DNA of 64,000 nt. Source: Ornithinimicrobium cerasi. Its GTDB lineage: Bacteria; Actinomycetota; Actinomycetes; Actinomycetales; Dermatophilaceae. Location of the stretch: contig NZ_QZMN01000004.1 of NCBI RefSeq assembly GCF_003702705.1, positions 1 through 64,000 on the forward strand, written 5' to 3'. The notes below the pieces were generated by a model that did no database searches, was not told the DNA's origin, and worked only from the letters and a program-made list of their open reading frames with translations. A program made the position numbers and the translations under genes. Positions 1 through 64,000 of the stretch are shown here, in pieces (positions within the stretch are counted from its first letter, which is position 1; each line of letters begins with the position of its first letter).

Positions 1-435
1 GCTGACGTCCTCGTCTTCCTGGCGGTCAGCTGCATCCCCAGCAGGCGGCTCCTCCAGATCTTCGCGGAGGCAGCCACTAACGGCCAGACGACCACCCCGA
101 CGCTGTGGCACAGCTCGGTGAGCGGGCTGACCGCCGCTCCCTCGGTCTGCTACCCCGTCGCCGGTGGGATCGACGCACTTCGTGCCGACCGCGACGACAC
201 GACCGATCCGGTCCCGGTCCCGGGACAGCGGTGGCGTCACTCCTTCGCGATGACGGCCCGCGACTGGCTGCTCGTGCTGCCTGCAGTCCACTCGGCCCAC
301 CCCTTCGGTATGGCGTCGTCCGCCGTCGAGGACGTCTTCACCACGAGCTCGGTACGCCTCCGCCAGGTGCCCGGCGCGACGGCATACCGGCGCCGCCCCC
401 ACCTGCGCGACCTCCCCGTTCCGGCCTCGGCCTGA
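1..435 (+). CDS. Hypothetical protein, C-terminal part (cut by window edge)
   Basis: The frame is open from the first base and ends in TGA at 433-435, leaving 144 residues; the start lies upstream of the window. G/C-rich third codon positions support real coding. I recognise no family. Visible are a short hydrophobic stretch near the left end (VFLAVSC), another around residues 85-92 (WLLVLPAV), and an Arg/Pro-rich end. No catalytic motif or lipobox is visible. A GGCATACC octamer at 381-388 falls on Ala-Tyr codons. Function unknown. Confidence 0.45.
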   Translation, partial: ADVLVFLAVSCIPSRRLLQIFAEAATNGQTTTPTLWHSSVSGLTAAPSVCYPVAGGIDALRADRDDTTDPVPVPGQRWRHSFAMTARDWLLVLPAVHSAHPFGMASSAVEDVFTTSSVRLRQVPGATAYRRRPHLRDLPVPASA

Positions 436-553
436 TGGCAGGCAGGAGTCACTTAATGGGTGAGGCGTGGGGTCACCTTCACCACCAGGGCAACCCCGAA
501 CAGGCTGGGAGTGACATGCCGACGATGACAGCTTGCGGAGGAGGGGAGCCGGC

Positions 554-853
554 ATGAGCGCTCAGCCCGTCTCCGTCGCCTCCCTGTGGGAGTGGCAGCA
601 GCACGGTCTCTGCCGGCAGCTCAGCCCTGAGGTGTTCTTCCACCCGGACGGCGAGCGGGGTCCGTCCCGCCGCTGGCGCGAGAACCGGGCGCTGGCGACC
701 TGCGCGCAGTGCCCGGTCCTGCAGCAGTGCCGGGAGCACGCGCTGCGGATGCAGGAGCCCTACGGCACCTGGGGCGGGATGACCGAGAGCGAGCGGCAGG
801 TCCTCCTGGCCGCCGGCAAGGCTCCTCGCCTGCAGGACAGCGACGCCGTCTAG
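554..853 (+). CDS. WhiB-family iron-sulfur transcription factor
   Basis: A 99-residue Wbl protein. The four cluster-binding cysteines are Cys20, Cys50, Cys53 and Cys59 (C...CxxCx5C), followed by the family turn GTWGG at 71-75 and a short basic tail. Wbl proteins bind a 4Fe-4S cluster and usually act with the primary sigma factor region 4. The ATG at 554 is chosen because GGAGGAGGGG lies 7 bases upstream; an earlier in-frame TTG would overlap that site. There is no AT-hook after the GTWGG turn, so it is not WhiB7-like. Which Wbl subfamily it belongs to cannot be decided by eye. It is probably monocistronic. Confidence 0.9.
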   Translation: MSAQPVSVASLWEWQQHGLCRQLSPEVFFHPDGERGPSRRWRENRALATCAQCPVLQQCREHALRMQEPYGTWGGMTESERQVLLAAGKAPRLQDSDAV

Positions 854-907
854 CAGTGCGTAGCCGGGCTCGTCCCCGCACCGTGGGGGGCTGGTGGAGG
901 GACGCCC

Positions 908-1531
908 CTAGGGCTCGTCCTGGGCGCAGATCCGGGCCATCTCCTCCAGGTAGTCGGACAACGGGGCAAGGCCCACCCGGGCGCGGGCGGCGTCCACCAC
1001 CGCCTCGTCGGCGATCGGGGTGGCCGGCTCCGGTCCGTCGGGCCCGCAACCGACCTGCGTGCCGTAGGTCTGTGCCCGGCCGCTGCCGACGGCGACACGG
1101 TCGGTGAGATAGGCGAGGTTCCCCGGTGAGGCGTCCCCGCGCTCGACGGCCTCACCGATCAGCTGCACCGCCCGGGCCTGGAACTCCGGGTCGTGGTCGG
1201 AGTGCTGGGCGATCGCCCAGGCGGCGTCCTCCCCGTCCTCACCGACCAGGGAGATGGTCGGCCATCCGTGCTCGGCCACGATCTGCTTGAGTCGCTCGGT
1301 GCGGTCGGCGTCGTCGAGCGGGCCGGCACCCAGCCGCTCCTCCTGGTCGGCCTCGAGCATGGCCATGAGCTCGTCGTGCAGCGCCTCGTCGAAGGCGACG
1401 GCCGGTGTCGAGGTCGTGGCGACGTCCGCGTCCACCCCGGCCGTCGACCCTCGACGGTCCTCGGTGCTGCCGCACCCAGCCAGCACGGCCACCAGCACCG
1501 TCGCGGTCACCGTCGTCGTCGCCGTACGCAT
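908..1531 (-). CDS. DUF6624 domain lipoprotein
   Basis: A 207-residue predicted lipoprotein. The first 20 residues form a signal sequence ending in the lipobox LAGC, with Cys20 as the lipidation site, followed by a Thr/Asp-rich linker. The body carries the GWPTISLVG and AWAIAQHSDH stretches and the LTDRVAVGSGRAQTYGTQ segment that I associate with DUF6624, a domain of unknown function. It would be anchored on the outer face of the membrane. It stands alone between whiB and the TPR gene. Role unknown. Confidence 0.75.
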   Translation of the reverse strand: MRTATTTVTATVLVAVLAGCGSTEDRRGSTAGVDADVATTSTPAVAFDEALHDELMAMLEADQEERLGAGPLDDADRTERLKQIVAEHGWPTISLVGEDGEDAAWAIAQHSDHDPEFQARAVQLIGEAVERGDASPGNLAYLTDRVAVGSGRAQTYGTQVGCGPDGPEPATPIADEAVVDAARARVGLAPLSDYLEEMARICAQDEP

Positions 1532-1704
1532 GAGATGCCCCTGCTGTGGACGCTCAGGGAGCGTCCGCGCCCCCGCCCGTTTGCCAGCTCGGGATCACGG
1601 GCACGGAGGAAGGCCCCGCCCACTCCGGTCACCCGCTCCATACGCCCACCCTGCCACGGTGGACGCTGCCCCGGGTCGTGCGCGACGCACCGTGTGGTGC
1701 CGGA

Positions 1705-2154
1705 CTAGCGGTTCCGGGCCTCCTGCACCCGCGACCTCAGGCGCTCCAGCCCACCCCGGACCATCGTCCCGTAGCCGTCGGTCGGGAGGACGTCCAGGAC
1801 CTGCAGGCCCACGGCGAGCTGCGCCTCGGCGTCGGCGACCCGACCCTGGCGCAGGTAGCCGTCCCCGAGGTTCAGATGCAGGCTGGGAGCCATGGCCGCG
1901 GCCGAGGTGATGCCCACGGGTGCGAGGTCCGCGTCGGCGACCTCCGCATGCTCCGTCAGGGCCGTCCGGTCCCAGCCCACCTCGTCGTCCAGCGTCGGTT
2001 GCAGATCGGCAAGGTAGTGGGCGATCACGCACCGCTGCGCGTGATCGCTCCCCTCCGTGGCCTCCCAGCAGGCGGTCAGGACCCGGAGCCCCTCCTCACG
2101 ATCCCCACCCAGGGCGAGCCCGACCGCCGCCACGACCTCGTCCCAGTCAGCCAT
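1705..2154 (-). CDS. Tetratricopeptide-repeat-like protein
   Basis: 149 residues starting MADWDEVVAAVG. Helical pairs with small residues at regular spacing (for example LNLGDGYLRQGRVADAEAQL near residues 97-116) look like one or two TPR units in the C-terminal half; TPRs are protein-interaction scaffolds. The ATG at 2154 is 5 bases after the trxA stop, so the two are probably co-transcribed and translationally coupled. The same frame stays open further upstream, but that part is a shadow of trxA. Partner unknown. Confidence 0.65.
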   Translation of the reverse strand: MADWDEVVAAVGLALGGDREEGLRVLTACWEATEGSDHAQRCVIAHYLADLQPTLDDEVGWDRTALTEHAEVADADLAPVGITSAAAMAPSLHLNLGDGYLRQGRVADAEAQLAVGLQVLDVLPTDGYGTMVRGGLERLRSRVQEARNR

Positions 2155-2159
2155 GTCGC

Positions 2160-2540
2160 TCAGGCGCGGGACTGGGCCCCGTCCTGGGTCTCGGCCATCT
2201 TGGCGCGCACCTCGTCCATGTCGAGGGCCTTGACCTGGGAGATGACGGAGTCCAGGTCGCGGGCCGGGAGCGCGCCGGACTGGCGAAAGACGAGCACGCC
2301 CTCCTTGAAGGCCATGATCGTGGGGATCGACGTGATCCCGGCGCCCGCGGCGAGCGCCTGCTGGTCCTCGGTGTCGACCTTGCCGAAGACGACGTCGGGG
2401 TGGGCCCCGGCCGCCTTGTCGTAGACGGGCGCGAACATCTTGCAGGGACCGCACCAGGCGGCCCACCAGTCGACGAGGACGATGTCGTTGCCGGTCACCG
2501 TCTGCTCGAAGCTGTCGGTCGTCAGGTTCACAGTGCTCAT
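2160..2540 (-). CDS. trxA: Thioredoxin
   Basis: 126 residues with the redox centre WCGPCK (Cys30, Cys33) and the cis-proline loop SIPTIM. It is the cytosolic dithiol reductant for ribonucleotide reductase, peroxiredoxins and others, recharged by thioredoxin reductase. The extra 15-20 residues at the C-terminus (MDEVRAKMAETQ) go beyond the minimal thioredoxin fold. The ATG at 2540 is divergent from malic enzyme (start 2602) across 61 bases. No clear Shine-Dalgarno precedes it on the minus strand. It is followed directly by the TPR-like gene. Confidence 0.93.
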   Translation of the reverse strand: MSTVNLTTDSFEQTVTGNDIVLVDWWAAWCGPCKMFAPVYDKAAGAHPDVVFGKVDTEDQQALAAGAGITSIPTIMAFKEGVLVFRQSGALPARDLDSVISQVKALDMDEVRAKMAETQDGAQSRA

Positions 2541-2601
2541 GGGGGCGTCAACGCGAGGAGGTGGTCGGGTCATTCCGGCCGATGCCGGACAATAACTCGC
2601 C

Positions 2602-4020
2602 ATGAGCCCCGTGCCGTCCGTGTCCAACTCGATCACCGTCCGGCTCGAGCTGCCCGCGCGGGTGACGGCGGTGAGCGAGATCACCACCGCGGTCTCGGAC
2701 GTCGGGGGCATGGTGACAGCGGTCGACATCAGCGAGTCGGGCACCGAGCGCCTGCAGGCCGACCTCACCATCGCCACCCACGGGACCGGTCACGCGGCGC
2801 AGGTCGTCGAGGCGGTGGCCGAGGTCGACGGCGTCGAGATCGGGCGCGTCAGCGACCGCACCTTCCTCGCCCACCTGGGCGGCAAGCTCGAGGTGCGCTC
2901 CAAGCTGCCCATCCGCAACAGGGACGACCTGTCGCTCGTCTACACCCCCGGCGTGGCCAAGATCTGCCAGGCGATCGCCGAGAACCCGGCCGACGCCCGC
3001 AGCCTCACCATCAAGCGCAACACGGTCGCGGTCGTCACCGACGGCTCAGCCGTCCTCGGCCTGGGCAACATCGGGCCTCTCGCGGCGCTGCCGGTCATGG
3101 AGGGCAAGGCGGCCCTCTTCAAGCGGTTCGCCGACATCGACGCCTTCCCCATCTGCCTGGACGCCCACGACGCCGACGAGATCGTGCGCATCGTCAAGGC
3201 GCTCGCGCCGGGCTTCGCCGGCATCAACCTGGAGGACATCTCCGCCCCTCGCTGCTTCTACATCGAGGCCCGGCTGCGCGACGAGCTGGACATCCCCGTC
3301 TTCCACGACGACCAGCACGGCACCGCCATCGTGGCCCTCGCCGCGCTGAAGAACGCCCTGCGTGTCGTCGACAAGGACATCGCCGGGGTCAGGATCGTCA
3401 TGTCCGGTGCGGGCGCCGCAGGCTCGGCGATCATCCGCCTCCTGCTGCGTGCGGGGGCCAAGGACGTCGTCGTCGCCGACATCGACGGGGTCATCCACGC
3501 CCGACGCCCGGACGTGGCGAGGGGCGACAACGGCAACCTCGCCTGGATCGCCAGCCAGACCAACCTGGCGATGGAAACCGGAACGCTCACGGACGCCCTC
3601 GTCGGGGCGGACGTCTTCATCGGGGTCTCGGCCGGCAACATCCTCACCGGCGACGACATCGCGCGGATGAACGAGGACGCGATCGTCTTCGCGATGGCGA
3701 ACCCGGTCCCTGAGGTGGACCCCGTCGAGGCCGGCCGGCACGCCACCGTGGTCGCGACCGGTCGCAGCGACTTCGCCAACCAGATCAACAACGTCCTGGT
3801 CTTCCCGGGGGTGTTCCGCGGTCTCCTCGACGCCCAGAGCGACCACATCGACGACGAGATGCTGCTCGCCGCGGCCTCGGCGCTCGCCGACGTCGTGCGG
3901 GACGAGGAGCTGAACCCCACCTACATCATCCCCAGCGTCTTCAACCCCGAGGCCACCAAGGCGGTCGCCCGCGCGGTCGAGACGGCGGCCCGGGCCCGCC
4001 TGGCAGGGCCGCAGTCCTGA
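2602..4020 (+). CDS. NAD-dependent malic enzyme with N-terminal ACT-like domain
   Basis: 472 residues. The first about 85 residues look like an ACT regulatory domain (VRLELPARVTAVSEITTAV). The malic enzyme N-domain follows, with SLVYTPGVAKICQAI, TDGSAVLGLGNIGP and the metal-binding segment INLEDISAPRCF, then FHDDQHGTAIV and the NAD Rossmann motif GAGAAGSA. It decarboxylates malate to pyruvate. The malate made by the glyoxylate shunt further along this window is a possible substrate, so it can serve gluconeogenic balance. NAD rather than NADP preference is from family resemblance. The VanZ-like frame begins at its stop codon. Confidence 0.93.
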   Translation: MSPVPSVSNSITVRLELPARVTAVSEITTAVSDVGGMVTAVDISESGTERLQADLTIATHGTGHAAQVVEAVAEVDGVEIGRVSDRTFLAHLGGKLEVRSKLPIRNRDDLSLVYTPGVAKICQAIAENPADARSLTIKRNTVAVVTDGSAVLGLGNIGPLAALPVMEGKAALFKRFADIDAFPICLDAHDADEIVRIVKALAPGFAGINLEDISAPRCFYIEARLRDELDIPVFHDDQHGTAIVALAALKNALRVVDKDIAGVRIVMSGAGAAGSAIIRLLLRAGAKDVVVADIDGVIHARRPDVARGDNGNLAWIASQTNLAMETGTLTDALVGADVFIGVSAGNILTGDDIARMNEDAIVFAMANPVPEVDPVEAGRHATVVATGRSDFANQINNVLVFPGVFRGLLDAQSDHIDDEMLLAAASALADVVRDEELNPTYIIPSVFNPEATKAVARAVETAARARLAGPQS

Positions 4021-4415
4021 CCGCACCGGCACCGGCACCGGCATCTGCCTCGGGCCGGGCACTGCGCACCCTCGGCTGGGTCGTCCTCGTCGCGCTCCTC
4101 GTCGTCCAGGTCAGGGGCCTGTATGCCGCGGCCGTACCGGGCCTCGGCGGCGTCCCGGGGCTCGACAAGGTGGGTCACCTGCTGGTCTTCGCGCTGCCGG
4201 CGGCCGTGGCGAGATGGCTGGGTGCGCGGTGGGTGCTGGTCCTGCTGGTCGCCCACGCCCTGGTCAGCGAACCCCTGCAGGGGTGGCTGGTCCCCACGCG
4301 ACAGCCTGATCCGCTCGACGCGGTGGCCGACCTCGTGGGGATCGCCGCGGGGATCCTCCTCGCGCGGACGCTCCGAGGTGCGGGGGAGCGCGCGTCCGGC
4401 AAGATGGACCGGTGA
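4017..4415 (+). CDS. VanZ-like membrane protein (possible CTG start)
   Basis: If read from CTG at 4017, which overlaps the malic enzyme stop as CTGA, the frame gives 132 residues. There is a first membrane helix (LGWVVLVALLVVQ), then GLDKVGHLLVFALPAAVARWLG, a second hydrophobic segment, SEPLQGWLV, RQPDPLDAVADLVG and a last helix. These are VanZ-family landmarks. Nothing upstream in the local frame offers ATG, GTG or TTG; the first such codon (GTG at 4170) would remove the first helix and most of the first motif. Start choice is therefore uncertain. VanZ-like proteins are linked to envelope and glycopeptide tolerance, but this one's function is unknown. Confidence 0.7.
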   Translation: MTAPAPAPASASGRALRTLGWVVLVALLVVQVRGLYAAAVPGLGGVPGLDKVGHLLVFALPAAVARWLGARWVLVLLVAHALVSEPLQGWLVPTRQPDPLDAVADLVGIAAGILLARTLRGAGERASGKMDR

Positions 4416-4433
4416 GGGACGGAGGGCCTCTGG

Positions 4434-4991
4434 ATGGAGTTGACGACCGGCCAGCTGCTCGTGGCGACCCCGTTGACGGGTGACGCCTTCGAGCGCAGCG
4501 TCGTGCTGGTGCTGCACCACGACGAGGACGGGGCCCACGGGCTCATCCTCAACCAGCCCCTGGACGCCACGGTCGACGCGGTCCTGCCGCAGTGGCAGCC
4601 GTTCGTCACCGACCCCGGAGTGCTGTTCCGCGGGGGTCCTGTCGGCACCGACACCGCGATGGGCCTCGTCAGCGTGCCCGGCCACGACCCCTCCGACCCG
4701 CCCCTGGGCACCCAGCTGCTCTTCGGGGGCATCGGCCTGGTCGACCTGGACGCCCCGGCACCCCTGGTGGTCCCCGAGCTCGCGGCCTTCCGCATCTACA
4801 TCGGCTACGCCGGATGGGGGGCGGGCCAGCTGGACGGGGAGATCCGGCGGGGCGCCTGGTACGTGGTCAGCCGCGAGGCCGGTGACGCGTTCCACGACGA
4901 CACCCGCGACCTGTGGCGGGACGTCCTGATCCGGCAGCGCTCGTCGTTGTCCCTCGTGACCACCTTCAGCGAGAACCCCGAGCTCAACTGA
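4434..4991 (+). CDS. YqgE/AlgH family protein (DUF179)
   Basis: 185 residues. Family hallmarks are LTTGQLLVATP at the start, VVLVLHHDEDGAHGLILNQP, FRGGPV near residue 66, and IGYAGWGAGQLDGEI followed by GAWYVV. YqgE/AlgH proteins are widespread and of unsettled function; AlgH has been described as a regulator in Pseudomonas. GGACGGAGGG precedes the ATG by a few bases, a usable ribosome site. It follows the VanZ-like gene by 18 bases, so it may share the malic-enzyme transcript. Confidence 0.9.
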   Translation: MELTTGQLLVATPLTGDAFERSVVLVLHHDEDGAHGLILNQPLDATVDAVLPQWQPFVTDPGVLFRGGPVGTDTAMGLVSVPGHDPSDPPLGTQLLFGGIGLVDLDAPAPLVVPELAAFRIYIGYAGWGAGQLDGEIRRGAWYVVSREAGDAFHDDTRDLWRDVLIRQRSSLSLVTTFSENPELN

Positions 4992-5049
4992 GCCTCGGCC
5001 CGCCTGGCCACCCTTGACACGGCCGGACGCCTGGGCCAGCCTCGTCCGG

Positions 5050-5490
5050 ATGGCGCTCGACGTCTTCCCGATCGTGAACTGCTCGCACCTGGCCCTGACG
5101 CGGGACTGGTACCGCCGGGTGCTCTCCGCGGAGGTCGACTACCAGTTCCCGGACGTGGGCGAGCCGCAGTTCCTCACGCTGCGGATCGGCTCGGGCCAGC
5201 TGGGTCTTGGCGACGGCACCGTTCCGGCGCTGCACGGAAGCGCGCCGCTGCCCGCCACCGGCCACGCCGTCGACATCTGCCTCTACGTGGCCGACCTCGA
5301 CCTCGTCACGTCCGAGGCCGGCGCTGACGTCGCCGTCGCGCCTCTCGACACGCCCTGGGGCGAGCGTGTGGCCTACCTCCGTGACCCGGAGGGCACGATG
5401 CTGCTGGTGATCCAGGACCCGGCGCCCGGGCCCGAGCCCGCGCCGACGACGCTCGCTCAGCCCTCGCCGGAGCCCCCGCCACCGTCCTGA
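5050..5490 (+). CDS. VOC/glyoxalase-like protein
   Basis: 146 residues with one VOC half-fold pair: DVFPIVNCSHLALTRDWY at the start, DICLYVADLD in the middle, and a second strand-helix unit ending RDPEGTMLLVI. The Pro-rich tail is likely disordered. Typical metal ligands are not obvious (Asn replaces the usual first His), so enzymatic activity is uncertain. ATG at 5050 is preferred over an upstream TTG at 5014. Its last 34 bases overlap the 3' end of the convergent DUF3039 gene. Confidence 0.7.
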   Translation: MALDVFPIVNCSHLALTRDWYRRVLSAEVDYQFPDVGEPQFLTLRIGSGQLGLGDGTVPALHGSAPLPATGHAVDICLYVADLDLVTSEAGADVAVAPLDTPWGERVAYLRDPEGTMLLVIQDPAPGPEPAPTTLAQPSPEPPPPS

Positions 5491-5783
5491 GGCGCGCGAA
5501 GGCCCTCGTAGATCTCCTTGCACATGGGGCAGACCGGGAACTTCTGCGGGTCACGCCCCGGGATCCACACCTTGCCGCAGAGGGCGATCACCGGCGCTCC
5601 GCTGAGCGCGCTCTCCAGGATCTTCTCCTTGCGCACGTAGTGCGAGAAGCGCTCGTGGTCGCCCGGTTCGGACAGGTCCGCACCGGTCCTGGTGTCGGTC
5701 CGCTCCAGGAGCGCCGTCTGGGTCTGGGGGCTGCTCGGGGCCTCCGGCGCGTCGAGCGGCTGGTCGGACATGCGCGCGGTCAT
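5457..5783 (-). CDS. DUF3039 zinc-ribbon-like protein
   Basis: 108 residues. The conserved part is HERFSHYVRKEKI, then ALCGKVWIPGRDPQKFPVCP and CKEIYEGL. Cys in ALCGK and CPMC suggest a zinc site. The Gly-rich C-terminal tail lies in the overlap with the VOC gene. DUF3039 is an actinobacterial core family of unknown role, often next to this type of helicase, which here is divergent. The start is ATG at 5783 with a TANNNT box six bases away, suggesting a leaderless mRNA. Confidence 0.88.
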   Translation of the reverse strand: MTARMSDQPLDAPEAPSSPQTQTALLERTDTRTGADLSEPGDHERFSHYVRKEKILESALSGAPVIALCGKVWIPGRDPQKFPVCPMCKEIYEGLRAPQDGGGGSGEG

Positions 5784-5789
5784 GCGCCC

Positions 5790-5795
5790 AGTCTA
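5790..5795 (-). promoter_or_regulatory. -10 box TAGACT of DUF3039 gene (leaderless type)
   Basis: On the minus strand TAGACT is followed by six bases and then the ATG at 5783. That spacing puts transcription start at or next to the start codon. No Shine-Dalgarno is visible. Confidence 0.5.
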
Positions 5796-5907
5796 GGGCT
5801 GGGTCGCGGGCGGGGCCGGACACGCCATACCACGCGGTGGGGACCCCGCCCGGCGCGTCCGGCGCCGGGTGAGTCGTGCCTGGAAAGCACCTACAGTGGG
5901 CGGCGCC

Positions 5908-7659
5908 ATGTCGACCTCCGCCGCCTCGCACCTGCCTCCCGCCTATCCCGGACGGGCCGCCTGGGGCACCGCCAACAAGCTGCGCGCGTGGCAGGCGGCC
6001 GCGCTGGAGCGCTACCTCGAGGAGCGGCCACGCGACTTCCTCGCGGTCGCCACCCCGGGGGCGGGCAAGACGACCTTCGCCCTGCGGGTCGCGACCGAGC
6101 TGCTCGACCGGGGCGAGGTCCAGCGCATCACCGTCGTCGCCCCCACCGAGCACCTCAAGGTGCAGTGGGCCGAGGCGGCGGCCAAGGTCGGCATCCGGAT
6201 CGACCCACGGTTCGCGAACGCCCAGGGCCGGCACGGCCGGGACTACGACGGCATCGCGTTGACCTATGCCGGGGTGGCGAGCAAGCCGCTCCTGCACCGC
6301 GCCCGCACCGAGGCCGCCCGCACCCTCGTCATCCTCGACGAGGTGCACCACGGGGGGGACGCCCTCTCCTGGGGGGAGGCGGTCCGCGACGCCTTCGAGC
6401 CGGCGACGCGCCGCCTCGCCCTCACGGGCACGCCCTTCCGCTCCGACACCGCAGCCATCCCCTTCGTCCGCTACGAGATGGACCACGAGGGAATCCTGCG
6501 CTCGCGCGCCGACTACACCTACGGCTACGCCGACGCGCTGCGGGACGGCGTCGTGCGCCCGGTGATCTTCCTCTCCTACGGCGGCACGATGCGCTGGCGG
6601 ACGAAGGTCGGTGACGAGCTCGAGGCGCGGCTGGGGGAGGCGATCACCCAGGACATGACCAAGCAGGCCTGGCGGACCGCGCTCGACCCCGCCGGCGACT
6701 GGGTGCCCTCCGTCCTGCGCGCCGCCGACAAGAGGCTCACCGAGGTCCGCCGGCACGTCGAGGACGCCGGGGGGCTCGTCATCGCCAGCGACCAGACGTC
6801 CGCCCGGGCCTACGCCCGCCAGCTGCTGGAGATCACCGGGGAGCGCCCCACGGTCGTCCTCTCCGACGACGCGGGGGCGTCCTCCCGGATCGAGGAGTAT
6901 GCCGAGGGCTCCTCCCGCTGGATGGTCGCCGTCCGCATGGTGTCGGAGGGCGTCGACGTGCCCCGCCTGTGCGTGGGTGTCTACGCCACCTCCACCTCCA
7001 CCCCCCTCTTCTTCGCCCAGGCCGTGGGCCGCTTCGTGCGGGCCCGGCGCCGGGGTGAGACCGCCTCGGTGTTCCTGCCGAACGTGCCGCTGCTGCTGGG
7101 GCACGCGGGGTCCATGGAGGTCGAGCGCGACCACGCGCTGAGCCGCCCCCGCGACGAGGACGGCGAACAGCTCTGGTCCGAGGAGGAGGGACTGCTCGCC
7201 GCGGCCGGCACCGACGCGTCAGCCTCGGGCGAGCTGCTGGGCAGCTTCGAGGCGCTCCACTCCGCCGCCGAGCTCGACCACGTGCTCTTCGACGCCGAGC
7301 AGTTCGGGCTGGGCGGGCTGCCCGGGTCGCAGGACGAGGAGGAGTACCTCGGCCTGCCGGGGCTGCTCGAGCCGGACCAGGTCGCCTCCGTCCTGCGCGA
7401 CCGTCAGCAGAAGCAGACCCGTCGTGGCGGCGGGCGCGAGCGCGCCGAGGCCGTGTCCGCGCACCGCGCGCTCGCCGAGCACCGCAAGGAGCTCAACAAG
7501 CTCGTCTCGGCCTACGCGCAGAAGATGGGCCAGCCGCACGCCGTCGTCCACGCCGAGCTGCGCCGGGAGTGCGGGGGGCCCGAGCTCGCCACCGCGACGA
7601 GCGAGCAGGTGCAGGCCAGGGTCCAGCGGATCCGCAACTGGTTCGTGGGGCGCCGCTGA
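5908..7659 (+). CDS. Superfamily 2 DEAD/DEAH-box helicase
   Basis: 583 residues. Helicase motif I is ATPGAGKTT (Lys54), motif II is DEVHHGG and motif III-like is LTGTPFR in the first RecA domain. The second domain has SEGVDVPRLCVGVYATST and QAVGRFVRARR (motifs V and VI). It resembles the ResIII/RAD25-like helicases of actinobacteria, an ATP-driven DNA or RNA remodelling enzyme of unknown target. TACAGT lies 10 bases before the ATG, so the leader would be very short. It is divergent from DUF3039. Confidence 0.9.
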   Translation: MSTSAASHLPPAYPGRAAWGTANKLRAWQAAALERYLEERPRDFLAVATPGAGKTTFALRVATELLDRGEVQRITVVAPTEHLKVQWAEAAAKVGIRIDPRFANAQGRHGRDYDGIALTYAGVASKPLLHRARTEAARTLVILDEVHHGGDALSWGEAVRDAFEPATRRLALTGTPFRSDTAAIPFVRYEMDHEGILRSRADYTYGYADALRDGVVRPVIFLSYGGTMRWRTKVGDELEARLGEAITQDMTKQAWRTALDPAGDWVPSVLRAADKRLTEVRRHVEDAGGLVIASDQTSARAYARQLLEITGERPTVVLSDDAGASSRIEEYAEGSSRWMVAVRMVSEGVDVPRLCVGVYATSTSTPLFFAQAVGRFVRARRRGETASVFLPNVPLLLGHAGSMEVERDHALSRPRDEDGEQLWSEEEGLLAAAGTDASASGELLGSFEALHSAAELDHVLFDAEQFGLGGLPGSQDEEEYLGLPGLLEPDQVASVLRDRQQKQTRRGGGRERAEAVSAHRALAEHRKELNKLVSAYAQKMGQPHAVVHAELRRECGGPELATATSEQVQARVQRIRNWFVGRR

Positions 7660-9507
<1,848 letters not shown>

Positions 9508-9530
9508 GGCGCACCGGCGTCCCGTGACGG

Positions 9531-9566
9531 CGAGCGGCATACCCCGGGGGAGGGGTATGCCGCTCG
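9531..9566 (+). terminator. Hairpin from inverted GGCATACC/GGTATGCC pair
   Basis: Arm CGAGCGGCATACCCC (9531-9545) and its exact complement at 9552-9566 form a 15-bp stem with a 6-base loop, 23 bases after the hppD stop. No T-run follows. The core of each arm is the octamer that recurs through the window. It probably ends or protects the hppD transcript. Confidence 0.7.
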
Positions 9567-9632
9567 CGGCGCCTGCGCACCCACGCGCGCCGGGTGCCGA
9601 CGACAGGCGCCCGGCATGGCAGGGTGTGCCGT

Positions 9633-10538
9633 ATGAGTCAGCAAGCAGGGTGGTACGACGACCCGCAGAACGCCGAGAACCTCCGCTACTGGGACGGGGT
9701 GCAGTGGACCGACCACACCAGTCCCAAGCAGAAGCCGGACCTCGACCGGGCCGGACAGGCGGGGCAGGCGGGAGCGGGCGCGTGGGGGCCGGCACCGGGT
9801 CAGCTGGGGACGGGGCAGGGCCAGCAGCAGGGAGACGTCGGCCAGGCGGGGGGCTACGGCCAGCCGGGAGGTCCGTTCGCCGGGCAGGGCTACGGCCAGG
9901 CCTACGGTCAGGCCGGTCAGCAGCCCCAGGAGTACGGCCAGAACCCGTGGGCCGGCCAGACCGGGCAGCAGCCCTACCAGCCGATGCCCGGCGGCTACGG
10001 GAGCCAGGACGACCCGCGCAGCAGGACGCCTGACGGCCAGCCGCTCGCCGGCTGGTGGCACCGCGTGGGGGCCCGGCTGATCGACGGGGTCATCATCCTC
10101 GGGGTCGCCCTCGCCCTGCTGCCCGTGGTCGCCCCGGGCTTCATGTCCGACCTGATGGCCTGGACACTCGAGCAGGACGACCCCTTCGCCCCCCTGCCCG
10201 CCGACATCATGGACCGCCAGCTGCGCTGGGTGCTCTCCATCGGCGTGTTCGCCCTGGTCTACGAGATCGTCATGGTGCAGATGTTCGGCGGCACGGTCGG
10301 CAAGCTGGCCACCGGCCTGCGCGTCCGGCTGCGCGACCAGTCCGGGACCGTCGGCTGGGGTCCGTCGGCGATCCGGGCGCTCATCTACCAGGGGCCCGGC
10401 CTGATCGGCAACCTCTCACCGGTGCTGAGCTTCCTCGGCCTGTTCAACATCATCAACGTGCTCTGGCCGCTGTGGGACTCCAAGCGCCAGGCCCTGCACG
10501 ACAAGGTCGCGAGGACCAACGTCGTCAGGAAGGGCTGA
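9633..10538 (+). CDS. DUF2510-RDD family membrane protein
   Basis: 301 residues. It starts with the short DUF2510 motif AGWYDDP...LRYWDGVQWTDH, followed by about 90 residues rich in Gly, Gln and Tyr (disordered), then an RDD domain from about residue 140. There Arg-Leu-Ile-Asp (RLIDGV) opens the first helix and two or three more hydrophobic segments follow. RDD proteins are small integral membrane proteins, some linked to ion transport; function here is unknown. It converges on fahA with only 9 bases between the stops. Confidence 0.85.
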   Translation: MSQQAGWYDDPQNAENLRYWDGVQWTDHTSPKQKPDLDRAGQAGQAGAGAWGPAPGQLGTGQGQQQGDVGQAGGYGQPGGPFAGQGYGQAYGQAGQQPQEYGQNPWAGQTGQQPYQPMPGGYGSQDDPRSRTPDGQPLAGWWHRVGARLIDGVIILGVALALLPVVAPGFMSDLMAWTLEQDDPFAPLPADIMDRQLRWVLSIGVFALVYEIVMVQMFGGTVGKLATGLRVRLRDQSGTVGWGPSAIRALIYQGPGLIGNLSPVLSFLGLFNIINVLWPLWDSKRQALHDKVARTNVVRKG

Positions 10539-10547
10539 GCGCGCGCG

Positions 10548-11744
10548 TCATACCGCGGGGCGGACGGTCCCGGTCACCTCGGCGAGGCCGAGGACCGACC
10601 CGGCCGGTCCCGGCGCCGTCGCGCGGATGGTCACGGTGTCCCCGTCCTCGAGGAAGGTGCGGGTGGAGCCGTCCGGCAGCGTCAGCGGCGTGGTCCCGTT
10701 CCAGGTGAGCTCCAGCAGGCTGCCCCGCTCCTGCACCGCGTCGCCCGACGTGGTGCCGGAGGCGAAGAGGTCGCCGCTGCTCAAGCTCGCGCCGTTGACC
10801 GTGAGGTGGGCGAGCATCTGGGTGGGCGACCAGTACATCGTGCGGTAGGGCGGGCGCGAGACGACGGTGCCGTTGAGGCTGACCTCCATCGTCAGGTCCA
10901 GCCCGAAGAGGTCCGCGCCCTGCAGGTAGGGCAGCGGGGTGGGGTCCTGCGCCGGGAGCGGGACGCGCGCACCCTCCAGCGCCGCCATCGGGGTGATCCA
11001 GGCGGCCAGGGAGGAGGCGAAGGACTTTCCCAGGAAGGGGCCGAGGGGCACGTACTCCCACGCCTGGACGTCGCGCGCGGACCAGTCGTTGAACAGCGCC
11101 ACCCCGAAGAGGTGCTCGCCGGCCTCGTCCACCGCCACCCGGCTGCCGACCGGCGTTGCCCCGCCCACGACGAACCCGAGCTCGGCCTCGATGTCGAGCC
11201 GCACGCTGGGGCCGAAGACCGGGGCGGGGTCGGTCGGCCCCTTGCGCTGACCGCAGGGTCGCACGACGTCGGTGCCGCTGACGACGACCGTCGAGGAGCG
11301 CCCGTGGTAGCCGATCGGCAGGTGCTTCCAGTTGGGGGTCAGCGCGTCGCCGTCGGGCCGGAAGATCGACCCGACGTTGGTGGCGTGCTGCTCGCTGGCG
11401 TAGAAGTCGACGTAGTCCCGCACGCGGAACGGCAGGTGCACCGGGCGCCCCGCCAGCGGGAGCAGGTGGGGCGTCAGGCGCTCGCGCCCCTCCGGGTCGC
11501 CGATCTCCTCCTGCAGCCAGGACCGCAGTCCCGACCAGGCGGAGGGTCCCAGGTCGAGGAACGCGTTCAGGGTGGGGCGCGCCAGCTCAGGCGCCCACGG
11601 CGTCCCGGTCGCGGCGGTCGCCAGGTCGAGGGCGTGCTCCCCGAGGCGGACCGCCAGGTGCACCTCATCGCCCACGGAGACCGCGCCGTAGGGCAGGTGG
11701 TGCGGGCCGAACGGGTGGTCGGGGGGCAGGTCGAACGGGCTCAT
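10548..11744 (-). CDS. fahA: Fumarylacetoacetase
   Basis: 398 residues matching the FAH family: an N-terminal SH3-like part (LPYGAVSVGDEVHLAVRLGE), then YVDFYASEQHATNVG and YHGRSSTVVVSGT, metal and substrate segments, DIEAELGFVVGG, LFNDWSARDVQAWEYVPLGP and SGTTSGD. It splits fumarylacetoacetate to fumarate and acetoacetate, the last step of tyrosine degradation. It lies downstream of and 46 bases from the unknown 11791-12696 gene, so both are probably one transcript divergent from hmgA. Maleylacetoacetate isomerase is not in the window. Confidence 0.95.
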   Translation of the reverse strand: MSPFDLPPDHPFGPHHLPYGAVSVGDEVHLAVRLGEHALDLATAATGTPWAPELARPTLNAFLDLGPSAWSGLRSWLQEEIGDPEGRERLTPHLLPLAGRPVHLPFRVRDYVDFYASEQHATNVGSIFRPDGDALTPNWKHLPIGYHGRSSTVVVSGTDVVRPCGQRKGPTDPAPVFGPSVRLDIEAELGFVVGGATPVGSRVAVDEAGEHLFGVALFNDWSARDVQAWEYVPLGPFLGKSFASSLAAWITPMAALEGARVPLPAQDPTPLPYLQGADLFGLDLTMEVSLNGTVVSRPPYRTMYWSPTQMLAHLTVNGASLSSGDLFASGTTSGDAVQERGSLLELTWNGTTPLTLPDGSTRTFLEDGDTVTIRATAPGPAGSVLGLAEVTGTVRPAV

Positions 11745-11790
11745 CCTTCTCCTTCTCGGGTATGCCGTGCGCCCGGCTCCGCGGGCGTCC

Positions 11791-12696
11791 TCACGCGGGC
11801 AGGATGCCCAGGCGGGCGAGCTCGTCGAGCGGGTCGGTGACGCAGCAGCAGCCGAAGGACACGAAGCGGGAGCGCAGCGCGGCCACGTCGCCCCCCTCCA
11901 GCCCGAGGGCCAGGGCGGCCAGTCCGTCGGCGTCCTCCGAGGCGAGCACCGCCTCCAGGCTGGGCAGCGGCAGGCGGTGGTCGTCGAGGTAGTGGCTCGC
12001 CAGCAGGACGTTGAGCACGCCGTGCTGGAACTCCCTCCCGCCCCCGGGCCGGTCCGCCTCCCCGGCGACGGCGTGGTGGAGCCCCCCGGTGACCTTGAAC
12101 GGCAGGTCGTGGCGGCGGACCCCCTCGAGGAAGTCGGCGAGCTCGCGCGCGCTCGGGACCGGTGCGGCCGGGGTGGACTGCGTGCGCAGCTTGGCGAGCA
12201 CCCGGGGGTGCCCGTCGGCGGTGGCCGCCGCCAGGTCGCCCAGCGCGGCCGCCTGGGCCGCCGGGTCGCGGGGCACCTCGACGGCGACCGGCAGGCCGAG
12301 ACCGAGCGCCTGCCGCCAGCGGTCCGCGCCGTCGTGCGTTAGCTCGACCGAGGCCACGGCGAGGTGGGGGCTGCGGTCCAGGGTGGCGATCGCGTCGAGC
12401 AGGTCCTCCACGGAGGTGCCGGCCCGGGCGACGACGCCCACGCGGACCGGCTCCGTCCCGGTCGCCTCCCCGGTCTCCAGGTCGTCGACCGGGGGGTCGG
12501 CGCCGGCCGCGTCGACCAGGGAGGTCGCGCCTGAGGCGCTGATGAGCAACGGACCCAGCAGGTCGCCATACCGGCCGGCGCGGAGCGCGAGGTGCTCCGC
12601 CCAGGCACGCGGCACCGGCGCGTCGCCCGGCGGGAAGACCGCCGCGTCGTCCACCAGCCCGCGCAGCAGGGAGCGGTGCGCCGGCCTCGTTGACAT
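11791..12696 (-). CDS. Conserved protein of unknown function in the homogentisate cluster
   Basis: 301 residues from ATG at 12696. The protein opens RSLLRGLVDDAAVFPPGDAP and reads like a TIM-barrel enzyme, with alternating strands such as VAVEVPRD and RVLAKLRTQ, then the segment LPFKVTGGLHHAV and, near the end, VSFGCCCVTDPLDELARLGI. The KxR...FKxTxGLHH signature recurs in actinobacterial proteins of no assigned activity, as far as I recall. Its place between hmgA and fahA suggests a role in aromatic amino acid breakdown. There is no signal peptide. The pair of motifs suggests a catalytic pocket, but this is inference. Confidence 0.75.
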   Translation of the reverse strand: MSTRPAHRSLLRGLVDDAAVFPPGDAPVPRAWAEHLALRAGRYGDLLGPLLISASGATSLVDAAGADPPVDDLETGEATGTEPVRVGVVARAGTSVEDLLDAIATLDRSPHLAVASVELTHDGADRWRQALGLGLPVAVEVPRDPAAQAAALGDLAAATADGHPRVLAKLRTQSTPAAPVPSARELADFLEGVRRHDLPFKVTGGLHHAVAGEADRPGGGREFQHGVLNVLLASHYLDDHRLPLPSLEAVLASEDADGLAALALGLEGGDVAALRSRFVSFGCCCVTDPLDELARLGILPA

Positions 12697-12796
12697 GCCC
12701 GGCACGCTACTGCATCGTGTCGGGGGAGCAGACGCCGTCGTCCGCGGGGCGGACGCGCGACCACGACCACCGCAGACCCTCCCGAACGGAGCGCAG

Positions 12797-14116
12797 ATGG
12801 CCCACTTCCGCAGCATGGGGAACGTCCCGCCGAAGCGGCACACGCAGCACCGCGACGAGCGGGGTGAGCTCTACTCCGAGGAGCTCATGGGGGAGGAGGG
12901 GTTCTCCAGCGACTCGAGCCTGCTCTACCACCGCAACATCCCCTCGGCGATCGCCGACGCGCGCGTGTGGGACCTGGGGGACATGTCGACCGTGCCCAAC
13001 CACCCGCTGCTGCCCCGGCACCTCCGGCTGCACGACCTGTTCGTCGCGTCCCGGGGGCAGGACGGCGGCCCGGTGCTGGAGCAGGGGGTAGACGTCGTCA
13101 CCGGGCGCCGGCTGGTGCTCGGCAACGGCGACGTGCGGCTGCTCTACGTCGTCGCGGACACGCCGAGCCCGTGGTATCGCAACGCGATCGGGGACGAGTG
13201 CGTCTACGTCGAGCGTGGCGGGGCGCGGGTCGAGACGGTCTTCGGTGCGTTCGAGGTGGGGCGGGGCGACTACCTCATCATCCCGAGGGCGACCACGCAC
13301 CGGTGGCTCCCGCGGGTGGCGGGGCAGGAGGGCTACGTCGAGCCGCTGCGCGCGTACTGCATCGAGGCGAACAGCCACATCGGCCCGCCGAAGCGCTACC
13401 TGTCGAAGTTCGGGCAGCTGCTCGAGCACGCGCCGTACTGCGAGCGGGACCTGCGTGGCCCGGACGGGCCGCTGCTCGCCGAGGACGTCGGCGCGGACCG
13501 GGAGGAGAGCACCGAGGTCTATATCAAGCACCGGGGTGGCGGCGAGCGGTCCACCGGGGGCCTCGTGGGGACGGTCTACACCTACCCGTACCACCCGCTC
13601 GACGTCGTCGGGTGGGACGGCTGCCTCTACCCCTACGCCTTCAACATCGCCGACTTCGAGCCGATCACGGGCCGCGTCCACCAGCCCCCGCCGGTCCACC
13701 AGGTCTTCGAGGCCTGGAACTTCGTCGTCTGCAACTTCGTGCCGCGCAAGGTGGACTACCACCCGCTCGCGATCCCAGTGCCCTACTACCACTCCAACGT
13801 CGACTCCGACGAGATCATGTTCTACGTCGACGGCGACTACGAGGCGCGCAAGGGCTCGGGGATCGGCCGGGGGTCGATCTCGGTCCACCCGGGCGGCCAC
13901 GCCCACGGGCCCCAGCCGGGTGCGAGCGAGGCGTCGATCGGCGTCGAGTACTTCGACGAGACCGCCGTGATGGTCGACACGTTCCGCCCCCTGGAGCTGG
14001 GGGAGGCGGGGAGGGCGGTCGACGACGGGCGCTACGCCGGTTCGTGGGGTCGCGGCCTCGCCGCGGGGCCGGAGGAGGACCGTCCCGGCGGCGACGAGGT
14101 CTTCACGACCAGCTGA
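12797..14116 (+). CDS. hmgA: Homogentisate 1,2-dioxygenase
   Basis: 439 residues, a cupin-fold iron enzyme that opens the homogentisate ring to maleylacetoacetate. Visible family landmarks are GDECVYVERGGARVET and LIIPRATTHRW in the first barrel, and YPYHPLDVVGWDG, PPPVHQVFEAWNF, YYHSNVDSDEIMFY and HPGGHAHGPQPGA in the second, which hold the His/Glu iron ligands. ATG at 12797 starts MAHFRSMGNVPPKRH. It is divergent from the unknown-plus-fahA unit across 100 bases. Confidence 0.95.
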   Translation: MAHFRSMGNVPPKRHTQHRDERGELYSEELMGEEGFSSDSSLLYHRNIPSAIADARVWDLGDMSTVPNHPLLPRHLRLHDLFVASRGQDGGPVLEQGVDVVTGRRLVLGNGDVRLLYVVADTPSPWYRNAIGDECVYVERGGARVETVFGAFEVGRGDYLIIPRATTHRWLPRVAGQEGYVEPLRAYCIEANSHIGPPKRYLSKFGQLLEHAPYCERDLRGPDGPLLAEDVGADREESTEVYIKHRGGGERSTGGLVGTVYTYPYHPLDVVGWDGCLYPYAFNIADFEPITGRVHQPPPVHQVFEAWNFVVCNFVPRKVDYHPLAIPVPYYHSNVDSDEIMFYVDGDYEARKGSGIGRGSISVHPGGHAHGPQPGASEASIGVEYFDETAVMVDTFRPLELGEAGRAVDDGRYAGSWGRGLAAGPEEDRPGGDEVFTTS

Positions 14117-14142
14117 GCGACCTGGTCAGGAGGGGGAGGTGG

Positions 14143-14448
<306 letters not shown>

Positions 14449-14459
14449 CTATCGTCGTC

Positions 14460-14475
14460 ATACCCCCTGGGGTAT
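14460..14475. promoter_or_regulatory. CstR/CsoR-type operator 2
   Basis: Palindrome ATACCCCCTGGGGTAT. A candidate -10 box TATCGT lies just upstream (14450-14455), so a repressor bound here would sit at the transcription start of the dioxygenase gene. It is similar to operator 1 but with a two-base centre. Confidence 0.78.
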
Positions 14476-14508
14476 ATAGACCGACCGACCGTGGAAGGAC
14501 ACCCATCA

Positions 14509-15894
14509 GTGAGCACGACCGACGTCATCCGGGCCACGGACGAGGTGCGGATCCTCGTTCTCGAGACGCCGTCACTCGGGGACCGCAGCTATCTCGCGCA
14601 CGACAGTGAGGTGGCCCTCGTGGTCGACCCGCAGCGCGACATCGACCGGGTCCTCCGGCTCGCCGAGGACGAGGGGGTGCGCATCACGCACGTCCTGGAG
14701 ACGCACATCCACAACGACTACGTCACCGGGGGACTGGCGCTCGCGGAGGCGACGGGTGCGGCATACCTCGTCAACGGGGAGGACGCCGTCTCCTTCGAAC
14801 GGGTCCCGGTGCGGGACGGTGAGGTCGTGGAGGTGTCGCCGACGATGTCGATCCGCGTCATCGCCACGCCCGGCCACACCTTTACCCACCTCTCCTACGC
14901 GCTGCTCGCGGACCGCCAGGAGGTCGGCGTGTTCACGGGTGGCTCGATGCTGTTCGGCTCGACCGGACGGCCCGACCTGCTCGGCCCCGACCACACCGAG
15001 GCGCTGGTGCACCACCAGTACGCCTCCACCCACCGGCTCGCGCACGAGCTGCCGGCCGACGTCCACGTCCTGCCCACCCACGGCTTCGGGTCGTTCTGCT
15101 CCGCCGGCTCCAGCGAGGGGGCCACCGCGTCGACCATCGGCCGGGAGCGCCGCGAGAACCCGGCGCTGACGCAGGAGGAGGATCGCTGGGTCGAGCAGAC
15201 GCTCGCCGGCCTCGACGCTTTCCCCGCCTACTACGCCCACATGGGGCCGGCGAACGCCGCGGGCCCGGACGCCGTCGAGCTCGACCCGCCCGCGCGGGCC
15301 GACAAGGACGCCATCGCCCGGAGCCTGCGCGACGGTGAGTGGGTGGTCGACCTGCGCAACCGCACCGCGTTCGCCGCCGGGCACGTCGTGGGCACCCTCA
15401 ACATCGGGATCGACGGCCAGTTCTCCACCTATCTCGGCTGGCTGATCCCCTGGGGAACCCCCCTCACCCTGCTCGGCGAGACGCCGGAGCAGGTGGCCGA
15501 GGCCCAGCGGGAGCTGGTCCGGATCGGCATCGACGAGCTCGAGGGGGCTGCCACCGGCGGGCCCGCCGACTGGACCGACGCCGAGCCGGGCAGCTTCCCG
15601 CGCGCGCAGTTCGCCGACCTCGCCCAGGTCCGGCACCACCGCCCGGTCACCGTGCTCGACGTGCGCCGCGCCCCGGAGCACGCGGACGGCCACATCGAGG
15701 GGGCGGTGAACGTACCCATCCACGAGATCCTCGGCCGGCTGGGTGAGCTGCCCGACGGGGAGATCTGGGTGCACTGCGCCGGCGGCTACCGCGCCTCGGT
15801 GGTCGCCTCCGTCCTCGCCGCGTCCGGCCGGCAGGTGGTCGCCGTGGACGACAGCTTCGAGCGCGCCGGCGGGGCCGGCCTGCCGATCGTCTGA
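14509..15894 (+). CDS. Persulfide dioxygenase-rhodanese fusion (MBL fold plus two rhodanese domains)
   Basis: 461 residues. The metallo-beta-lactamase domain has THIHNDYVTG (His66, His68, Asp70) and TPGHTFTHLSY. A first rhodanese-like domain (about 265-360) has VVDLRNRTAFAAGH but no catalytic Cys loop. The second (about 375-461) has CAGGYR with Cys423. Such fusions oxidise persulfide to sulfite and can pass sulfane sulfur on. GTG at 14509 is preceded by GGAAGGA. The divergent CstR-like gene and twin operators indicate induction by sulfane sulfur. The frame stays open far upstream, but that is a shadow of hmgA. Confidence 0.93.
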   Translation: MSTTDVIRATDEVRILVLETPSLGDRSYLAHDSEVALVVDPQRDIDRVLRLAEDEGVRITHVLETHIHNDYVTGGLALAEATGAAYLVNGEDAVSFERVPVRDGEVVEVSPTMSIRVIATPGHTFTHLSYALLADRQEVGVFTGGSMLFGSTGRPDLLGPDHTEALVHHQYASTHRLAHELPADVHVLPTHGFGSFCSAGSSEGATASTIGRERRENPALTQEEDRWVEQTLAGLDAFPAYYAHMGPANAAGPDAVELDPPARADKDAIARSLRDGEWVVDLRNRTAFAAGHVVGTLNIGIDGQFSTYLGWLIPWGTPLTLLGETPEQVAEAQRELVRIGIDELEGAATGGPADWTDAEPGSFPRAQFADLAQVRHHRPVTVLDVRRAPEHADGHIEGAVNVPIHEILGRLGELPDGEIWVHCAGGYRASVVASVLAASGRQVVAVDDSFERAGGAGLPIV

Positions 15895-15960
15895 GGGTCC
15901 GGGCGTCCGCACCCGGCACCTGCCCACCCCGAGAAACCCCCCCACCCCTGAACAGCCCAG

Positions 15961-16025
15961 AACACCCCGACACCCCCCGACACCCCCCGACACCCCCCGA
16001 CACCCCCCGACACCCCCCGACACCC
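15961..16025 (+). repeat. 10-bp tandem repeat CACCCCCCGA
   Basis: Five exact head-to-tail copies of CACCCCCCGA (15971-16020), with decayed copies at each end. The minus strand has G6 runs every 10 bases, a potential G-quadruplex. It lies directly between the persulfide dioxygenase stop and the ribosome site of the small Cys-rich protein gene. Confidence 0.9.
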
Positions 16026-16037
16026 AAGGAGATCCCC

Positions 16038-16223
16038 ATGTGCCGTTCCGTCAGCTGCAAGGTCTGCGGCAAGACCACCTGGGCCGGTTGCGGCCAGCAC
16101 GTCGACCAGGTGATGGCCGGCGTGCCCCGCACCGACCGCTGCCTCGGACACACCGAGGCCGAGCAGCAGAGGGCCACCGCCGGCCGCGGAGGCTTCCTCA
16201 GCCGGCTCCTCGGCCAGGGCTGA
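16038..16223 (+). CDS. Small Cys-rich protein of the persulfide locus
   Basis: 61 residues with Cys2, Cys7, Cys10, Cys18 and Cys35. The core KVCGKTTWAGCGQHVDQVM looks like a mini zinc- or sulfur-binding knuckle, followed by AGVP and a variable tail ending in FLSRLL. ATG at 16038 follows AAGGAGA with six bases between. I know similar tiny proteins in actinobacteria without an assigned role. Position downstream of a CstR-controlled dioxygenase suggests a sulfane-sulfur carrier or zinc-binding partner (inference). It ends in a hairpin shared with pncA. Confidence 0.8.
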   Translation: MCRSVSCKVCGKTTWAGCGQHVDQVMAGVPRTDRCLGHTEAEQQRATAGRGGFLSRLLGQG

Positions 16224-16239
16224 GCGCCGCTCGCTCAGC
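16219..16239. terminator. Shared convergent hairpin between the small Cys protein and pncA
   Basis: GCTGAGCG (16219-16226) pairs with CGCTCAGC (16232-16239) around a 5-base loop. The stem spans both stop codons, so it could end both transcripts. No T-run. Confidence 0.6.
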
Positions 16240-16807
16240 GCAGCGCGACCCCGGCGGCGCGGAGCTCGGCCAGCGCCGTCCTCGTCGTCGCCGGGTCCAC
16301 GCCCGCCACGAGGTCCAGCAGCACGGCCGTCCCGAACCCCTCGCGGACGGCGTCGAGGGCCGTCGCCCGCACGCAGTGGTCGGTGGCGATGCCCACGACG
16401 TCCACCTCGCGCACCTCCCGCTCGCGGAGCCACTCCGCGAGACCGGTCCGTCGGCCGTGCGCCTCGACGACCCCCTCGAAGCCGCTGTACGCGGCCTCGT
16501 GCTCGCCCTTGCGGAAGACCGCCTGCACGTGGGCGAGGGCAGGTGCCAGCTCGGGGGAGAACTCGGCGCCGCTCGTGCCCGCCGCGCAGTGCACCGGCCA
16601 GCTCGTGCGGTAGTCGGGCTCGGGCGACCAGTGCGCGCCCGGGTCGACGTGCCAGTCCGCGGTCGCCACGACCGTGGCGTAGTCCTGCCCGTGCTCCCGC
16701 AGGTGCTCGCCGACGCCGGTGGCGACGGCGGTGCCACCCTCGACAGCCAGCGAGCCGCCCTCGCAGAAGTCGTTCTGCACGTCCACGATGATCAGCGCCC
16801 TGCTCAT
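16235..16807 (-). CDS. pncA: Nicotinamidase
   Basis: 190 residues of the isochorismatase-like fold. The catalytic triad is Asp9 (IVDVQNDF), Lys100 (FRKGEH) and Cys145 (TDHCVRAT). Metal ligands Asp51, His53 and His59 are in the DWHVDPGAH segment. It deamidates nicotinamide to nicotinate for NAD salvage. The start is 2 bases after the pncB stop, so the two enzymes form an operon in which PncA feeds PncB. A pyrazinamidase side activity is known for the family. Confidence 0.95.
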   Translation of the reverse strand: MSRALIIVDVQNDFCEGGSLAVEGGTAVATGVGEHLREHGQDYATVVATADWHVDPGAHWSPEPDYRTSWPVHCAAGTSGAEFSPELAPALAHVQAVFRKGEHEAAYSGFEGVVEAHGRRTGLAEWLREREVREVDVVGIATDHCVRATALDAVREGFGTAVLLDLVAGVDPATTRTALAELRAAGVALR

Positions 16808-16809
16808 GG

Positions 16810-18111
16810 TCAGCTCCAGTCGTCGAGGTACTCGGTGGGGATGGCGGCCTCGCCGTGCGAGAGCCGCAGCGCGGTGACGGGCAGCTCGGCGCGGGACCGG
16901 GCGTGCCGCTCCCGGGCGGAGCCGGCGTCGGTCGGGGCCACCACCTCACCGTCCGCCACCAGGCGGACGAGGAGCTCGCGGTCGTCGCCGTCGTCCTGCG
17001 GACGCTCGTCGATGCCGATGATCTCGGCCCTGGCCACGCCGGCCGCCGAGCGCCGCCGCAGGGCGAACTTGCGGCCACCCACGCTCGCCTTGTCCTTGCT
17101 GGCCTTGGCGACCCCCTCCATGCGGCCGGCGTCGCTCTCCCGGCTGACGAGCTTGTAGACCATCCCGGCAGCCGGGTGGCCGGACCCCGTCACGACGCTG
17201 GTGCCGACCCCGTAGCGGTCGACGGGCGCGGCCTGCAGGGCGGCGATGGCGTGCTCGTCCAGGTCCGACGTGACCACGATCCGGGTGCCCCGGGCGCCGA
17301 GCGCGTCCAGCTGGGCGCGCACCTCGTGCGCCTGCCCGACGAGGTCGCCCGAGTCCAGCCGCACCCCGCCCAGCTCCGGGCCCGCCAGCTCCACGGCGAG
17401 CTCCACGGCGGCGGTCACGTCATAGGTGTCCACCAGGAGCGTGGTCTGCAGCCCCAGGCTCGCGAGCTGGTTGGCGAAGGCGTCCCGCTCGTCGTCGTGC
17501 AGGAGGGTGTAGGAGTGGGCGGCGGTCCCCGCAGTGGGGATGCCGTGCCGGCGCCCCGCCTCGAGGTTGGAGGTCGAGGCGAAGCCGGCGATGTAGGCGG
17601 CCCGGGCCGCCGCCACCGCCGACTCCTCGTGGGTGCGCCGCGACCCCATCTCGATGCACGGGCGGTCACCGGCCGCCGCCGTCATCCGGGAGGCTGCGGA
17701 GGCGACCGCCGAGTCGTGGTTGAGGACGGACAGGATGAGGGTCTCCAGGACCACGCCCTCGGCGAAGGTCGACTCGACCACCATGAGCGGTGAGCCCGGG
17801 AGGTAGACCTCGCCCTCGGCATACCCCCAGATGTCGCCGGAGAAGCGGTAGCCCGCGAGCCAGTCCAGCGTCCGGTCGTCGACCACCGAGCGCTCGCGCA
17901 GGTAGGCGATCTCCTCCTCCCCGAAACGGAAGTCGCGCAACGCCTCCAGCACGCGGCCGGTCCCGGCGAGCACGCCGTAGCGACGGCCGTCGGGCAGCCG
18001 ACGGGCGAAGGCCTCGAAGACGCAGGGGCGGTCGGCGTGACCGCTGCGCATCGCGGCCTGGATCATCGTCAGCTCGTAGTGGTCCGTCAGCAGCGCCGTG
18101 CTCGGGTTCAC
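16810..18111 (-). CDS. pncB: Nicotinate phosphoribosyltransferase
   Basis: 433 residues. Landmarks are TDHYELTMIQAAMRSG at the N-terminus, EMGSRRTHEESAV (about residues 155-167), TSNLEAGRRHGIPTAGTAAHS, GVRLDSGDL and GVGTSVVTG for the phosphate, and a C-terminal YKLVSRES segment. It makes nicotinate mononucleotide from nicotinate and PRPP, committing salvage to NAD. GTG at 18111 has TACGCT seven bases before it on the minus strand and no Shine-Dalgarno, a leaderless arrangement. It is the first gene of pncB-pncA. Confidence 0.94.
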   Translation of the reverse strand: MNPSTALLTDHYELTMIQAAMRSGHADRPCVFEAFARRLPDGRRYGVLAGTGRVLEALRDFRFGEEEIAYLRERSVVDDRTLDWLAGYRFSGDIWGYAEGEVYLPGSPLMVVESTFAEGVVLETLILSVLNHDSAVASAASRMTAAAGDRPCIEMGSRRTHEESAVAAARAAYIAGFASTSNLEAGRRHGIPTAGTAAHSYTLLHDDERDAFANQLASLGLQTTLLVDTYDVTAAVELAVELAGPELGGVRLDSGDLVGQAHEVRAQLDALGARGTRIVVTSDLDEHAIAALQAAPVDRYGVGTSVVTGSGHPAAGMVYKLVSRESDAGRMEGVAKASKDKASVGGRKFALRRRSAAGVARAEIIGIDERPQDDGDDRELLVRLVADGEVVAPTDAGSARERHARSRAELPVTALRLSHGEAAIPTEYLDDWS

Positions 18112-18118
18112 GCTCCCC

Positions 18119-18154
18119 AGCGTAGAGGGGTCCGGGTGGGGGGCTGTCTAGAGT
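18119..18154. promoter_or_regulatory. Divergent leaderless promoters of pncB and clpS
   Basis: Minus-strand TACGCT (18119-18124) is 7 bases from the pncB GTG. Plus-strand TAGAGT (18149-18154) is 6 bases from the clpS GTG. Both lack a Shine-Dalgarno, so both mRNAs probably begin at the start codon. Confidence 0.5.
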
Positions 18155-18160
18155 GGAGCC

Positions 18161-18493
18161 GTGCCGACCGACACCCCGCAGCCGCCCGTCCCGCCCCAGG
18201 GTCCGCGGACCACGCCGGAGCGCCGCACCACCGTGGCGGTGCTCGACCGGCCCGAGGCCGACACCCCCTGGGTCACCCTGGTCTGGAACGACCCGGTCAA
18301 CCTGATGTCCTACGTCACGTGGGTCCTGCAGACGCACTTCGGCTACCCGCGCCCCCGCGCCGAGGCCCTGATGATGGACGTCCACACCAAGGGCCGCGCG
18401 GTGGTGTCCACGGGCACCCGGGAGAAGTGCGAGGCCGACACCGAGGCGATGCACGGTTTCGGCCTGTGGGCCACCTTCCAGAAGGACGACTGA
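18161..18493 (+). CDS. clpS: ClpS adaptor protein
   Basis: 110 residues. A disordered Pro/Thr-rich start leads into the ClpS core: VTLVWNDPVNLMSYVTWVL, HTKGRAVVSTGTREKCE and HGFGLWATF. ClpS delivers N-end-rule substrates to ClpC/ClpA-ClpP. The Asn-Asp (WNDP) residues that bind the N-degron and the LMSYV hydrophobic wall are present. It is followed 2 bases later by DUF2017, its usual actinobacterial partner. Confidence 0.95.
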   Translation: MPTDTPQPPVPPQGPRTTPERRTTVAVLDRPEADTPWVTLVWNDPVNLMSYVTWVLQTHFGYPRPRAEALMMDVHTKGRAVVSTGTREKCEADTEAMHGFGLWATFQKDD

Positions 18494-18495
18494 GG

Positions 18496-19080
18496 ATGGC
18501 GACCGCGTTCCGGCGCAAGGGCGGACGGCTCGTCGCGAGCTTCGACGCCGAGGAGATCGCGCTCGTCCGGCACGTCCTCGAGCTCACCCGGGCCTTCGTG
18601 GCGCCCGAGCGGCCGGACACGGGCGACCCGTTCCTGGACCTCATCGCCGGCCTGGGGGAGGAGGTCGACCCGCAGGAGCCGAGCGACCCGGCGCTGGCCA
18701 GGTTGCTGCCGCCCGCCTCCCGGGACGACGCGGACCAGGCGGCGGAGTTCCGCCGCCTCACCGAGCACGGGCTGCGCTCGCGCAAGGCTGCCACCATCAG
18801 CACCGCGGTCGCCGCGCTGGACGCGGCGACGCCTCCCACGCTCGAGCTCGACCCCGACCAGGCCCGCGCGCTGGCGATCGCGCTCACCGACGCCCGGCTG
18901 ATCCTGGGGGAGCGGCTCGGGCTGCGCACCGACGAGGACTCCGAACGGCTGCACGACCAGCTGGACGCCGCGCTGCAGGGCGACCTCGAGCTGGACCCCG
19001 CGACCGCCCAGAAGATGGCCTACTACGACTTCCTCTCCTGGCTCCAGGAGTCGGTCACGGCAGCGATGCTCGGTCAGTAG
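18496..19080 (+). CDS. DUF2017 domain protein
   Basis: 194 residues, predicted mostly helical. Typical parts are FRRKGGRLVASFDAEEIAL near the start, EFRRLTEHGLRSRKAATIST in the middle and AYYDFLSWLQESVTAAM at the end. DUF2017 is an actinobacterial family that follows clpS; the function is unknown, though the pairing suggests a link to proteolysis. ATG at 18496 is 2 bases after the clpS stop, so it is translated from the same mRNA. gltX follows 12 bases later. Confidence 0.9.
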   Translation: MATAFRRKGGRLVASFDAEEIALVRHVLELTRAFVAPERPDTGDPFLDLIAGLGEEVDPQEPSDPALARLLPPASRDDADQAAEFRRLTEHGLRSRKAATISTAVAALDAATPPTLELDPDQARALAIALTDARLILGERLGLRTDEDSERLHDQLDAALQGDLELDPATAQKMAYYDFLSWLQESVTAAMLGQ

Positions 19081-19092
19081 GCTGACCGCATC

Positions 19093-20646
19093 ATGACGAC
19101 TCACCCTGCCGCCGCCTCCGCCACCGAGGACACCGAGGTCACGGGCGCCGACGTGCGCGTCCGCTTCTGCCCCAGCCCGACCGGGACCCCGCACGTGGGC
19201 ATGGCCCGCACCGCCCTGTTCAACTGGGCGTTCGCCCGTCACCACGGCGGCACCTTCGTGTTCCGCATCGAGGACACCGACGCCGCGCGCGACTCCGACG
19301 CCTCCGTCGAGCAGCTGGTGGAGGCGCTGGACTGGCTCGGCCTGGACCACGACGAGGGCCCCGGGGTCGGCGGTCCCTACGGTCCCTACCGGCAGAGCGA
19401 GCGGCACGAGCTGCACGCTGACGTGGCCAGACGGCTCCTGGAGGCCGGCCTCGCCTACGAGTCCTGGTCGACCCCCGAGGAGGTCGAGGCTCGGCACCGG
19501 GCCGCCGGCCGCGACCCCAAGCTGGGCTACGACAACGCCGACCGGGACCTGGGCGAGGAGGAGGTCGCGGCATACCGCGCGCAGGGGCGGGAACCGGTGC
19601 TGCGGCTGCGGATGCCCGACGAGGACCTCACCTTCACCGACCTGGTGCGCGGGGAGGTGACCTTCCGGGCCGGCTCCGTGCCCGACTTCGTCATCGTCCG
19701 GGGCAACGGTCAGCCGCTCTACACCCTGGTCAACCCGGTGGACGACGCGACGATGCGCATCACCCACGTCATCCGGGGCGAGGACCTCCTCTCCTCGACC
19801 CCCAGGCAGATCGCGCTCTACCGCGCCCTGATCGAGATCGGGGTGGCCGAGCGGGTGCCGACGTTCGCGCACCTGCCGCTCGTGCTGGGCGAGGGCAGCA
19901 AGAAGCTGTCGAAGCGGGACCCGCAGTCCGACCTGTTCCTGCACCGCGAGCGCGGGTTCGTCCGGGAGGGGATGATCAACTACCTCGCGCTGCTGGGGTG
20001 GTCGATCGGCCCCGACCGCGACATCTTCGAGCCCGACCAGCTGGTCGAGGCCTTCGACGTGCGGGACGTCAACCCCAACCCGGCGCGCTGGGACCAGAAG
20101 AAGGCGGAGTCGATCAACGGCGACCACCTGCGCCGGCTTCCGTTGGCGGAGTTCACCTCCCGCCTGCTGCCCGTGCTGCGGGAGGCCGGGGTGCTGGGGG
20201 AGCGGTCCGGGATGGGCGAGCTCGCCCGGCTCAAGGACGTGGCCGACCTCATCCATACACGCATCCAGGTGCTCTCCGAGGCGGTCCCGCTGGTCCGGCC
20301 CTTCTACGTGCGGGGCGAGGAGCTGCAGATCGCGGACGACGCCCGGAGCCAGCTCAAGGAGGACAGCGCGGCAGTCCTGGACGCCGCGGTCGCTGCGCTG
20401 GAACCGATCTCGGGTGCCTTCCCGCAGCCGCTCGGCGGCGGGGTGGAGTGGACCTCGGAGCGCATCGAGGAGGCGCTGCGCGTGGCGCTCGTCGAGGGGA
20501 TGGGCCTCAAGCCGCGGCTCGCCTTCGGGCCGGTGCGGACGGCCGTGTCCGGTCAGCGGATCAGCCCGCCCCTGTTCGAGTCGATGGCCATCCTGGGCAA
20601 GCACGAGACCCTCGCCCGGCTGCGCCGGCTCCGCTCCGAGCTCTGA
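19093..20646 (+). CDS. gltX: Glutamyl-tRNA synthetase
   Basis: 517 residues, class I. Signature 1 is HVGM (in place of HIGH) in [17 protein letters not shown]; the KMSKS loop is KKLSKR followed by DPQSD. It charges tRNA-Glu and, where GatCAB is used, also mischarges tRNA-Gln. Both tRNA-Gln and tRNA-Glu genes lie immediately downstream. The first about 20 residues before [11 protein letters not shown] are an extra tail. TAGGCT lies 9 bases before the ATG, so besides read-through from DUF2017 an internal leaderless-type start is possible. Confidence 0.96.
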
Positions 20647-20662
20647 GCCGGCTCGAGCCGGC
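20647..20662. terminator. Palindrome after gltX
   Basis: GCCGGCTCGAGCCGGC is a perfect 16-base palindrome (6-bp stem with a TCGA loop) right after the gltX stop at 20646. It may be a weak terminator; no T-run. Confidence 0.4.
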
Positions 20663-20695
20663 CCGCCCGGCCGGGCATCCGAGCGTCCTCCGGAT

Positions 20696-20724
20696 TTGGG
20701 TCCGGGGCAGGGGGGCGGTAAGGT
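20696..20724 (+). promoter_or_regulatory. Promoter of tRNA-Gln
   Basis: TTGGGT (20696-20701) and TAAGGT (20719-20724) are spaced 17 bases, a good housekeeping-sigma match. The tRNA begins 57 bases further on. Confidence 0.65.
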
Positions 20725-20781
20725 AACTCCTCGGTTCGCCGCTCGGAATTCCACCCTGGAAGAACGGTCGGAGATACCCCT

Positions 20782-20853
20782 TGGGGTATGGTGTAATTGG
20801 CAGCACGACTGATTCTGGTTCAGTTAGTCTAGGTTCGAGTCCTGGTACCCCAG
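20782..20853 (+). tRNA. tRNA-Gln (anticodon CTG)
   Basis: Acceptor TGGGGTA (20782-20788) pairs with TACCCCA (20846-20852), discriminator G. The D arm is GTG...CAC, the anticodon stem ACTGA/TCAGT, loop TTCTGGT with anticodon CTG at 20815-20817, and the T loop TTCGAGT. The 3' CCA is not encoded. Confidence 0.93.
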
Positions 20854-20900
20854 CGCGATGATCGGCTCCGGCCGATTTCGCGGAGATCCGCCCGATCGGG

Positions 20901-20906
20901 TAAAGT
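20901..20906 (+). promoter_or_regulatory. -10 box of tRNA-Glu
   Basis: TAAAGT, 31 bases before the tRNA. A weak -35 (TTTCGC at 20876-20881) is 19 bases upstream. Confidence 0.45.
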
Positions 20907-20937
20907 CTCCCCTCGGCGCAGACGCGCCGCAGCGCAC

Positions 20938-21010
20938 GGCCCCGTTGTGTAGTGGCCTAGCACGCCGCCCTCTCAAGGCGGTAGCGCGGGTTCGAATCCC
21001 GTCGGGGCTA
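20938..21010 (+). tRNA. tRNA-Glu (anticodon CTC)
   Basis: Acceptor GGCCCCG (20938-20944) pairs with CGGGGCT (21003-21009), including a terminal G-U pair; discriminator A. The anticodon stem is CCGCC/GGCGG with loop CTCTCAA and anticodon CTC at 20972-20974; the T arm has the TTCGAAT loop. CCA is not encoded. A strong terminator follows in 11 bases. Confidence 0.93.
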
Positions 21011-21020
21011 CGTCGTGCAG

Positions 21021-21052
21021 AAGGCCCCCGCCGCACCCGGCGGGGGCCTTTT
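21021..21052 (+). terminator. Intrinsic terminator of the tRNA unit
   Basis: AAGGCCCCCGCC (21021-21032) pairs exactly with GGCGGGGGCCTT (21039-21050), with a short loop and a TTTT run. This is the clearest rho-independent terminator in the window. Confidence 0.9.
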
Positions 21053-21165
21053 CCGTGCCCGGAGTCGCTGTGGCGCATCGACATCCACCGGCCTGCGGGC
21101 TAGCGTGATCCTCGAGCACCGCCGGGCAGCCGCCCGGTCGTGCGGTCGAGGACAGGAGCAGCGCG

Positions 21166-21930
21166 ATGAACAAGGCGGACCTCATCGAGGCCCTTGCGCC
21201 CAAGGTCGGAGGGAGGGCGGTGGCGACCCAGGCGGTGGAGTCGCTCGTCGACCTGGTGCTCCGCGAGGTCGCGTCCGGGGGCAGTGTCGTGGTCACCGGT
21301 TTCGGGACCTTCGAGAAGACCGACCGGGCCCCCCGCACCGGTCGGAACCCGCGCACGGGCGAGGCCGTCCCGATCGGTGCGACGAGCCTGCCGCGGTTCC
21401 GTCCGGCCGCGTACTTCAAGGACGTCGTCGGGGACCCCGCCCGCCTGCCCAAGGACGGCCTGGCCGGGGTCCGCGTCGGGAGCGACGGCACCGCGCCCCC
21501 GCGGGAGGGGGTCCCGCCGACGGTGCGCCGGGGGTCCCAGCCGACCGCCGGGACCTCGGGGCACGCCCGCTCCGCCGGGTCGGGCGACGCGCCGGCGCGC
21601 CGGAGCCCCGCAGCCACGACCGGCACGCCGAGCACGGTCCGCGCGACGGCCCCGGTGGAGCCGGCCCCGGAGGCGCCGGAGGACGAGACCAGCCCCCGCA
21701 GCTCCGGGCTGGTCGCCGGTGGCGAGGAGATCACGCGCGGCATGATCAACGCCAAGAAGGCGCAGCTGGCACGGGTCAAGAGCGACGAGGTCGCCCGCTC
21801 CGCCGCGAAGAAGGAACGGAAGAAGTCGAAGGACGGCCAGAAGGACAAGGCCAAGGACGCGGAGAAGAGCAAGGAGAAGAGCAAGGAGAAGGGGAAGGGC
21901 AAGAGCAGGTCGAAGGGCCGGAAGGCCTGA
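21166..21930 (+). CDS. HU-type nucleoid protein with long basic tail
   Basis: 254 residues. Residues 1-90 are a standard HU/IHF fold (MNKADLIEALAPKVGG, VTGFGTFEKTDRAPRTGRNP, RFRPAAYFKDVV). A Pro/Ala/Thr-rich linker follows, then a tail rich in KSK and KEK units, a histone H1-like extension as in mycobacterial HupB and Streptomyces HupS. It compacts DNA. A candidate promoter TCGACA-N17-TAGCGT lies at 21078-21106, and a 6-bp hairpin lies in the leader. The linker is unusually long compared with plain HU (90 residues). Confidence 0.93.
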   Translation: MNKADLIEALAPKVGGRAVATQAVESLVDLVLREVASGGSVVVTGFGTFEKTDRAPRTGRNPRTGEAVPIGATSLPRFRPAAYFKDVVGDPARLPKDGLAGVRVGSDGTAPPREGVPPTVRRGSQPTAGTSGHARSAGSGDAPARRSPAATTGTPSTVRATAPVEPAPEAPEDETSPRSSGLVAGGEEITRGMINAKKAQLARVKSDEVARSAAKKERKKSKDGQKDKAKDAEKSKEKSKEKGKGKSRSKGRKA

Positions 21931-21933
21931 GCC

Positions 21934-22638
21934 TCACGGCACCGGCGCGAGGAGCAGGACGCCGCCGCCCAGGGCCGCCACGCAGGTCAGCCAGAACAGC
22001 GCGATCCACACCCCGGCGGGCAGGCCGGTGAGGCCGGCCAGCTGGTCGGCGTCGCTCGTCCGGTCGCGGCGCCCGCGGCGTGCGCGCTGCATCTCCATCA
22101 CCGACCGCGGGGTGGCGAGCAGGAGCACCCACACCACGAGGTATGCCGTGCCCGTCACCACGGGTCCGGGGGCGGACCACGACAGGCCGGCGACCACGGA
22201 CCCGGTGAGCAGGACGACCCACAGGCCGTAGAGGTTGCGGACGAGGGCCAGGAGGACCGCGCAGGTGAGCACGAGCGACCAGAGCAGGCCCGCGGCATAC
22301 CCCGCACCGAGCAGGAGCGCACCGAGCACCCCCACGGCGGCGGGCGCGGGGTAGCCCGCGAGCAGCGTCGCGACCATCCCGGGACCGCGGGGACGGCCGT
22401 GCGAGACCGTGAGACCGGACGTGTCGGAGTGCAGGCGGACCCCACGCACCCGCCTCCCGACGAGCCGCGCCACGAGGGCGTGACCGACCTCGTGGAGGAG
22501 GGTGACGAGGTGGCGCACGACCCGGTAGCCCGCCGGGCTCCAGGTGAGAGCCAGCGCGAGCAGGCCCAGGGCCAGCGAGGCCTCCCAGGACAGCGGCGGC
22601 TGGGTCGTCGTCACCCGGCCCCAGATGTCGCTCAGCAC
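21934..22638 (-). CDS. M50-type membrane metalloprotease
   Basis: About 234 residues from the GTG at 22638; an earlier GTG at 22731 would overlap the VOC gene and has no better ribosome site, so the start is uncertain. The zinc motif is HEVGHA near residue 48, inside a first hydrophobic region. Several transmembrane segments follow (ALLLGAGYAAGLLWSLVL, YLVVWVLLLATP and the C-terminal helix). It looks like the short M50B-like peptidases of actinobacteria. The second metal motif (usually NPDG-like) is not evident, so activity is uncertain. It converges on the HU gene with 3 bases between. Confidence 0.75.
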   Translation of the reverse strand: MLSDIWGRVTTTQPPLSWEASLALGLLALALTWSPAGYRVVRHLVTLLHEVGHALVARLVGRRVRGVRLHSDTSGLTVSHGRPRGPGMVATLLAGYPAPAAVGVLGALLLGAGYAAGLLWSLVLTCAVLLALVRNLYGLWVVLLTGSVVAGLSWSAPGPVVTGTAYLVVWVLLLATPRSVMEMQRARRGRRDRTSDADQLAGLTGLPAGVWIALFWLTCVAALGGGVLLLAPVP

Positions 22639-22724
22639 GGGGGGAGCCTGCCAGACGTGCCTGGGCCCACGCTGTCGGTGTCCGGTGCCATCCTGGGAGG
22701 ACGACGAGGAGAGAGGACCCCGCG

Positions 22725-23119
22725 ATGTCACGTGTCGTGCACTTCGAGATCCATGCCGAGGACGTCGGGAGGGCCGTCGCGTTCTACGGCGACGTGTTCG
22801 GCTGGACGTTCGAGGACTGGAGCGAGTTCGCCGGGATGCCTACCAGGGCGCGATCACCGGGGAGGAGGGGGAGGCGGGCATCAACGGGGCCGTGATGCAG
22901 CGCCAGGGGCCCAACCCCGCGCCGGGCGGCGCGGTCGCCGGCGCCGTCCTCACGGTCGGCGTCGAGGACCTGGACGCGGTGGCGGCGGCGGTGGAACGCG
23001 CAGGCGGGGCCGTGGCCATGCCCAAGCACGCCCTGCCCGGGATGGCCTGGCAGGCCTACTTCCTGGACACCGAGAACAACGTCTTCGGTGTGCACCAGCC
23101 TGACCCCGAGGCCGCCTGA
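22725..23119 (+). pseudogene. VOC-family protein gene with a frameshift
   Basis: The first part (22725-22838) reads MSRVVHFEIHAEDVGRAVAF and on to FAGM; the rest continues in another frame from 22841 (YQGAITGEEGEAGINGAVM, then LPGMAWQAYFLDTENNVFGVHQ). Together they make an ordinary about 132-residue VOC protein. One base, probably a C in the CCTACC at 22839-22844, is missing. It could be a real disrupting mutation or a sequencing error in a C-run. A GAGAGAGG ribosome site precedes the ATG. No fusion to its neighbours is expected. Confidence 0.8.
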
Positions 23120-23167
23120 GGGCGAGGCGCTCGACAAGGGGGACCGGTCCTGTCCGCGGGTCCCCCC

Positions 23168-23173
23168 TAGGTT
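23168..23173 (+). promoter_or_regulatory. -10 box TAGGTT of the YcaQ-like gene (leaderless type)
   Basis: TAGGTT is followed by six bases and the ATG at 23180. No Shine-Dalgarno. Confidence 0.5.
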
Positions 23174-23179
23174 GGACGC

Positions 23180-24316
23180 ATGAGCCCGCCGCACCGCCTC
23201 TCCCGTCGAGACGCGCGGCGGGTCGCCGTCCGCGCCCAGCTGCTGGCCCGGGACCGCCCGGTCGACGTCGTGGAGACCGTGCGGGACCTCGGGCACCTGC
23301 AGCTGGACTGGGTGCGGGCCGTGGCACCGGCACACCACCTCGTCCTGTGGTCCCGCATCGGCAGCGTCTACGACCCGGGTGACCTCGACCGCCTGCTGGG
23401 CGAGCGCGTGCTGGTCGAGCTGCTCGGTCATGTCCGCCCGGCGGAGGACCTCGTGCTTTACCGCGCCGAGATGGCGGCCTGGCCGGCACCGGCACCTGGC
23501 CGGGACGAGGTCCGGCCCTACCAGCGCGCCAACGCCGGCTGGGTGGGCGCGAACGACCGCGCGCGCCGCGACATCCTGGCCCACCTGCGCAGCGAGGGCC
23601 CCTCCCTGACCGGTGAGCTGCCGGACTCCGTCGACGTGCCCTGGACCTCGAGCGGCTGGACCAACGACAAGAACGTCCAGCGGCTGCTCGACTTCATGGT
23701 GGCCCGGGGGGAGGTCGCCGTCTCCCGGCGTGAGCGGGGCCAGCGGGTCTGGGACCTCGCGGACCGGGTGTACCCGGCCGGACCCACCCTCCCGCTCGCG
23801 GAGGCCCGTGCTGAGCAGGACCGTCGCCGGCTGGCTGCGCTCGGCCTCCTGCGCCCCCGGGGCCCGGAGTGCCCCACCGAGTCCCTGGACGCCGGGGACG
23901 CGGGGGAGGAGGTGGTCGTGGACGGGCTGCGGAACACCTGGCGGGTCCATCCGCCGCTGCTCGACGACCGGTCCTTCGCCGGACGCGCGGCGCTGCTCGG
24001 CCCGATCGACAGGCTGGTGTTCGACCGCACCCGGATGGGTGAGATCTTCGGCTTCGACTACGTGCTGGAGATGTACAAGCCCCGGGCGACGCGGAGGTGG
24101 GGTTACTACGCCCTCCCCGTCCTGGACGGCGACGAGCTGGTGGGCAAGCTCGACGCGGCGGCCGACCGGCGGGCCGGCGAGCTGCGCGTCGACGCCCTGC
24201 ACGAGGACGGCGCCTGGAGCTCGGCCCGACGGGACCGCGTCGTCGCCGAGATCGAGGACCTGGCGCGGTGGCTCGGACTGCAGCCACGGCTGCCCGCGCA
24301 CCTGGGGGGAGAGTGA
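23180..24316 (+). CDS. YcaQ/AlkZ-like DNA glycosylase (HTH_42 family)
   Basis: 378 residues with repeated winged-helix character. LGHLQLDWVRAVAPAHHLVLWSRIG near residues 38-60 holds the QLD motif, at the place of the catalytic Gln-x-Asp of the AlkZ/AlkX glycosylases that unhook interstrand crosslinks. Further landmarks are SGWTNDKNVQRLLDFMV, a GPIDRLVFDRTR segment, FGFDYVLEMYKP and WGYYALPVL. It probably removes bulky or crosslinking base lesions; the substrate is inferred from family. Its stop overlaps the GNAT start (GTGA). Confidence 0.85.
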   Translation: MSPPHRLSRRDARRVAVRAQLLARDRPVDVVETVRDLGHLQLDWVRAVAPAHHLVLWSRIGSVYDPGDLDRLLGERVLVELLGHVRPAEDLVLYRAEMAAWPAPAPGRDEVRPYQRANAGWVGANDRARRDILAHLRSEGPSLTGELPDSVDVPWTSSGWTNDKNVQRLLDFMVARGEVAVSRRERGQRVWDLADRVYPAGPTLPLAEARAEQDRRRLAALGLLRPRGPECPTESLDAGDAGEEVVVDGLRNTWRVHPPLLDDRSFAGRAALLGPIDRLVFDRTRMGEIFGFDYVLEMYKPRATRRWGYYALPVLDGDELVGKLDAAADRRAGELRVDALHEDGAWSSARRDRVVAEIEDLARWLGLQPRLPAHLGGE

Positions 24317-24909
24317 CGGCCGGGCTGCGGGTCGTCCCCGCCAACGAGGCGCCCTGGGAGGACCTCGCCGCCGTCCTCGGCACCCGTGGCCCGGCGAGCC
24401 GGTGCTTCTGCCAGCGCTACAAGCTGGCCCGGGGGGAGTCCTTCGCCGCCGTCCCGGCCGAGGAGCGTGCCTGGCGGCTGCGGGTGCAGACCGGCTGCGG
24501 GGACCCCGGCTCGGCAACCACGAGCGGGCTCGTCGCTTACCTCGACGGGGAACCGGTGGGGTGGTGCGCGGTGGAGCCGCGCGCGGCATACCAGGGCCTG
24601 GTGCGGGTCTTCACGGTGCCCTGGAAGGACCGGGACGAGGACCGGGAGGACGAGACGGTGTGGGCGGTGACCTGTCTCTTCGTGCGCGCCGGGCGGCGCC
24701 GGAGCGGCATCAGCCGGGCGCTGGCCAGGGCGGCCGTCACCCATGCGCGAGAGCGGGGGGCTCGTGCGCTGGAGGCCTACCCGATGCTCACCACGGCGGC
24801 CGTCGAGGAGGAGCTGCACGTGGGCACGGTGGGGACGTTCGCCGCAGCCGGGATGACCCAGGTCTCGGCACCGACGCCGCGCCGGGTGGTGATGCGCGTC
24901 GAGCTCTGA
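24313..24909 (+). CDS. GNAT-family N-acetyltransferase
   Basis: 198 residues from GTG at 24313, a 4-base overlap with the YcaQ-like stop. The GNAT core has a Cys-rich start (SRCFCQRYK), LVAYLDGEPVGWCAVEPR, VWAVTCLFVRAGRRRSGISRAL (acetyl-CoA pyrophosphate loop variant RRRSGI) and EAYPM. The CFCQ pattern is typical of a subset found in actinobacteria. Substrate unknown. It is translationally coupled to the glycosylase. Confidence 0.85.
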   Translation: MTAGLRVVPANEAPWEDLAAVLGTRGPASRCFCQRYKLARGESFAAVPAEERAWRLRVQTGCGDPGSATTSGLVAYLDGEPVGWCAVEPRAAYQGLVRVFTVPWKDRDEDREDETVWAVTCLFVRAGRRRSGISRALARAAVTHARERGARALEAYPMLTTAAVEEELHVGTVGTFAAAGMTQVSAPTPRRVVMRVEL

Positions 24910-24910
24910 C

Positions 24911-24988
24911 CAGGTCAGCGGATCGCCTCCCCCTGGCAGGTCAGCGGATCGCCTCCCCCTGGCAGGTCAGCGGATCGCCTCCCCCTCG
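24911..24988 (+). repeat. 26-bp direct repeat in three tandem copies
   Basis: Three head-to-tail copies (24911-24936, 24937-24962, 24963-24988), each starting CAGGTCAGCGGATCGCCTCC; the third differs in the second-to-last base. The third copy includes the stop codon and last codons (GEGEAIR) of the minus-strand gene at 24967-25200, so this gene end has been triplicated. Confidence 0.95.
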
Positions 24989-25200
24989 CCGATGCCGACG
25001 ATCCACAGCCTGGTGAGGTGGGCGCCGGGGGCCTCGGGGTCCTCCGGCGTGACGTCCACGGAGACGCGCTGGCCCGGCCGGAGGTGACGCAGACCGCTGG
25101 CGGCGAAGACCACTGGGTCGAACGGCAGCAGCCGCCCGGTGTCGAGCAGGACGCTGCCGGCGCCGGTCCCGAGGTCGAAGGTGTGCACGCTGGCCTGCAT
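24967..25200 (-). CDS. Small cold-shock-domain-like protein
   Basis: 77 residues. VHTFDLGTGAGSVLLDTGRL then LPFDPVVFAASGLRHLRPGQ resembles a divergent cold-shock (OB) fold, in which FDxxxGxGxVxxDxG and LRxGQRV are the shared beta strands. The aromatic RNP motifs of true Csp proteins are largely missing, so nucleic-acid binding is doubtful. It is 6 bases downstream of cofC and likely co-transcribed. Its stop codon is within a triplicated 26-bp unit. Confidence 0.7.
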   Translation of the reverse strand: MQASVHTFDLGTGAGSVLLDTGRLLPFDPVVFAASGLRHLRPGQRVSVDVTPEDPEAPGAHLTRLWIVGIGEGEAIR

Positions 25201-25206
25201 GGCACC

Positions 25207-25827
25207 TCACTCTAGGCGCGCGAGGGCGGCCCTGGTGTGCTTCCCGACCCCGAGGCTCAGCGCCTCCCCGAGGTCGGCCCAGGTGTCCACGTCGCGCCGT
25301 AGCCGGGGCAGGTCGAGAGCCAGGAGCGTCGCGGCGCGGGCGTGCCGGGCCGCGGAGCCGGGACCGAAGCGGGGGACCGGCCGGCCGCGGGTGGAGGTCA
25401 GCAGGACGGTGCCGGTCCCCTGCGCGTCGGGGACCACCGCCCCGGGGTATGCCGAACAGGTCGCGAGCGCGGCGCGCAGCGAGGCGGCGTCGAGCGCGGG
25501 CAGGTCGCCCAGGAGGACGGCGCACCAGGGTCCGGCGAGCGTCGCGAGACCCGCGGCGACGGCGTCGTCGAGGCCGGTTCCGGGGTCCGGGACGACCGTG
25601 GCCCCCAGGGTGAGCGCCGCCCGCCGCGCGTCCGCGTCGGAGGTGACGACGGTGACCTGCGCGGCCGGCACGGCACGGCATACCGCGTCGAGGGTGTCGC
25701 GGGCCACGGCCCGCGCGAGGTCGGGGCGTGAGAGGGGCGGAGGAGGGTCGAGGCGGGTCTTGGCCACGACGGCACGCTTGACGGGCACGACGACGTGCCA
25801 GGGGGTCGGCTCCGGCGCGCTGGTCAC
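25207..25827 (-). CDS. cofC: 2-phospho-L-lactate guanylyltransferase (F420 biosynthesis)
   Basis: 206 residues from GTG at 25827. The CofC/FbiD nucleotidyltransferase pattern shows: HVVVPVKRAVVAKTRL (a PVK..AKTRL GTP loop), LDDAVAAGL, AVLLGDLPALD (metal-binding Asp) and the C-terminal VDTWADLGEAL. It activates phospholactate or phosphoenolpyruvate with GTP for coenzyme F420. Other F420 genes are not in the window. An upstream extension of the frame is possible but overlaps the acyltransferase region. Confidence 0.9.
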   Translation of the reverse strand: MTSAPEPTPWHVVVPVKRAVVAKTRLDPPPPLSRPDLARAVARDTLDAVCRAVPAAQVTVVTSDADARRAALTLGATVVPDPGTGLDDAVAAGLATLAGPWCAVLLGDLPALDAASLRAALATCSAYPGAVVPDAQGTGTVLLTSTRGRPVPRFGPGSAARHARAATLLALDLPRLRRDVDTWADLGEALSLGVGKHTRAALARLE

Positions 25828-25864
25828 CGGGGCATCCTCCCGGCCGGGGCGGGGCAGTGCAAAG

Positions 25865-26617
25865 ATGACGACCGTGAAGCGCCGTCCCATCCGCCAGCGG
25901 GTGCCCTGGTCCTACCGTGCGGTGATCGGCACCCTCCGACCCGTCCTCATGGGGATCACCCGCCGGGACTGGTCGGGCGGGGAGCACATCCCCGCCTCGG
26001 GTGCCTTCATCGTGGCGAGCAACCACTACTCCGAGGTCGACCCGCTCATGCTCGCGCACTTCCTCGTCGACCACGGGCGCCCGCCGTTCTTCCTGGCGAA
26101 GTCCTCGCTGTTCGCCGTCCCGGTGCTCGGTGCCGCGCTGCGCAGCCTGGAGCACGTCCCGGTCCACCGGGCGACGTCGCGGGCGACCGACGCGCTCGCC
26201 GCGGCCCGGGCGGCGCTGGCCGAGGGCAAGTGCATCGCGATCATGCCTGAGGGGACGTTGACCCGTGACCCCGACCTGTGGCCCATGAAGGCCAGGCCCG
26301 GGGTCGGGCGGCTGGCGCTGACGAGCGGCGCGCCGGTCGTCCCGGTCGGTCAGTGGGGGGCCCAGGAGGTGCTGGCGCGCTACGCCCGCCGACCCGGGAA
26401 CCTGCTGCGGCGTCCGATCCAGAAGGTGAGGGCCGGCCCGCCTGTCGACCTGTCCGACCTGATGGCGCGCAAGGACGACCCACGGGCGCACGCCGAGGCG
26501 ACGGCCCGGGTGATGGCCGCGGTCACCGGGCTGGTGGCCGAGCTGCGGGGCGAGACGCCGCCGGAGACGCCGTACGAGATGAAGGCCGGGGAGCGGCACC
26601 GGAGGACGAGCTCGTGA
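25865..26617 (+). CDS. plsC: 1-acyl-sn-glycerol-3-phosphate acyltransferase
   Basis: 250 residues. The acyltransferase block I NHYSEVDP (H-x4-D) is near residue 56; block III PEGTLTRD and block IV VVPVGQWG follow. It makes phosphatidic acid from lysophosphatidate and acyl-CoA or acyl-ACP at the membrane. The ATG at 25865 is chosen over upstream options that would overlap cofC. It is coupled to gpsA by a 4-base GTGA overlap, which pairs two steps of glycerolipid synthesis. Confidence 0.9.
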   Translation: MTTVKRRPIRQRVPWSYRAVIGTLRPVLMGITRRDWSGGEHIPASGAFIVASNHYSEVDPLMLAHFLVDHGRPPFFLAKSSLFAVPVLGAALRSLEHVPVHRATSRATDALAAARAALAEGKCIAIMPEGTLTRDPDLWPMKARPGVGRLALTSGAPVVPVGQWGAQEVLARYARRPGNLLRRPIQKVRAGPPVDLSDLMARKDDPRAHAEATARVMAAVTGLVAELRGETPPETPYEMKAGERHRRTSS

Positions 26618-27615
26618 GCAGGGCGGCGATCTTCGGCGCGGGGAGCTGGGGCACCGCGTTCGCGCAGATCCTCGCCGACGGTGAGCTCGACGAGGTCACG
26701 CTGTGGGCCCGGAGGGAGGAGGTCGCGCGCGGGATCAGCGAGCAGCACCGCAACCCGGACTACCTCTCGGAGGTGGAGCTTCCGGGGTCGGTGTCCGCGA
26801 CGACCGACCCCGCGGCCGCGGCCGAGGGGGCCGAGCTCGTGGTCCTGTCGGTGCCGTCCCAGAGCCTGCGGGACAACCTGGCTCGCTGGGGTGGCGTCAT
26901 TCCGAAGGACGCGATCGTGGTGTCGCTCATGAAGGGCATCGAGCTCGGCACAGGTCTGCGGATGAGCGAGGTGATCGAGGCGTCCGGGGTCGGCAGCGAA
27001 CGGATCGTCGTGGTGTCCGGGCCCAACCTCAGCAAGGAGATCGCCCAGCGGCAGCCGGCGGCCAGCGTCGTCGCCGGGGTGGACCACACCGCGGCGGACC
27101 GGGTGGCGCAGCTCGTCTCGCAGCCCTACTTCCGGCCCTACACCCAGACCGACGTGGTCGGGGCTGAGATCGGGGGTGCGGTGAAGAACGTCATCGCGCT
27201 GGCCGTGGGGATGGCCGAGGGACTGGGCTACGGCGACAACACCAAGTCCTCGCTCATCACCCGCGGTCTCGCCGAGACGACCCGGCTGGGGCAGGCGCTC
27301 GGTGCGGAGCCGGCGACGCTCATGGGGCTCGCCGGGGTCGGCGACCTCATCGCGACCTGCATGTCGCCGCTCTCGCGCAACCACCGGGTGGGTGTCGCGC
27401 TCGGGCAGGGGACGGGCATCGCCGAGCTCCTCTCGCTGCCGCACCAGACGGCGGAGGGCGTCAAGTCCTGCCGGTCGGTGGTCGAGCTGGCCGCCCGCAA
27501 CGGCGTGGACATGCCGATCTGCGAGGGAGTGACCGCCGTGGTCGAGGGGCGGGTGACGCCCGAGCAGCTGACCGGGGCCCTGATGTCCCGCGCCCGCAAG
27601 CACGAACGAGGCTAG
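26614..27615 (+). CDS. gpsA: Glycerol-3-phosphate dehydrogenase [NAD(P)+]
   Basis: 333 residues. The Rossmann motif GAGSWGTAFA opens the protein; KGIE, VVSGPNLSKEIAQRQPA and the catalytic Lys region GAVKNVIALAVGMAEGLG follow, then NTKSSLITRG and GLAGVGDLIATC. It reduces dihydroxyacetone phosphate to sn-glycerol-3-phosphate, the substrate for the upstream acyltransferase pathway. GTG at 26614 overlaps the plsC stop. Confidence 0.95.
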   Translation: MSRAAIFGAGSWGTAFAQILADGELDEVTLWARREEVARGISEQHRNPDYLSEVELPGSVSATTDPAAAAEGAELVVLSVPSQSLRDNLARWGGVIPKDAIVVSLMKGIELGTGLRMSEVIEASGVGSERIVVVSGPNLSKEIAQRQPAASVVAGVDHTAADRVAQLVSQPYFRPYTQTDVVGAEIGGAVKNVIALAVGMAEGLGYGDNTKSSLITRGLAETTRLGQALGAEPATLMGLAGVGDLIATCMSPLSRNHRVGVALGQGTGIAELLSLPHQTAEGVKSCRSVVELAARNGVDMPICEGVTAVVEGRVTPEQLTGALMSRARKHERG

Positions 27616-27622
27616 CTGCGGC

Positions 27623-27628
27623 TAGCAT
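27623..27628 (+). promoter_or_regulatory. -10 box TAGCAT of ddl
   Basis: TAGCAT with 8 bases to the ATG at 27637, in the gap after gpsA. It may give ddl its own near-leaderless transcript. Confidence 0.4.
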
Positions 27629-27636
27629 CGGGGCCG

Positions 27637-28785
27637 ATGAGCAGCCACCCCGCAGCCCCGCCCGCCGACGGCCCCGGTCGTCGCACCCGTGTCGCCGTCG
27701 TCTTCGGCGGGCGGTCCGAGGAGCACTCGATCTCGTGCGCGACCGCGGCCAGCGTGCTGCGGGCCATGGACCGGGAGCGGTATGACGTCGTGCCCATCGG
27801 CATCACCCGCGAGGGTCACTGGGTGCTGGTCGAGGACGACCCGGAGGCGCTGGAGATCCGGGACGGTCGGCTCCCGCACGTGCCGGACACCGGGCGTCAG
27901 GTGATCGTCCCGCTCGGGGGCCTCGACCAGGACCTGCGGGTGGTGGCGACGGACGGGACGGTGGCCGACCTGGGACCGGTGGACGTGGTGTTCCCGCTCC
28001 TGCACGGCCCGTTCGGGGAGGACGGCACGATCCAGGGGCTGCTCGAGCTGGCGGACATCCGCTACGTCGGCTGCGGGGTGCTCGCGTCCGCAGCGATGAT
28101 GGACAAGCACGTGATGAAGGTGCTCTTCTCCTCCGCCGGGCTGGCTGTCGGTCCGTACACCGTCATCACCGACCTGGACTGGCGCCGGGACCGCGCCGCC
28201 GCGCTCGACGCAGCCTCGGCGCTGCACTTCCCCGTCTTCGTCAAGCCGGCCAGGGCCGGGTCGTCGATGGGGGTCGTCAAGGTGGATGGCCCGGAGGAGC
28301 TGGAGGCCGCGGTCGACAAGGCTCGCTCCCACGACCCCAAGGTGCTGGTCGAGCAGGGTATCGCCGGTCGTGAGATCGAGTGCGGTGTGCTGCAGGGTCG
28401 TGGTGCGGACGTCCCGCGCATCAGCGAGGTGGGGGAGATCACGGTCGTCGGCGGCGGTCACGAGTTCTACGACTTCGAGGCCAAGTACCTCGACGAGGCC
28501 AGCGTCCGGATCCAGGTCCCCGCAGGCGTGAGCGACGGGGTCCGGGCGCAGGTGCGCGAGGTGGCGCGACGGGCTTTCGAGGTGGCGGGGTGCGAGGGGC
28601 TCGCGCGGGTGGACTGCTTCGTGACGGAGGCGGGGGAGGTGCTGATCAACGAGATCAACACGATGCCCGGGTTCACCCCCTTCTCCATGTACCCGCAGGC
28701 GTGGGCCGCTTCCGGCGTGTCCTACCCGGAGCTCGTCGACGAGCTCGTCCAGCTGGCCATGGCCAGGCCGCTCGGGCTGCGCTGA
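27637..28785 (+). CDS. ddl: D-alanine-D-alanine ligase
   Basis: 382 residues, ATP-grasp. The N-domain has VVFGGRSEEHSISCATA and PLLHGPFGEDGTIQG; the ATP-grasp part has PVFVKPARAGSSMGV, and the C-domain LARVDCFVTEAGEVLINEIN and TMPGFTPFSMYP. It makes the D-Ala-D-Ala dipeptide for peptidoglycan. The active-site region around YDFEAKY is a Tyr type, normally specific for D-Ala. A TANNNT box lies 8 bases before the ATG at 27637. It lies 21 bases after gpsA, a common actinobacterial neighbourhood. Confidence 0.95.
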   Translation: MSSHPAAPPADGPGRRTRVAVVFGGRSEEHSISCATAASVLRAMDRERYDVVPIGITREGHWVLVEDDPEALEIRDGRLPHVPDTGRQVIVPLGGLDQDLRVVATDGTVADLGPVDVVFPLLHGPFGEDGTIQGLLELADIRYVGCGVLASAAMMDKHVMKVLFSSAGLAVGPYTVITDLDWRRDRAAALDAASALHFPVFVKPARAGSSMGVVKVDGPEELEAAVDKARSHDPKVLVEQGIAGREIECGVLQGRGADVPRISEVGEITVVGGGHEFYDFEAKYLDEASVRIQVPAGVSDGVRAQVREVARRAFEVAGCEGLARVDCFVTEAGEVLINEINTMPGFTPFSMYPQAWAASGVSYPELVDELVQLAMARPLGLR

Positions 28786-29087
28786 CGGGGCAGGTGCGGG
28801 CGCTCTCCTCGCGGGCCGGCCGGGCGGTCTGCTCCCGGGCTCGGGCGGGCTCTCCTCCCGACACGTCTGGGCGGACCTCTCGGCGCCACCTGGTCCGCCC
28901 TCCGTCTCACACCGACACCCACAACCGTCCCTCGCCGGCATGGGTATCCACAGGGCCGGTGTGGCGCCGCCATTCTTCGAACAGACGTCCTAAGATAGAG
29001 GTACGTCCTTCCTTCCCGATCCGGGTCTACCGGGGGCTCAGGGTGGAGGGTGGGACGGTGATCGGGACGACGAGGGGAGGTGCGGTG
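28786..29087 (+). other. Gene-free 302-base region between ddl and the DUF222 gene
   Basis: No convincing open frame. It holds a TTCGAACA (28976-28983) resembling an actinobacterial LexA half-site, a possible -10 TAAGAT (28991-28996), and GAGGGGAGG (29072-29080), the ribosome site of the next gene. The G/C-poor patch around 28970-29010 marks the promoter. Confidence 0.5.
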
Positions 29088-31352
29088 ATGGCGACATCGG
29101 CTGTAGGGCCGGGTCCGGAAGGAGGGGGTCCGGGCTGGCCCGGGGACGGCGCGCGTCGTGGGTCGAGCAGCTCCGCGTCGTGGCTGTCGGGCGCGATGTC
29201 CGGACCTCGCGGCCGGTATGCCTACGGGCGGGCCCCCTCGGCGCAGCTCCGCGAGCGTGCTGCACGGCGTGCCGGGTCAGGGGTGCGGATCCTCAGAGCC
29301 AGAGGGTGCTTCACGTCCTCCTCGTCGCCCTCTCCGTCGGCCATGTCGCCGGCCATGTCACCGGCAACGTGGCCCGGGGAGACGCGCGTGGATCCGTCAG
29401 TCCTGGCGTTGCGCCGGCTCGCGGCAGCCAGGTCGGCTCAGGATGCCGACCTCATCGACACGGTGGCCTCGCTGGTGCGCAGCGTGCGTGAGAAGGTGCT
29501 CGCCCGACGGGGACTGGTCGGCGTCCAGCTGGGTCAGGGCCAGGAACGATCCGTGGCGTCGGAGTCCCGGTCGCTGGCGGGCGCCGAGCTTGAGCTGGCG
29601 GCCGGGTTCGGCGTGACCGAGGCCCGGACCCTGGTGCGCGCCGCGACCGCGGAGGTGCCGGTGCGTGCCGTCGTGGACGCCGCGCTGCGGCGGGGAGAGG
29701 TCTCCTGGCCGCTGGTGCGCTGCTTCCACGACTCGACCTCCGGGCTCAGCAACCAGCAGCGACTACTCGTCGCCACCGCGCTGATGGGTGACGTCAAGGG
29801 TGTCGCGTCGTCGGAGAGGCTGGACCCTCACGGAGACCTCCATGGGAGGCCGTGGGGGCACCAGGGGTTCGCGACGGCCCTGGAGACCGAGGTGACCGCC
29901 TGCGCCTCCGCCGACGTCGCCGGTGAGCGGGCCCGCCGGATGCGTGCGTACGCCCGGCGACGGGCCACCGTGCGCGTGCACGACGACGGGACGGCGACCC
30001 TGCGGGTGAGCGGTCCGGCCGCCGGGGTCGTGGCGGCGGGGCAACGCCTCGACCGTGCCGCGCGTGTGCTGCGGCGCGCCGGCGACGAGCGCACGCTTGA
30101 CCAGCTCAGGTCGGACACCGCCACCGCGCTGCTGATCTTCGGCACCATCCCCCTCCCCGGGGGCGACGACACCTCCCGCAGCGCGGAGGGTCGTCGGGAC
30201 GCCGATACCGGTAACGACACTCCGACGCTGCGTGCTGACGAGGAGGGGCGGGACGGTGAGACGTCGGGTGACGGCCACACCGACGACAGCGGGAACAGGG
30301 ACGGCCGGGACAGCGGTGGGGGAGTGGACGAGGTCCTCGCCCCGGACGACCTGGCGCACCTCACCCGCGTCCTGAACGCCCAGCCGGTGGTGCAGCTCCA
30401 GGTGGTGGTGCCCTACAGCGCGCTGTCCGGCGGGTTCCCGATCTGTGTCCGCTGCTGCCAGCCGTCGGACCTGAGAGACACCTCAGCCACTGCACCTGCG
30501 GGTCGTGCCGCCGGGCTCGACAGTCAGTCTGGCGCCGGGTCGGACCACCCTCCTGCCGGCGTCGGGCCCGACATTCTTTCTGCCACTGGGCCCGACCACC
30601 CTCCTGAGGATCGGGCGGAACCCGACCAGTGCGCCCTCCCCCCGAGCTGGCGCGCCCGGGGCAGGGTGGGACTGGCCACCGGGCCGCACCCGTTCTTCAT
30701 CACCGACGGCCACGCCCGCGAGCTCGCGCTGCTGCCGGGCACGACCCTGCACCGGCTGGTCACCGACCCCCTCGACGGCAGGCTCGTCGAACGGACGATC
30801 ACCAGCTACCGGCCGGACACCGACATGCGGCGCCAGGTCGTGGCTGCCGATCTCCTCAGCCGCGCTCCCGGCCCCCGGACCGGCGCCCACGCCGGCGAGC
30901 TGGACCACGTCACACCCTTCGGCTGGGCAGGTGGCACGACCACCGAGCTCAACCTCGCCCTCCTGGCCCGTCGACCCCACAAGTTCAAGACCGACGGCGC
31001 ATGGCACCTCGTCCTGGGTGCTCGTCGAGACCTGACCGTGACGACGGTCCTGGGGCAGGTCGTCGCCACCCGCACCCACGACTACCGCTCGTACCTGCGG
31101 GCCGGATCCGACCTGGCCGTCCGACGGGACCGGGCCAACCGGCTCCTCTACGCCGGGCTCGCCGAGCACCCCGCCACCCGGTACCGCCGACGCCGGACCG
31201 ACGCCGACAACGACACCTGCATCTCCCTGACCCACACCGACCCGACGAGCGGTGCCGAGCGTCCGGGACCAGGGCCCGGCAACCCGACCCTCCTCGACCT
31301 CCTGCGCCAGGAGCCCGACGACGGCGGTGCGGAGCCGGGGGTCAGTCCGTGA
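29088..31352 (+). CDS. DUF222 (13E12-type) protein with HNH-like C-terminus
   Basis: About 754 residues from ATG at 29088 (GAGGGGAGG 7 bases before). The first 105 residues are a low-complexity, Ser/Pro-rich lead. A DUF222 helical region follows (ELAAGFGVTEARTLVRAATA, RRGEVSWPLVRCFHD, ERARRMRAYARRRATVRVHD). The C-terminus has GELDHVTPFG and TELNLALLARRPHKFKTDG, the HNH arrangement of this family, but with Pro in place of a usual His in the last part (RRPHK). Repeated Asp-Pro-Pro units (DHPP) near residues 485-512 sit between. Function unknown; nuclease activity unproven. It ends overlapping the DUF3515 gene. Confidence 0.8.
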   Translation: MATSAVGPGPEGGGPGWPGDGARRGSSSSASWLSGAMSGPRGRYAYGRAPSAQLRERAARRAGSGVRILRARGCFTSSSSPSPSAMSPAMSPATWPGETRVDPSVLALRRLAAARSAQDADLIDTVASLVRSVREKVLARRGLVGVQLGQGQERSVASESRSLAGAELELAAGFGVTEARTLVRAATAEVPVRAVVDAALRRGEVSWPLVRCFHDSTSGLSNQQRLLVATALMGDVKGVASSERLDPHGDLHGRPWGHQGFATALETEVTACASADVAGERARRMRAYARRRATVRVHDDGTATLRVSGPAAGVVAAGQRLDRAARVLRRAGDERTLDQLRSDTATALLIFGTIPLPGGDDTSRSAEGRRDADTGNDTPTLRADEEGRDGETSGDGHTDDSGNRDGRDSGGGVDEVLAPDDLAHLTRVLNAQPVVQLQVVVPYSALSGGFPICVRCCQPSDLRDTSATAPAGRAAGLDSQSGAGSDHPPAGVGPDILSATGPDHPPEDRAEPDQCALPPSWRARGRVGLATGPHPFFITDGHARELALLPGTTLHRLVTDPLDGRLVERTITSYRPDTDMRRQVVAADLLSRAPGPRTGAHAGELDHVTPFGWAGGTTTELNLALLARRPHKFKTDGAWHLVLGARRDLTVTTVLGQVVATRTHDYRSYLRAGSDLAVRRDRANRLLYAGLAEHPATRYRRRRTDADNDTCISLTHTDPTSGAERPGPGPGNPTLLDLLRQEPDDGGAEPGVSP

Positions 31353-31818
31353 CGGCGGAGCAGCGACCGAGGGTCTGGTCGATCGCGGACGCCGCGTCGG
31401 TGAAGGCGGGCAACCACAGGGGCGCCGTCTCGTAGTCCGCCGGGACGAGGACCTCGACGGCGGGCGTGCGGCCGTAGGTGGTGAACATCGTCCCGCCGTC
31501 GTCCAGGACCGTCGCCACCCAGTCGACCCCGTTGATGTCGATGCAGGGGTCCTCGGTCGGTCCGAGCGGCGCCTTGCCGCACCGCGCGACGATCGGTGGG
31601 TCCCCCCAGGCCGCGACGCCCCGTGACTGCACGGCCGTGACGCGCGGCTCCAGGTCCCCGACCCGCGCCGGCCAGGAGTCCGCCACCCGCTCGCAGGCGG
31701 GGGAGTCGGACTCGCCGAACGGCACGGCCCTCACGGCAGGTTCGCTCCCACAGGCGGCGAGGGTCAGGCTGAGGAGCGTGAGAGCGGCAGCGACCCTCAG
31801 AACTCGACGACGGTGCAT
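31342..31818 (-). CDS. DUF3515 lipoprotein
   Basis: 158 residues. A signal sequence with lipobox LAAC (MHRRRVLRVAAALTLLSLTL then AAC) is followed by CGSEPAVRAVPF and a secreted domain with several Cys (CERVADSWPAR, VARCGKAPLGPTEDPCIDI). DUF3515 is an actinobacterial lipoprotein of unknown role that usually precedes the small Lrp-type gene and thiL, as here. ATG at 31818 overlaps the preceding Lrp-type stop by 22 bases, so they are one operon. It converges with the DUF222 gene. Confidence 0.85.
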   Translation of the reverse strand: MHRRRVLRVAAALTLLSLTLAACGSEPAVRAVPFGESDSPACERVADSWPARVGDLEPRVTAVQSRGVAAWGDPPIVARCGKAPLGPTEDPCIDINGVDWVATVLDDGGTMFTTYGRTPAVEVLVPADYETAPLWLPAFTDAASAIDQTLGRCSAVTD

Positions 31819-32030
31819 GTGGTGGTGCGGGTGATCCGGGGCACAGCCTGGACCTTGGCGATCACCTCGCGGCCGAGCTCCTGCACGGTGCGCGCCGTGA
31901 CGACGGCGATCACGTCGTAGGGGCCGGCGACGTCCTCGGCCGACTCGACGCCCGGGAGCTCCCTGACCGCCGTGGTCACGGTGGCGGACGCGCCCACCTC
32001 GGTCTGGATGAGGATGTAGGCCCTGATCAC
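31797..32030 (-). CDS. Small Lrp/AsnC ligand-binding (RAM) domain protein
   Basis: 77 residues consisting of a RAM domain only (IRAYILIQTEVGASA, GPYDVIAVVTARTVQE, VPRITRTTTCTVV) without a DNA-binding part. Such stand-alone RAM proteins bind amino acids or amino-acid-like ligands in the cytosol; the ligand is unknown. GTG at 32030 has AGGAGG six bases before it. First gene of the unit with the DUF3515 lipoprotein, divergent from thiL. Confidence 0.88.
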   Translation of the reverse strand: MIRAYILIQTEVGASATVTTAVRELPGVESAEDVAGPYDVIAVVTARTVQELGREVIAKVQAVPRITRTTTCTVVEF

Positions 32031-32061
32031 TGTTGCCTCCTGGTGACTGTGCCTCGGAGGC

Positions 32062-32103
32062 TACCGTGCGGGGGTGACCGCACGGCAGCAGGATCAGGTA
32101 TGA
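32062..32103 (+). promoter_or_regulatory. Leaderless leader ORF coupled to thiL
   Basis: TACCGT (32062-32067) is six bases before GTG at 32074, which opens a 9-codon frame (MTARQQDQV) whose TGA at 32101-32103 overlaps the thiL ATG (ATGA). This suggests a leaderless short ORF that reinitiates into thiL. No THI-box riboswitch was recognised. Confidence 0.45.
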
Positions 32104-33116
32104 CGTACGGGCCCGGCTCGCTCGGTCAGGCCGGGGAGGCGGGCGTGCTGCGGGAGGTCTTCGCCGCTCTCGGGGACCCGGTCTCGCCGGACGTCCTCGT
32201 CGGGCCCGGCGACGACACCGCCCTCCTCCGGGTCCGTCGGGGCGCGGTGCTCGCGACCACGGACACCATGGTCCGGGGTCGGGACTGGCTCGACGAGTGG
32301 TCATCGGCGACCGACGTCGGCATCAAGGTCGTCACCCAGAACCTGGCCGACCTGGCGTCGATGGGCGGGGTCGGCACCGGTCTGCTGGTGTCCCTCGTGG
32401 CCGACCCAGGCCTGCCTCTCGCCTGGGCGCGCGAGCTCACGGCGGCGATCGGTGGCGCGGCCGGGCGTTCAGGTGTCCCCGTCCTGGGGGGCGACCTGTC
32501 GTCCGCCCCGTCGGGGGTGGTCATGGTGTCGGTGACCGCGCTCGGGGAGCTCGGGGACGGGGTGACGCGACCGGTGCTCCGCGCGGGGGCGCGGGCCGGG
32601 GACCTGCTCGCGGTGTCCGGGCAGCTGGGCCGTTCCGGGACCGGCTGGCTCCTCCTGCGTCAGGGCGTGCTGTCGGCTCGCTCCGATCCCGAGGCCGTCG
32701 CGCTGAGCCACCACCGCCGCCCCGTGACCGACCTGCAGAGGGGACCGGAGGCTGCTCGCGCCGGAGCGACGGCCATGCTCGACGTCTCGGACGGGCTGGT
32801 GCGGGACGCCGACCGTCTCGCCCGGGCGAGCCTGGTTCGTCTCGAGCTGGACGACGACGCCCTGCGCTCGATGGCGACGGCTCTCGTCCCCGCCGCCGAC
32901 CCCGCGGACGCCATGACCCAGGTCCTCAGCGGAGGCGAGGAGCACGAGCTGCTGGCCACCTTCCCCCCGGGGCGCGTGCCCGACGGCTGGACGGTGATCG
33001 GCCGCACGGTCGACGCCGACGCGGTCGACGCCGACGCGAGGCAGGGACCTGGCGTGTGGCTCGATGGCGACAAGCTCGATCCCGCTCAGGGTGGCTGGGA
33101 CCACTTCGGGGGATGA
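32100..33116 (+). CDS. thiL: Thiamine-monophosphate kinase
   Basis: 338 residues of the AIR-synthase-like fold. LVGPGDDTALL is the Asp-rich metal/ATP site; ATTDTMVRGRDW, KVVTQNLADLASMG, VPVLGGDLSSAP and MLDVSDGLVRDADRL follow, and SGGEEHELLATFPP closes the active site. It phosphorylates thiamine monophosphate to the pyrophosphate cofactor. ATG at 32100 overlaps the stop of a 9-codon leader frame. Confidence 0.93.
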   Translation: MTYGPGSLGQAGEAGVLREVFAALGDPVSPDVLVGPGDDTALLRVRRGAVLATTDTMVRGRDWLDEWSSATDVGIKVVTQNLADLASMGGVGTGLLVSLVADPGLPLAWARELTAAIGGAAGRSGVPVLGGDLSSAPSGVVMVSVTALGELGDGVTRPVLRAGARAGDLLAVSGQLGRSGTGWLLLRQGVLSARSDPEAVALSHHRRPVTDLQRGPEAARAGATAMLDVSDGLVRDADRLARASLVRLELDDDALRSMATALVPAADPADAMTQVLSGGEEHELLATFPPGRVPDGWTVIGRTVDADAVDADARQGPGVWLDGDKLDPAQGGWDHFGG

Positions 33117-33141
33117 GCGCCGGTCGTGCCGGAGACGCGAA

Positions 33142-33174
33142 GAGCCGGCGTCACCCCGTGGGCGTCGCCGGCTC
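33142..33174. terminator. Terminator between convergent thiL and rpmB
   Basis: GAGCCGGCG (33142-33150) pairs exactly with CGCCGGCTC (33166-33174) around a 15-base loop that can extend the stem. It serves both directions. Confidence 0.65.
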
Positions 33175-33193
33175 GAAGCGCGTCAGCCGCTGG

Positions 33194-33379
33194 TCAGCGG
33201 GTGACCTTGCCCGCTTTCAGGCAGGAGGTGCAGACGTTGAGTCGCTTGGGGGTGGACCCGACCATCGCGCGCACACGCTGGATGTTGGGGTTCCAGCGAC
33301 GCTTGGTCCGGCGGTGCGAGTGCGAGATGCTGTGACCGAAGCTCGGTCCCTTGCCGCAGACGTCGCAAGTGGCAGCCAC
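33194..33379 (-). CDS. rpmB: 50S ribosomal protein L28 (zinc-binding form)
   Basis: 61 residues from GTG at 33379, with AGGAGAA upstream. Cys5, Cys8, Cys50 and Cys53 form the zinc ribbon, so this is the C+ paralogue; actinobacteria often also carry a Zur-regulated C- copy, not present here. Core segments SFGHSISHSHRRTKRRWNPN and VCTSCLKAGK are typical. The frame runs on upstream, but the conserved length starts here. Confidence 0.95.
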   Translation of the reverse strand: MAATCDVCGKGPSFGHSISHSHRRTKRRWNPNIQRVRAMVGSTPKRLNVCTSCLKAGKVTR

Positions 33380-33545
33380 GGTGTTCTCCTGGTCTGTGTC
33401 GGGATGGTCGATGAGCCGGCGTCCGTCCGGCCGCCAGGCAACCGGCTCAGAGTACCGGACGTCGGCGCCCCCGCCCAAATCCCTGACCCGCCGACACGCG
33501 CGGACCACCACCCGTGCCCCGGCGGTCGGCCCGGGGTGCGCGGGC

Positions 33546-33551
33546 TAGGTT
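33546..33551 (+). promoter_or_regulatory. -10 box TAGGTT of the DAK2 gene (leaderless type)
   Basis: TAGGTT, then six bases, then GTG at 33558. No Shine-Dalgarno. Confidence 0.5.
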
Positions 33552-33557
33552 AGGCCC

Positions 33558-35414
33558 GTGCCCCGTCCCGTGCTCGACCTGCTCACCGCCCGACGCTGGG
33601 CCGTGACCTCTCGGGTCCTGCTGGCGGGGGCCCGGGAACGCATCGACGCGCTCAACGTCTTCCCGGTCGCCGACGGCGACACCGGGACCAACATGTACCT
33701 CACGATGGACGGGGCCCTCCAGTTCGTGCGGGGCCAGTTCGAGCTCGGAGCCGGCACCGAACGGCTCGCCGAGGGCCTCGCGCTCATCGCCCGCGGCATG
33801 CTCCTCGCGGCGCGCGGCAACTCCGGAGTCATCCTCTCCCAGCTGACCAAGGGCCTCTCCGACGCGGTGGGCCCTGACGTCGAGGTCGCCGGGCCGGAGG
33901 AGCTGGCGGCCGCGTTCGAGACCGCGGCCCGCACCGCCTGGGACGCGCTGGCAGCCCCGGTGGAGGGCACCATCCTCACCGTGGCCCGGGCCGCGGCGGA
34001 GGGGGCGAGGTCGGCCGTCGAGCGGGGGCACCCCCTGTACGGGCAGGCCGGGGACGAGCTCCTCGTGGGCCACGTCGTCAGCGAGGCCCTGGAACAGGCC
34101 CAGCAGGCCCTCGCACAGACCCCGGAGCTGCTGCCCGCGCTCGGGGTGGCGGGGGTCGTCGACGCCGGTGGCGCCGGTCTCGTATTGGTCATCGAGGCGT
34201 TGGAGGCGGTGCTCGAGGAGAGGCCCCACCTCGCGGTCGAGGAGCTGCCCACCTGGTGGGAGCTCCCGCCCACCGGTCCCGTCCCGGACCACCGGCTGCG
34301 CCACCCCGGTCACGACCACGACGGTCGGCGAGGGGCGCACGTCGACGCGGGTGAGCGGGGCGGGGTGGGCGGACAGGACGAGCGCGGCGAGCAGGGCGGG
34401 GTGGGCGAGGAGGGGGGCGTGGTGGAGGTCATGTACCTCCTGCGTGACACCGACCCCGAGCGGGCCGCCCGGCTCCGGGCGAACCTCGACCGCCTCGGCA
34501 GCAGCGTGGTGGTGGCGGGCGGACCCGCCGAGTACCGGGTGCACGTCCACCTCGACGACGCGCGGCTCGCCGTCGAGGCGGGGACCTTCGCGGGCATCGT
34601 CGAGGACGTGCGGCTCACCTCGCTCCAGGACGGGACCGACCTCGAGCACGAGGCGGCGGCCGACGACCACCACGAGGCGGCGGCCGACGGCGCCCCCGAC
34701 GGAGTCTCTGACGGCGCCCCCGACGGCGCCCCCGAACGCTGCCCGAGCGCCCACCCGATCGCGGTGGTCGCCTGCGGGCTCGGCGCCGGCGTCCGCGCGC
34801 TGCTCGCCGCGGCGGGTGCCCAGGTGGTGGCCTCCGGTCCCCGTCACCGGGCGTCGGCGGGCCAGCTCCTGGCAGCCATGTGGGCCTGCGGGGCCGAGCA
34901 CGTCGTCGTCCTGCCCAACGACCACGACACCGTGATGGTCGCCCGTGCGGCCGCGGACGAGGCCGCCCTCCGCGGCCTGGACGTGCACGTCGTCCCCACG
35001 GGCACCCTGGTGGAGGGACTCGCCGCGCTCGCCGTCCTCGACCCTGCGGCCGAGGTCCGGGGGGTCGTCACGGCGATGTCCGAGGCTGCCGAGGCCTGTC
35101 GCCCGGGCGCCCTCACCCTGGCGCAGCGCGACGCCGACACCCCCGTCGGCCCGTGCCGCGCGGGGCAGTGGCTCGGGATCGTCGACGGCGCCATCACGGC
35201 CGTCGGGGACGAGCTCGACCCCGTGGCCAGGGCCGTCCTGGACGAGCTCTGGCACGACGAGGCCGAGGTGCTGACGGTGGTCCTCGGCGCGACCGCACGA
35301 CCAGGTGACCTGGACACCGTCCTGTCCGACCTCACGGCGCGGCACGCCGGCGCCGAGGTCGTCCGCATCGAGGGGGGCCAGCCGACCTACCCCTACCTCC
35401 TCGGGGTCGAGTGA
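33558..35414 (+). CDS. DAK2-domain protein (fatty-acid kinase FakA/YloV-like)
   Basis: 618 residues. The kinase L-domain has INxLNVFPVADGDTGTNM-type NVFPVADGDTGTNMYLT near residue 34 and AARGNSGVILSQLTKGL; VAGVVDAGGAGLVLV ends it. A middle linker is Gly/His/Asp-rich, followed by a YloV-like domain (VEVMYLLRDTDPERAA) and a C-terminal part with VLPNDHDTVMVA and GQWLGIVDG. FakA with FakB phosphorylates exogenous fatty acids for membrane lipids. A 12-bp repeat codes for a DGAPDG linker at 34686-34733. It overlaps recG by TGATG. Confidence 0.9.
   Translation: MPRPVLDLLTARRWAVTSRVLLAGARERIDALNVFPVADGDTGTNMYLTMDGALQFVRGQFELGAGTERLAEGLALIARGMLLAARGNSGVILSQLTKGLSDAVGPDVEVAGPEELAAAFETAARTAWDALAAPVEGTILTVARAAAEGARSAVERGHPLYGQAGDELLVGHVVSEALEQAQQALAQTPELLPALGVAGVVDAGGAGLVLVIEALEAVLEERPHLAVEELPTWWELPPTGPVPDHRLRHPGHDHDGRRGAHVDAGERGGVGGQDERGEQGGVGEEGGVVEVMYLLRDTDPERAARLRANLDRLGSSVVVAGGPAEYRVHVHLDDARLAVEAGTFAGIVEDVRLTSLQDGTDLEHEAAADDHHEAAADGAPDGVSDGAPDGAPERCPSAHPIAVVACGLGAGVRALLAAAGAQVVASGPRHRASAGQLLAAMWACGAEHVVVLPNDHDTVMVARAAADEAALRGLDVHVVPTGTLVEGLAALAVLDPAAEVRGVVTAMSEAAEACRPGALTLAQRDADTPVGPCRAGQWLGIVDGAITAVGDELDPVARAVLDELWHDEAEVLTVVLGATARPGDLDTVLSDLTARHAGAEVVRIEGGQPTYPYLLGVE
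34686..34733 (+). repeat. 12-bp coding repeat GACGGCGCCCCC in the fakA linker
   Basis: Four head-to-tail 12-base units, one of them diverged (GACGGAGTCTCT), encoding Asp-Gly-Ala-Pro in frame. Likely replication slippage in a disordered linker. Confidence 0.85.
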
Positions 35415-37699
35415 TGGGTGTCGACCTGGACACGCGCCTCCGGACGGTCGTCGGAGCCGGGGCCAAGCGCCTCGAGGACGCACGGGGCCTGCGCACCGTG
35501 GCAGACCTGCTCAACTTCCTCCCGCGGACCTACCTCGACCCGGCCCGGTCGACGTCCTTCCGCGAGATCCCGCACGGCGAGGACGTCGTCGTGGTCGGCA
35601 CCGTCACCGAGGCCGTCCTCCACCAGATGCGCGCCCGGAAGGGCAGGATGCTCGTCGTCACCGTGAGCGACGAGTTCGGCGGCCGGATCAAGCTCACCTT
35701 CTTCAAGCCCTTCGGCCACCAGGACCGCCTGGTCCCCGGAGCCCGCGTGGTCTGCTCCGGGCAGGTGGGCACCTACAAGGAGACGCTCCAGCTCACCCAC
35801 CCCGACTACGCCGTCCTCGACGACCCCACCGGGAAGTCCTCGGGCGGCTGGTTGCTCGGGGGGCTCGTCCCGGTCTACCCCGCGACCCCCCGGCTCAGCC
35901 CCATCGTCCACGGTGACCTGCTCGACCTCGTCCTGCACGCCCTCACCGACCTCCCCGACCCGCTGCCCGAGGACGTCCGCGTCGGGAAGGGCCTGCCGGA
36001 CCTGCTCGAGGCCTACACGCTGGTCCACCGCCCACGCACCGAGGCCGACCACCGTCGCGCGCGCTGGCGGCTGAAGTACCAGGAGGCCTTCGTCATCCAG
36101 GCGGCGCTTGCCCGGGCCCGGCTGGCCAGCGACGCCACCCCGGCCGTGCCCCGCACGCCGGTGCCGGGGGGCCTGGTCGACGCGCTGCTGGACCGGCTGC
36201 CCTTCGAGCTGACCGCCGGGCAGCGGGCGGTGCTGCAGGAGATCCACGACGACCTGCGCCGCGACGTCCCCATGCACCGTCTCCTGCAGGGTGAGGTCGG
36301 GTCGGGCAAGACCGTGCTCGCCCTGCTCGCCATGCTCACCGTCGTGGACGCCGGGGGGCAGGCCGCGCTCCTCGCACCGACCGAGGTGCTCGCGTCGCAG
36401 CACCACCGCGGCATCACGGCCATGCTCGGACCGATCGCCGAGGGGGGGATGCTCGGCGGGATGGACAACGGCACCCGCGTGGCCCTCCTGACCGGGAGCC
36501 AGGCCGCGGCGGAGCGCCGCAAGGCCCTGCTCGCCGCCGCCTCGGGCGAGGCCGGCATCGTCATCGGCACGCACGCCCTGATCCAGGACACCGTCCAGCT
36601 CGCCGAGCTCGGGCTGGTCGTGGTCGACGAGCAGCACCGCTTCGGCGTCGAGCAGCGCGACGCCCTCCGGGCCAAGGCCGCGCTCGCCCCCCACGTGCTG
36701 GTGATGACGGCCACCCCGATCCCGCGCACGGTCGCGATGACCGTCTACGGCGACATGACCACCTCGACCCTGCGCGAGCTCCCGCGGGGACGTCAGCCGA
36801 TCACCACGCACGTGGTGACGGGGGAGAAGGAGCGCTGGGTGGGCAGGGCCTGGGTGCGCGTCGCCGAGGAGGTGCGTGGCGGCGGACAGGTGTATGTCGT
36901 CTGTCCCCGGATCGGGGCCGAGGACGACCCCGACCTGCCGGCGGGGTCGACGGTCGGCCCCGGTCTGCCGATGTCCCCCCGCGGCCAGGGCGCCCCGGCG
37001 CCGGACGCGGACGCCACCGTCCCCGCCGTCGAGGACGGGCCTGCCGCCGGAGGGGACGACGAGGACGTCGCCGGCCCCGGACCCCAGCTGCACGGCGTGC
37101 ACCAGGTCGCCCGGGCGCTGCGCGCCCTTCCGGCGACCCGCGACCTGCGCCTGGAGGAGCTCCACGGCCGGATGACCAGCGAGGAGAAGGACCGCGTCAT
37201 GCGAGCCTTCTCCGCGGGCGAGGTCGACGTGCTCGTCTCCACCACGGTCATCGAGGTCGGGGTCGACGTGCCCGACGCCACCACGATGGTGGTGCTCGAC
37301 GCTGACCGCTTCGGCATCTCCCAGCTGCACCAGCTGCGCGGTCGGGTCGGACGGGGTGGCCGCCCGGGCCTGTGCCTGCTCGTCACGCAGGGGCACGAGG
37401 GTGACCCCGGTGCCGTCGAGCGCCTCCAGCAGGTGGCGGCGACCACCGACGGGTTCGAGCTGGCCCGGCTCGACCTGGAGACGCGCCGCGAGGGTGACGT
37501 CCTGGGTGCCACCCAGAGCGGGGGTCGGAGCGGTCTGAGGTTCCTGCGCCTGGCGCGTGACGAGGACCTCATCGTCGAGGCGCACGAGGCCGCCTGGGCC
37601 ACCGTCGAGGCCGATCCCGACCTCGTCACGCTCCCGGCGCTGCGCCGCGAGCTCGACCGGCTCGACGCCGAGCGGGCCGCGTTCCTGGAGCGGGGGTGA
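35414..37699 (+). CDS. recG: ATP-dependent DNA helicase RecG
   Basis: 761 residues. The N-terminal wedge/OB domain has RTVADLLNFLPRTYLDPARS. Walker A GEVGSGKT is near residues 293-300, followed by DEQHRFGVEQR (motif II) and VMTATPIPRT (motif III). The second RecA domain has STTVIEVGVDVPDAT and QLRGRVGRGGRPGLCLL. It regresses stalled forks and resolves Holliday junctions. A Pro/Asp/Gly-rich insert of about 45 residues (CPRIGAEDDPDL onward) is longer than usual. ATG at 35414 (TGATG overlap) is preferred over GTG at 35411. Confidence 0.95.
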   Translation: MGVDLDTRLRTVVGAGAKRLEDARGLRTVADLLNFLPRTYLDPARSTSFREIPHGEDVVVVGTVTEAVLHQMRARKGRMLVVTVSDEFGGRIKLTFFKPFGHQDRLVPGARVVCSGQVGTYKETLQLTHPDYAVLDDPTGKSSGGWLLGGLVPVYPATPRLSPIVHGDLLDLVLHALTDLPDPLPEDVRVGKGLPDLLEAYTLVHRPRTEADHRRARWRLKYQEAFVIQAALARARLASDATPAVPRTPVPGGLVDALLDRLPFELTAGQRAVLQEIHDDLRRDVPMHRLLQGEVGSGKTVLALLAMLTVVDAGGQAALLAPTEVLASQHHRGITAMLGPIAEGGMLGGMDNGTRVALLTGSQAAAERRKALLAAASGEAGIVIGTHALIQDTVQLAELGLVVVDEQHRFGVEQRDALRAKAALAPHVLVMTATPIPRTVAMTVYGDMTTSTLRELPRGRQPITTHVVTGEKERWVGRAWVRVAEEVRGGGQVYVVCPRIGAEDDPDLPAGSTVGPGLPMSPRGQGAPAPDADATVPAVEDGPAAGGDDEDVAGPGPQLHGVHQVARALRALPATRDLRLEELHGRMTSEEKDRVMRAFSAGEVDVLVSTTVIEVGVDVPDATTMVVLDADRFGISQLHQLRGRVGRGGRPGLCLLVTQGHEGDPGAVERLQQVAATTDGFELARLDLETRREGDVLGATQSGGRSGLRFLRLARDEDLIVEAHEAAWATVEADPDLVTLPALRRELDRLDAERAAFLERG

Positions 37700-37703
37700 G
37701 GAG

Positions 37704-38282
37704 ATGACGCGCATCATCGCCGGGCGCGCCGGGGGGCGCACCATCGCGGTCCCCCGGGGCAGCGAGACCCGCCCGACCACCGACCGGGTCCGGGAGGCCC
37801 TCTTCTCCCGGGTGGAGGCGCTGACGGACCTCGGCGGGGTGCGCGTGCTCGATCTCTACGCCGGCTCCGGCGCGCTCGGGCTGGAGGCGGTCTCCCGGGG
37901 TGCCCAGCACCTCCTCGCGGTGGAGAAGCACCGGCCCACGGCCGCCCTGGTGACCCGCAACGCCCGCGAGCTGGGGATGGCGGACGCCGTCGAGGTCCGC
38001 GCGGCCGCCGTCGACCGGGTCCTGCGCCACGGCCCGGCCGGGCCCGGCTACGACCTCGCGCTCCTCGACCCGCCCTACCCCCTCGCGGAGGACGACCTGG
38101 CCGCGGTGCTCGCCCTGCTGGTCACCGCCGGCTGGCTGGCCCCTGACGCCCTCGTCGTGGTCGAGCGCAGCACCCGGTCGCCGCAGCCCACGTGGCCCCC
38201 CGGCCTCACGCACCTCCGCACCCGCGCCTACGGCGAGACGGCGCTGCACCTGGCCGAGCCCGTGCGGCATACCCCGGGGTGA
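37704..38282 (+). CDS. rsmD: 16S rRNA (guanine-966-N2)-methyltransferase
   Basis: 192 residues. RIIAGRAGGRTIAVPRGSETRPTTDRVREALFS is the family start; SAM-binding VLDLYAGSGALGLEA and the catalytic LDPPY motif (D/N-PPY) follow. It methylates G966 of 16S rRNA. The start codon is 4 bases after the recG stop, in the usual recG-rsmD-coaD neighbourhood, although a hemerythrin gene is inserted before coaD here. A hairpin follows the stop. Confidence 0.92.
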   Translation: MTRIIAGRAGGRTIAVPRGSETRPTTDRVREALFSRVEALTDLGGVRVLDLYAGSGALGLEAVSRGAQHLLAVEKHRPTAALVTRNARELGMADAVEVRAAAVDRVLRHGPAGPGYDLALLDPPYPLAEDDLAAVLALLVTAGWLAPDALVVVERSTRSPQPTWPPGLTHLRTRAYGETALHLAEPVRHTPG

Positions 38283-38290
38283 GGGTGCCA

Positions 38291-38312
38291 CCGGGGGTGC
38301 CGCGACCCCCGG
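38291..38312 (+). terminator. Hairpin after rsmD
   Basis: CCGGGGGT (38291-38298) pairs exactly with ACCCCCGG (38305-38312) around GCCGCG, starting 8 bases after the stop. No T-run. Confidence 0.6.
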
Positions 38313-38349
38313 AGGTGCGTCCCCGCCCGCGCGGTGCCACGATCTGCCC

Positions 38350-38907
38350 ATGACCGACTACGCGATCCCCCGTCCCGTCTCCGGTGACGTCGTCGACCTC
38401 ATCCTCGAGGACCACCGTCTCTTCGAGTCGCTCATGCGCGAGATGCGCGACAGCACCGCGGACCGCGCCGCCGCCCGCGAGGCGTTCGCCGACGTGCTCG
38501 TCGCGCACGGCGAGGCCGAGGAGCACCAGGTCTACCCGCGCCTGGAGAAGCGCACCGAGGACGTCGACGCCGAGGAGGTCCACCACGGCGAGGAGGAGCA
38601 CGCCCAGATCAACGAGGCGCTGCTGGCGCTGCTGGAGGCCAGGGGGACCGACACCCAGAAGTTCGAGGACGCCGTCGAGAAGATGAACGAGGTGCTGCAG
38701 CACCACCTCACCGAGGAGGAGCTGAGCATCCTCAACCCCGCCCGCGAGGAGGTCCCGGAGGCTGAGCGCAGGAGCCTGGGGGAGGCGTTCCTCAAGGCCC
38801 GCAGCGAGCACCTGGACGAGCGTGCCGGCTCGGTCGAGAACGTCCGCCGCCTCGTCCAGGAGGCCCACGACAAGGGCCTGCTGCCCGCCGAGGGGGAGGA
38901 GAGCTGA
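38350..38907 (+). CDS. Hemerythrin HHE domain protein
   Basis: 185 residues, all-helical. LILEDHRLFESLMREM, HGEAEEHQVYPRLEK, HHGEEEHAQINEALLALL and HHLTEEELSILNP supply His and Glu residues of a di-iron hemerythrin-like site. Such proteins bind O2 or NO or act in iron and redox stress. The tail (EEVPEAERRSLGEAFLKAR) is typical of actinobacterial forms. It stands between rsmD and coaD, an unusual insertion. CACGAT six bases before the ATG is a weak leaderless-type box. Confidence 0.88.
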   Translation: MTDYAIPRPVSGDVVDLILEDHRLFESLMREMRDSTADRAAAREAFADVLVAHGEAEEHQVYPRLEKRTEDVDAEEVHHGEEEHAQINEALLALLEARGTDTQKFEDAVEKMNEVLQHHLTEEELSILNPAREEVPEAERRSLGEAFLKARSEHLDERAGSVENVRRLVQEAHDKGLLPAEGEES

Positions 38908-38933
38908 CCCGGGCGGACGGCGAGGGTCGGGGT

Positions 38934-39428
38934 ATGGCGTCGCCTCCCCGCCGCTGCGTGTGCCCCGGGTCCTTCGACCCGGTCACCAACGGCCACCTGG
39001 ACGTCGTCGTGCGGGCGGCGCGGATCTTCGACGAGGTGGTGGTGGCCGTCCTGCACAACCCCGCCAAGCGGGGGACGTTCCCCGTCGGACAGCGGCTTGA
39101 GCTCGTCGAGGAGTCGCTGCCGGAGCGGGTGCGCGACCAGGTCACGGTCGCGGCCTTCGCCGACCGGCTGCTCGTGGACGTCTGCCGCGAGGTGGGGGCC
39201 GGGGCGATCGTCAAGGGTCTGCGCGGCGGCACCGACTTCGCCTACGAGCTGCCGATGGCCCGGATGAACACCCACCTCACGGGTGTCGAGACGGTCTTCC
39301 TCCCGGCCGACCCGTCGCTGGAGCACGTGTCCAGCTCCCTGGTCAAGGAGGTGCACCGCTACGGCGGCGACGTCACCGGCCTGGTCCCCGACGGCGTCCT
39401 CCGCGCGCTGAGGTCGCTCACGCCCTGA
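38934..39428 (+). CDS. coaD: Phosphopantetheine adenylyltransferase
   Basis: 164 residues. The nucleotidyltransferase signature is PGSFDPVTNGHLDVVVRAA, with KRGTFP, IVKGLRGGTDFAYELPMA and the substrate loop VSSSLVKEV. It makes dephospho-CoA from 4'-phosphopantetheine and ATP. The start follows the hemerythrin gene by 26 bases, so read-through is likely. The ATG at 38934 lies in a GGTATGG element. Confidence 0.95.
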   Translation: MASPPRRCVCPGSFDPVTNGHLDVVVRAARIFDEVVVAVLHNPAKRGTFPVGQRLELVEESLPERVRDQVTVAAFADRLLVDVCREVGAGAIVKGLRGGTDFAYELPMARMNTHLTGVETVFLPADPSLEHVSSSLVKEVHRYGGDVTGLVPDGVLRALRSLTP

Positions 39429-39436
39429 CTGCGGGT

Positions 39437-39466
39437 TTGAGTCGGGGGCGTCCGCTCGGCTAGTCT
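39437..39466 (+). promoter_or_regulatory. Promoter of the yceD-rpmF-rnc-mutM operon
   Basis: TTGAGT (39437-39442) and TAGTCT (39461-39466) spaced 18 bases. The leader to yceD is about 80 bases. Confidence 0.65.
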
Positions 39467-39553
39467 GGTGCGTCGGTCTGACGTCTCACTGCGTCTCGCA
39501 GCGGGCGTGACCGTTCCCTGACCGCACGAACATCCACACGAGGACGCGAGATC

Positions 39554-40150
39554 ATGGCTGCGCACGAGACGGAGCGCACCTGGGTGGTCGACACCCGGGA
39601 GCTCATCCGCCGGCCGGGCAGCATGAAGGAGCTCTCCTGGACGTTGTCGGCGCCCGAGCGCATCGGGACCGACGTCATCGGCATCCAGGCTGGTCAGCAG
39701 GTCGGTCTCGACCTGCGGATCGAGTCGGTCGTCGAGGGCGTGCTGGCGACGGGGACGGCCACGGCCACGGCGAGCGGGGTGTGCGTGCGGTGCCTGGACG
39801 AGGTCGGCGAGGACCTCGCGGTCTCGTTCCAGGAGCTGTTCGCCTATCCCGAGCGGGCGGCCCACCACCACAAGGTGGCCGGGCACCCCGCTCGCGATGA
39901 CGCGGAGCCCGAGGAGGAGCAGTACGAGCTGGACGGCGACCTGATGGACCTCGAGGAGGTCGTGAGGGACGCGGTCGTGACGGCACTGCCCTTCCAGCCG
40001 GTGTGCCGGGACGACTGTCCAGGGCTGTGCCCCGAGTGCGGGGCACGCCTGGCGGACGACCCGGAGCACCACCATGACGTGATCGACCCCCGGTGGTCGG
40101 CGCTCGCCAGCCTGGCGGCACCGGCCGATGACGACGAGAAGAGGAATTGA
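39554..40150 (+). CDS. YceD/DUF177 family protein
   Basis: 198 residues. TWVVDTRELIRRPGSMKEL starts it; GVCVRCLDEVGEDLAVSFQELF and CRDDCPGLCPECGARL supply the paired Cys motifs of the family. YceD is needed for normal 23S rRNA accumulation in some bacteria and in plastids (DUF177/Duf177A), and it typically precedes rpmF, as here. It carries an acidic linker (EPEEEQYELDGD). The gene pair is coupled: rpmF begins 1 base after its stop. Confidence 0.92.
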   Translation: MAAHETERTWVVDTRELIRRPGSMKELSWTLSAPERIGTDVIGIQAGQQVGLDLRIESVVEGVLATGTATATASGVCVRCLDEVGEDLAVSFQELFAYPERAAHHHKVAGHPARDDAEPEEEQYELDGDLMDLEEVVRDAVVTALPFQPVCRDDCPGLCPECGARLADDPEHHHDVIDPRWSALASLAAPADDDEKRN

Positions 40151-40151
40151 C

Positions 40152-40346
40152 GTGGCCGTTCCCAAGCGGAAGATGTCCCGCTCGAACACCCGGAGCCGCC
40201 GCTCCCAGTGGAAGGCTGCGCCCATCGCGCTGTCCACCTGCCCGCAGTGCGGCTCGGTGCGCACCCCGCACCAGGCGTGCACCTCCTGCGGCACCTACGC
40301 CGGTCGCCACTACGTGGCCGCCGAGCGCACCGAGCACCAGGACTGA
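40152..40346 (+). CDS. rpmF: 50S ribosomal protein L32 (zinc-binding form)
   Basis: 64 residues from GTG at 40152. The basic N-terminus VAVPKRKMSRSNTRSRRSQW is typical; Cys30, Cys33, Cys43 and Cys46 form the zinc ribbon. Co-transcribed with yceD and rnc. Confidence 0.97.
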   Translation: MAVPKRKMSRSNTRSRRSQWKAAPIALSTCPQCGSVRTPHQACTSCGTYAGRHYVAAERTEHQD

Positions 40347-40361
40347 GCGAACGCGGACCGT

Positions 40362-41186
40362 ATGCGCCCCGTCGCCGAGCTCAACGACATCCTCGAGGGG
40401 ATCGTCGGCGAGCGGTGCGACGAGGCGCTGCTCCTGCGCGCCCTCACGCACCGGTCCTACGCCTACGAGAATGACGGCGTCCCCCACAACGAGCGCCTGG
40501 AGTTCCTCGGTGACGCCGTCCTGGGGGTCGTGGTCACGGACACGCTCTACCGCTCCCACCCCGACCTGCCCGAGGGCCGGCTGGCCAAGCTGCGCGCCGC
40601 CGTCGTCAACTCGCGCGCCCTCGCCGAGGTCGGCAGGGCGGTGGGCCTGGGTGAGTTCGTGCTCCTGGGCAAGGGGGAGCAGACGACCGGCGGACGCGAC
40701 AAGTCCTCGATCCTGGCCGACACCACCGAGGCCGTGATCGGCTGCGTCTACCTCTCCGCGGGGATGCCGGCCGCGGACGCGCTGATCCACCACCTGCTGG
40801 ACCCGCTCATGCGGCGCAGCGCCGCGCTGGGGGCGGCACTCGACTGGAAGACCAGCCTCCAGGAAGTGGCCGCGACCGGCGAGATGGGGGTGCCCGAGTA
40901 CCGAGCGCAGTCCGAGGGCCCCGACCACGACAAGTCCTTCACCGCCGAGGTCGTCATCGACGAGGAGGTCGTCGGCACCGGACAGGGCCGGTCGAAGAAG
41001 GGGGCCGAGCAGCGGGCCGCCGAGGCCGCGTGGCGCGCCCTCACCGAGCGGGCCGCGCGGGTCTCCGAGGTGGAGCCCACGGCCGCGACCGGCCCGGTGG
41101 ACGGGGTGGACGGGGTGGAGGCAGCCGACGGGGTGGACGAGGTCGACGCGGTGGGTGCCGTGGGCGAGCCGGCCACCAGCAGCTGA
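40362..41186 (+). CDS. rnc: Ribonuclease III
   Basis: 274 residues. The catalytic box is [15 protein letters not shown], with the metal-binding Glu/Asp of the [12 protein letters not shown] segment downstream; the C-terminal dsRNA-binding domain has [13 protein letters not shown] and [15 protein letters not shown]. It processes rRNA and double-stranded RNA. A C-terminal tail with repeated Val-Asp-Gly units ([17 protein letters not shown]) exceeds the family's usual end and comes from a GTGGACGGG-type repeat. mutM starts 3 bases later. Confidence 0.96.
41096..41160 (+). repeat. GTGGACGGG-type repeat in the rnc tail
   Basis: Imperfect 9-base units reading Val-Asp-Gly (GTGGACGGG and variants) encode the acidic tail of RNase III. 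Decayed slippage repeat, in frame throughout. Confidence 0.65.
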
Positions 41187-41189
41187 CCC

Positions 41190-42089
41190 GTGCCCGAGCT
41201 GCCCGAGGTCGAGGTGGTGCGGCGCGGGCTGGCCCACCACGTCGTGGGGCGCACGGTCTCGCGTGCCGTGCTCACCGGGTCACGGGTGGCACGACGCCAC
41301 GCCGCCGGACCGACCGACCTCACCGACCGGGTCGTGGGCGCGCGCATCCTCGCCGCGGACCGTCGCGGGAAGTACCTCTGGCTCGTCCTCGAACCCCCCG
41401 AGGACGACATCCTCGCGCTCGTCGTCCACCTCGGCATGAGCGGCCAGCTCCTCGTCCAGGACGCCGCGGCCGCGCCGGAGAAGCACCTGCACGCCCGCTT
41501 CGACTTCACCGACGGCGGGCCGCAGCTGCGGTTCGTCGACCAGCGCACGTTCGGCGGGCTGGCGCTCGCGGAGCTGCACGCCGACCAGCGCGGCGCCCCG
41601 GACGGGGTGCACGTGCACGGCATACCCGCCCCGGTCCTGCACATCGCCCCCGACCCCCTCGAGCCCGCGTTCGACCGTGCCGGGACGGTGCGCCGGATGC
41701 GGTCGCGGGACAGCGAGGTCAAGCGCGTGCTCCTCGACCAGTCCGTGGTGAGCGGCATCGGCAACATCTACGCCGACGAGGCGCTGTGGCGCGCGGGCGT
41801 GCACGGTCGTCGGTCCGCCTCCGCGCTGACCCGGCCCGCCCTGGCCCGGGTCCTCGACCACGCCGCGGAGGTGATGCGCGAGGCGCTGGGTCAGGGCGGG
41901 ACGAGCTTCGACGCGCTGTACGTCAACGTCAACGGCGCCAGCGGCTACTTCGACCGCTCGCTCGCCGTGTACGGCCAGACCGGCCGACCGTGCCCCCGCT
42001 GCGGGACCCCCGTGCTGCGCGAGCAGTTCATGAACCGCTCCTCCCACTTCTGCCCGCGGTGCCAGCCGCGACCACGGGTGAGCCGGTAG
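41190..42089 (+). CDS. mutM: Formamidopyrimidine-DNA glycosylase
   Basis: 299 residues from GTG at 41190. Mature N-terminal Pro2 ([14 protein letters not shown]) is the nucleophile and Glu3 is catalytic; RRGKYLWL holds the conserved Lys. H2TH motif is around [18 protein letters not shown]-terminal zinc finger has CPRCGTPV and HFCPRCQ. It removes 8-oxoguanine and formamidopyrimidines. It is the last gene of the yceD operon and converges with the oxidoreductase gene, with one base between the stops. Confidence 0.96.
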
Positions 42090-42090
42090 G

Positions 42091-43125
42091 TCAGGTGTGC
42101 AGGGGCTCCTCCTCCTGCGGGTAGCGCACCCCGAGCTCGCGCCGGGCGCTCTCCAGGATCGTCATGATGGCCACGGTGTCCGCGTGCGGGACGAGGGGTG
42201 ACTCCACCAGACCGGAGCGCAGGCACCGGTGGAACTCGTCCACCTCGTGCAGGAAGTGGTGGCGCGGGCCGTCCACCCACTCGCTGTCGTGGCCGCGGTG
42301 GAGGGTGAAGGACTCGGGGTCGTTGACGGGTCCGTGGACCTCGATCCAACCCTGGGTGCCCCGGACCACCGTCCGCGACGCCCCGTGGCTGCGGGAGTCG
42401 CAGAGCACCTGGACGAGGCCACCCTCCCGCGTCATCCACTGCAGCGCGGCCAGGTCGTCGGCGCCGGTCGGGGCGGTCGAGCCGAGGACCTGCAGGTCCG
42501 TCGGGTGACCGACGAGCAGGTGTGCGAGGGTGACCGGGTAGACCCCGATGTCGAGCAGCGCCCCGCCCCCGTTCTCCAGGTCGAAGAGCCGGTGCTTCTC
42601 GTCGTAGGGGAACGGGACCGTGAAGGCGGCGGAGAAGGAGCGGACCGTCCCGATGTCGCCCCGGCGGACCCTCGTGACGACGTCGCGCACGACGGGCAGG
42701 CAGCGGGTCCACATCGCCTCCATCGCCAGCACCCGGCGGGCTCGTGCGGCCTCGAAGATGGCCTCCGCCCCGGCGACCGTGAGCGCGACGGGCTTCTCCA
42801 CCATCACGTGCTTGCCGGCCGCGATGCAGGCCAGGGCCTGCTCGGTGTGGAAGGGGTGGGTGCTGGAGATGTAGACGGCGTCGACGTCCTCGTCGACGTA
42901 GAGGTGGTGGTAGCTGCCGTAGGACCGCTCGATGCCGTGCCGCTCGGCGAAGGCCCGGGCGCGCCCGCCGTCCCGCGCGGCGACGGCCACCACGCGCCCG
43001 CCGGTGCTGCGCTGGACGGCCTCGGCGAACGCGCGCGCGATGCCCCCGGCCGCGAGCAGCCCCCAGCGGACCGGGCGGTCGACGAGGGGCGGGTAGACCG
43101 GGCTGGTGCTGTGCTGCAGGTCCAT
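42091..43125 (-). CDS. Gfo/Idh/MocA family oxidoreductase
   Basis: 344 residues. The Rossmann N-domain has RWGLLAAGGIARAFAEAV, then STHPFHTEQALACIAAGKHV and the MVEKPVAL motif (E-K-P), with the catalytic Lys. FDLENGGGALLDIGVYPV and the C-terminal sheet domain follow. These enzymes oxidise or reduce sugars, inositols or similar polyols with NAD(P); the substrate cannot be told. ATG at 43125 is leaderless-type (TACGGT six bases upstream) and its promoter overlaps that of acyP. Confidence 0.9.
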   Translation of the reverse strand: MDLQHSTSPVYPPLVDRPVRWGLLAAGGIARAFAEAVQRSTGGRVVAVAARDGGRARAFAERHGIERSYGSYHHLYVDEDVDAVYISSTHPFHTEQALACIAAGKHVMVEKPVALTVAGAEAIFEAARARRVLAMEAMWTRCLPVVRDVVTRVRRGDIGTVRSFSAAFTVPFPYDEKHRLFDLENGGGALLDIGVYPVTLAHLLVGHPTDLQVLGSTAPTGADDLAALQWMTREGGLVQVLCDSRSHGASRTVVRGTQGWIEVHGPVNDPESFTLHRGHDSEWVDGPRHHFLHEVDEFHRCLRSGLVESPLVPHADTVAIMTILESARRELGVRYPQEEEPLHT

Positions 43126-43131
43126 GGCCCC

Positions 43132-43141
43132 ACCGTAGTGT
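43132..43141. promoter_or_regulatory. Overlapping divergent -10 boxes of the oxidoreductase and acyP
   Basis: Minus-strand TACGGT (43132-43137) is 6 bases from the oxidoreductase ATG. Plus-strand TAGTGT (43136-43141) is 7 bases from the acyP GTG. The boxes share two bases, so RNA polymerase can occupy only one at a time. Confidence 0.55.
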
Positions 43142-43148
43142 CGGAGGC

Positions 43149-43430
43149 GTGGAGCGTGCGCTGATCTTCGTGCGGGGCCGGGTGCAGGGCGTCGGCTTCC
43201 GGTGGTGGACCCGGGCCCGGGCCCTGGAGCTGGGCCTGGTCGGCCATGCGCGCAACCTGCCCGACGGGCGCGTGGAGGTGCAGGCGCAGGGGGAGCCGGA
43301 CCAGGTCGACGCGCTCGTCGCCCTGCTGCGGGAGGAGGTCTCGATGCGCAGCCGGCCCGGTCGGGTGGACGGGGTCGTGGTGCAGCGGCACCCGCCGCGG
43401 GAGGGGCTCGTGGGTTTCGCCGAGCGCTGA
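43149..43430 (+). CDS. acyP: Acylphosphatase
   Basis: 93 residues from GTG at 43149. GRVQGVGFRWWTRARALELGL holds the phosphate-binding Arg, and NLPDGRVEVQAQGEP the catalytic Asn. It hydrolyses acyl phosphates. It is located directly before smc, a common actinobacterial order. The start is leaderless-type with TAGTGT seven bases upstream. 93 bases separate it from smc. Confidence 0.93.
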   Translation: MERALIFVRGRVQGVGFRWWTRARALELGLVGHARNLPDGRVEVQAQGEPDQVDALVALLREEVSMRSRPGRVDGVVVQRHPPREGLVGFAER

Positions 43431-43523
43431 CGCGCCGGCCCGGTCCGTCCGCCTGCCGGGTCACGGCATACCGCGCGGGTATCGTGACGGCACCAGCCCC
43501 GTCGACCGGAGAAGCGCGACCGC

Positions 43524-46500
43524 GTGTACGTCAAGAGCCTGACCCTGCGGGGTTTCAAGTCGTTCGCCTCCGCGACGACCCTGCGCCTGGAGCCCGGCAT
43601 CACCTGCATCGTGGGGCCCAACGGCTCGGGCAAGTCCAACGTCGTCGACGCGCTGGCGTGGGTCATGGGCGAGCAGGGGGCGAAGAGCCTGCGCGGCGGC
43701 AAGATGGAGGACGTCATCTTCGCCGGCACCTCCGGCCGCCCCCCGCTGGGCCGGGCCGAGGTGTCGCTGACGATCGACAACAGCGACGGCGCCCTGCCGA
43801 TCGACTACGCCGAGGTGACGATCACCCGCACGATGTTCCGTTCCGGCGGGTCCGAGTACGCCATCAACGGCACCGGCTGCCGCCTGCTGGACGTGCAGGA
43901 GCTGCTGTCCGACAGCGGGATCGGTCGCGAGATGCACGTCATCGTGGGCCAGGGCCAGCTCGACACCGTCCTGCGGGCCACGCCGGAGGAGCGCCGCGGC
44001 TTCATCGAGGAGGCGGCCGGCGTCCTCAAGCACCGCAAGCGCAAGGAGCGGGCGCTGCGCAAGCTGGAGTCGATGGAGGGCAACCTCACCCGCCTCGGCG
44101 ACCTCACCACCGAGATCCGCCGGCAGCTCGGACCCCTGGGTCGGCAGGCCGAGACGGCCCGCCGGGCCGCGACGATCCAGGCCGAGGCGCGTGACGCCCG
44201 GCTGCGCATCCTCGCCGACGACCTCGTGCAGCTCACCAGCGCGCTGGAGCAGGAGATCGCCGACGAGCGGGCCCTGGTCCGTCGCCGCGAGGCCGCCCAG
44301 GAGGCGCTCGCGACCGCCGAGGAGGCGGTCGCCGGCCTCGAGGCCGAGCGGGCCCGGCTGACGCCGGCCCTGACCGAGGTGCAGGACCGGTGGTACACCC
44401 TGTCGTCGCTCGTGGAGCGTCTGCGCGCCCTGCGTGACCTCGCGGGCGAGCGCGTCCGTCTCCTCGGGGCCGAGGAGGAGGAGCTGCGCGCCGAGGAGCA
44501 GGGGCGTGGCGGCGCGAGCTCCCGCGACCCCGAGCAGCTGCGCGCCCAGGCCGAGCAGGTGCGGGCCCAGGAGACGGCGCTGCTCGCCACGGTCGCGGAC
44601 CTGGCCAGGGCGCTCGCCGACGCCGAGGAGGAGCGCTCGGCCGCCGAGGCCGCGCACGCCGAGGAGCAGGCGCGGCTGCAGCGGCTGGCGCGGGCCGTGG
44701 CCGACCGGCGCGAGGGCCTGGCCCGGCTCGCCGGTCAGGTCGCGGCCCGGCGTACGCGCGTCGAGGCGGGGGAGGGCGAGGTCGCGCGTCTCACCGAGGC
44801 GGCGCAGGCGGTCCTGGGACGGGCGTCGAGGGCGGAGCAGGACTTCGCCGCGCTGGAGTCGACGGTGCTCGACGTCGAGCAGGGCGAGGAGGGGCTGGAC
44901 GAGGCCCACGAGCAGGCCGAGGAGCGACGCGTGTCGGCCGAGACCGAGGTGCGTCGTCTCGAGGAGGAGCTGCGCGAGGCCCAGGGGGAGCAGGGGGCCC
45001 ACCGCGCCCGGGTGGAGGCGCTCGCCCTGAGCCTGCGGCGGACCGACGGCGCCAGCGCGCTGCTCGCGGAGGGCGGCCAGGGTCACGGGGTGAAGGGCTC
45101 GCTCAGCGGTCGCCTGCGCGTGGAGGCGGGTCGGGAGGCCGCGGTCGCCGCCGCCCTGGGCTGGGCCGCCGAGGCGCTCGTCGTCGACGGGCTGGACGGC
45201 GCCCGCGCCGCGCTGCGCTGGCTGCGGGAGCAGGACCAGGGCCGGGCCGGTCTGCTCGTGGACGGGTCCGTCGTCGGGGGGACGGGGACGGAGCCGGCCT
45301 GGCCGGACCTGCCCGGGTATGCCGTGTGGGCCGCCGACGTCGTCCGTGTGCCGGGCGGGGACACAGCGCTCGGCGGGGTGGTCACCGGGCTGCTGGACCG
45401 GGTGGCGCTCGTGGGTTCCGACGAGGAGGCGTCCCGGCTCGTCCGCGAGCTCCCCGGGGTGACGGCGGTGACGGACGCGGGGGACGTCTACGGCCCGGGC
45501 TGGGTGCGCGGCGGCTCCAGCGCGGCGCCCAGCCTCCTCGAGCTGCAGTCCGCCCACGACGAGGCCCAGGCGGGCGTGGCCACGGCGACCGCGCGGGCGG
45601 AGCGCCTCACCTTCGAGCTGGGCGCCGCCCGGACGGCGCTCGAGGCCGCGGAGAGCGAGGCTGACGCCACGCTGGAGGCGTTGCACGAGAACGACGCCCG
45701 GATGACCGCCGTCGCCGAGCAGCTCGCCCAGCTGGGGCAGACCATGCGGGGCGCCCGGTCGGAGCACGAGCGCACGGCGGCGGCGATCGGCACCGCCCAG
45801 CAGCGTCTCGAGGCGGCCCGGACCGAGCTGGAGGAGCTGCAGGGACGGCTCGTCGCCGCCGAGGAGGAGCCGGGGCAGACCGCGGAGCCGGACACCGCCG
45901 AGCGCGAGCGGCTCGCGGAGGTTGCGGCCCGGGCCCGCAGCGCAGAGACCGAGGCCCGGCTGGCGCTGCGCACCTCCGAGGAGCGGGCCCGGGCGCTGAC
46001 CGGCCGCGCCGAGGGGCTGGAGGCGGCGGCGCGCAACGAGCTGGCCGCCCGGCAGCGTGCCGCCGCGCGGCGTGCCCGCCGGGCCGAGGACCGGCGCACG
46101 GCGGAGGCGGTGGCGACGGGCGCGGCATACCTGCTGGAGCGGGTGGGCGAGCTGCTGGGCGTCGCGACGACCGGACGTGACGCCGCCCGCGCCGAGCAGG
46201 CGCGGCTCGACGAGACGACGGCCCGGGCGCGCACCCGGGTGAGCGAGGTCGCGGCCGAGCTCCGCGACGTCACCGACTCGGTGCACGCCGACGAGATCGC
46301 CCGGGCGGAGCAGCGCCTGCGGATCGAGGCGCTGGAGACCAGGGCGGTGGAGGAGCTGGGGGTGGACGCGGTGACGCTGGTCGAGGAGTACGGACCCCAC
46401 CGGCCGGTGCCGCACGTGCCCGGTCCGGACGAGTCGCCCGACGACCCCGACCTGCCCGGCCCGACGCCCTTCGTCCGGGAGGTGCAGGACAAGCGGCTGC

Positions 46501-47177
46501 GCACCGCCGAACGGCGGCTGGCCCAGCTGGGCCGGGTCAACCCGCTGGCGCTGGAGGAGTATGCCGCGCTCGAGGAGCGGCACTCCTTCCTCGTCGAGCA
46601 GGTGGAGGACCTGCGGCGGTCCAAGGCCGACCTGCTGCACATCGTCAAGGAGGTCGACGAGCGGGTCGAGCGGGTGTTCGCCGAGGCCTTCCACGACACG
46701 GCCGCCCAGTTCGAGCGGGTCTTCGCCCGGCTCTTCCCCGGCGGCGAGGGACGGATCACGCTCACCGACCCGGACAACATGCTGACCACCGGCATCGAGG
46801 TCGAGGCCCGGCCGCCGGGCAAGCGGATCAAGCGGCTGTCGCTGCTCTCCGGCGGGGAGCGGTCGCTGACCGCCGTCGCGCTCCTCGTCGCGATCTTCAA
46901 GGCGCGACCCAGCCCGTTCTACATCATGGACGAGGTGGAGGCGGCCCTGGACGACACCAACCTCGGCCGGCTGATCACGCTCTTCGAGGAGCTGCGCGAC
47001 TCCTCCCAGCTCATCGTCATCACCCACCAGAAGCGGACGATGGAGATCGCCGACGCGCTGTACGGCGTGTCGATGCGCGGCGACGGCGTCACGACCGTGG
47101 TGAGCCAGCGGGTGCGCGACGTCACGCCCGAGGGCGTGCGGGCGAGGCAGGCCGAGCCCGAGGAGGTCGCCACGTGA
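43524..47177 (+). CDS. smc: Chromosome segregation protein SMC
   Basis: 1217 residues. Walker A GPNGSGKS is at residues 31-38; long coiled coils at about 160-500 and 680-1000 flank a hinge (ALGWAAEALVVDGLDGARAAL, around 545-565, and GGSSAAPSLLELQ). The ABC signature LSLLSGGERSLTAVALLVA lies near 1105 and Walker B with DEVEAALDD near 1135. It is the core of condensin-like chromosome organisation with ScpAB. GTG at 43524 lies downstream of an AGAAGC weak site. A GGCATACC octamer (43465) and TATCGT (43481-43486) lie in the upstream gap. Confidence 0.96.
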   Translation: MYVKSLTLRGFKSFASATTLRLEPGITCIVGPNGSGKSNVVDALAWVMGEQGAKSLRGGKMEDVIFAGTSGRPPLGRAEVSLTIDNSDGALPIDYAEVTITRTMFRSGGSEYAINGTGCRLLDVQELLSDSGIGREMHVIVGQGQLDTVLRATPEERRGFIEEAAGVLKHRKRKERALRKLESMEGNLTRLGDLTTEIRRQLGPLGRQAETARRAATIQAEARDARLRILADDLVQLTSALEQEIADERALVRRREAAQEALATAEEAVAGLEAERARLTPALTEVQDRWYTLSSLVERLRALRDLAGERVRLLGAEEEELRAEEQGRGGASSRDPEQLRAQAEQVRAQETALLATVADLARALADAEEERSAAEAAHAEEQARLQRLARAVADRREGLARLAGQVAARRTRVEAGEGEVARLTEAAQAVLGRASRAEQDFAALESTVLDVEQGEEGLDEAHEQAEERRVSAETEVRRLEEELREAQGEQGAHRARVEALALSLRRTDGASALLAEGGQGHGVKGSLSGRLRVEAGREAAVAAALGWAAEALVVDGLDGARAALRWLREQDQGRAGLLVDGSVVGGTGTEPAWPDLPGYAVWAADVVRVPGGDTALGGVVTGLLDRVALVGSDEEASRLVRELPGVTAVTDAGDVYGPGWVRGGSSAAPSLLELQSAHDEAQAGVATATARAERLTFELGAARTALEAAESEADATLEALHENDARMTAVAEQLAQLGQTMRGARSEHERTAAAIGTAQQRLEAARTELEELQGRLVAAEEEPGQTAEPDTAERERLAEVAARARSAETEARLALRTSEERARALTGRAEGLEAAARNELAARQRAAARRARRAEDRRTAEAVATGAAYLLERVGELLGVATTGRDAARAEQARLDETTARARTRVSEVAAELRDVTDSVHADEIARAEQRLRIEALETRAVEELGVDAVTLVEEYGPHRPVPHVPGPDESPDDPDLPGPTPFVREVQDKRLRTAERRLAQLGRVNPLALEEYAALEERHSFLVEQVEDLRRSKADLLHIVKEVDERVERVFAEAFHDTAAQFERVFARLFPGGEGRITLTDPDNMLTTGIEVEARPPGKRIKRLSLLSGGERSLTAVALLVAIFKARPSPFYIMDEVEAALDDTNLGRLITLFEELRDSSQLIVITHQKRTMEIADALYGVSMRGDGVTTVVSQRVRDVTPEGVRARQAEPEEVAT

Positions 47178-47824
47178 CTGCCCCGAGGACGATCCGCCGG
47201 CTGGGTGAGCGGTCCCGCCGGGAGCGTGCCGAGCTGGACGCCGTGCTCGACGCCGGGCTCGTCGGCACGCTGTCGACCGTCGTCGACGGTCAGCCGTGGG
47301 TGGTGCCGATGCTCTACGTGCGCGACGGGGACCGGATCCTCCTGCACGGCTCCACCGGGGCCGGGGCGCTGCGGCACGTCGCGGCGGGCGCACCGGCCGC
47401 GCTCAGCGTCGTGCACCTCGACGCGGTCGTCGTGGCCCACAGCACCTTCGACTCCTCGGCCAACTACCGGTCGGCGGTCGTCTACGGGACCCTGCGGCCC
47501 ATCCTCGACCCGGAGGGGAGACGCGTGGCGCTGACGCGCGTCTCGGACGCCATCCTGCCGGGGCGGGAGGCCGAGGTGGAGCCGATGAGCGCGCGGGAGG
47601 TCGCGGCCACCCAGGTGATGCAGCTGGAGGTGCACGAGGGGGAGTGGCTGGTCAAGGTGCGCACCGGGGGCCCCGGGGAGCCGGTCCGGCCCACCGGCGC
47701 GTGGACCGGCGTCGTGCCCCTGCGGGTCGTCGCCGACGAGCCGGTCCCGGACCCGAGCAGCGCCGGTGAGCCGGTGCCGGCGTCCGTGCAGGAACGCGTG
47801 AGGCGGGGCGTCAGCGCCGTGTGA
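47174..47824 (+). CDS. Pyridoxamine 5'-phosphate oxidase-like flavin protein
   Basis: 216 residues from GTG at 47174, overlapping the smc stop by 4 bases (GTGA). The split-barrel fold shows in GLVGTLSTVVDGQPWVVPML and ILLHGSTGAGALRHVAAG, then SSANYRSAVVYGTLRPI. It resembles the NimA/Pyridox_ox_2 group that binds FMN or heme, with no clear substrate. Translational coupling to smc is probably incidental. The Arg-rich start is typical of this subgroup. Confidence 0.82.
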   Translation: MTAPRTIRRLGERSRRERAELDAVLDAGLVGTLSTVVDGQPWVVPMLYVRDGDRILLHGSTGAGALRHVAAGAPAALSVVHLDAVVVAHSTFDSSANYRSAVVYGTLRPILDPEGRRVALTRVSDAILPGREAEVEPMSAREVAATQVMQLEVHEGEWLVKVRTGGPGEPVRPTGAWTGVVPLRVVADEPVPDPSSAGEPVPASVQERVRRGVSAV

Positions 47825-47929
47825 GGCGTCTCACGTCCGGCGCCCTCGGCCCAGGTCAGGGCAGGGGGTGCCCGGGACACGCCGTCGACGGGATTGGGCG
47901 GCGACCCCCGTCCTTGCGACACTGGCCCC

Positions 47930-48256
47930 ATGCTCGCACTGCTCCTGTCCATGATCTTCTGCGTCGTCATCGGCGCCGGCGTCGTCGGCTACGTCATGCT
48001 CGAGGCGCGCCGGGAGGGCCGTGGTGCGTTCTGGACCGCCGAGGGTGAGGAGCTCATCGCCGGCGCCCGCAGGACGACGGAGAAGGTCCGCGCCCGCAGC
48101 GGCGACCTCGTCGGCTCGGCGGCGGAGCGGACCCGCAGCCTGGCCAGCCGGCCCGCCGCCCGCGATGAGGTCGTGCGCGACGGTGTGGTGCGCGAGGAGG
48201 CCGTGCGCGACGAGCCCGCGGCGGGGCGCGACGGGGAGATGCGGCACGCCAGCTGA
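47930..48256 (+). CDS. Small membrane-anchored protein of unknown function
   Basis: 108 residues. One N-terminal membrane helix (LALLLSMIFCVVIGAGVVG) is followed by a charged, coiled-coil-like region and an Arg/Glu/Asp-rich tail with a repeated VRDxxV / VREEAV / VRDEP pattern. ATG at 47930 has GACACT six bases upstream. It lies between the flavin protein and ftsY; no family recognised. Confidence 0.6.
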   Translation: MLALLLSMIFCVVIGAGVVGYVMLEARREGRGAFWTAEGEELIAGARRTTEKVRARSGDLVGSAAERTRSLASRPAARDEVVRDGVVREEAVRDEPAAGRDGEMRHAS

Positions 48257-48337
48257 CCCCGACCGCCCCCGACCGATGGTCCGGGGCCGGGGTGGCGGCC
48301 GTCCGGTCGTGCCGGTGCAGTCTGCGAGGATGGCGCC

Positions 48338-49522
48338 GTGGGACCGATCAATGAGCTCTGGGAGATCCTGACCCTCGTCACCGTCCTCGTCGTCGGTGCG
48401 CTGGGCGTGCTCGTCGCGCTCGTGCGCGGGCGCGGCGGTGACCGGACGTCGCCACGGCTGCCCGACGGGGAGCCCCGCGGGGGCGTCCTCGTCGAGGAAC
48501 GGGAGCGCGTCGAGGGCCCCGAGGCAGACGTGGAGAACCGCGGCGGCGGTGTCCTCGTCGAGGAGGCGGGGGCGGCGGCCCCGACGCTCGAACGGCCCAC
48601 GTCGGCCCGCGGCCGCCTGCAGCGGCTGCGCGCGCGGCTGGCGCGGTCCAACTCCGCGATCGGCAACGTGCTGCTCTCGCTCCTGTCCCGGGACGGGCTC
48701 AGCGAGACCGACTGGGAGGAGGTCGAGGACACCCTGCTCGCCTCCGACCTCGGCGTCGAGGCCACCCAGGAGCTGGTGGCGGCGCTGCGGACCCAGGTGC
48801 GGGTGGACGGCACCACCGACCCCGTGCAGGTCAAGCAGTGGCTGCACGACGACCTGCTGCGCCTGGTCGACCCGTCGATGGACCGGCGCATCGCCGCGAG
48901 CCGTGAGGACGGGCACCCCGCGGTGATCCTCGTCGTCGGGGTCAACGGCACCGGCAAGACGACGACGGTCGGCAAGCTCGGCCGGGTGCTCGTGGCCGAG
49001 GACAAGGACATCGTCTTCGGCGCCGCGGACACCTTCCGGGCCGCCGCGGCCGACCAGCTGTCGACGTGGGGGGAGAGGGTCGGGGTCCCGACCGTGCGGT
49101 CGCACCAGGAGGGTGCGGACCCGGCGTCGGTGGCCTACGAGGCGGTCCGGGCGGGCATCGAGATGGAGTCGGACGTCGTCATCGTCGACACCGCCGGGCG
49201 GCTGCACACCAAGCGGGGGCTGATGGACGAGCTCGGCAAGATCAAGAGGGTGGTGGAGAAGCTCGCCCCCGTCGGCGAGGTGCTCCTCGTGCTCGACGCG
49301 ACCACCGGCCAGAACGGCATGCGCCAGGCCGAGGAGTTCGCCCGCGAGGTGGCGATCACCGGCATCGTGCTGACCAAGATGGACGGCACCGCCAAGGGCG
49401 GCATCGTCGTCAACGTCCAGCGCAAGCTCGGCGTGCCGGTCAAGCTCATCGGCCTGGGCGAGGGACCGGACGACCTGGCGCCGTTCGACGCGGAGGCGTT
49501 CGTCGGCGCGATCATCGGCTGA
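48338..49522 (+). CDS. ftsY: Signal recognition particle receptor FtsY
   Basis: 394 residues. An N-terminal hydrophobic anchor (LTLVTVLVVGALGVLVALV) and an acidic A-domain (EERERVEGPEADVEN) are typical of actinobacterial FtsY. The NG domain has SETDWEEVEDTLLASDLGV, the P-loop VNGTGKTTTVGKL, DTFRAAAADQL, DTAGRLHTKRGLM, TKMDGTAKGG and GLGEGPDDLAPFD. It docks Ffh-bound ribosomes at the membrane. GTG at 48338. It ends in an 8-bp CTGACGGG repeat and converges with the DUF2236 gene. Confidence 0.96.
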   Translation: MGPINELWEILTLVTVLVVGALGVLVALVRGRGGDRTSPRLPDGEPRGGVLVEERERVEGPEADVENRGGGVLVEEAGAAAPTLERPTSARGRLQRLRARLARSNSAIGNVLLSLLSRDGLSETDWEEVEDTLLASDLGVEATQELVAALRTQVRVDGTTDPVQVKQWLHDDLLRLVDPSMDRRIAASREDGHPAVILVVGVNGTGKTTTVGKLGRVLVAEDKDIVFGAADTFRAAAADQLSTWGERVGVPTVRSHQEGADPASVAYEAVRAGIEMESDVVIVDTAGRLHTKRGLMDELGKIKRVVEKLAPVGEVLLVLDATTGQNGMRQAEEFAREVAITGIVLTKMDGTAKGGIVVNVQRKLGVPVKLIGLGEGPDDLAPFDAEAFVGAIIG

Positions 49523-49542
49523 CGGGCTGACGGGCTGACGGG
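49519..49542 (+). repeat. 8-bp repeat CTGACGGG in three copies
   Basis: CTGACGGG three times, head to tail, beginning in the ftsY stop codon region (TGA at 49520-49522). Confidence 0.9.
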
Positions 49543-49602
49543 CGGGCGGGGGCACGGGCGAGGGACGAGCGGGCACGTCTCCCCGTGCGCAACGCCCTCA
49601 GA

Positions 49603-49714
49603 TGAGTGGGGTGTGCACGCGATCCGGGGGCAGGCCGTACCCGACCCACTCACCTGAGTGGGCGGGGTTCGCGATCCGCGGGCAGGCCGTACCCGACCCA
49701 CTCACCTGAGTGGG
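49603..49714 (+). repeat. 52-bp direct repeats with an internal palindrome at the 3' end of the DUF2236 gene
   Basis: TGAGTGGG begins units at 49603, 49655 and 49707, exactly 52 bases apart; two full units and a partial third. Each ends with the stretch GCAGGCCGTACCCGACCCAC. Where they join, CCCACTCA-CC-TGAGTGGG (49645-49662 and 49697-49714) is a perfect palindrome. The DUF2236 stop codon (49702-49704) lies inside the second palindrome, so the gene's end was duplicated downstream. Confidence 0.9.
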
Positions 49715-50631
49715 GTGTGCACGGACAGCTGCGAGCTGCCCGGGGCGTTGCGCGGCTCCGAGGGGTCGCCGAGCGCCCAGCCCACGGCCCGGGTGCCGAC
49801 CGTGCCGAGCGGGCCCGCGACGGCGCGCAACGTCATACCCTCCAGGCCGCGCAGCGGCGCGGGCAGGTGCAGCCCGAGCAGGTCCCGCGCGTAGCCCGGC
49901 AGCAGCTCCACCGCCCCCGCGGCGAGCATCCAGAACCCCGGCCGCGCGGCCCACGGCAGGGGCGGCTCGAGCAGCAGGAAGCGGACCACGTCGAGCGCGC
50001 CGGGGGTCGTCTCGAGCTCGGGTCGGTATGCCGCGAGCGCCGTCCCGAGCTCGTGCACCGTCCGCGGCGGGTCGGGGATGCCCAGGCGGGTCGCGACGTA
50101 GGACGCCTGGTCGACGTAGCGGTCGGCCTCGGCCGGCGTGAGGGGGCGGCGGGCGTAGCGCTGGTGCGCGACGAGGAAGCTGTCGATCTCGGCGACGTGC
50201 ACCCACCGCAGCAGGTGCGGGTCGCTCGCCGCGTAGGGACGGCCCAGCCGGTCGGCCCCCGACACCGTCTCGTGGATCCGGTTGATCCGGTCCAGCATCC
50301 GCTCGGCCGCCTCGGCGGGGCCGAACGTCGTCATCGCCAGGAACTCGCTGGTGCGCTGCAGGCGCCCCCACGGGTCGTCGCGGTAGCCGGAGTGCTCGCC
50401 GACGCCGGCCATCGCCAGGGGGTGGAGCGACTGGAGGAGCAGGGCGCGGATGCCCCCGGCATACATCCCGGCATGACCCTGGACCCGGCAGATCGGGTCG
50501 TCGGGGGCGAACCGCCGCTCGCCCGGGGCGAGCCAGATGCTGTGCGCTCGACGGTCGGCGTCCGGACCCGCCACCCGGTCGCGCAGGGCCAGGGCGAGCC
50601 GACGTCGGGCGGTGGCGATGGGGGAGCGCAC
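49702..50631 (-). CDS. Oxygenase MpaB-like protein (DUF2236)
   Basis: 309 residues from GTG at 50631. Family segments are PDDPICRVQGHAGMYAGGIRALLLQSLHPLAMAGV (in overlapping windows), HSGYRDDPWGRLQRTSEFLA, then LLRWVHVAEIDSFLVAHQRY (a likely heme His-Val-His pair), and LPLPWAARP. MpaB-type proteins are heme b oxygenases or latex clearing-protein relatives; substrate unknown. Its start is divergent from ffh across only 22 bases. Its end is inside the 52-bp repeats. Confidence 0.85.
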   Translation of the reverse strand: MRSPIATARRRLALALRDRVAGPDADRRAHSIWLAPGERRFAPDDPICRVQGHAGMYAGGIRALLLQSLHPLAMAGVGEHSGYRDDPWGRLQRTSEFLAMTTFGPAEAAERMLDRINRIHETVSGADRLGRPYAASDPHLLRWVHVAEIDSFLVAHQRYARRPLTPAEADRYVDQASYVATRLGIPDPPRTVHELGTALAAYRPELETTPGALDVVRFLLLEPPLPWAARPGFWMLAAGAVELLPGYARDLLGLHLPAPLRGLEGMTLRAVAGPLGTVGTRAVGWALGDPSEPRNAPGSSQLSVHTPLR

Positions 50632-50641
50632 GCGACCAACG

Positions 50642-50647
50642 TATCCT
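50642..50647 (+). promoter_or_regulatory. -10 box TATCCT of ffh (leaderless type)
   Basis: TATCCT, six bases, then GTG at 50654. It lies within the 22-base gap to the divergent DUF2236 gene. Confidence 0.55.
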
Positions 50648-50653
50648 TGCCGG

Positions 50654-52294
50654 GTGTTCAACTCCCTCTCCGACCGCCTGGCGCACACCTTCCGCAACCT
50701 CAAGCGCAAGGGCAGCGTCACCGAGTCCGATCTCAACGCGACGATCCGGGACATCCGCCTCGCGCTGCTCGACGCGGACGTGGCGCTGCCGGTCGTCAAG
50801 GAGTTCACCGGTCGGGTCCGCGAGCGCGGCCTCGGCGCCGAGGTGCACCAGGCGCTCAACCCCGCGCAGCAGATCGTCAAGATCGTCAACGAGGAGCTCG
50901 TCTCGATCCTGGGCGGTCAGACCCGCCGGCTGCGGCTCGCCAAGACACCGCCCACGGTGATCATGCTGGCCGGCCTGCAGGGGTCGGGAAAGACGACCTT
51001 CGCCGGCAAGCTGGGCCACCTGCTCAAGCAGCAGGGTCACACCCCGCTGCTGGTGGCCGCCGACCTCCAGCGCCCCAACGCGGTCACCCAGCTGCAGGTC
51101 GTGGGCGAGCGCGCCGGGGTGCCGGTCTTCGCGCCGGAGCGCGGCAACGTGTTCGGTCACGACGCGGCGCTGGAGGCGGGGGAGGGCACCCGCTCCTTCG
51201 GCGACCCGGTCGACGTCGCCGTCGACGGCGTCGAGGAGGCGCGGCGCAAGGGCAACGACGTCGTCATCATCGACACCGCCGGCCGGCTGGCCGTGGACGT
51301 CGACCTGATGCGCCAGGCCAGCGACATCCGGATCGAGACCCAGGCCGACGAGGTGCTGTTCGTCATCGACGCGATGATCGGGCAGGCCGCCGTGGAGACC
51401 GCAAAGGCCTTCAGCGACGGTGTCGGCATCACCGGGTCGGTGCTCACCAAGCTCGACGGTGACGCGCGCGGTGGTGCGGCCCTGTCGGTCACCACGGTGA
51501 CCGGCCAGCCGATCCTCTACGCCTCCACGGGTGAGGGCGTCAAGGACGTGGAGCTGTTCCACCCGGACCGGATGGCCTCGCGCATCCTCGACATGGGTGA
51601 CGTCCTGACGCTCATCGAGCAGGCCGAGCAGGCCTTCGACCAGGTGCAGGCGCGGGAGATGACCCGCAAGTTCCTCGCGGACGAGGACTTCACCTTCGAC
51701 GACTTCCTCGAGCAGATGGCCGCGATCAAGCGGATGGGGAGCCTGAAGCAGATGCTGGGCATGATGCCGGGCATGCAGGGCATGCGCGCCCAGCTCGACG
51801 CCCTCGACGAGCGGGAGTTCGACCGCGTCGAGGCGATGGTGCGCTCGATGACGCCGTTCGAGCGGCACCACCCCAAGCAGATCAACGGCTCCCGCCGGGC
51901 GCGCATCGCGCGCGGCTCGGGCACCACGGTCCCGGAGGTCAACCAGCTCCTCGAGCGCTTCGGCGAGGCGCAGAAGATGATGCGGCAGCTCAAGAAGGGC
52001 GGGGGCATCCCCGGGATGCCGGGGATGCCCGGCATGGGCGGTCCCGGCGGTGGCCGGCGGGGCAAGGCGGCACCGAAGAAGAAGGGGAAGTCCGGCAACC
52101 CCGCCAAGCGCGCCCAGCAGGAGCGGGAGGCGGAGCAGAAAGCCGTGACCGCCCGGGAGACCTCCTTCGACAACGCCTTCGGTGCCGGGGCGCAGGACGA
52201 GGCGGGGACGCCGGCCGGTCAGGGTTCCGACCTCGCCGGTCTGAAGCTCCCGCCGGGCTTCGAGAAGTTCCTCGACCAGGGCGGGAGCAGGTAG
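50654..52294 (+). CDS. ffh: Signal recognition particle protein Ffh
   Basis: 546 residues from GTG at 50654. NG domain: LALLDADVALPVVKEF, P-loop GLQGSGKTTFAGKL near residues 107-116, AADLQRPNAVTQL, DTAGRLAVDVDLM and TKLDGDARGGAALS. M domain with Met-rich signal and 4.5S RNA-binding helices (MGSLKQMLGMMPGMQGMRAQ, then SRRARIARGSGTTVPEVNQL). The tail after the M domain is Gly/Pro/Met-rich and then basic (KAAPKKKGKSGNPAKRAQQE). It binds ribosomes and signal sequences. Confidence 0.96.
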   Translation: MFNSLSDRLAHTFRNLKRKGSVTESDLNATIRDIRLALLDADVALPVVKEFTGRVRERGLGAEVHQALNPAQQIVKIVNEELVSILGGQTRRLRLAKTPPTVIMLAGLQGSGKTTFAGKLGHLLKQQGHTPLLVAADLQRPNAVTQLQVVGERAGVPVFAPERGNVFGHDAALEAGEGTRSFGDPVDVAVDGVEEARRKGNDVVIIDTAGRLAVDVDLMRQASDIRIETQADEVLFVIDAMIGQAAVETAKAFSDGVGITGSVLTKLDGDARGGAALSVTTVTGQPILYASTGEGVKDVELFHPDRMASRILDMGDVLTLIEQAEQAFDQVQAREMTRKFLADEDFTFDDFLEQMAAIKRMGSLKQMLGMMPGMQGMRAQLDALDEREFDRVEAMVRSMTPFERHHPKQINGSRRARIARGSGTTVPEVNQLLERFGEAQKMMRQLKKGGGIPGMPGMPGMGGPGGGRRGKAAPKKKGKSGNPAKRAQQEREAEQKAVTARETSFDNAFGAGAQDEAGTPAGQGSDLAGLKLPPGFEKFLDQGGSR

Positions 52295-52333
52295 CCGCGG
52301 CCGCACCCGCGGGGGAACACGTCATACCCTCTG

Positions 52334-52353
52334 TTTGTTGACTCATCAACAAA
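52334..52353. promoter_or_regulatory. Operator-like inverted repeat upstream of the LLM oxidoreductase
   Basis: TTTGTTGA (52334-52341) and TCAACAAA (52346-52353) are exact complements with 4 bases between, in an A/T-rich island within G/C-rich DNA. It resembles MarR/TetR-type operators of flavin-oxidoreductase genes and lies 22-41 bases before the GTG. No regulator gene is adjacent. Confidence 0.65.
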
Positions 52354-52374
52354 ACCGAGGACAAGGAGTATGAC

Positions 52375-53406
52375 GTGACGGTCGAGCTGGGTCTGGACAC
52401 CTTCGGCGACATGACGGTGCGCGACGACGGCACGCCGGAGACCGCCGCCCAGGTGATCCGCAACCTCGTGGACCAGGGGGTGCTGGCGGACCAGGTCGGC
52501 GTCGACTTCCTCGGGGTGGGCGAGCACCACCGTCCCGACTTCGCGGTGAGCGCGCCGGACGTGGTGCTGGCGGGCCTGGCCACCCGGACCGGGCGGATCC
52601 GGCTGGGCACGGCCGTCACGGTCCTCAGCTCGGACGACCCGATCCGCGTGTTCGAGCGCTTCTCGACCATCGACGCGCTGTCGGGCGGCCGGGCCGAGGT
52701 CGTCCTCGGTCGCGGGTCCTTCACCGAGTCCTTCCCCCTCTTCGGCTACGACCTGCGCGACTACGACACCCTCTTCAGCGAGAAGCTCGACCTTTTCGTC
52801 CAGCTCCTGGACGAGGGGCCGGTCAGCTGGCAGGGAAGCATCCGGCCGCCGCTGGTCGAGCAGGAGGTGTGGCCCCGGACCGAGTCCGGCCGGCTGACCA
52901 CCTGGATCGCGGTGGGTGGCTCTCCGCAGAGCGTGGTGAGGGCCGCGTCATACCAGATCCCGCTCATGCTCGCCGTCATCGGCGGGCCCGCCGCCCGCTT
53001 CGCACCCTTCGCCGAGCTCTACCGGCGGGTGCTGGAGGAGGCCGGCGCCGACCGGCTGCCGGTGGCCGTGCACTCGCCGGGCCACGTGGCGCAGACCGAC
53101 GAGCTCGCCCGCGAGCAGCTGTACCCCCACTTCAAAGCCAACCGGGACCGGATCGGCGCCGAGCGCGGCTGGGGCCCGGTCGGTCTCGACGAGTACCACG
53201 GCGAGATCACCCACGGCTCGCTCTACGTCGGCTCGCCGGAGACCGTCGCGCGCAAGATCGCCGCGACGGTTCGCACGCTGGGCCTGGACCGCTTCGACCT
53301 CAAGTACGCCAACGGCCCGATGCCCCACAGCCAGCTGATGCGCTCGATCGAGCTCTACGGCACCCAGGTGGCGCCGCGGGTGCGGGAGCTGCTCGCCGAG
53401 GACTGA
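52375..53406 (+). CDS. LLM-class flavin-dependent oxidoreductase
   Basis: 343 residues. A TIM-barrel flavin enzyme of the luciferase-like group: ELGLDTFGDM at the start, GVGEHHRPDFAVSAP, RIRLGTAVTVLSSDDPIRVFERF, GRAEVVLGRGSF, and TTWIAVGGSPQSVVRAA. It uses reduced FMN or possibly F420; substrate not known. GTG at 52375 follows AAGGAG; the ATG at 52370 is out of frame (ATGACGTGA). An inverted repeat overlapping the promoter suggests strong repression. Confidence 0.88.
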   Translation: MTVELGLDTFGDMTVRDDGTPETAAQVIRNLVDQGVLADQVGVDFLGVGEHHRPDFAVSAPDVVLAGLATRTGRIRLGTAVTVLSSDDPIRVFERFSTIDALSGGRAEVVLGRGSFTESFPLFGYDLRDYDTLFSEKLDLFVQLLDEGPVSWQGSIRPPLVEQEVWPRTESGRLTTWIAVGGSPQSVVRAASYQIPLMLAVIGGPAARFAPFAELYRRVLEEAGADRLPVAVHSPGHVAQTDELAREQLYPHFKANRDRIGAERGWGPVGLDEYHGEITHGSLYVGSPETVARKIAATVRTLGLDRFDLKYANGPMPHSQLMRSIELYGTQVAPRVRELLAED

Positions 53407-53448
53407 CGGGGACCGGGTCTGTCGCAGGCCCGTGCCACAGTGCGGGGT

Positions 53449-54600
53449 ATGACGTACCTCCGCTGCTCGATCGTCCCGCCCTACGTGCTGCGTCGGCTGG
53501 CGCGGGCCGAGCCGGGGCTGGCGGACGCGGTGGGGTTCGCCCTGGACGACGGCGCCTCGCTCCGGCACCGGCGCGAGCTCACCGGCACCCGTTGGCCTGA
53601 CGGGGATCCCGGCGGCGGCCAGGGGATCATCGCCTGGCCGATGCAGCAGCGGGCCGGTGCGGGCGCGGAGCGGCAGGTCGTCGGGGCCGTGGAGGTCCCG
53701 GCGTCCGCGACGCCGGACCGCTCGGTGCACGACGCCCAGCAGCGCACCGAGCTGCCCGGGCGGCTGGTCCGGGCCGAGGGGCGGCCGCCGGCGGCGGACG
53801 CGTCGGTCGACGAGGCCTACGACGGGCTGGGTGCCACGTGGGAGGTGCTGGCGCGCGTCTACGGCCGCGACTCCCTCGACGGCCGGGGTCTGCCGCTGCT
53901 GGCCACCGTCCACTACGGACGCAGCTACGACAACGCGTTCTGGGACGGGCGCCAGATGGTCTTCGGCGACGGGGACGGCGTCTACTTCGCCGGCTTCACG
54001 CGCAGCGTCGACGTCGTGGCCCACGAGCTGGCCCACGGACTGACCCAGTTCACCGCCGGCCTGACCTACGTCGGTCAGCCCGGGGCCCTCAACGAGTCCG
54101 CCTCCGACGTGTGGGGTTCCCTGGTGCGCCAGTGGGTGCGCGGCCAGACGGTCGACGAGGCCGACTGGCTGATCGGTGCCGAGCTGTTCACGGACCGGGT
54201 CCAGGGGGTCGCGCTGCGGTCGATGGCGGCCCCGGGGACCGCCTACGACGACCCGGTCCTGGGCACGGACCCGCAACCCGGGCACATGGACGACTACGTG
54301 GTGCTGCCGCACGACGCCGACAACGACAACGGCGGGGTGCACGTCAACTCCGGCATCCCCAACAGGGCGTTCCACCTCTTCGCCACGGCCCTGGGCGGGC
54401 ACGCCTGGGAGCGGGCCGGCCAGGTGTGGTTCGACACGATGACCACGCGCGGGTCGATCCCGCGGGACGCGGACTTCCTGCGCTTCGCCGCCGCCACGGT
54501 GACGGCCGCCGAACGCAGGTACGGCGAGCGCGGTGAGGTCGAGCGGGCCCTGCGATCGGCGTGGGCGGGCGTGGGCATCGAGGTGGCGGCGAGGGTGTGA
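53449..54600 (+). CDS. M4-family (thermolysin-fold) protease, protealysin-like
   Basis: 383 residues. No signal peptide is seen. The short N-terminal propeptide opens RCSIVPPYVLRRLA, as in the protealysin-like branch. The catalytic zinc motif is HELAHG (His192, Glu193, His196), and NESASDVWG supplies the third Glu ligand; GGVHVNSGIPNRAFH holds the active-site His. Long M4 propeptides such as FTP are missing, as expected for this subgroup. No emfourin-type inhibitor gene follows. Its role inside or outside the cell is unclear. Confidence 0.9.
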   Translation: MTYLRCSIVPPYVLRRLARAEPGLADAVGFALDDGASLRHRRELTGTRWPDGDPGGGQGIIAWPMQQRAGAGAERQVVGAVEVPASATPDRSVHDAQQRTELPGRLVRAEGRPPAADASVDEAYDGLGATWEVLARVYGRDSLDGRGLPLLATVHYGRSYDNAFWDGRQMVFGDGDGVYFAGFTRSVDVVAHELAHGLTQFTAGLTYVGQPGALNESASDVWGSLVRQWVRGQTVDEADWLIGAELFTDRVQGVALRSMAAPGTAYDDPVLGTDPQPGHMDDYVVLPHDADNDNGGVHVNSGIPNRAFHLFATALGGHAWERAGQVWFDTMTTRGSIPRDADFLRFAAATVTAAERRYGERGEVERALRSAWAGVGIEVAARV

Positions 54601-54708
54601 GCCGTCGGCGCAGGGACCCGGCTGCGGTGGACGGTGGCCCCTGCGGGGGCTATGAGTCGCCGCGGTCCCCGCTAGCCTGACCGCACGACATACCCGCGAG
54701 GAGGCGAG

Positions 54709-55812
54709 ATGAGCGCACCGGTGCTGCACGTCCGTGGCCAGGTCCTGGTCGGTCCCGAGGAGGTGCTCGGCGAGGTCTGGGTGCTGGACGGGAGGATCAG
54801 CCTCAGCCCGCCCACCTCCGGAGAGGTCGAGACCGTGGACGGGTATGCCGTGCCCGGTCTCGTGGACGCCCACTGCCACGTGGGGCTCGAGGCGCACGGG
54901 GCGGTGGACGAGGAGCGCACCGAGCAGCACGCGCTCGCGGAGCGGGACGCAGGTGCGCTGCTCCTCCGTGACGCCGGCAGCCCGGCCGACACGCGGTGGG
55001 TGCAGGAGCGCGAGGACCTGCCCCGGCTGATCCGCGCCGGCCGCCACATCGCCCGGACCAGGCGTTACCTGCGCAACTTCGCGTGGGAGATCGAGCCCGA
55101 GGACCTCGTCGCCCACGTCCGCCAGGAGGCGCGCGACGGCGACGGCTGGGTCAAGCTCGTGGGGGACTGGATCGACCGGGAGACCGGCGACCTGGCCGTC
55201 TGCTGGCCGGTGGACGTGCTCACCGAGGCCATCGCGGCCGCCCACGAGGAGGGCGCGCGGGTCACGGCGCACTGCTTCGGCGAGCAGTCGCTCGTCGACT
55301 TCGCCGCGGCCGGCACCGACTGCATCGAGCACGCGACCGGGCTCGTCGACGACACCATCGACACCTTCGCGCGGCAGGGCATCGCGATCGTGCCGACGCT
55401 GGTCAACATCGACAACTTCCCGAAGTTCGCGGAGGCCGGCCGGGGCAAGTTCCCGACCTACGCCGACCACATCATGGACCTGCACGAGCGCCGCCACGAG
55501 ACGGTGGCCAAGGCCCACGAGGCGGGCGTGCCGGTCTACGTCGGCACCGACGCGGGCGGCCAGCTGCCGCACGGCCTCGTCGCGCGCGAGGTCGAGGCGC
55601 TGACCCGGGCCGGGATGTCGAACCTCGAGGCGATCGGTGCCGCGACCTGGGCGGCCCGCGCCTGGCTGGGGCGGCCGGGCATCGCGGAGGGGGAGTCGGC
55701 CGACCTGGTCGTCTACCGCGACGACCCCCGCGAGGACGTGCGCACCATGGTCGACCCGCACCGGGTCATCCTCCGGGGCCGGGCGCACGAGCACTCCGGC
55801 GCCCGGGGCTGA
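54709..55812 (+). CDS. Amidohydrolase family protein
   Basis: 367 residues. Metal-dependent hydrolase fold: VDGYAVPGLVDAHCHVGLEAHG (HxH), GAVDEERTEQHALAERD, then RVTAHCFGEQSLVDF, DCIEHATGLVDDT and VYVGTDAGGQLPHGL (Asp). It is imidazolonepropionase- or prolidase-like in pattern but substrate unknown. GAGGAGG precedes the ATG by five bases. Ends 3 bases before the aceB stop (convergent). Confidence 0.9.
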   Translation: MSAPVLHVRGQVLVGPEEVLGEVWVLDGRISLSPPTSGEVETVDGYAVPGLVDAHCHVGLEAHGAVDEERTEQHALAERDAGALLLRDAGSPADTRWVQEREDLPRLIRAGRHIARTRRYLRNFAWEIEPEDLVAHVRQEARDGDGWVKLVGDWIDRETGDLAVCWPVDVLTEAIAAAHEEGARVTAHCFGEQSLVDFAAAGTDCIEHATGLVDDTIDTFARQGIAIVPTLVNIDNFPKFAEAGRGKFPTYADHIMDLHERRHETVAKAHEAGVPVYVGTDAGGQLPHGLVAREVEALTRAGMSNLEAIGAATWAARAWLGRPGIAEGESADLVVYRDDPREDVRTMVDPHRVILRGRAHEHSGARG

Positions 55813-55815
55813 GGG

Positions 55816-57387
55816 TCAGGCGGCCTCGGTGACGGGCTCCCCGAGGCGCAGCAGGACCTCGTAGGCCCGCACCGAGAGGAAGGCCGGGGGCTCGTCCGTG
55901 ACCACCGACTCGCGCAGGAGCGTGACGGCGTGCGCCAGCAGCTCCTCGCGCGCGCCGCGCCGGCGCAGGAGCGCCACCTCATCCTCCATGACCCGGTCCA
56001 GGAGGAGCGGCGACATGGTCGGCCCCTCCGCGAACCGCTGGCCGTGGGTCATCCACTGCCACAGCTGCATCCGCGCCAGCTCGACGGTGCCGAAGTCCTC
56101 GATGTGGCCCTGCAGGGTCAGCGTCCCCTCGCCGGCCAGCCACCCGGTGAGGTAGGTCAGCGCCGACCGCAGCGCGGTCCGCATACCGGTCAGCGTCGCG
56201 CTGCCGGGGAGTGAGCTGACGTCCCGCAGCGCGGCGGCGTCCACCGTCCCCGAAGGCACCTCGCCCCCCTCGCGCAGCCGCTCCTGGGCGTCGGTGCCGA
56301 CCCGGCGGTCACGGTCCTCGAACGGGGTGCGGACCACCGGCACCAGGCCCGGGTGGAGCGCCCAGGCGCCGTCGAACCCCTGCTTGGACTCGCGCGCCTT
56401 GTCACGGTGGACGCGGGCGTGGGTCATCGCCACCGACTCGTCGAAGGGCCCGCTCGCCGCCAGCGCCACGGGCCCGCCGATGGCCTGGACCCCGCGCCGG
56501 TGGCAGGTGCGCACGATCACGTCGGTGTAGGCGCGCAGGAAGCGCGTGTTCATGGTGAACGAGTCCCGGTCGGGGAGGGCGTGGTCCGGCCGCTGCCCGT
56601 AGGTGCGCAGGTAGGAGAAGACGTAGTCCCACCGTCCGGCGGTGAGCCCGGTCACGCGCTCACGGAGCACGTGCAGGATCTCCTCCAGCTGGTATGCCGC
56701 CTGCACGGTCTCCACGAGCACGCTCACCCGGGTGCACCCCGGGGACAGACCGAGCGCCTCCTCCGCCCGTCCCAGCATGGCGTCCCACCAGGCCGCCTCC
56801 TGCCAGGTCTCCAGCTTGGGCATGTAGAGGTAGGGGCCGCTGCCGTTGTCCGCGAGGATCTGACCGTTGAGGGCCAGGAAGGTGACGACGTCGGCGACCG
56901 GGGCGCTCAGCGGCTCCCCGTCCACCTGCGCGTGCGCCTCGACGAGATGAAGCCCCCGGGGCCGGACCATGAGCGTCGGGACGCCCGGCCGGGCGTCCCC
57001 CGTGCGGGTGGCGGCGACGTCGGAGATGACGCGGTGGGCGGTCTCGAGGCGGCGCTGCGTAGGCACGAGCATGTCCTCCAGGTCGGCCACCCAGACGTCG
57101 GCCCCGGTGGCCAGGACACCCTTGGCCGCCTCCGCCGTGGCGGGGGTGGCGAGCTCGACGAGGCGGTAGGTCAGGTCCGCGGGCGGCGGAGCGACCCGCC
57201 AGTGCGGGTCCTCCCGGATCGCCCTCGTCTCCTCCGGCTGGGCGAGCTCGGCTCCGGCCAGGACCGCACGGGACTGCTCCTTGCGGGCGTTGAGCAGCGA
57301 CTTTCGCTCCTCCCGGCCGGCCCGCTCCACGCTCTCCACGGCCGCGAGCTGGTCGGCGTCCAGCAGGTGGTTCAGGTAGCTGTCCAT
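55816..57387 (-). CDS. aceB: Malate synthase A
   Basis: 523 residues. TGLTAGRWDYVFSYLRTYGQRPDH and FTMNTRFLRAYTDVIVRTCHRRG are active-site segments, GGPVALAASG and FDGAWALHPGLVPV are typical of the A isoform. In the C-terminus GHIEDFGTVELARMQLWQWM replaces the common NLMEDAATAE form but keeps the catalytic Asp. It condenses glyoxylate with acetyl-CoA to malate. It lies downstream of aceA, separated by a strong hairpin. Confidence 0.95.
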   Translation of the reverse strand: MDSYLNHLLDADQLAAVESVERAGREERKSLLNARKEQSRAVLAGAELAQPEETRAIREDPHWRVAPPPADLTYRLVELATPATAEAAKGVLATGADVWVADLEDMLVPTQRRLETAHRVISDVAATRTGDARPGVPTLMVRPRGLHLVEAHAQVDGEPLSAPVADVVTFLALNGQILADNGSGPYLYMPKLETWQEAAWWDAMLGRAEEALGLSPGCTRVSVLVETVQAAYQLEEILHVLRERVTGLTAGRWDYVFSYLRTYGQRPDHALPDRDSFTMNTRFLRAYTDVIVRTCHRRGVQAIGGPVALAASGPFDESVAMTHARVHRDKARESKQGFDGAWALHPGLVPVVRTPFEDRDRRVGTDAQERLREGGEVPSGTVDAAALRDVSSLPGSATLTGMRTALRSALTYLTGWLAGEGTLTLQGHIEDFGTVELARMQLWQWMTHGQRFAEGPTMSPLLLDRVMEDEVALLRRRGAREELLAHAVTLLRESVVTDEPPAFLSVRAYEVLLRLGEPVTEAA

Positions 57388-57411
57388 GGGGCCTTACCTC
57401 CGTCGGTGGGG

Positions 57412-57440
57412 ACGACCGGGCCCCGCGGGGGCCCGGTCGT
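57412..57440 (-). terminator. Hairpin between aceA and aceB
   Basis: ACGACCGGGCCCC (57412-57424) pairs with GGGGCCCGGTCGT (57428-57440): a 13-bp perfect stem with a 3-base loop. It lies between the aceA stop and aceB start; no T-run. It may lower aceB relative to aceA or stabilise the aceA mRNA. Confidence 0.6.
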
Positions 57441-57490
57441 GCGTCCTGTCAACCGGCGACGCGGGTGCGCGACCCGGCGACCACGGTGAG

Positions 57491-58813
57491 TCAGTGGTGG
57501 AACTGCTCGGACTCCGTCGAGCCCGACAGCGCGGTCGTGGAGGACTCCGGGTTCACCGCGGTGCTCACGGCGTCAAAGTACCCGGTGCCGACCTCGGCCT
57601 GGTGACGGACGGCGGTGTAGCCGCGCTCCGCGTCGGCGAACTCCGCCTCCTGCAGCTCGACGTAGGCGCTCATCCCGGAACGGGAGTAGCCGTGGGCGAG
57701 GTGGAACATGCCGTGGTTGAGCGAGTGGAAGCCGGCCAGCGTGATGAACTGGAAGGCGTAGCCGAGCTCGCCCAGCTCGTCCTGGAACGAGGCGATCTCC
57801 GCGTCGGAGAGGGCCGCCTTCCAGTTGAACGACGGTGAGCAGTTGTAGGCCAGCTTCTGGCCCGGGAAGTCCTTGTGGAGCTCCTGCGCGAACTCGCGCG
57901 CCAGGCCCAGGTCCGGCGTGCCCGTCTCGACCCAGATGAGGTCCGAGTAGGGCGCGTAGGCCTTGGCCCTGGCCAGCACCGGCTCGATGCCGTTGCGCAC
58001 GCGGTAGAAGCCCTCCGAGGTGCGCTCGCCGGTGGTGAACGGCTGGTCGATCTCGTCGACGTCGCTCGTGAGCAGGTCGGCCGCGAGGGCGTCGGTGCGG
58101 GCGATGACGACCGAGGGGACACCCAGGACGTCGGCCGCCAGCCGGGCGGAGCTGAGCGTGCGGACGTGCTGGGACGTCGGGACCAGCACCTTGCCGCCGA
58201 GGTGGCCGCACTTCTTCTCCGAGGCGAGCTGGTCCTCCCAGTGCACCCCGGCCGCGCCCGAGGCGATCATGGACTTCATCAGCTCGAAGACGTTGAGGGG
58301 CCCGCCGAAGCCGGCCTCCGCGTCCGCGACGATCGGGACGAAGTAGTCGGTGCTGGTGTCCCCCTCCATCCAGGCGATCTGGTCGGCGCGCTTGAGGGCG
58401 TTGTTGATCCTGCGGACGACCGCGGGGACCGAGTTGGCGGGGTAGAGGCTCTGGTCGGGGTAGGTCTCCCCGGCGAGGTTGGCGTCGGCCGCGACCTGCC
58501 AGCCGGAGAGGTAGATGGCCTCGAGCCCGCCCTTGACCATCTGCACGGCCTGGTTGCCGGTCAGGGCCCCCAGCGCGCGGGTGAAGGGCTTGGTCTCCAG
58601 GGCCTCCCAGAGGCGCTCGGCGCCGCGGCGGGCGAGGGTGTGCTCCTCGACGACGGACCCGCGGAGACGGATCACGTCCTCGGCGGTGTAGCGACGCTCC
58701 ACGCCCTGCCAGCGAGGGTTGTCGGCCCAGTCGCGCTCCAGCTCGACCGCCTGCTCGGCGGGGCTCAGCGGCTGCGGCGAGGAGGTGCTCTGCTCGTGCT
58801 GGGTGGTGGTCAT
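57491..58813 (-). CDS. aceA: Isocitrate lyase
   Basis: 440 residues from ATG at 58813, with GAAAGGGG as ribosome site. KKCGHLGGK holds catalytic Cys202 (Lys200-Lys201-Cys202-Gly203-His204); [29 protein letters not shown]-like [15 protein letters not shown] and [14 protein letters not shown] are family landmarks. It splits isocitrate to succinate and glyoxylate, the first step of the bypass. The frame is open further upstream, but the Met-rich start MTTTQHEQ is standard. Divergent from the RamB gene. Confidence 0.96.
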
Positions 58814-58877
58814 CGTCGACCCCTTTCGTGTCGTTCGGGCGGTGCCGGATGGTGTGCGGTGTGACCGGTTGTTGACC

Positions 58878-58905
58878 ACTGTGCCCCGTCCGGACCGTCC
58901 GGCAA
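58878..58905 (-). promoter_or_regulatory. Candidate aceA promoter
   Basis: On the minus strand TTGCCG (58905-58900) and CACAGT (58883-58878) are spaced 16 bases, giving a leader of about 58 bases. No clear RamB site was recognised, though an A/T-rich TTTCG lies nearby. Confidence 0.35.
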
Positions 58906-58941
58906 CCCCCTTCCCACTATCAAGAACATCCGATCTTTCGC

Positions 58942-58947
58942 TATCGT
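58942..58947 (+). promoter_or_regulatory. -10 box TATCGT of the ramB-like gene (leaderless type)
   Basis: TATCGT followed by six bases and the ATG at 58954. No Shine-Dalgarno. Confidence 0.5.
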
Positions 58948-58953
58948 GCAGGG

Positions 58954-60507
58954 ATGACTGCTGTCCACGGCCGGGTGCTGCCGTTCATCCCCTCGGACCG
59001 GCTCGAGTCGGTCGACGACGCCGCCCCACGGGGCAGCGACAGCGTCGGGATCGGTCGCCGGCTGCGGCACCACCGTCGCGAGGCCGGGCTGACGCTGGCC
59101 GAGCTCGGGCAGCGGGTCGGCCTGTCCGCATCGGCGATCTCACTGCTCGAGAACGGCCGGCGGGAGCCGCGGGTGACCACGCTCGACGACCTGGCCCGGG
59201 CCCTGGGCACCGACCTGGCCGCGCTCGTGTCCGCCGGACCCCCGAGCCGCCGGGCGGCCCTGGAGGTCAAGTGGGAGCGGGCCCAGCGTTCCCCGGGGTT
59301 CGAGGGCCTGGGCATCCCGGCGGTCCGCGTCGGCCCCGGTCTGCCGGACGACGCCCTCGAGGCGCTCGTCGGGCTGTACGAGAGCGTCGTCGGCCTCCAG
59401 CAGCACCGCGCGGCCACCCCGGAGTACGCCCGGCTCGCCAACGCCGAGCTGCGGCGCCGGATGCGCGAGGCCGACAACTACTTCCCCGACATCGAGGCGC
59501 TCGCCGCCGACCTGGTCGGGGTCGTCGACCACAGCCACGGCCCCGTCACGAGGGAGGCGGTCAACCGGATCGCCCGCCACGTCGGGTTCACCCTGGAGGC
59601 CGTCCCCGACCTGCCCGCCTCCACCCGGACCGTGACCGACCTGGCCAACCGGCGCGTCTACGTGCCCACCCGCGGGGGCCACGACCTGCGGGCCACGGCC
59701 CTGCAGGCGCTGGGCCACGTGGTGCTCGAGCACGAGACACCCCGCGACTACGCCGAGTTCCTGGCCCAGCGGGTGGAGATCAACTACTTCGCCGCCGCGG
59801 TCCTGCTGCCCGAGTCCAGCGTCGTCCCCTTCCTGCGCCGCGCGAAGGAGGCCCGGGACATCGCCCTGGAGGACCTCCGCGACGCCTACGCGGTCTCCTA
59901 CGAGACCGCGGCCCACCGGTTCTGCAACCTCGCGACACGCCACCTCCAGCTGCCCGTGCACTTCATGCGGACCAGCGCCGACGGCGTCATCTACAAGGCG
60001 TACGAGAACGACGGCGTGCGCTTCCCCATGGACCCGACCGGCGCCATCGAGGGGGCACGCGTGTGCCGGTCGTGGACCGCCCGGGTCGTCTTCGAGCGCC
60101 CGCTGGGCGAGGTGTACCACCAGTACACCGACACCGGCCGCGGCACCTTCTGGTGCACGGCGGTGGCGGAGCAGACGCCGGCGGGGCGGTTCTCGGTGAG
60201 CGTCGGCGTGCCGTTCGACCAGGTGCGCTGGATGCGCGGGCGCGACACCACCGCACGCCGGGTCTCCCGCTGCCCCGACCCGCGGTGCTGCACCCAGCCA
60301 CCCCCCGAGCTGGCCCGCACCTGGGCGGGCAAGGTGTGGCCGAGCGCCCGCGCGCACTCCCACCTGCTCGCCGTGATGCCGCCCGGCGTCTTCCCCGGGG
60401 TGGACGACACCGAGGTGCTGCGCTTCGTGGCCGAGCACGCCCCGGACCGGCAGGACGGCTCGGGGGGACCGCCGGGTTGGGCCGCCGCCGCGGATCTGGC
60501 ACACTAG
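58954..60507 (+). CDS. ramB: RamB-family regulator of acetate/glyoxylate metabolism
   Basis: 517 residues. XRE-type HTH at about 30-85 ([35 protein letters not shown]), then a peptidase-like IrrE/M78 part ([20 protein letters not shown] with the HVVLEHE region), then a C-terminal ligand-type domain with paired Cys ([12 protein letters not shown]-like segment, CPDPRCC). RamB represses aceA/aceB in Corynebacterium and mycobacteria and senses acyl-CoA or related acetate signals. Divergence from aceA supports this assignment. Confidence 0.92.
60477..60505 (+). promoter_or_regulatory. Promoter of the rpsP operon
   Basis: TTGGGC (60477-60482) and CACACT (60500-60505) spaced 17 bases, overlapping the end of ramB. 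The leader to rpsP is about 125 bases. Confidence 0.55.
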
Positions 60508-60638
60508 GCCGGTACTCATCCGGCCGGCCCCTCTCACCGACCGAGCATGCGTCCACCGGAGCGTCGGTCCCGCGGGTGTTCCCCCACCGTGGCGGCCGGG
60601 CTGCTCACCCAGACCAAGAATGAGGAGACCACGCACTC

Positions 60639-61157
60639 GTGGCTGTCAAGATTCGCCTGAAGCGCATGGGCAAGATCCGTGCACCGTTCTACCGTGTCGT
60701 CGTCATGGACTCGCGCGCCAAGCGCGACGGCCGGGCGATCGAGGAGATCGGCAAGTACCACCCGACCGAGGAGCCCTCGCTCATCGACATCGACACCGAC
60801 CGGGCGCAGTACTGGCTCGGCGTCGGCGCCCAGCCGACCGAGCAGGTCCAGGCGCTGCTGAAGATCACCGGAGACTGGCAGAAGTTCAAGGGCGAGCCCG
60901 GCACCGAGGGCACCCTGAAGGTCAAGGCGCCCAAGCCGGACAAGAGGTCCCTCTACGAGGCAGCCCTCGCGGCGGCCGACGGTGACGACAGCGCCGACAG
61001 CGGCGCGACCACGCGCCGCAAGCCGGCCCGCAAGGACAAGGCCGAGGCCGCGCCTGCCGAGACCACGCCCGAGGCTGCGCCCGCCGAGGCCACGCCCGCC
61101 GAGCCGGCCCCCGCGGCCGAGTCCGAGGCGCCTTCCGAGACCCCCGCCGAGGCCTGA
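60639..61157 (+). CDS. rpsP: 30S ribosomal protein S16
   Basis: 172 residues from GTG at 60639. [20 protein letters not shown], then [19 protein letters not shown] and [21 protein letters not shown] are S16. The last 70 residues are an Ala/Pro/Glu-rich tail ([20 protein letters not shown]), much longer than most S16 (about 80-90 residues) but usual for this clade. GAATGAGGAG-type leader sequences precede the start. khpA follows 2 bases later. Confidence 0.96.
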
Positions 61158-61159
61158 TC

Positions 61160-61402
61160 GTGCTCGAGGAGGCGCTGGAGCACCTGGTCAAGGGCATCGT
61201 GGACCACGACGGCGACGTCGTCGTCCGGTCCAAGAGCGCCCGGCACGGTGACATCCTCGAGGTCAGGGTCCACCCCGACGACCTCGGCCGGGTGATCGGC
61301 CGTCGCGGCCGCACCGCGAGCGCCCTCCGCACCGTCGTCGGTGCCCTTTCGGGAGACGGCAAGGTCCGCGTCGACATCGTCGACACCGACCGGGTGCGCT
61401 GA
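61160..61402 (+). CDS. khpA: KH-domain RNA-binding protein KhpA
   Basis: 80 residues from GTG at 61160. A single KH domain: VKGIVDHDGDVVVRSKS and HPDDLGRVIGRRGRTASALR, with the GRRG loop in place of GxxG. It is the small RNA-binding partner of KhpB in envelope and division control in other Gram-positives. Coupled to rpsP by a 2-base gap, a widespread order. Confidence 0.94.
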   Translation: MLEEALEHLVKGIVDHDGDVVVRSKSARHGDILEVRVHPDDLGRVIGRRGRTASALRTVVGALSGDGKVRVDIVDTDRVR

Positions 61403-61418
61403 CCACCCGCACCTCCCG

Positions 61419-61457
61419 GCACGGCCCGCCCGGCGCACCGCGCCCGGCGGGCCGTGC
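61419..61457 (+). terminator. Long hairpin between khpA and rimM
   Basis: GCACGGCCCGCC (61419-61430) pairs with GGCGGGCCGTGC (61446-61457); the loop contains its own GGCGC/GCGCC stem. No T-run follows, so it may attenuate rather than fully stop transcription before rimM. Confidence 0.6.
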
Positions 61458-61541
61458 TGCGTCCCGGCCCCCGCACGAGCGGTGCCGGCAGGGCCCGCAT
61501 ACCCTCGGTCCGAGCCGGACCACCGACCCCTGGAGACCGAC

Positions 61542-62066
61542 ATGGCAGACGAGGCGTTCGTCGCCGCCCGCATCGGGAGGCCGCACGGACTGCGCGGCGA
61601 GGTGACCGTGCAGGTCCACACCGACGACCCGGACAGCCGCTTCGTCGTCGGCGCCACCTTCCCGACCGACCCCGCCGCCCGCGGCCCCCTGAGCCTGCGC
61701 AGCGTGCGCGTGCACCAGGGCACCTACCTGCTGGGCTTCGAGGGCCACCCGGACCGCAGCGCGGCCGAGGCGCTGCGCGGCACCCTGCTGCTCGTCGCCG
61801 ACGAGCCGGAGGACGACCCGGGGGAGGGCTGGCGCGAGGAGGACCTCCTCGGGTTCGCCGTGGTCACCCCCGAGGGCACCGACCTCGGCACCGTCTCGGG
61901 GCTGCACCTGCGACCGGTCCAGGACCTGCTCGAGGTGCGGACCCCCCGCGGCCAGGTCCTGGTCCCGTTCGTCGACGAGCTGGTGCCCGAGATCGACGAG
62001 GACGCCCGCCGGGTCGTCGTCGACCCTCCGCCCGGGCTGCTGGAGCTCGGGGAGGACGGGGCGTGA
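61542..62066 (+). CDS. rimM: Ribosome maturation factor RimM
   Basis: 174 residues. The N-domain starts [27 protein letters not shown]-barrel part includes [20 protein letters not shown] and [26 protein letters not shown]. It assists 30S maturation around S19. The ATG at 61542 has CTGGAGA upstream. It overlaps trmD by GTGA. Confidence 0.94.
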
Positions 62067-62809
62067 CGCTTCGTCTCGACGTCGTCACGATCTTTCCCGA
62101 CTACCTGGCGCCGCTGGAGCTCTCGCTCATCGGCCGGGCGCGCCGCGAAGGTCTGCTCGAGGTGCACGTGCACGACCTTCGCGACTGGACCGCCGACCGG
62201 CACCGCACCGTGGACGACACCCCCTACGGAGGGGGGGCGGGCATGGTCATGAGGCCCGAGCCCTGGGGCGCCGCCCTCGACGAGGTATGCCGCTCCGCCC
62301 CCGGGCGGACCCCCCACCTCGTCGTCCCCGGCCCGGGAGGGGACCCGTTCACCCAGGCCACGGCGCACCGGCTGGCGACGCAGGACTGGCTCGTCTTCGT
62401 CTGCGGCCGGTACGAGGGCATCGACGAGCGGGTCTACGAGGAGTTCGGCGCGCGCTACCCGCTCTCGGTGCTCAGTCTCGGTGACTACGTGCTCAACGGC
62501 GGCGAGGTCGCGGTGCTGGCGATGACGGAGGCCGTCGCGCGCCTGGTGCCCGGGGTGATCGGCAACCAGGCCAGCCTGGACGAGGAGTCCCACACGGGCG
62601 GGTTGCTGGAGTACCCCGTCTACACCAAGCCCCCGGTGTGGCGCGGCCGGGAGGTCCCTCCGGTCCTCCTGTCCGGGCACCACGGCCAGATCGCCGCATG
62701 GCGGCAGCAGCAGCGGCTCGAGCGCACCGCCCGCCGTCGCCCGGACCTCCTCGAGGGCTACCTCGACGGCCAGGGTGGCACCGCGGCGGCGGAGGGCTGG
62801 GACGCCTGA
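62063..62809 (+). CDS. trmD: tRNA (guanine-37-N1)-methyltransferase
   Basis: 248 residues from GTG at 62063, a 4-base overlap with rim[55 protein letters not shown] (knotted SAM site), [21 protein letters not shown] and [14 protein letters not shown] are family markers. It methylates G37 next to the anticodon, preventing frameshifting. Confidence 0.96.
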
Positions 62810-62823
62810 GCACGGCGGGTGCC

Positions 62824-62829
62824 TACGAT
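62824..62829 (+). promoter_or_regulatory. -10 box TACGAT of serB (leaderless type)
   Basis: TACGAT, six bases, then GTG at 62836. It lies in the 26-base gap after trmD. Confidence 0.5.
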
Positions 62830-62835
62830 CAGGCC

Positions 62836-63714
62836 GTGCACGTCCTCACCCTCCTCACCGACCCCGCCCGGGCCGACCTCACCGAGGCGGCGCTCCGCGA
62901 GCTGTCCGGCTGGGGACCGCGCTCGCCGCGGTGGCTCGCCGACGGCGTCGCGCTCGAGGCCACCCTGGACCTCCTCCCGGCGGACCGGTGGGAGGCGTGG
63001 GGCCGCTGGCAGGAGCGGGGCGTCGACCTGGTGCTGCAGCCCGCGGCGGGACGCCGCAAGAAGGTCCTCCTCGCCGACATGGACTCGACGATGATCCAGC
63101 AGGAGTGCATCGACGAGCTGGCCGCGCACGCAGGGGTGGGGGAGCACGTCGCCGGCATCACGGCGCGGGCGATGAACGGCGAGCTCGACTTCGCCGAGGC
63201 GCTGCGCTCGCGGGTGGCGCTGCTCGCGGACCTGCCGACCGCCGTCGTCGACACCGTCCTGTCCGAACGCATCACGCTGATGCCCGGGGGGAGCGAGCTG
63301 GTCGCGACGATGCGTGCCCACGGCGCCTACACGGCCCTGGTGTCCGGCGGGTTCACCCAGTTCACGGGCGCCGTCGCGGGGCGGCTCGGCTTCGACGAGC
63401 ACCGGGCCAACACGCTCGCGGTCGACGGTGGGCGGTTCACCGGCCGGGTCCTCGAGCCGGTCGTGGGCCGCGAGGCCAAGGTCGCGGCCCTCCGGGAGAT
63501 CACGGCGGAACTCGGACTGACGCCCCGGGACGCCATCGCGGTGGGGGACGGCGCCAACGACCTGGACATGCTGCGCCTCGCGGGGACCGGGGTCGCCCTC
63601 CACGCCAAGCCGGTCGTGGCCGAGCAGGTCGAGGTGCGCGTCAACCACGGTGACCTGACGGCGCTCCTCTACCTGCAGGGGTATGCCGCCGCGGACCTGC
63701 TCCGGCCGGGGTGA
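62836..63714 (+). CDS. serB: Phosphoserine phosphatase
   Basis: 292 residues from GTG at 62836. HAD-fold: DMDSTMIQQECIDELA (nucleophile Asp81, Asp83), SGGFTQF, and GDGANDLDMLRLAGTGVA. A N-terminal helical part (about 75 residues) precedes it without an ACT domain. It makes serine from phosphoserine. Independent TANNNT box and no Shine-Dalgarno suggest its own leaderless transcript despite the trmD neighbourhood. Confidence 0.93.
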   Translation: MHVLTLLTDPARADLTEAALRELSGWGPRSPRWLADGVALEATLDLLPADRWEAWGRWQERGVDLVLQPAAGRRKKVLLADMDSTMIQQECIDELAAHAGVGEHVAGITARAMNGELDFAEALRSRVALLADLPTAVVDTVLSERITLMPGGSELVATMRAHGAYTALVSGGFTQFTGAVAGRLGFDEHRANTLAVDGGRFTGRVLEPVVGREAKVAALREITAELGLTPRDAIAVGDGANDLDMLRLAGTGVALHAKPVVAEQVEVRVNHGDLTALLYLQGYAAADLLRPG

Positions 63715-63718
63715 CGGT

Positions 63719-63748
63719 TTGGCCGGGGTCCTCCCGGTCTGGCAGACT
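63719..63748 (+). promoter_or_regulatory. Promoter of rplS
   Basis: TTGGCC (63719-63724) and CAGACT (63743-63748) spaced 18 bases. The leader is about 155 bases and contains a hairpin GTGCCCG (63847-63853) / CGGGCAC (63857-63863) and a GGCATACC octamer (63833). Confidence 0.55.
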
Positions 63749-63909
63749 TGACCCTTGCGTCCCTGACCCGGCACCACCGAGCTCGCGCCCCTGCCACAGG
63801 GGGAGTCGCGCGAGCGGAGCGCGGCGAGGGACGGCATACCGACAGCGTGCCCGCCCCGGGCACCAGATCGCCGTGGGTGACCTGTGGCATCGACGGCAGG
63901 AGAGAAGCC

Positions 63910-64000
63910 ATGCACAAGCTCGACCAGCTCGACGCAGCCAGCCTGCGCAGCGACATCCCGGACTTCCGCGCCGGCGACACCATCAACGTCCACGTCAAGG
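63910..64000 (+). CDS. rplS: 50S ribosomal protein L19, N-terminal part (cut by window edge)
   Basis: 30 residues before the window ends: [20 protein letters not shown] then [10 protein letters not shown], which matches the L19 start. AGGAGAGAA lies a few bases before the ATG at 63910. L19 sits at the 30S/50S interface. The usual trmD-rplS proximity is kept, with serB between. Confidence 0.92.

Follow-up and report, generated by a model that had tools for sequence, protein, structure and literature searches.

According to the parts of a 2016 review available to us, sequence-specific DNA uptake is assigned to two families, the Pasteurellaceae and the Neisseriaceae, whose uptake sequences (USS and DUS) are present in hundreds to several thousands of copies (PMC5031613). 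In the actinobacterium Micrococcus luteus, transformation requires Tad/Flp pili, as described in the available sections of the respective study (PMC4322843). Here we describe an abundant word in a 64-kb stretch of actinobacterial DNA, in the genome to which it belongs (G000), and in 187 genomes of the family.

Within this stretch, analysed as a whole and hereafter called the window, the octamer GGTATGCC occurs in 26 exact copies (12 forward, 14 reverse), compared with a mean of 0.62 and a maximum of 4 across 100 dinucleotide shuffles. All 26 positions given in the preliminary description were correct, as was its split of 12 against 14 orientations, and its claim of over-representation stands against the shuffled expectation, with the refinement that the octamer forms the middle of a more extended motif, approximately RGGTATGCCG(T>C)(G). 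Across 219 copies in 604 kb of the window's own genome, the base following the octamer is G in 99% and the next one is T in 52%, and the extended form GGTATGCCGT occurs 114 times against 0.86 expected. The motif has a fixed core of about nine bases with graded edges, beyond which, at more than a few bases from the word, the flanks carry no strong shared sequence. The octamer is not a palindrome (GGTATGCC compared with its complement GGCATACC), and neither is the longer motif. In the whole genome we counted 1127 copies of the octamer (one per 3.4 kb), compared with 18 of a reversed-word control, and 1077 copies of the nonamer per 3.83 Mb.

Two outcomes had been set in advance as speaking against a genuine signal, namely a genome-wide count close to the codon-aware expectation and an equal abundance of the word's permutations, and neither was observed. 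Besides the excess over the reversed word (1127 against 18), shuffling of synonymous codons, which holds amino acids and codon use fixed, predicts 15.8 copies (sd 3.8) in coding sequence where 173 are present, and the codon-aware excess of the word is 11- to 22-fold. Among 1680 letter permutations the motif ranks 6th by raw count (219, with a median of 12); the permutation in 3rd place is the same motif shifted by one base, and no TA step occurs in the remaining four that outrank it. Explanations by composition, codons or permutation are thereby ruled out (26 against 0.62 shuffled, 173 against 15.8 codon-aware). Two of the closely spaced motif clusters in the sample of G000 are 53-bp tandem repeats, but the distant flanks share no strong sequence, and other words are used by whole genera, such that we regard an ordinary compositional, codon or protein effect, or a family of repeats, as extremely improbable. 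Copies of the word in its G000 form are not spaced more evenly than random (coefficient of variation, 1.05). Five contig stretches of low G+C (56.7 kb), one of which has a transposase, contain no octamers where 16 nonamers are expected. An uptake sequence would be predicted to be rare in DNA gained recently, which such stretches may be.

Comparison with a relative that is 81% identical (G535) showed that the sites are preferentially retained, with 27 of 53 aligned sites intact compared with 21-23% of control 9-mers (p = 9.5e-6 against the controls' maximum of 23.1%). The intact copies in the window include one in a minus-strand open frame (7892..7899, +), whose Lrp/AsnC domain agrees with its earlier assignment to lrp, and one in fpg/mutM (41619..41626, -), where the in-frame reading GGC-ATA-CC confirms the claim of a forced ATA codon. 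Others lie in the genes for nicotinate phosphoribosyltransferase (17818..17825, -), a class I tRNA synthetase (19569..19576, -), an M50B peptidase (22294..22301, -), an amidohydrolase (54842..54849, +) and malate synthase (56691..56698, +), twice in smc (45316..45323, +; 46124..46131, -), and at 43465..43472 (-), 50025..50032 (+) and 63833..63840 (-). The relative has one mismatch to the copies at 9536..9543 (-), 9554..9561 (+), 62284..62291 (+) and 22140..22147 (+), the last of which also lies in the M50B peptidase gene, two mismatches at 8245..8252 (-) and 38266..38273 (-), and three and four, respectively, at the two copies in a CofC-like gene (25446..25453, +; 25677..25684, -). The window further contains copies at 381..388 (-), 11759..11766 (+), 14760..14767 (-), 24585..24592 (-) and 29215..29222 (+), and one in a HAD hydrolase gene (63680..63687, +). 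The copies starting at 9536 and 9554 are the left and right arms of an inverted pair that makes up a 16-bp hairpin stem (9530..9567, no strand assigned), located 3' of an open frame ending at 9507 and with no T run after it; the folding energy of positions 9520-9580 is -42.3 kcal/mol (z -4.8).

Across the family, the word is one of several. We classed a genome as rich in a word if it had 100 copies or more and no less than 4-fold the control, both thresholds being our own, and by this measure word A, GGTATGCCG, is abundant in 113 of the 187 genomes and in 32 of 53 genera. Word C, GCGAAGGGGG, is found in 19 of the 187 genomes, belonging to two other genera, with 342-1318 copies each; none of the 19 is rich in GGTATGCCG, which sits at background there. 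Seven of the 187 carry word B, CGGATGCCG, and three of these seven are also rich in GGTATGCCG. A further 48 of the 187, including all 12 genomes of genus g291, are poor in all three words, although some genomes classed as poor show a mild excess (e.g. 245 against 118 in G439 and 96 against 27 in G449), and six more genomes fall between rich and poor, with 52-79 copies at 4-fold the control or more. Three sampled g291 genomes (120 kb) yielded no strong word. In a de novo scan of ten sampled motif-poor genomes, words were clear in G520 and G583 and weaker in G481, and none was found in G558, G588, G438, G451 and G343. The words in G519 and G513 were rich in CGTACG and may reflect either an effect of codons or an additional dialect.

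Words A and B have ATGCCG in common, whereas word C differs from both almost throughout, with no evident common core. Each of the three dialects shows an excess of intergenic copies in the sequence sampled (p = 0.001, 0.003 and 3e-5), the coding fractions being approximate as genes were called by a simple script on G+C by codon position; copies in every coding phase as well as between genes had been claimed from the window, and both were found. The dialects are consistent with phylogeny at the level of genera. In an fpg protein tree, from which one locus (L282 of G343) was omitted because its match was partial, the four rows of GCGAAGGGGG genomes cluster together as a single group (98/71). The CGGATGCCG genome G583 falls inside a starred group that also includes two GGTATGCCG genera. 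The A label does not cluster in this single-gene tree, where 80 of 500 shuffles reach the same clustering and many forks are unresolved.

The shape of the words and their replacement between genera bear on whether they are HIP-like, that is, sites of an orphan DNA methyltransferase that accumulate via mismatch-repair coupling or other upkeep. The usual methyltransferase sites do not resemble a non-palindromic core of about nine fixed bases with graded edges, nor do they come in dialects as different as C is from A and B, and we consider this explanation quite unlikely. It draws on the precedent of cyanobacterial HIP1, for which the available text reports equally high abundance and the substitution of other HIP words in exceptional genomes (PMC4390886). 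As a positive control, our k-mer scan recovered HIP1 in a cyanobacterial locus (L096).

Strand balance provides a separate line of evidence. Chi sites are short words that occur once per few kb, and both Chi and KOPS are skewed along replication arms. The word resembles Chi in length class and density, as would suit a signal for recombination or chromosome architecture, be it a Chi site, an FtsK-orienting site or a binding site of a nucleoid protein, and its density in G000 is also higher in parts that align to the relative than in the rest (0.38 vs 0.27 per kb), though non-significantly (p = 0.11). However, the 113 genomes rich in GGTATGCCG contain 41,240 forward and 41,128 reverse copies, and strands are even in 20-kb bins, a comparison for which the position of the replication origin is not needed. 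No strand heterogeneity was found in any of six samples (G000, G535, G007, G583, G520 and G481; p = 0.49 to 0.90), which comprised 804 kb of the 3.83 Mb of G000 (chi-square p = 0.67) and 80-200 kb of each other genome; the stretches examined beyond 150 kb of contig C1 likewise carry copies on both strands. This balance rules out Chi and KOPS. Moreover, in the dialect-C sample (G520) 8 pairs of copies lying within 45 bp of each other are inverted and 3 are direct, against an expectation of about 3 such pairs in any orientation, and a site that acts directionally would not be expected to form close inverted pairs; G000, of dialect A, has no excess of them (2 in 277 copies, with a chance expectation of about 4 close pairs). 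While a strand-neutral nucleoid protein is a possible binder of the word, we judge an architectural signal of these kinds unlikely overall.

Taken together, the word is selected at the DNA level, and the claim of the preliminary description that it is a DNA-level signal like HIP1 or uptake and methylation motifs, and not an amino-acid need, is supported at the DNA level by the codon-aware null, the equality of strands, the conservation of sites and the replacement of the word in related genera. We propose, with a probability of roughly 0.6, that RGGTATGCCG(T/C)G acts as a DNA uptake sequence specific to its taxon and serves natural transformation through Tad pili. Among the kinds of word named in that description, an uptake sequence fits best because the word is non-palindromic, unlike HIP1, and comes in clade-specific dialects. 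The copy numbers also agree with those by which DUS and USS are recognized, that is, a single word of 9-12 bases present in hundreds to thousands of copies, far above expectation.

The competence genes of these genomes are informative about how such uptake might work. ComEC is present in 181 of the 187 genomes and is equally common in those poor in the motif, such that having ComEC does not go along with having the word, and a ComEA-type protein is encoded upstream of ComEC in all three loci scanned, in one of them with the SLBB domain only. A true PilT-type ATPase scored above the cut-off in only 2 of the 187, and neither ComEC nor PilT is a trait that follows the motif. The scarcity of PilT further implies that simply placing the receptor on a type IV pilus of the Neisseria kind would not work. 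G000 instead has a Tad/Flp-like pilus cluster, with a TadA-type ATPase and a 69-aa Flp-like protein downstream. We infer that a DNA-binding protein at the cell surface, part of the competence machinery and probably either a minor pilin of the Tad/Flp type or a protein associated with the pilus, would bind the word on free DNA, that the pilus would pull this DNA to ComEA/ComEC, and that homologous recombination would insert it into the chromosome. As DNA bearing the word would be taken up more often, transformation would tend to spread and restore it, and copies would consequently pile up at all places where the protein or RNA can accommodate them. A shift in the taste of the receptor might then let a new dialect build up while the old one decays, leaving lineages genetically isolated.

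What the analysis adds to the preliminary description is the family-wide pattern of a word with dialects. Among the literature matches listed, where octamer matches were judged by title, we found no report of word A within the accessible parts of the sources (including PMC3630211, PMC6370729, PMC5031613 and PMC12616744). We see an even chance that this is the first uptake-sequence system beyond the Neisseriaceae and Pasteurellaceae, one that operates through Tad/Flp pili in a family of actinobacteria and whose dialects, at least three, are mutually exclusive in most genera, coexist in genus g261, which seems to be switching, and act as mating barriers between genera. If true, sequence-specific uptake would have arisen independently a third time, in Gram-positive bacteria and with a different pilus, implying that such tags evolve repeatedly, and a family of more than 50 genera would be available for watching dialects arise, coexist and vanish. 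It would also suggest that supplying donor DNA with the right word could be a simple aid to genetics in these bacteria.

Among the known systems, Chi sites have a similar density, but the actinobacterial word lacks their strand skew. HIP1 of cyanobacteria is likewise a short word that is enriched over a large phylogenetic group and scarce or replaced in some members, but it is palindromic and contains orphan methyltransferase sites, according to the available portion of its description (PMC4390886). The USS of Pasteurellaceae, as presented in the parts of the literature at hand, is also a 9-base word in hundreds to several thousands of copies (PMC5031613), with two dialects (PMC3630211, PMC12616744); the word itself is unrelated, belongs to another phylum, and has an uptake specificity proven by experiment (PMC7811141).

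The DUS of Neisseriaceae differs in that the present word belongs to Gram-positive actinobacteria, would act through Tad/Flp-like pili where the Neisseriaceae use type IV pili and ComP, and has a dialect, C, that lacks an evident A/B core. DUS also occur as inverted pairs in close proximity, often in terminators; the inverted pair in our window forms a hairpin with no T run. The DUS dialects share a core, a feature that here is common to A and B only (PMC3630211, as far as the available text goes). Word A and the DUS ATGCCGTCTGAA have ATGCCGT in common, which we treat as a curiosity (PMC5031613, accessible part). In both families, highly over-represented words of about 10 bases form several dialects that follow phylogeny, and in both a genome may carry two dialects, as the same available text on the DUS describes (PMC3630211).

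In the window, the octamer GGTATGCC (the core of word A, GGTATGCCG) is strongly over-represented: all 26 copies listed in the preliminary description were borne out (12 forward, 14 reverse), whereas dinucleotide shuffles of this sequence (73.5% G+C) gave a mean of 0.62 and never more than 4. The window is the 64-kb start of contig C51 in a 3.83-Mb genome, and the abundance extended to the genome as a whole, with 578 forward and 549 reverse octamers and only 18 copies of the reversed word. Across 604 kb of this genome (219 octamers), the base after the octamer was G in 99% of cases, followed by T in 52%, with A enriched and T depleted on the 5' side. Under an order-3 Markov model of the same sample, GGTATGCCGT was observed 114 times against 0.86 expected and GGTATGCCGTG 68 times against 0.27, and a looser seed, TATGCC (303 places), returned the identical core GGTATGCCG, with information declining on either side.

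The preliminary description had argued for a DNA-level signal occurring in every coding frame and between genes, and both points held. Synonymous codons were shuffled inside genes, leaving proteins and codon use unchanged, and this yielded far fewer copies than the 173 octamers (mean 15.8, sd 3.8, maximum 23), 170 nonamers (11.0 expected) and 93 decamers (5.0 expected) seen in coding sequence; the octamer excess therefore does not derive from codons. Nonamers fell in all six phase-and-strand classes, with 134 of 220 coding copies in the two classes reading Tyr-Ala or Ala-Tyr, and intergenic copies were mildly in excess (51/277, against 12% of the sample non-coding; p = 0.001), these fractions being approximate since genes were called by a simple script.

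Were the word a Chi or KOPS site, it would be expected to be skewed along replication arms, as those sequences are. Instead, its strands behaved as fair coins in 20-kb bins over 804 kb of the window's genome (chi-square 36.6, 41 bins, p = 0.67) and in five samples from other genomes (p 0.49 to 0.90), which argues against both. Copy spacing was not more even than random in the own-genome sample (coefficient of variation 1.05).

Individual sites are kept, yet turning over. We aligned C51 (1-264000) with contig C1 of a compared genome, G535 (60001-260000), obtaining 139.5 kb at 80.7% identity. Of 86 nonamers in the window's genome, 53 aligned and 27 of these were intact in G535 (binomial p = 9.5e-6), the other 26 showing a gap or between one and six mismatched bases there; conversely, 38 of 47 G535 nonamers aligned, and 27 of the 38 were intact in the window's genome (p = 5e-10). 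Control nonamers were intact in 20.7 to 23.1%. Within an arbitrary sample of six small or medium contigs beside C1 and C2 of the window's genome, five of 64-68% G+C (C25, C35, C40, C45 and C55; 56.7 kb) held no octamer where 16 nonamers were expected, and C30 (72% G+C) held four octamers in 20 kb. On C25 an ISL3 transposase is encoded together with an E1-E2 ATPase, and C35 has a LacI regulator besides an AAA_15/AAA_21 ATPase. The missing octamers would fit a scarcity of the word in putatively acquired DNA.

Counting as rich any genome with at least 100 copies and at least four times the control, we found word A rich in 113 of the family's 187 genomes and 32 of its 53 genera (107 to 2198 copies each), with 41,240 forward and 41,128 reverse copies in total; 48/187 were poor in words A, B and C alike. 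Genomes outside the family (phylum and order samples) held far fewer copies than rich members, mostly one to four times the reversed-word control; exceptions include G087 (408 against 146; 7.5 Mb) and G350 (58 against 4), the highest ratio in family f24. Small f24 genomes of the phylum sample (for example G350, G107 and G151: octamer 58/4, 45/7 and 45/7 against control) exceed control several-fold, though at counts much lower than in the window's family. Separately, G023, G438 and G513 stood at background (20, 6 and 5 nonamers) although other members of their genera were rich; recent losses, a switch to another word or misassigned assemblies are possible readings.

A de novo word search in ten motif-poor genomes (60-100 kb sampled from each) uncovered other dialects. 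It gave GCGAAGGGG in G520 (82 against 3.0 expected), CGAAGGGGG in G481 (25 against 2.2) and GGATGCCG in G583 (82 against 7.0), and under the synonymous-codon null the nonamers of G520 and G481 and word B, CGGATGCCG, of G583 remained in excess in coding sequence (54 against 4.3, 18 against 3.6 and 37 against 4.6, respectively). Word C, GCGAAGGGGG, reached 342 to 1318 copies in every genome of genera g273 (16/16) and g282 (3/3) and 2 to 28 in the remaining 168 family genomes; word A was rich in none of these 19. Word B exceeded 900 copies in 7/187 genomes (G583, both of g256 and all four of g261) and stayed at or below 448 elsewhere, controls being higher for this G+C-rich word. Both A and B were rich in three g261 genomes, G463, G465 and G466 (492 A and 1011 B in G465).

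A 30-row tree of fpg proteins placed all four rows of dialect C in one group (support 98/71) and G583 with two A genera (starred; 100/99). Word A was not recovered as a clade on this tree, its label needing 8 changes, a number matched by 80/500 shuffles, and several losses or gains are implied. Sisters may differ, as when G558, with no word, paired with G465, with A and B. In G438, contig C5 carries, beside its main fpg, three extra partial or second fpg-like matches, two with an internal stop, which may reflect contamination or local duplication.

Other words surfaced in single genomes. CGTACG-containing nonamers in coding sequence, CGTACGCCG in G519 (25 against 2.8; L217-L219) and CGCCGTACG in G513 (30 against 6.8; L178, L199-L202), were in excess and could represent one more dialect; in G519, TATCGAGACC likewise occurs seven times against 0.06 expected. 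A 20.9-kb Microbacterium ginsengisoli locus (L060) holds GGATGTCGC nine times and GGATGCCGC ten times against 0.6-0.8 expected, words similar to dialect B, which may hint at a related word in Microbacteriaceae or at a codon effect. A 20.8-kb locus of a Corynebacterium sp. MAG (L065) has six dispersed copies of TTATCGACG against 0.05 expected.

The inverted pair at 9536/9554 in the window forms a 16-bp stem (-42.3 kcal/mol, z -4.8) that follows an open frame ending at 9507 and has no T run. Close pairs were not in general excess in the own-genome sample, whose 277 copies included 2 against an expectation of about 4; the dialect-C genome G520 had 8 inverted and 3 direct pairs among 82 copies, where about 3 were expected. 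According to a title in a reference list, DUS occur in Neisseria terminators. Two tandem arrays of three units of about 53 bp, unlike each other, lie at C1 148889-149003 (L009) and C2 113824-113937 of the window's genome, each unit holding one motif copy, and an opposed pair at C2 54276/54329 is likewise 53 bp apart.

Neither ComEC nor PilT distinguished rich from poor genomes; ComEC (PF03772) was present in 181/187 regardless. An SLBB and helix-hairpin-helix ComEA lies directly upstream of ComEC in motif-poor G559 and rich G462; only an SLBB domain scored there in rich G003. PilT of true type IV pili passed the cut-off in just two of 187 genomes (G515, L251; G585, L252), and weaker matches in 182 more are as would be expected from Tad-type ATPases; G587 has two sub-cut-off PilT pieces on separate contigs. 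In the window's genome, contig C43 (L283) encodes a TadA-type ATPase (PF00437). Reading by eye added frames resembling TadC and TadE, as well as a 69-aa protein whose hydrophobic stretch and processing motif are of Flp type; a Pfam scan of one of the TadE-like frames gave no match. In the actinobacterium Micrococcus luteus, transformation depends on the Flp pilin as well as on both tad clusters, according to PMC4322843.

Taken together, sequence statistics favor a putative uptake sequence, with a probability of roughly 0.6. A dialect-A hairpin excess and a clean phylogeny of A were the uptake-sequence features not obtained; in most testable statistical features the pattern matches an uptake sequence, and dialect switching is the best separator from other kinds of iterated word.
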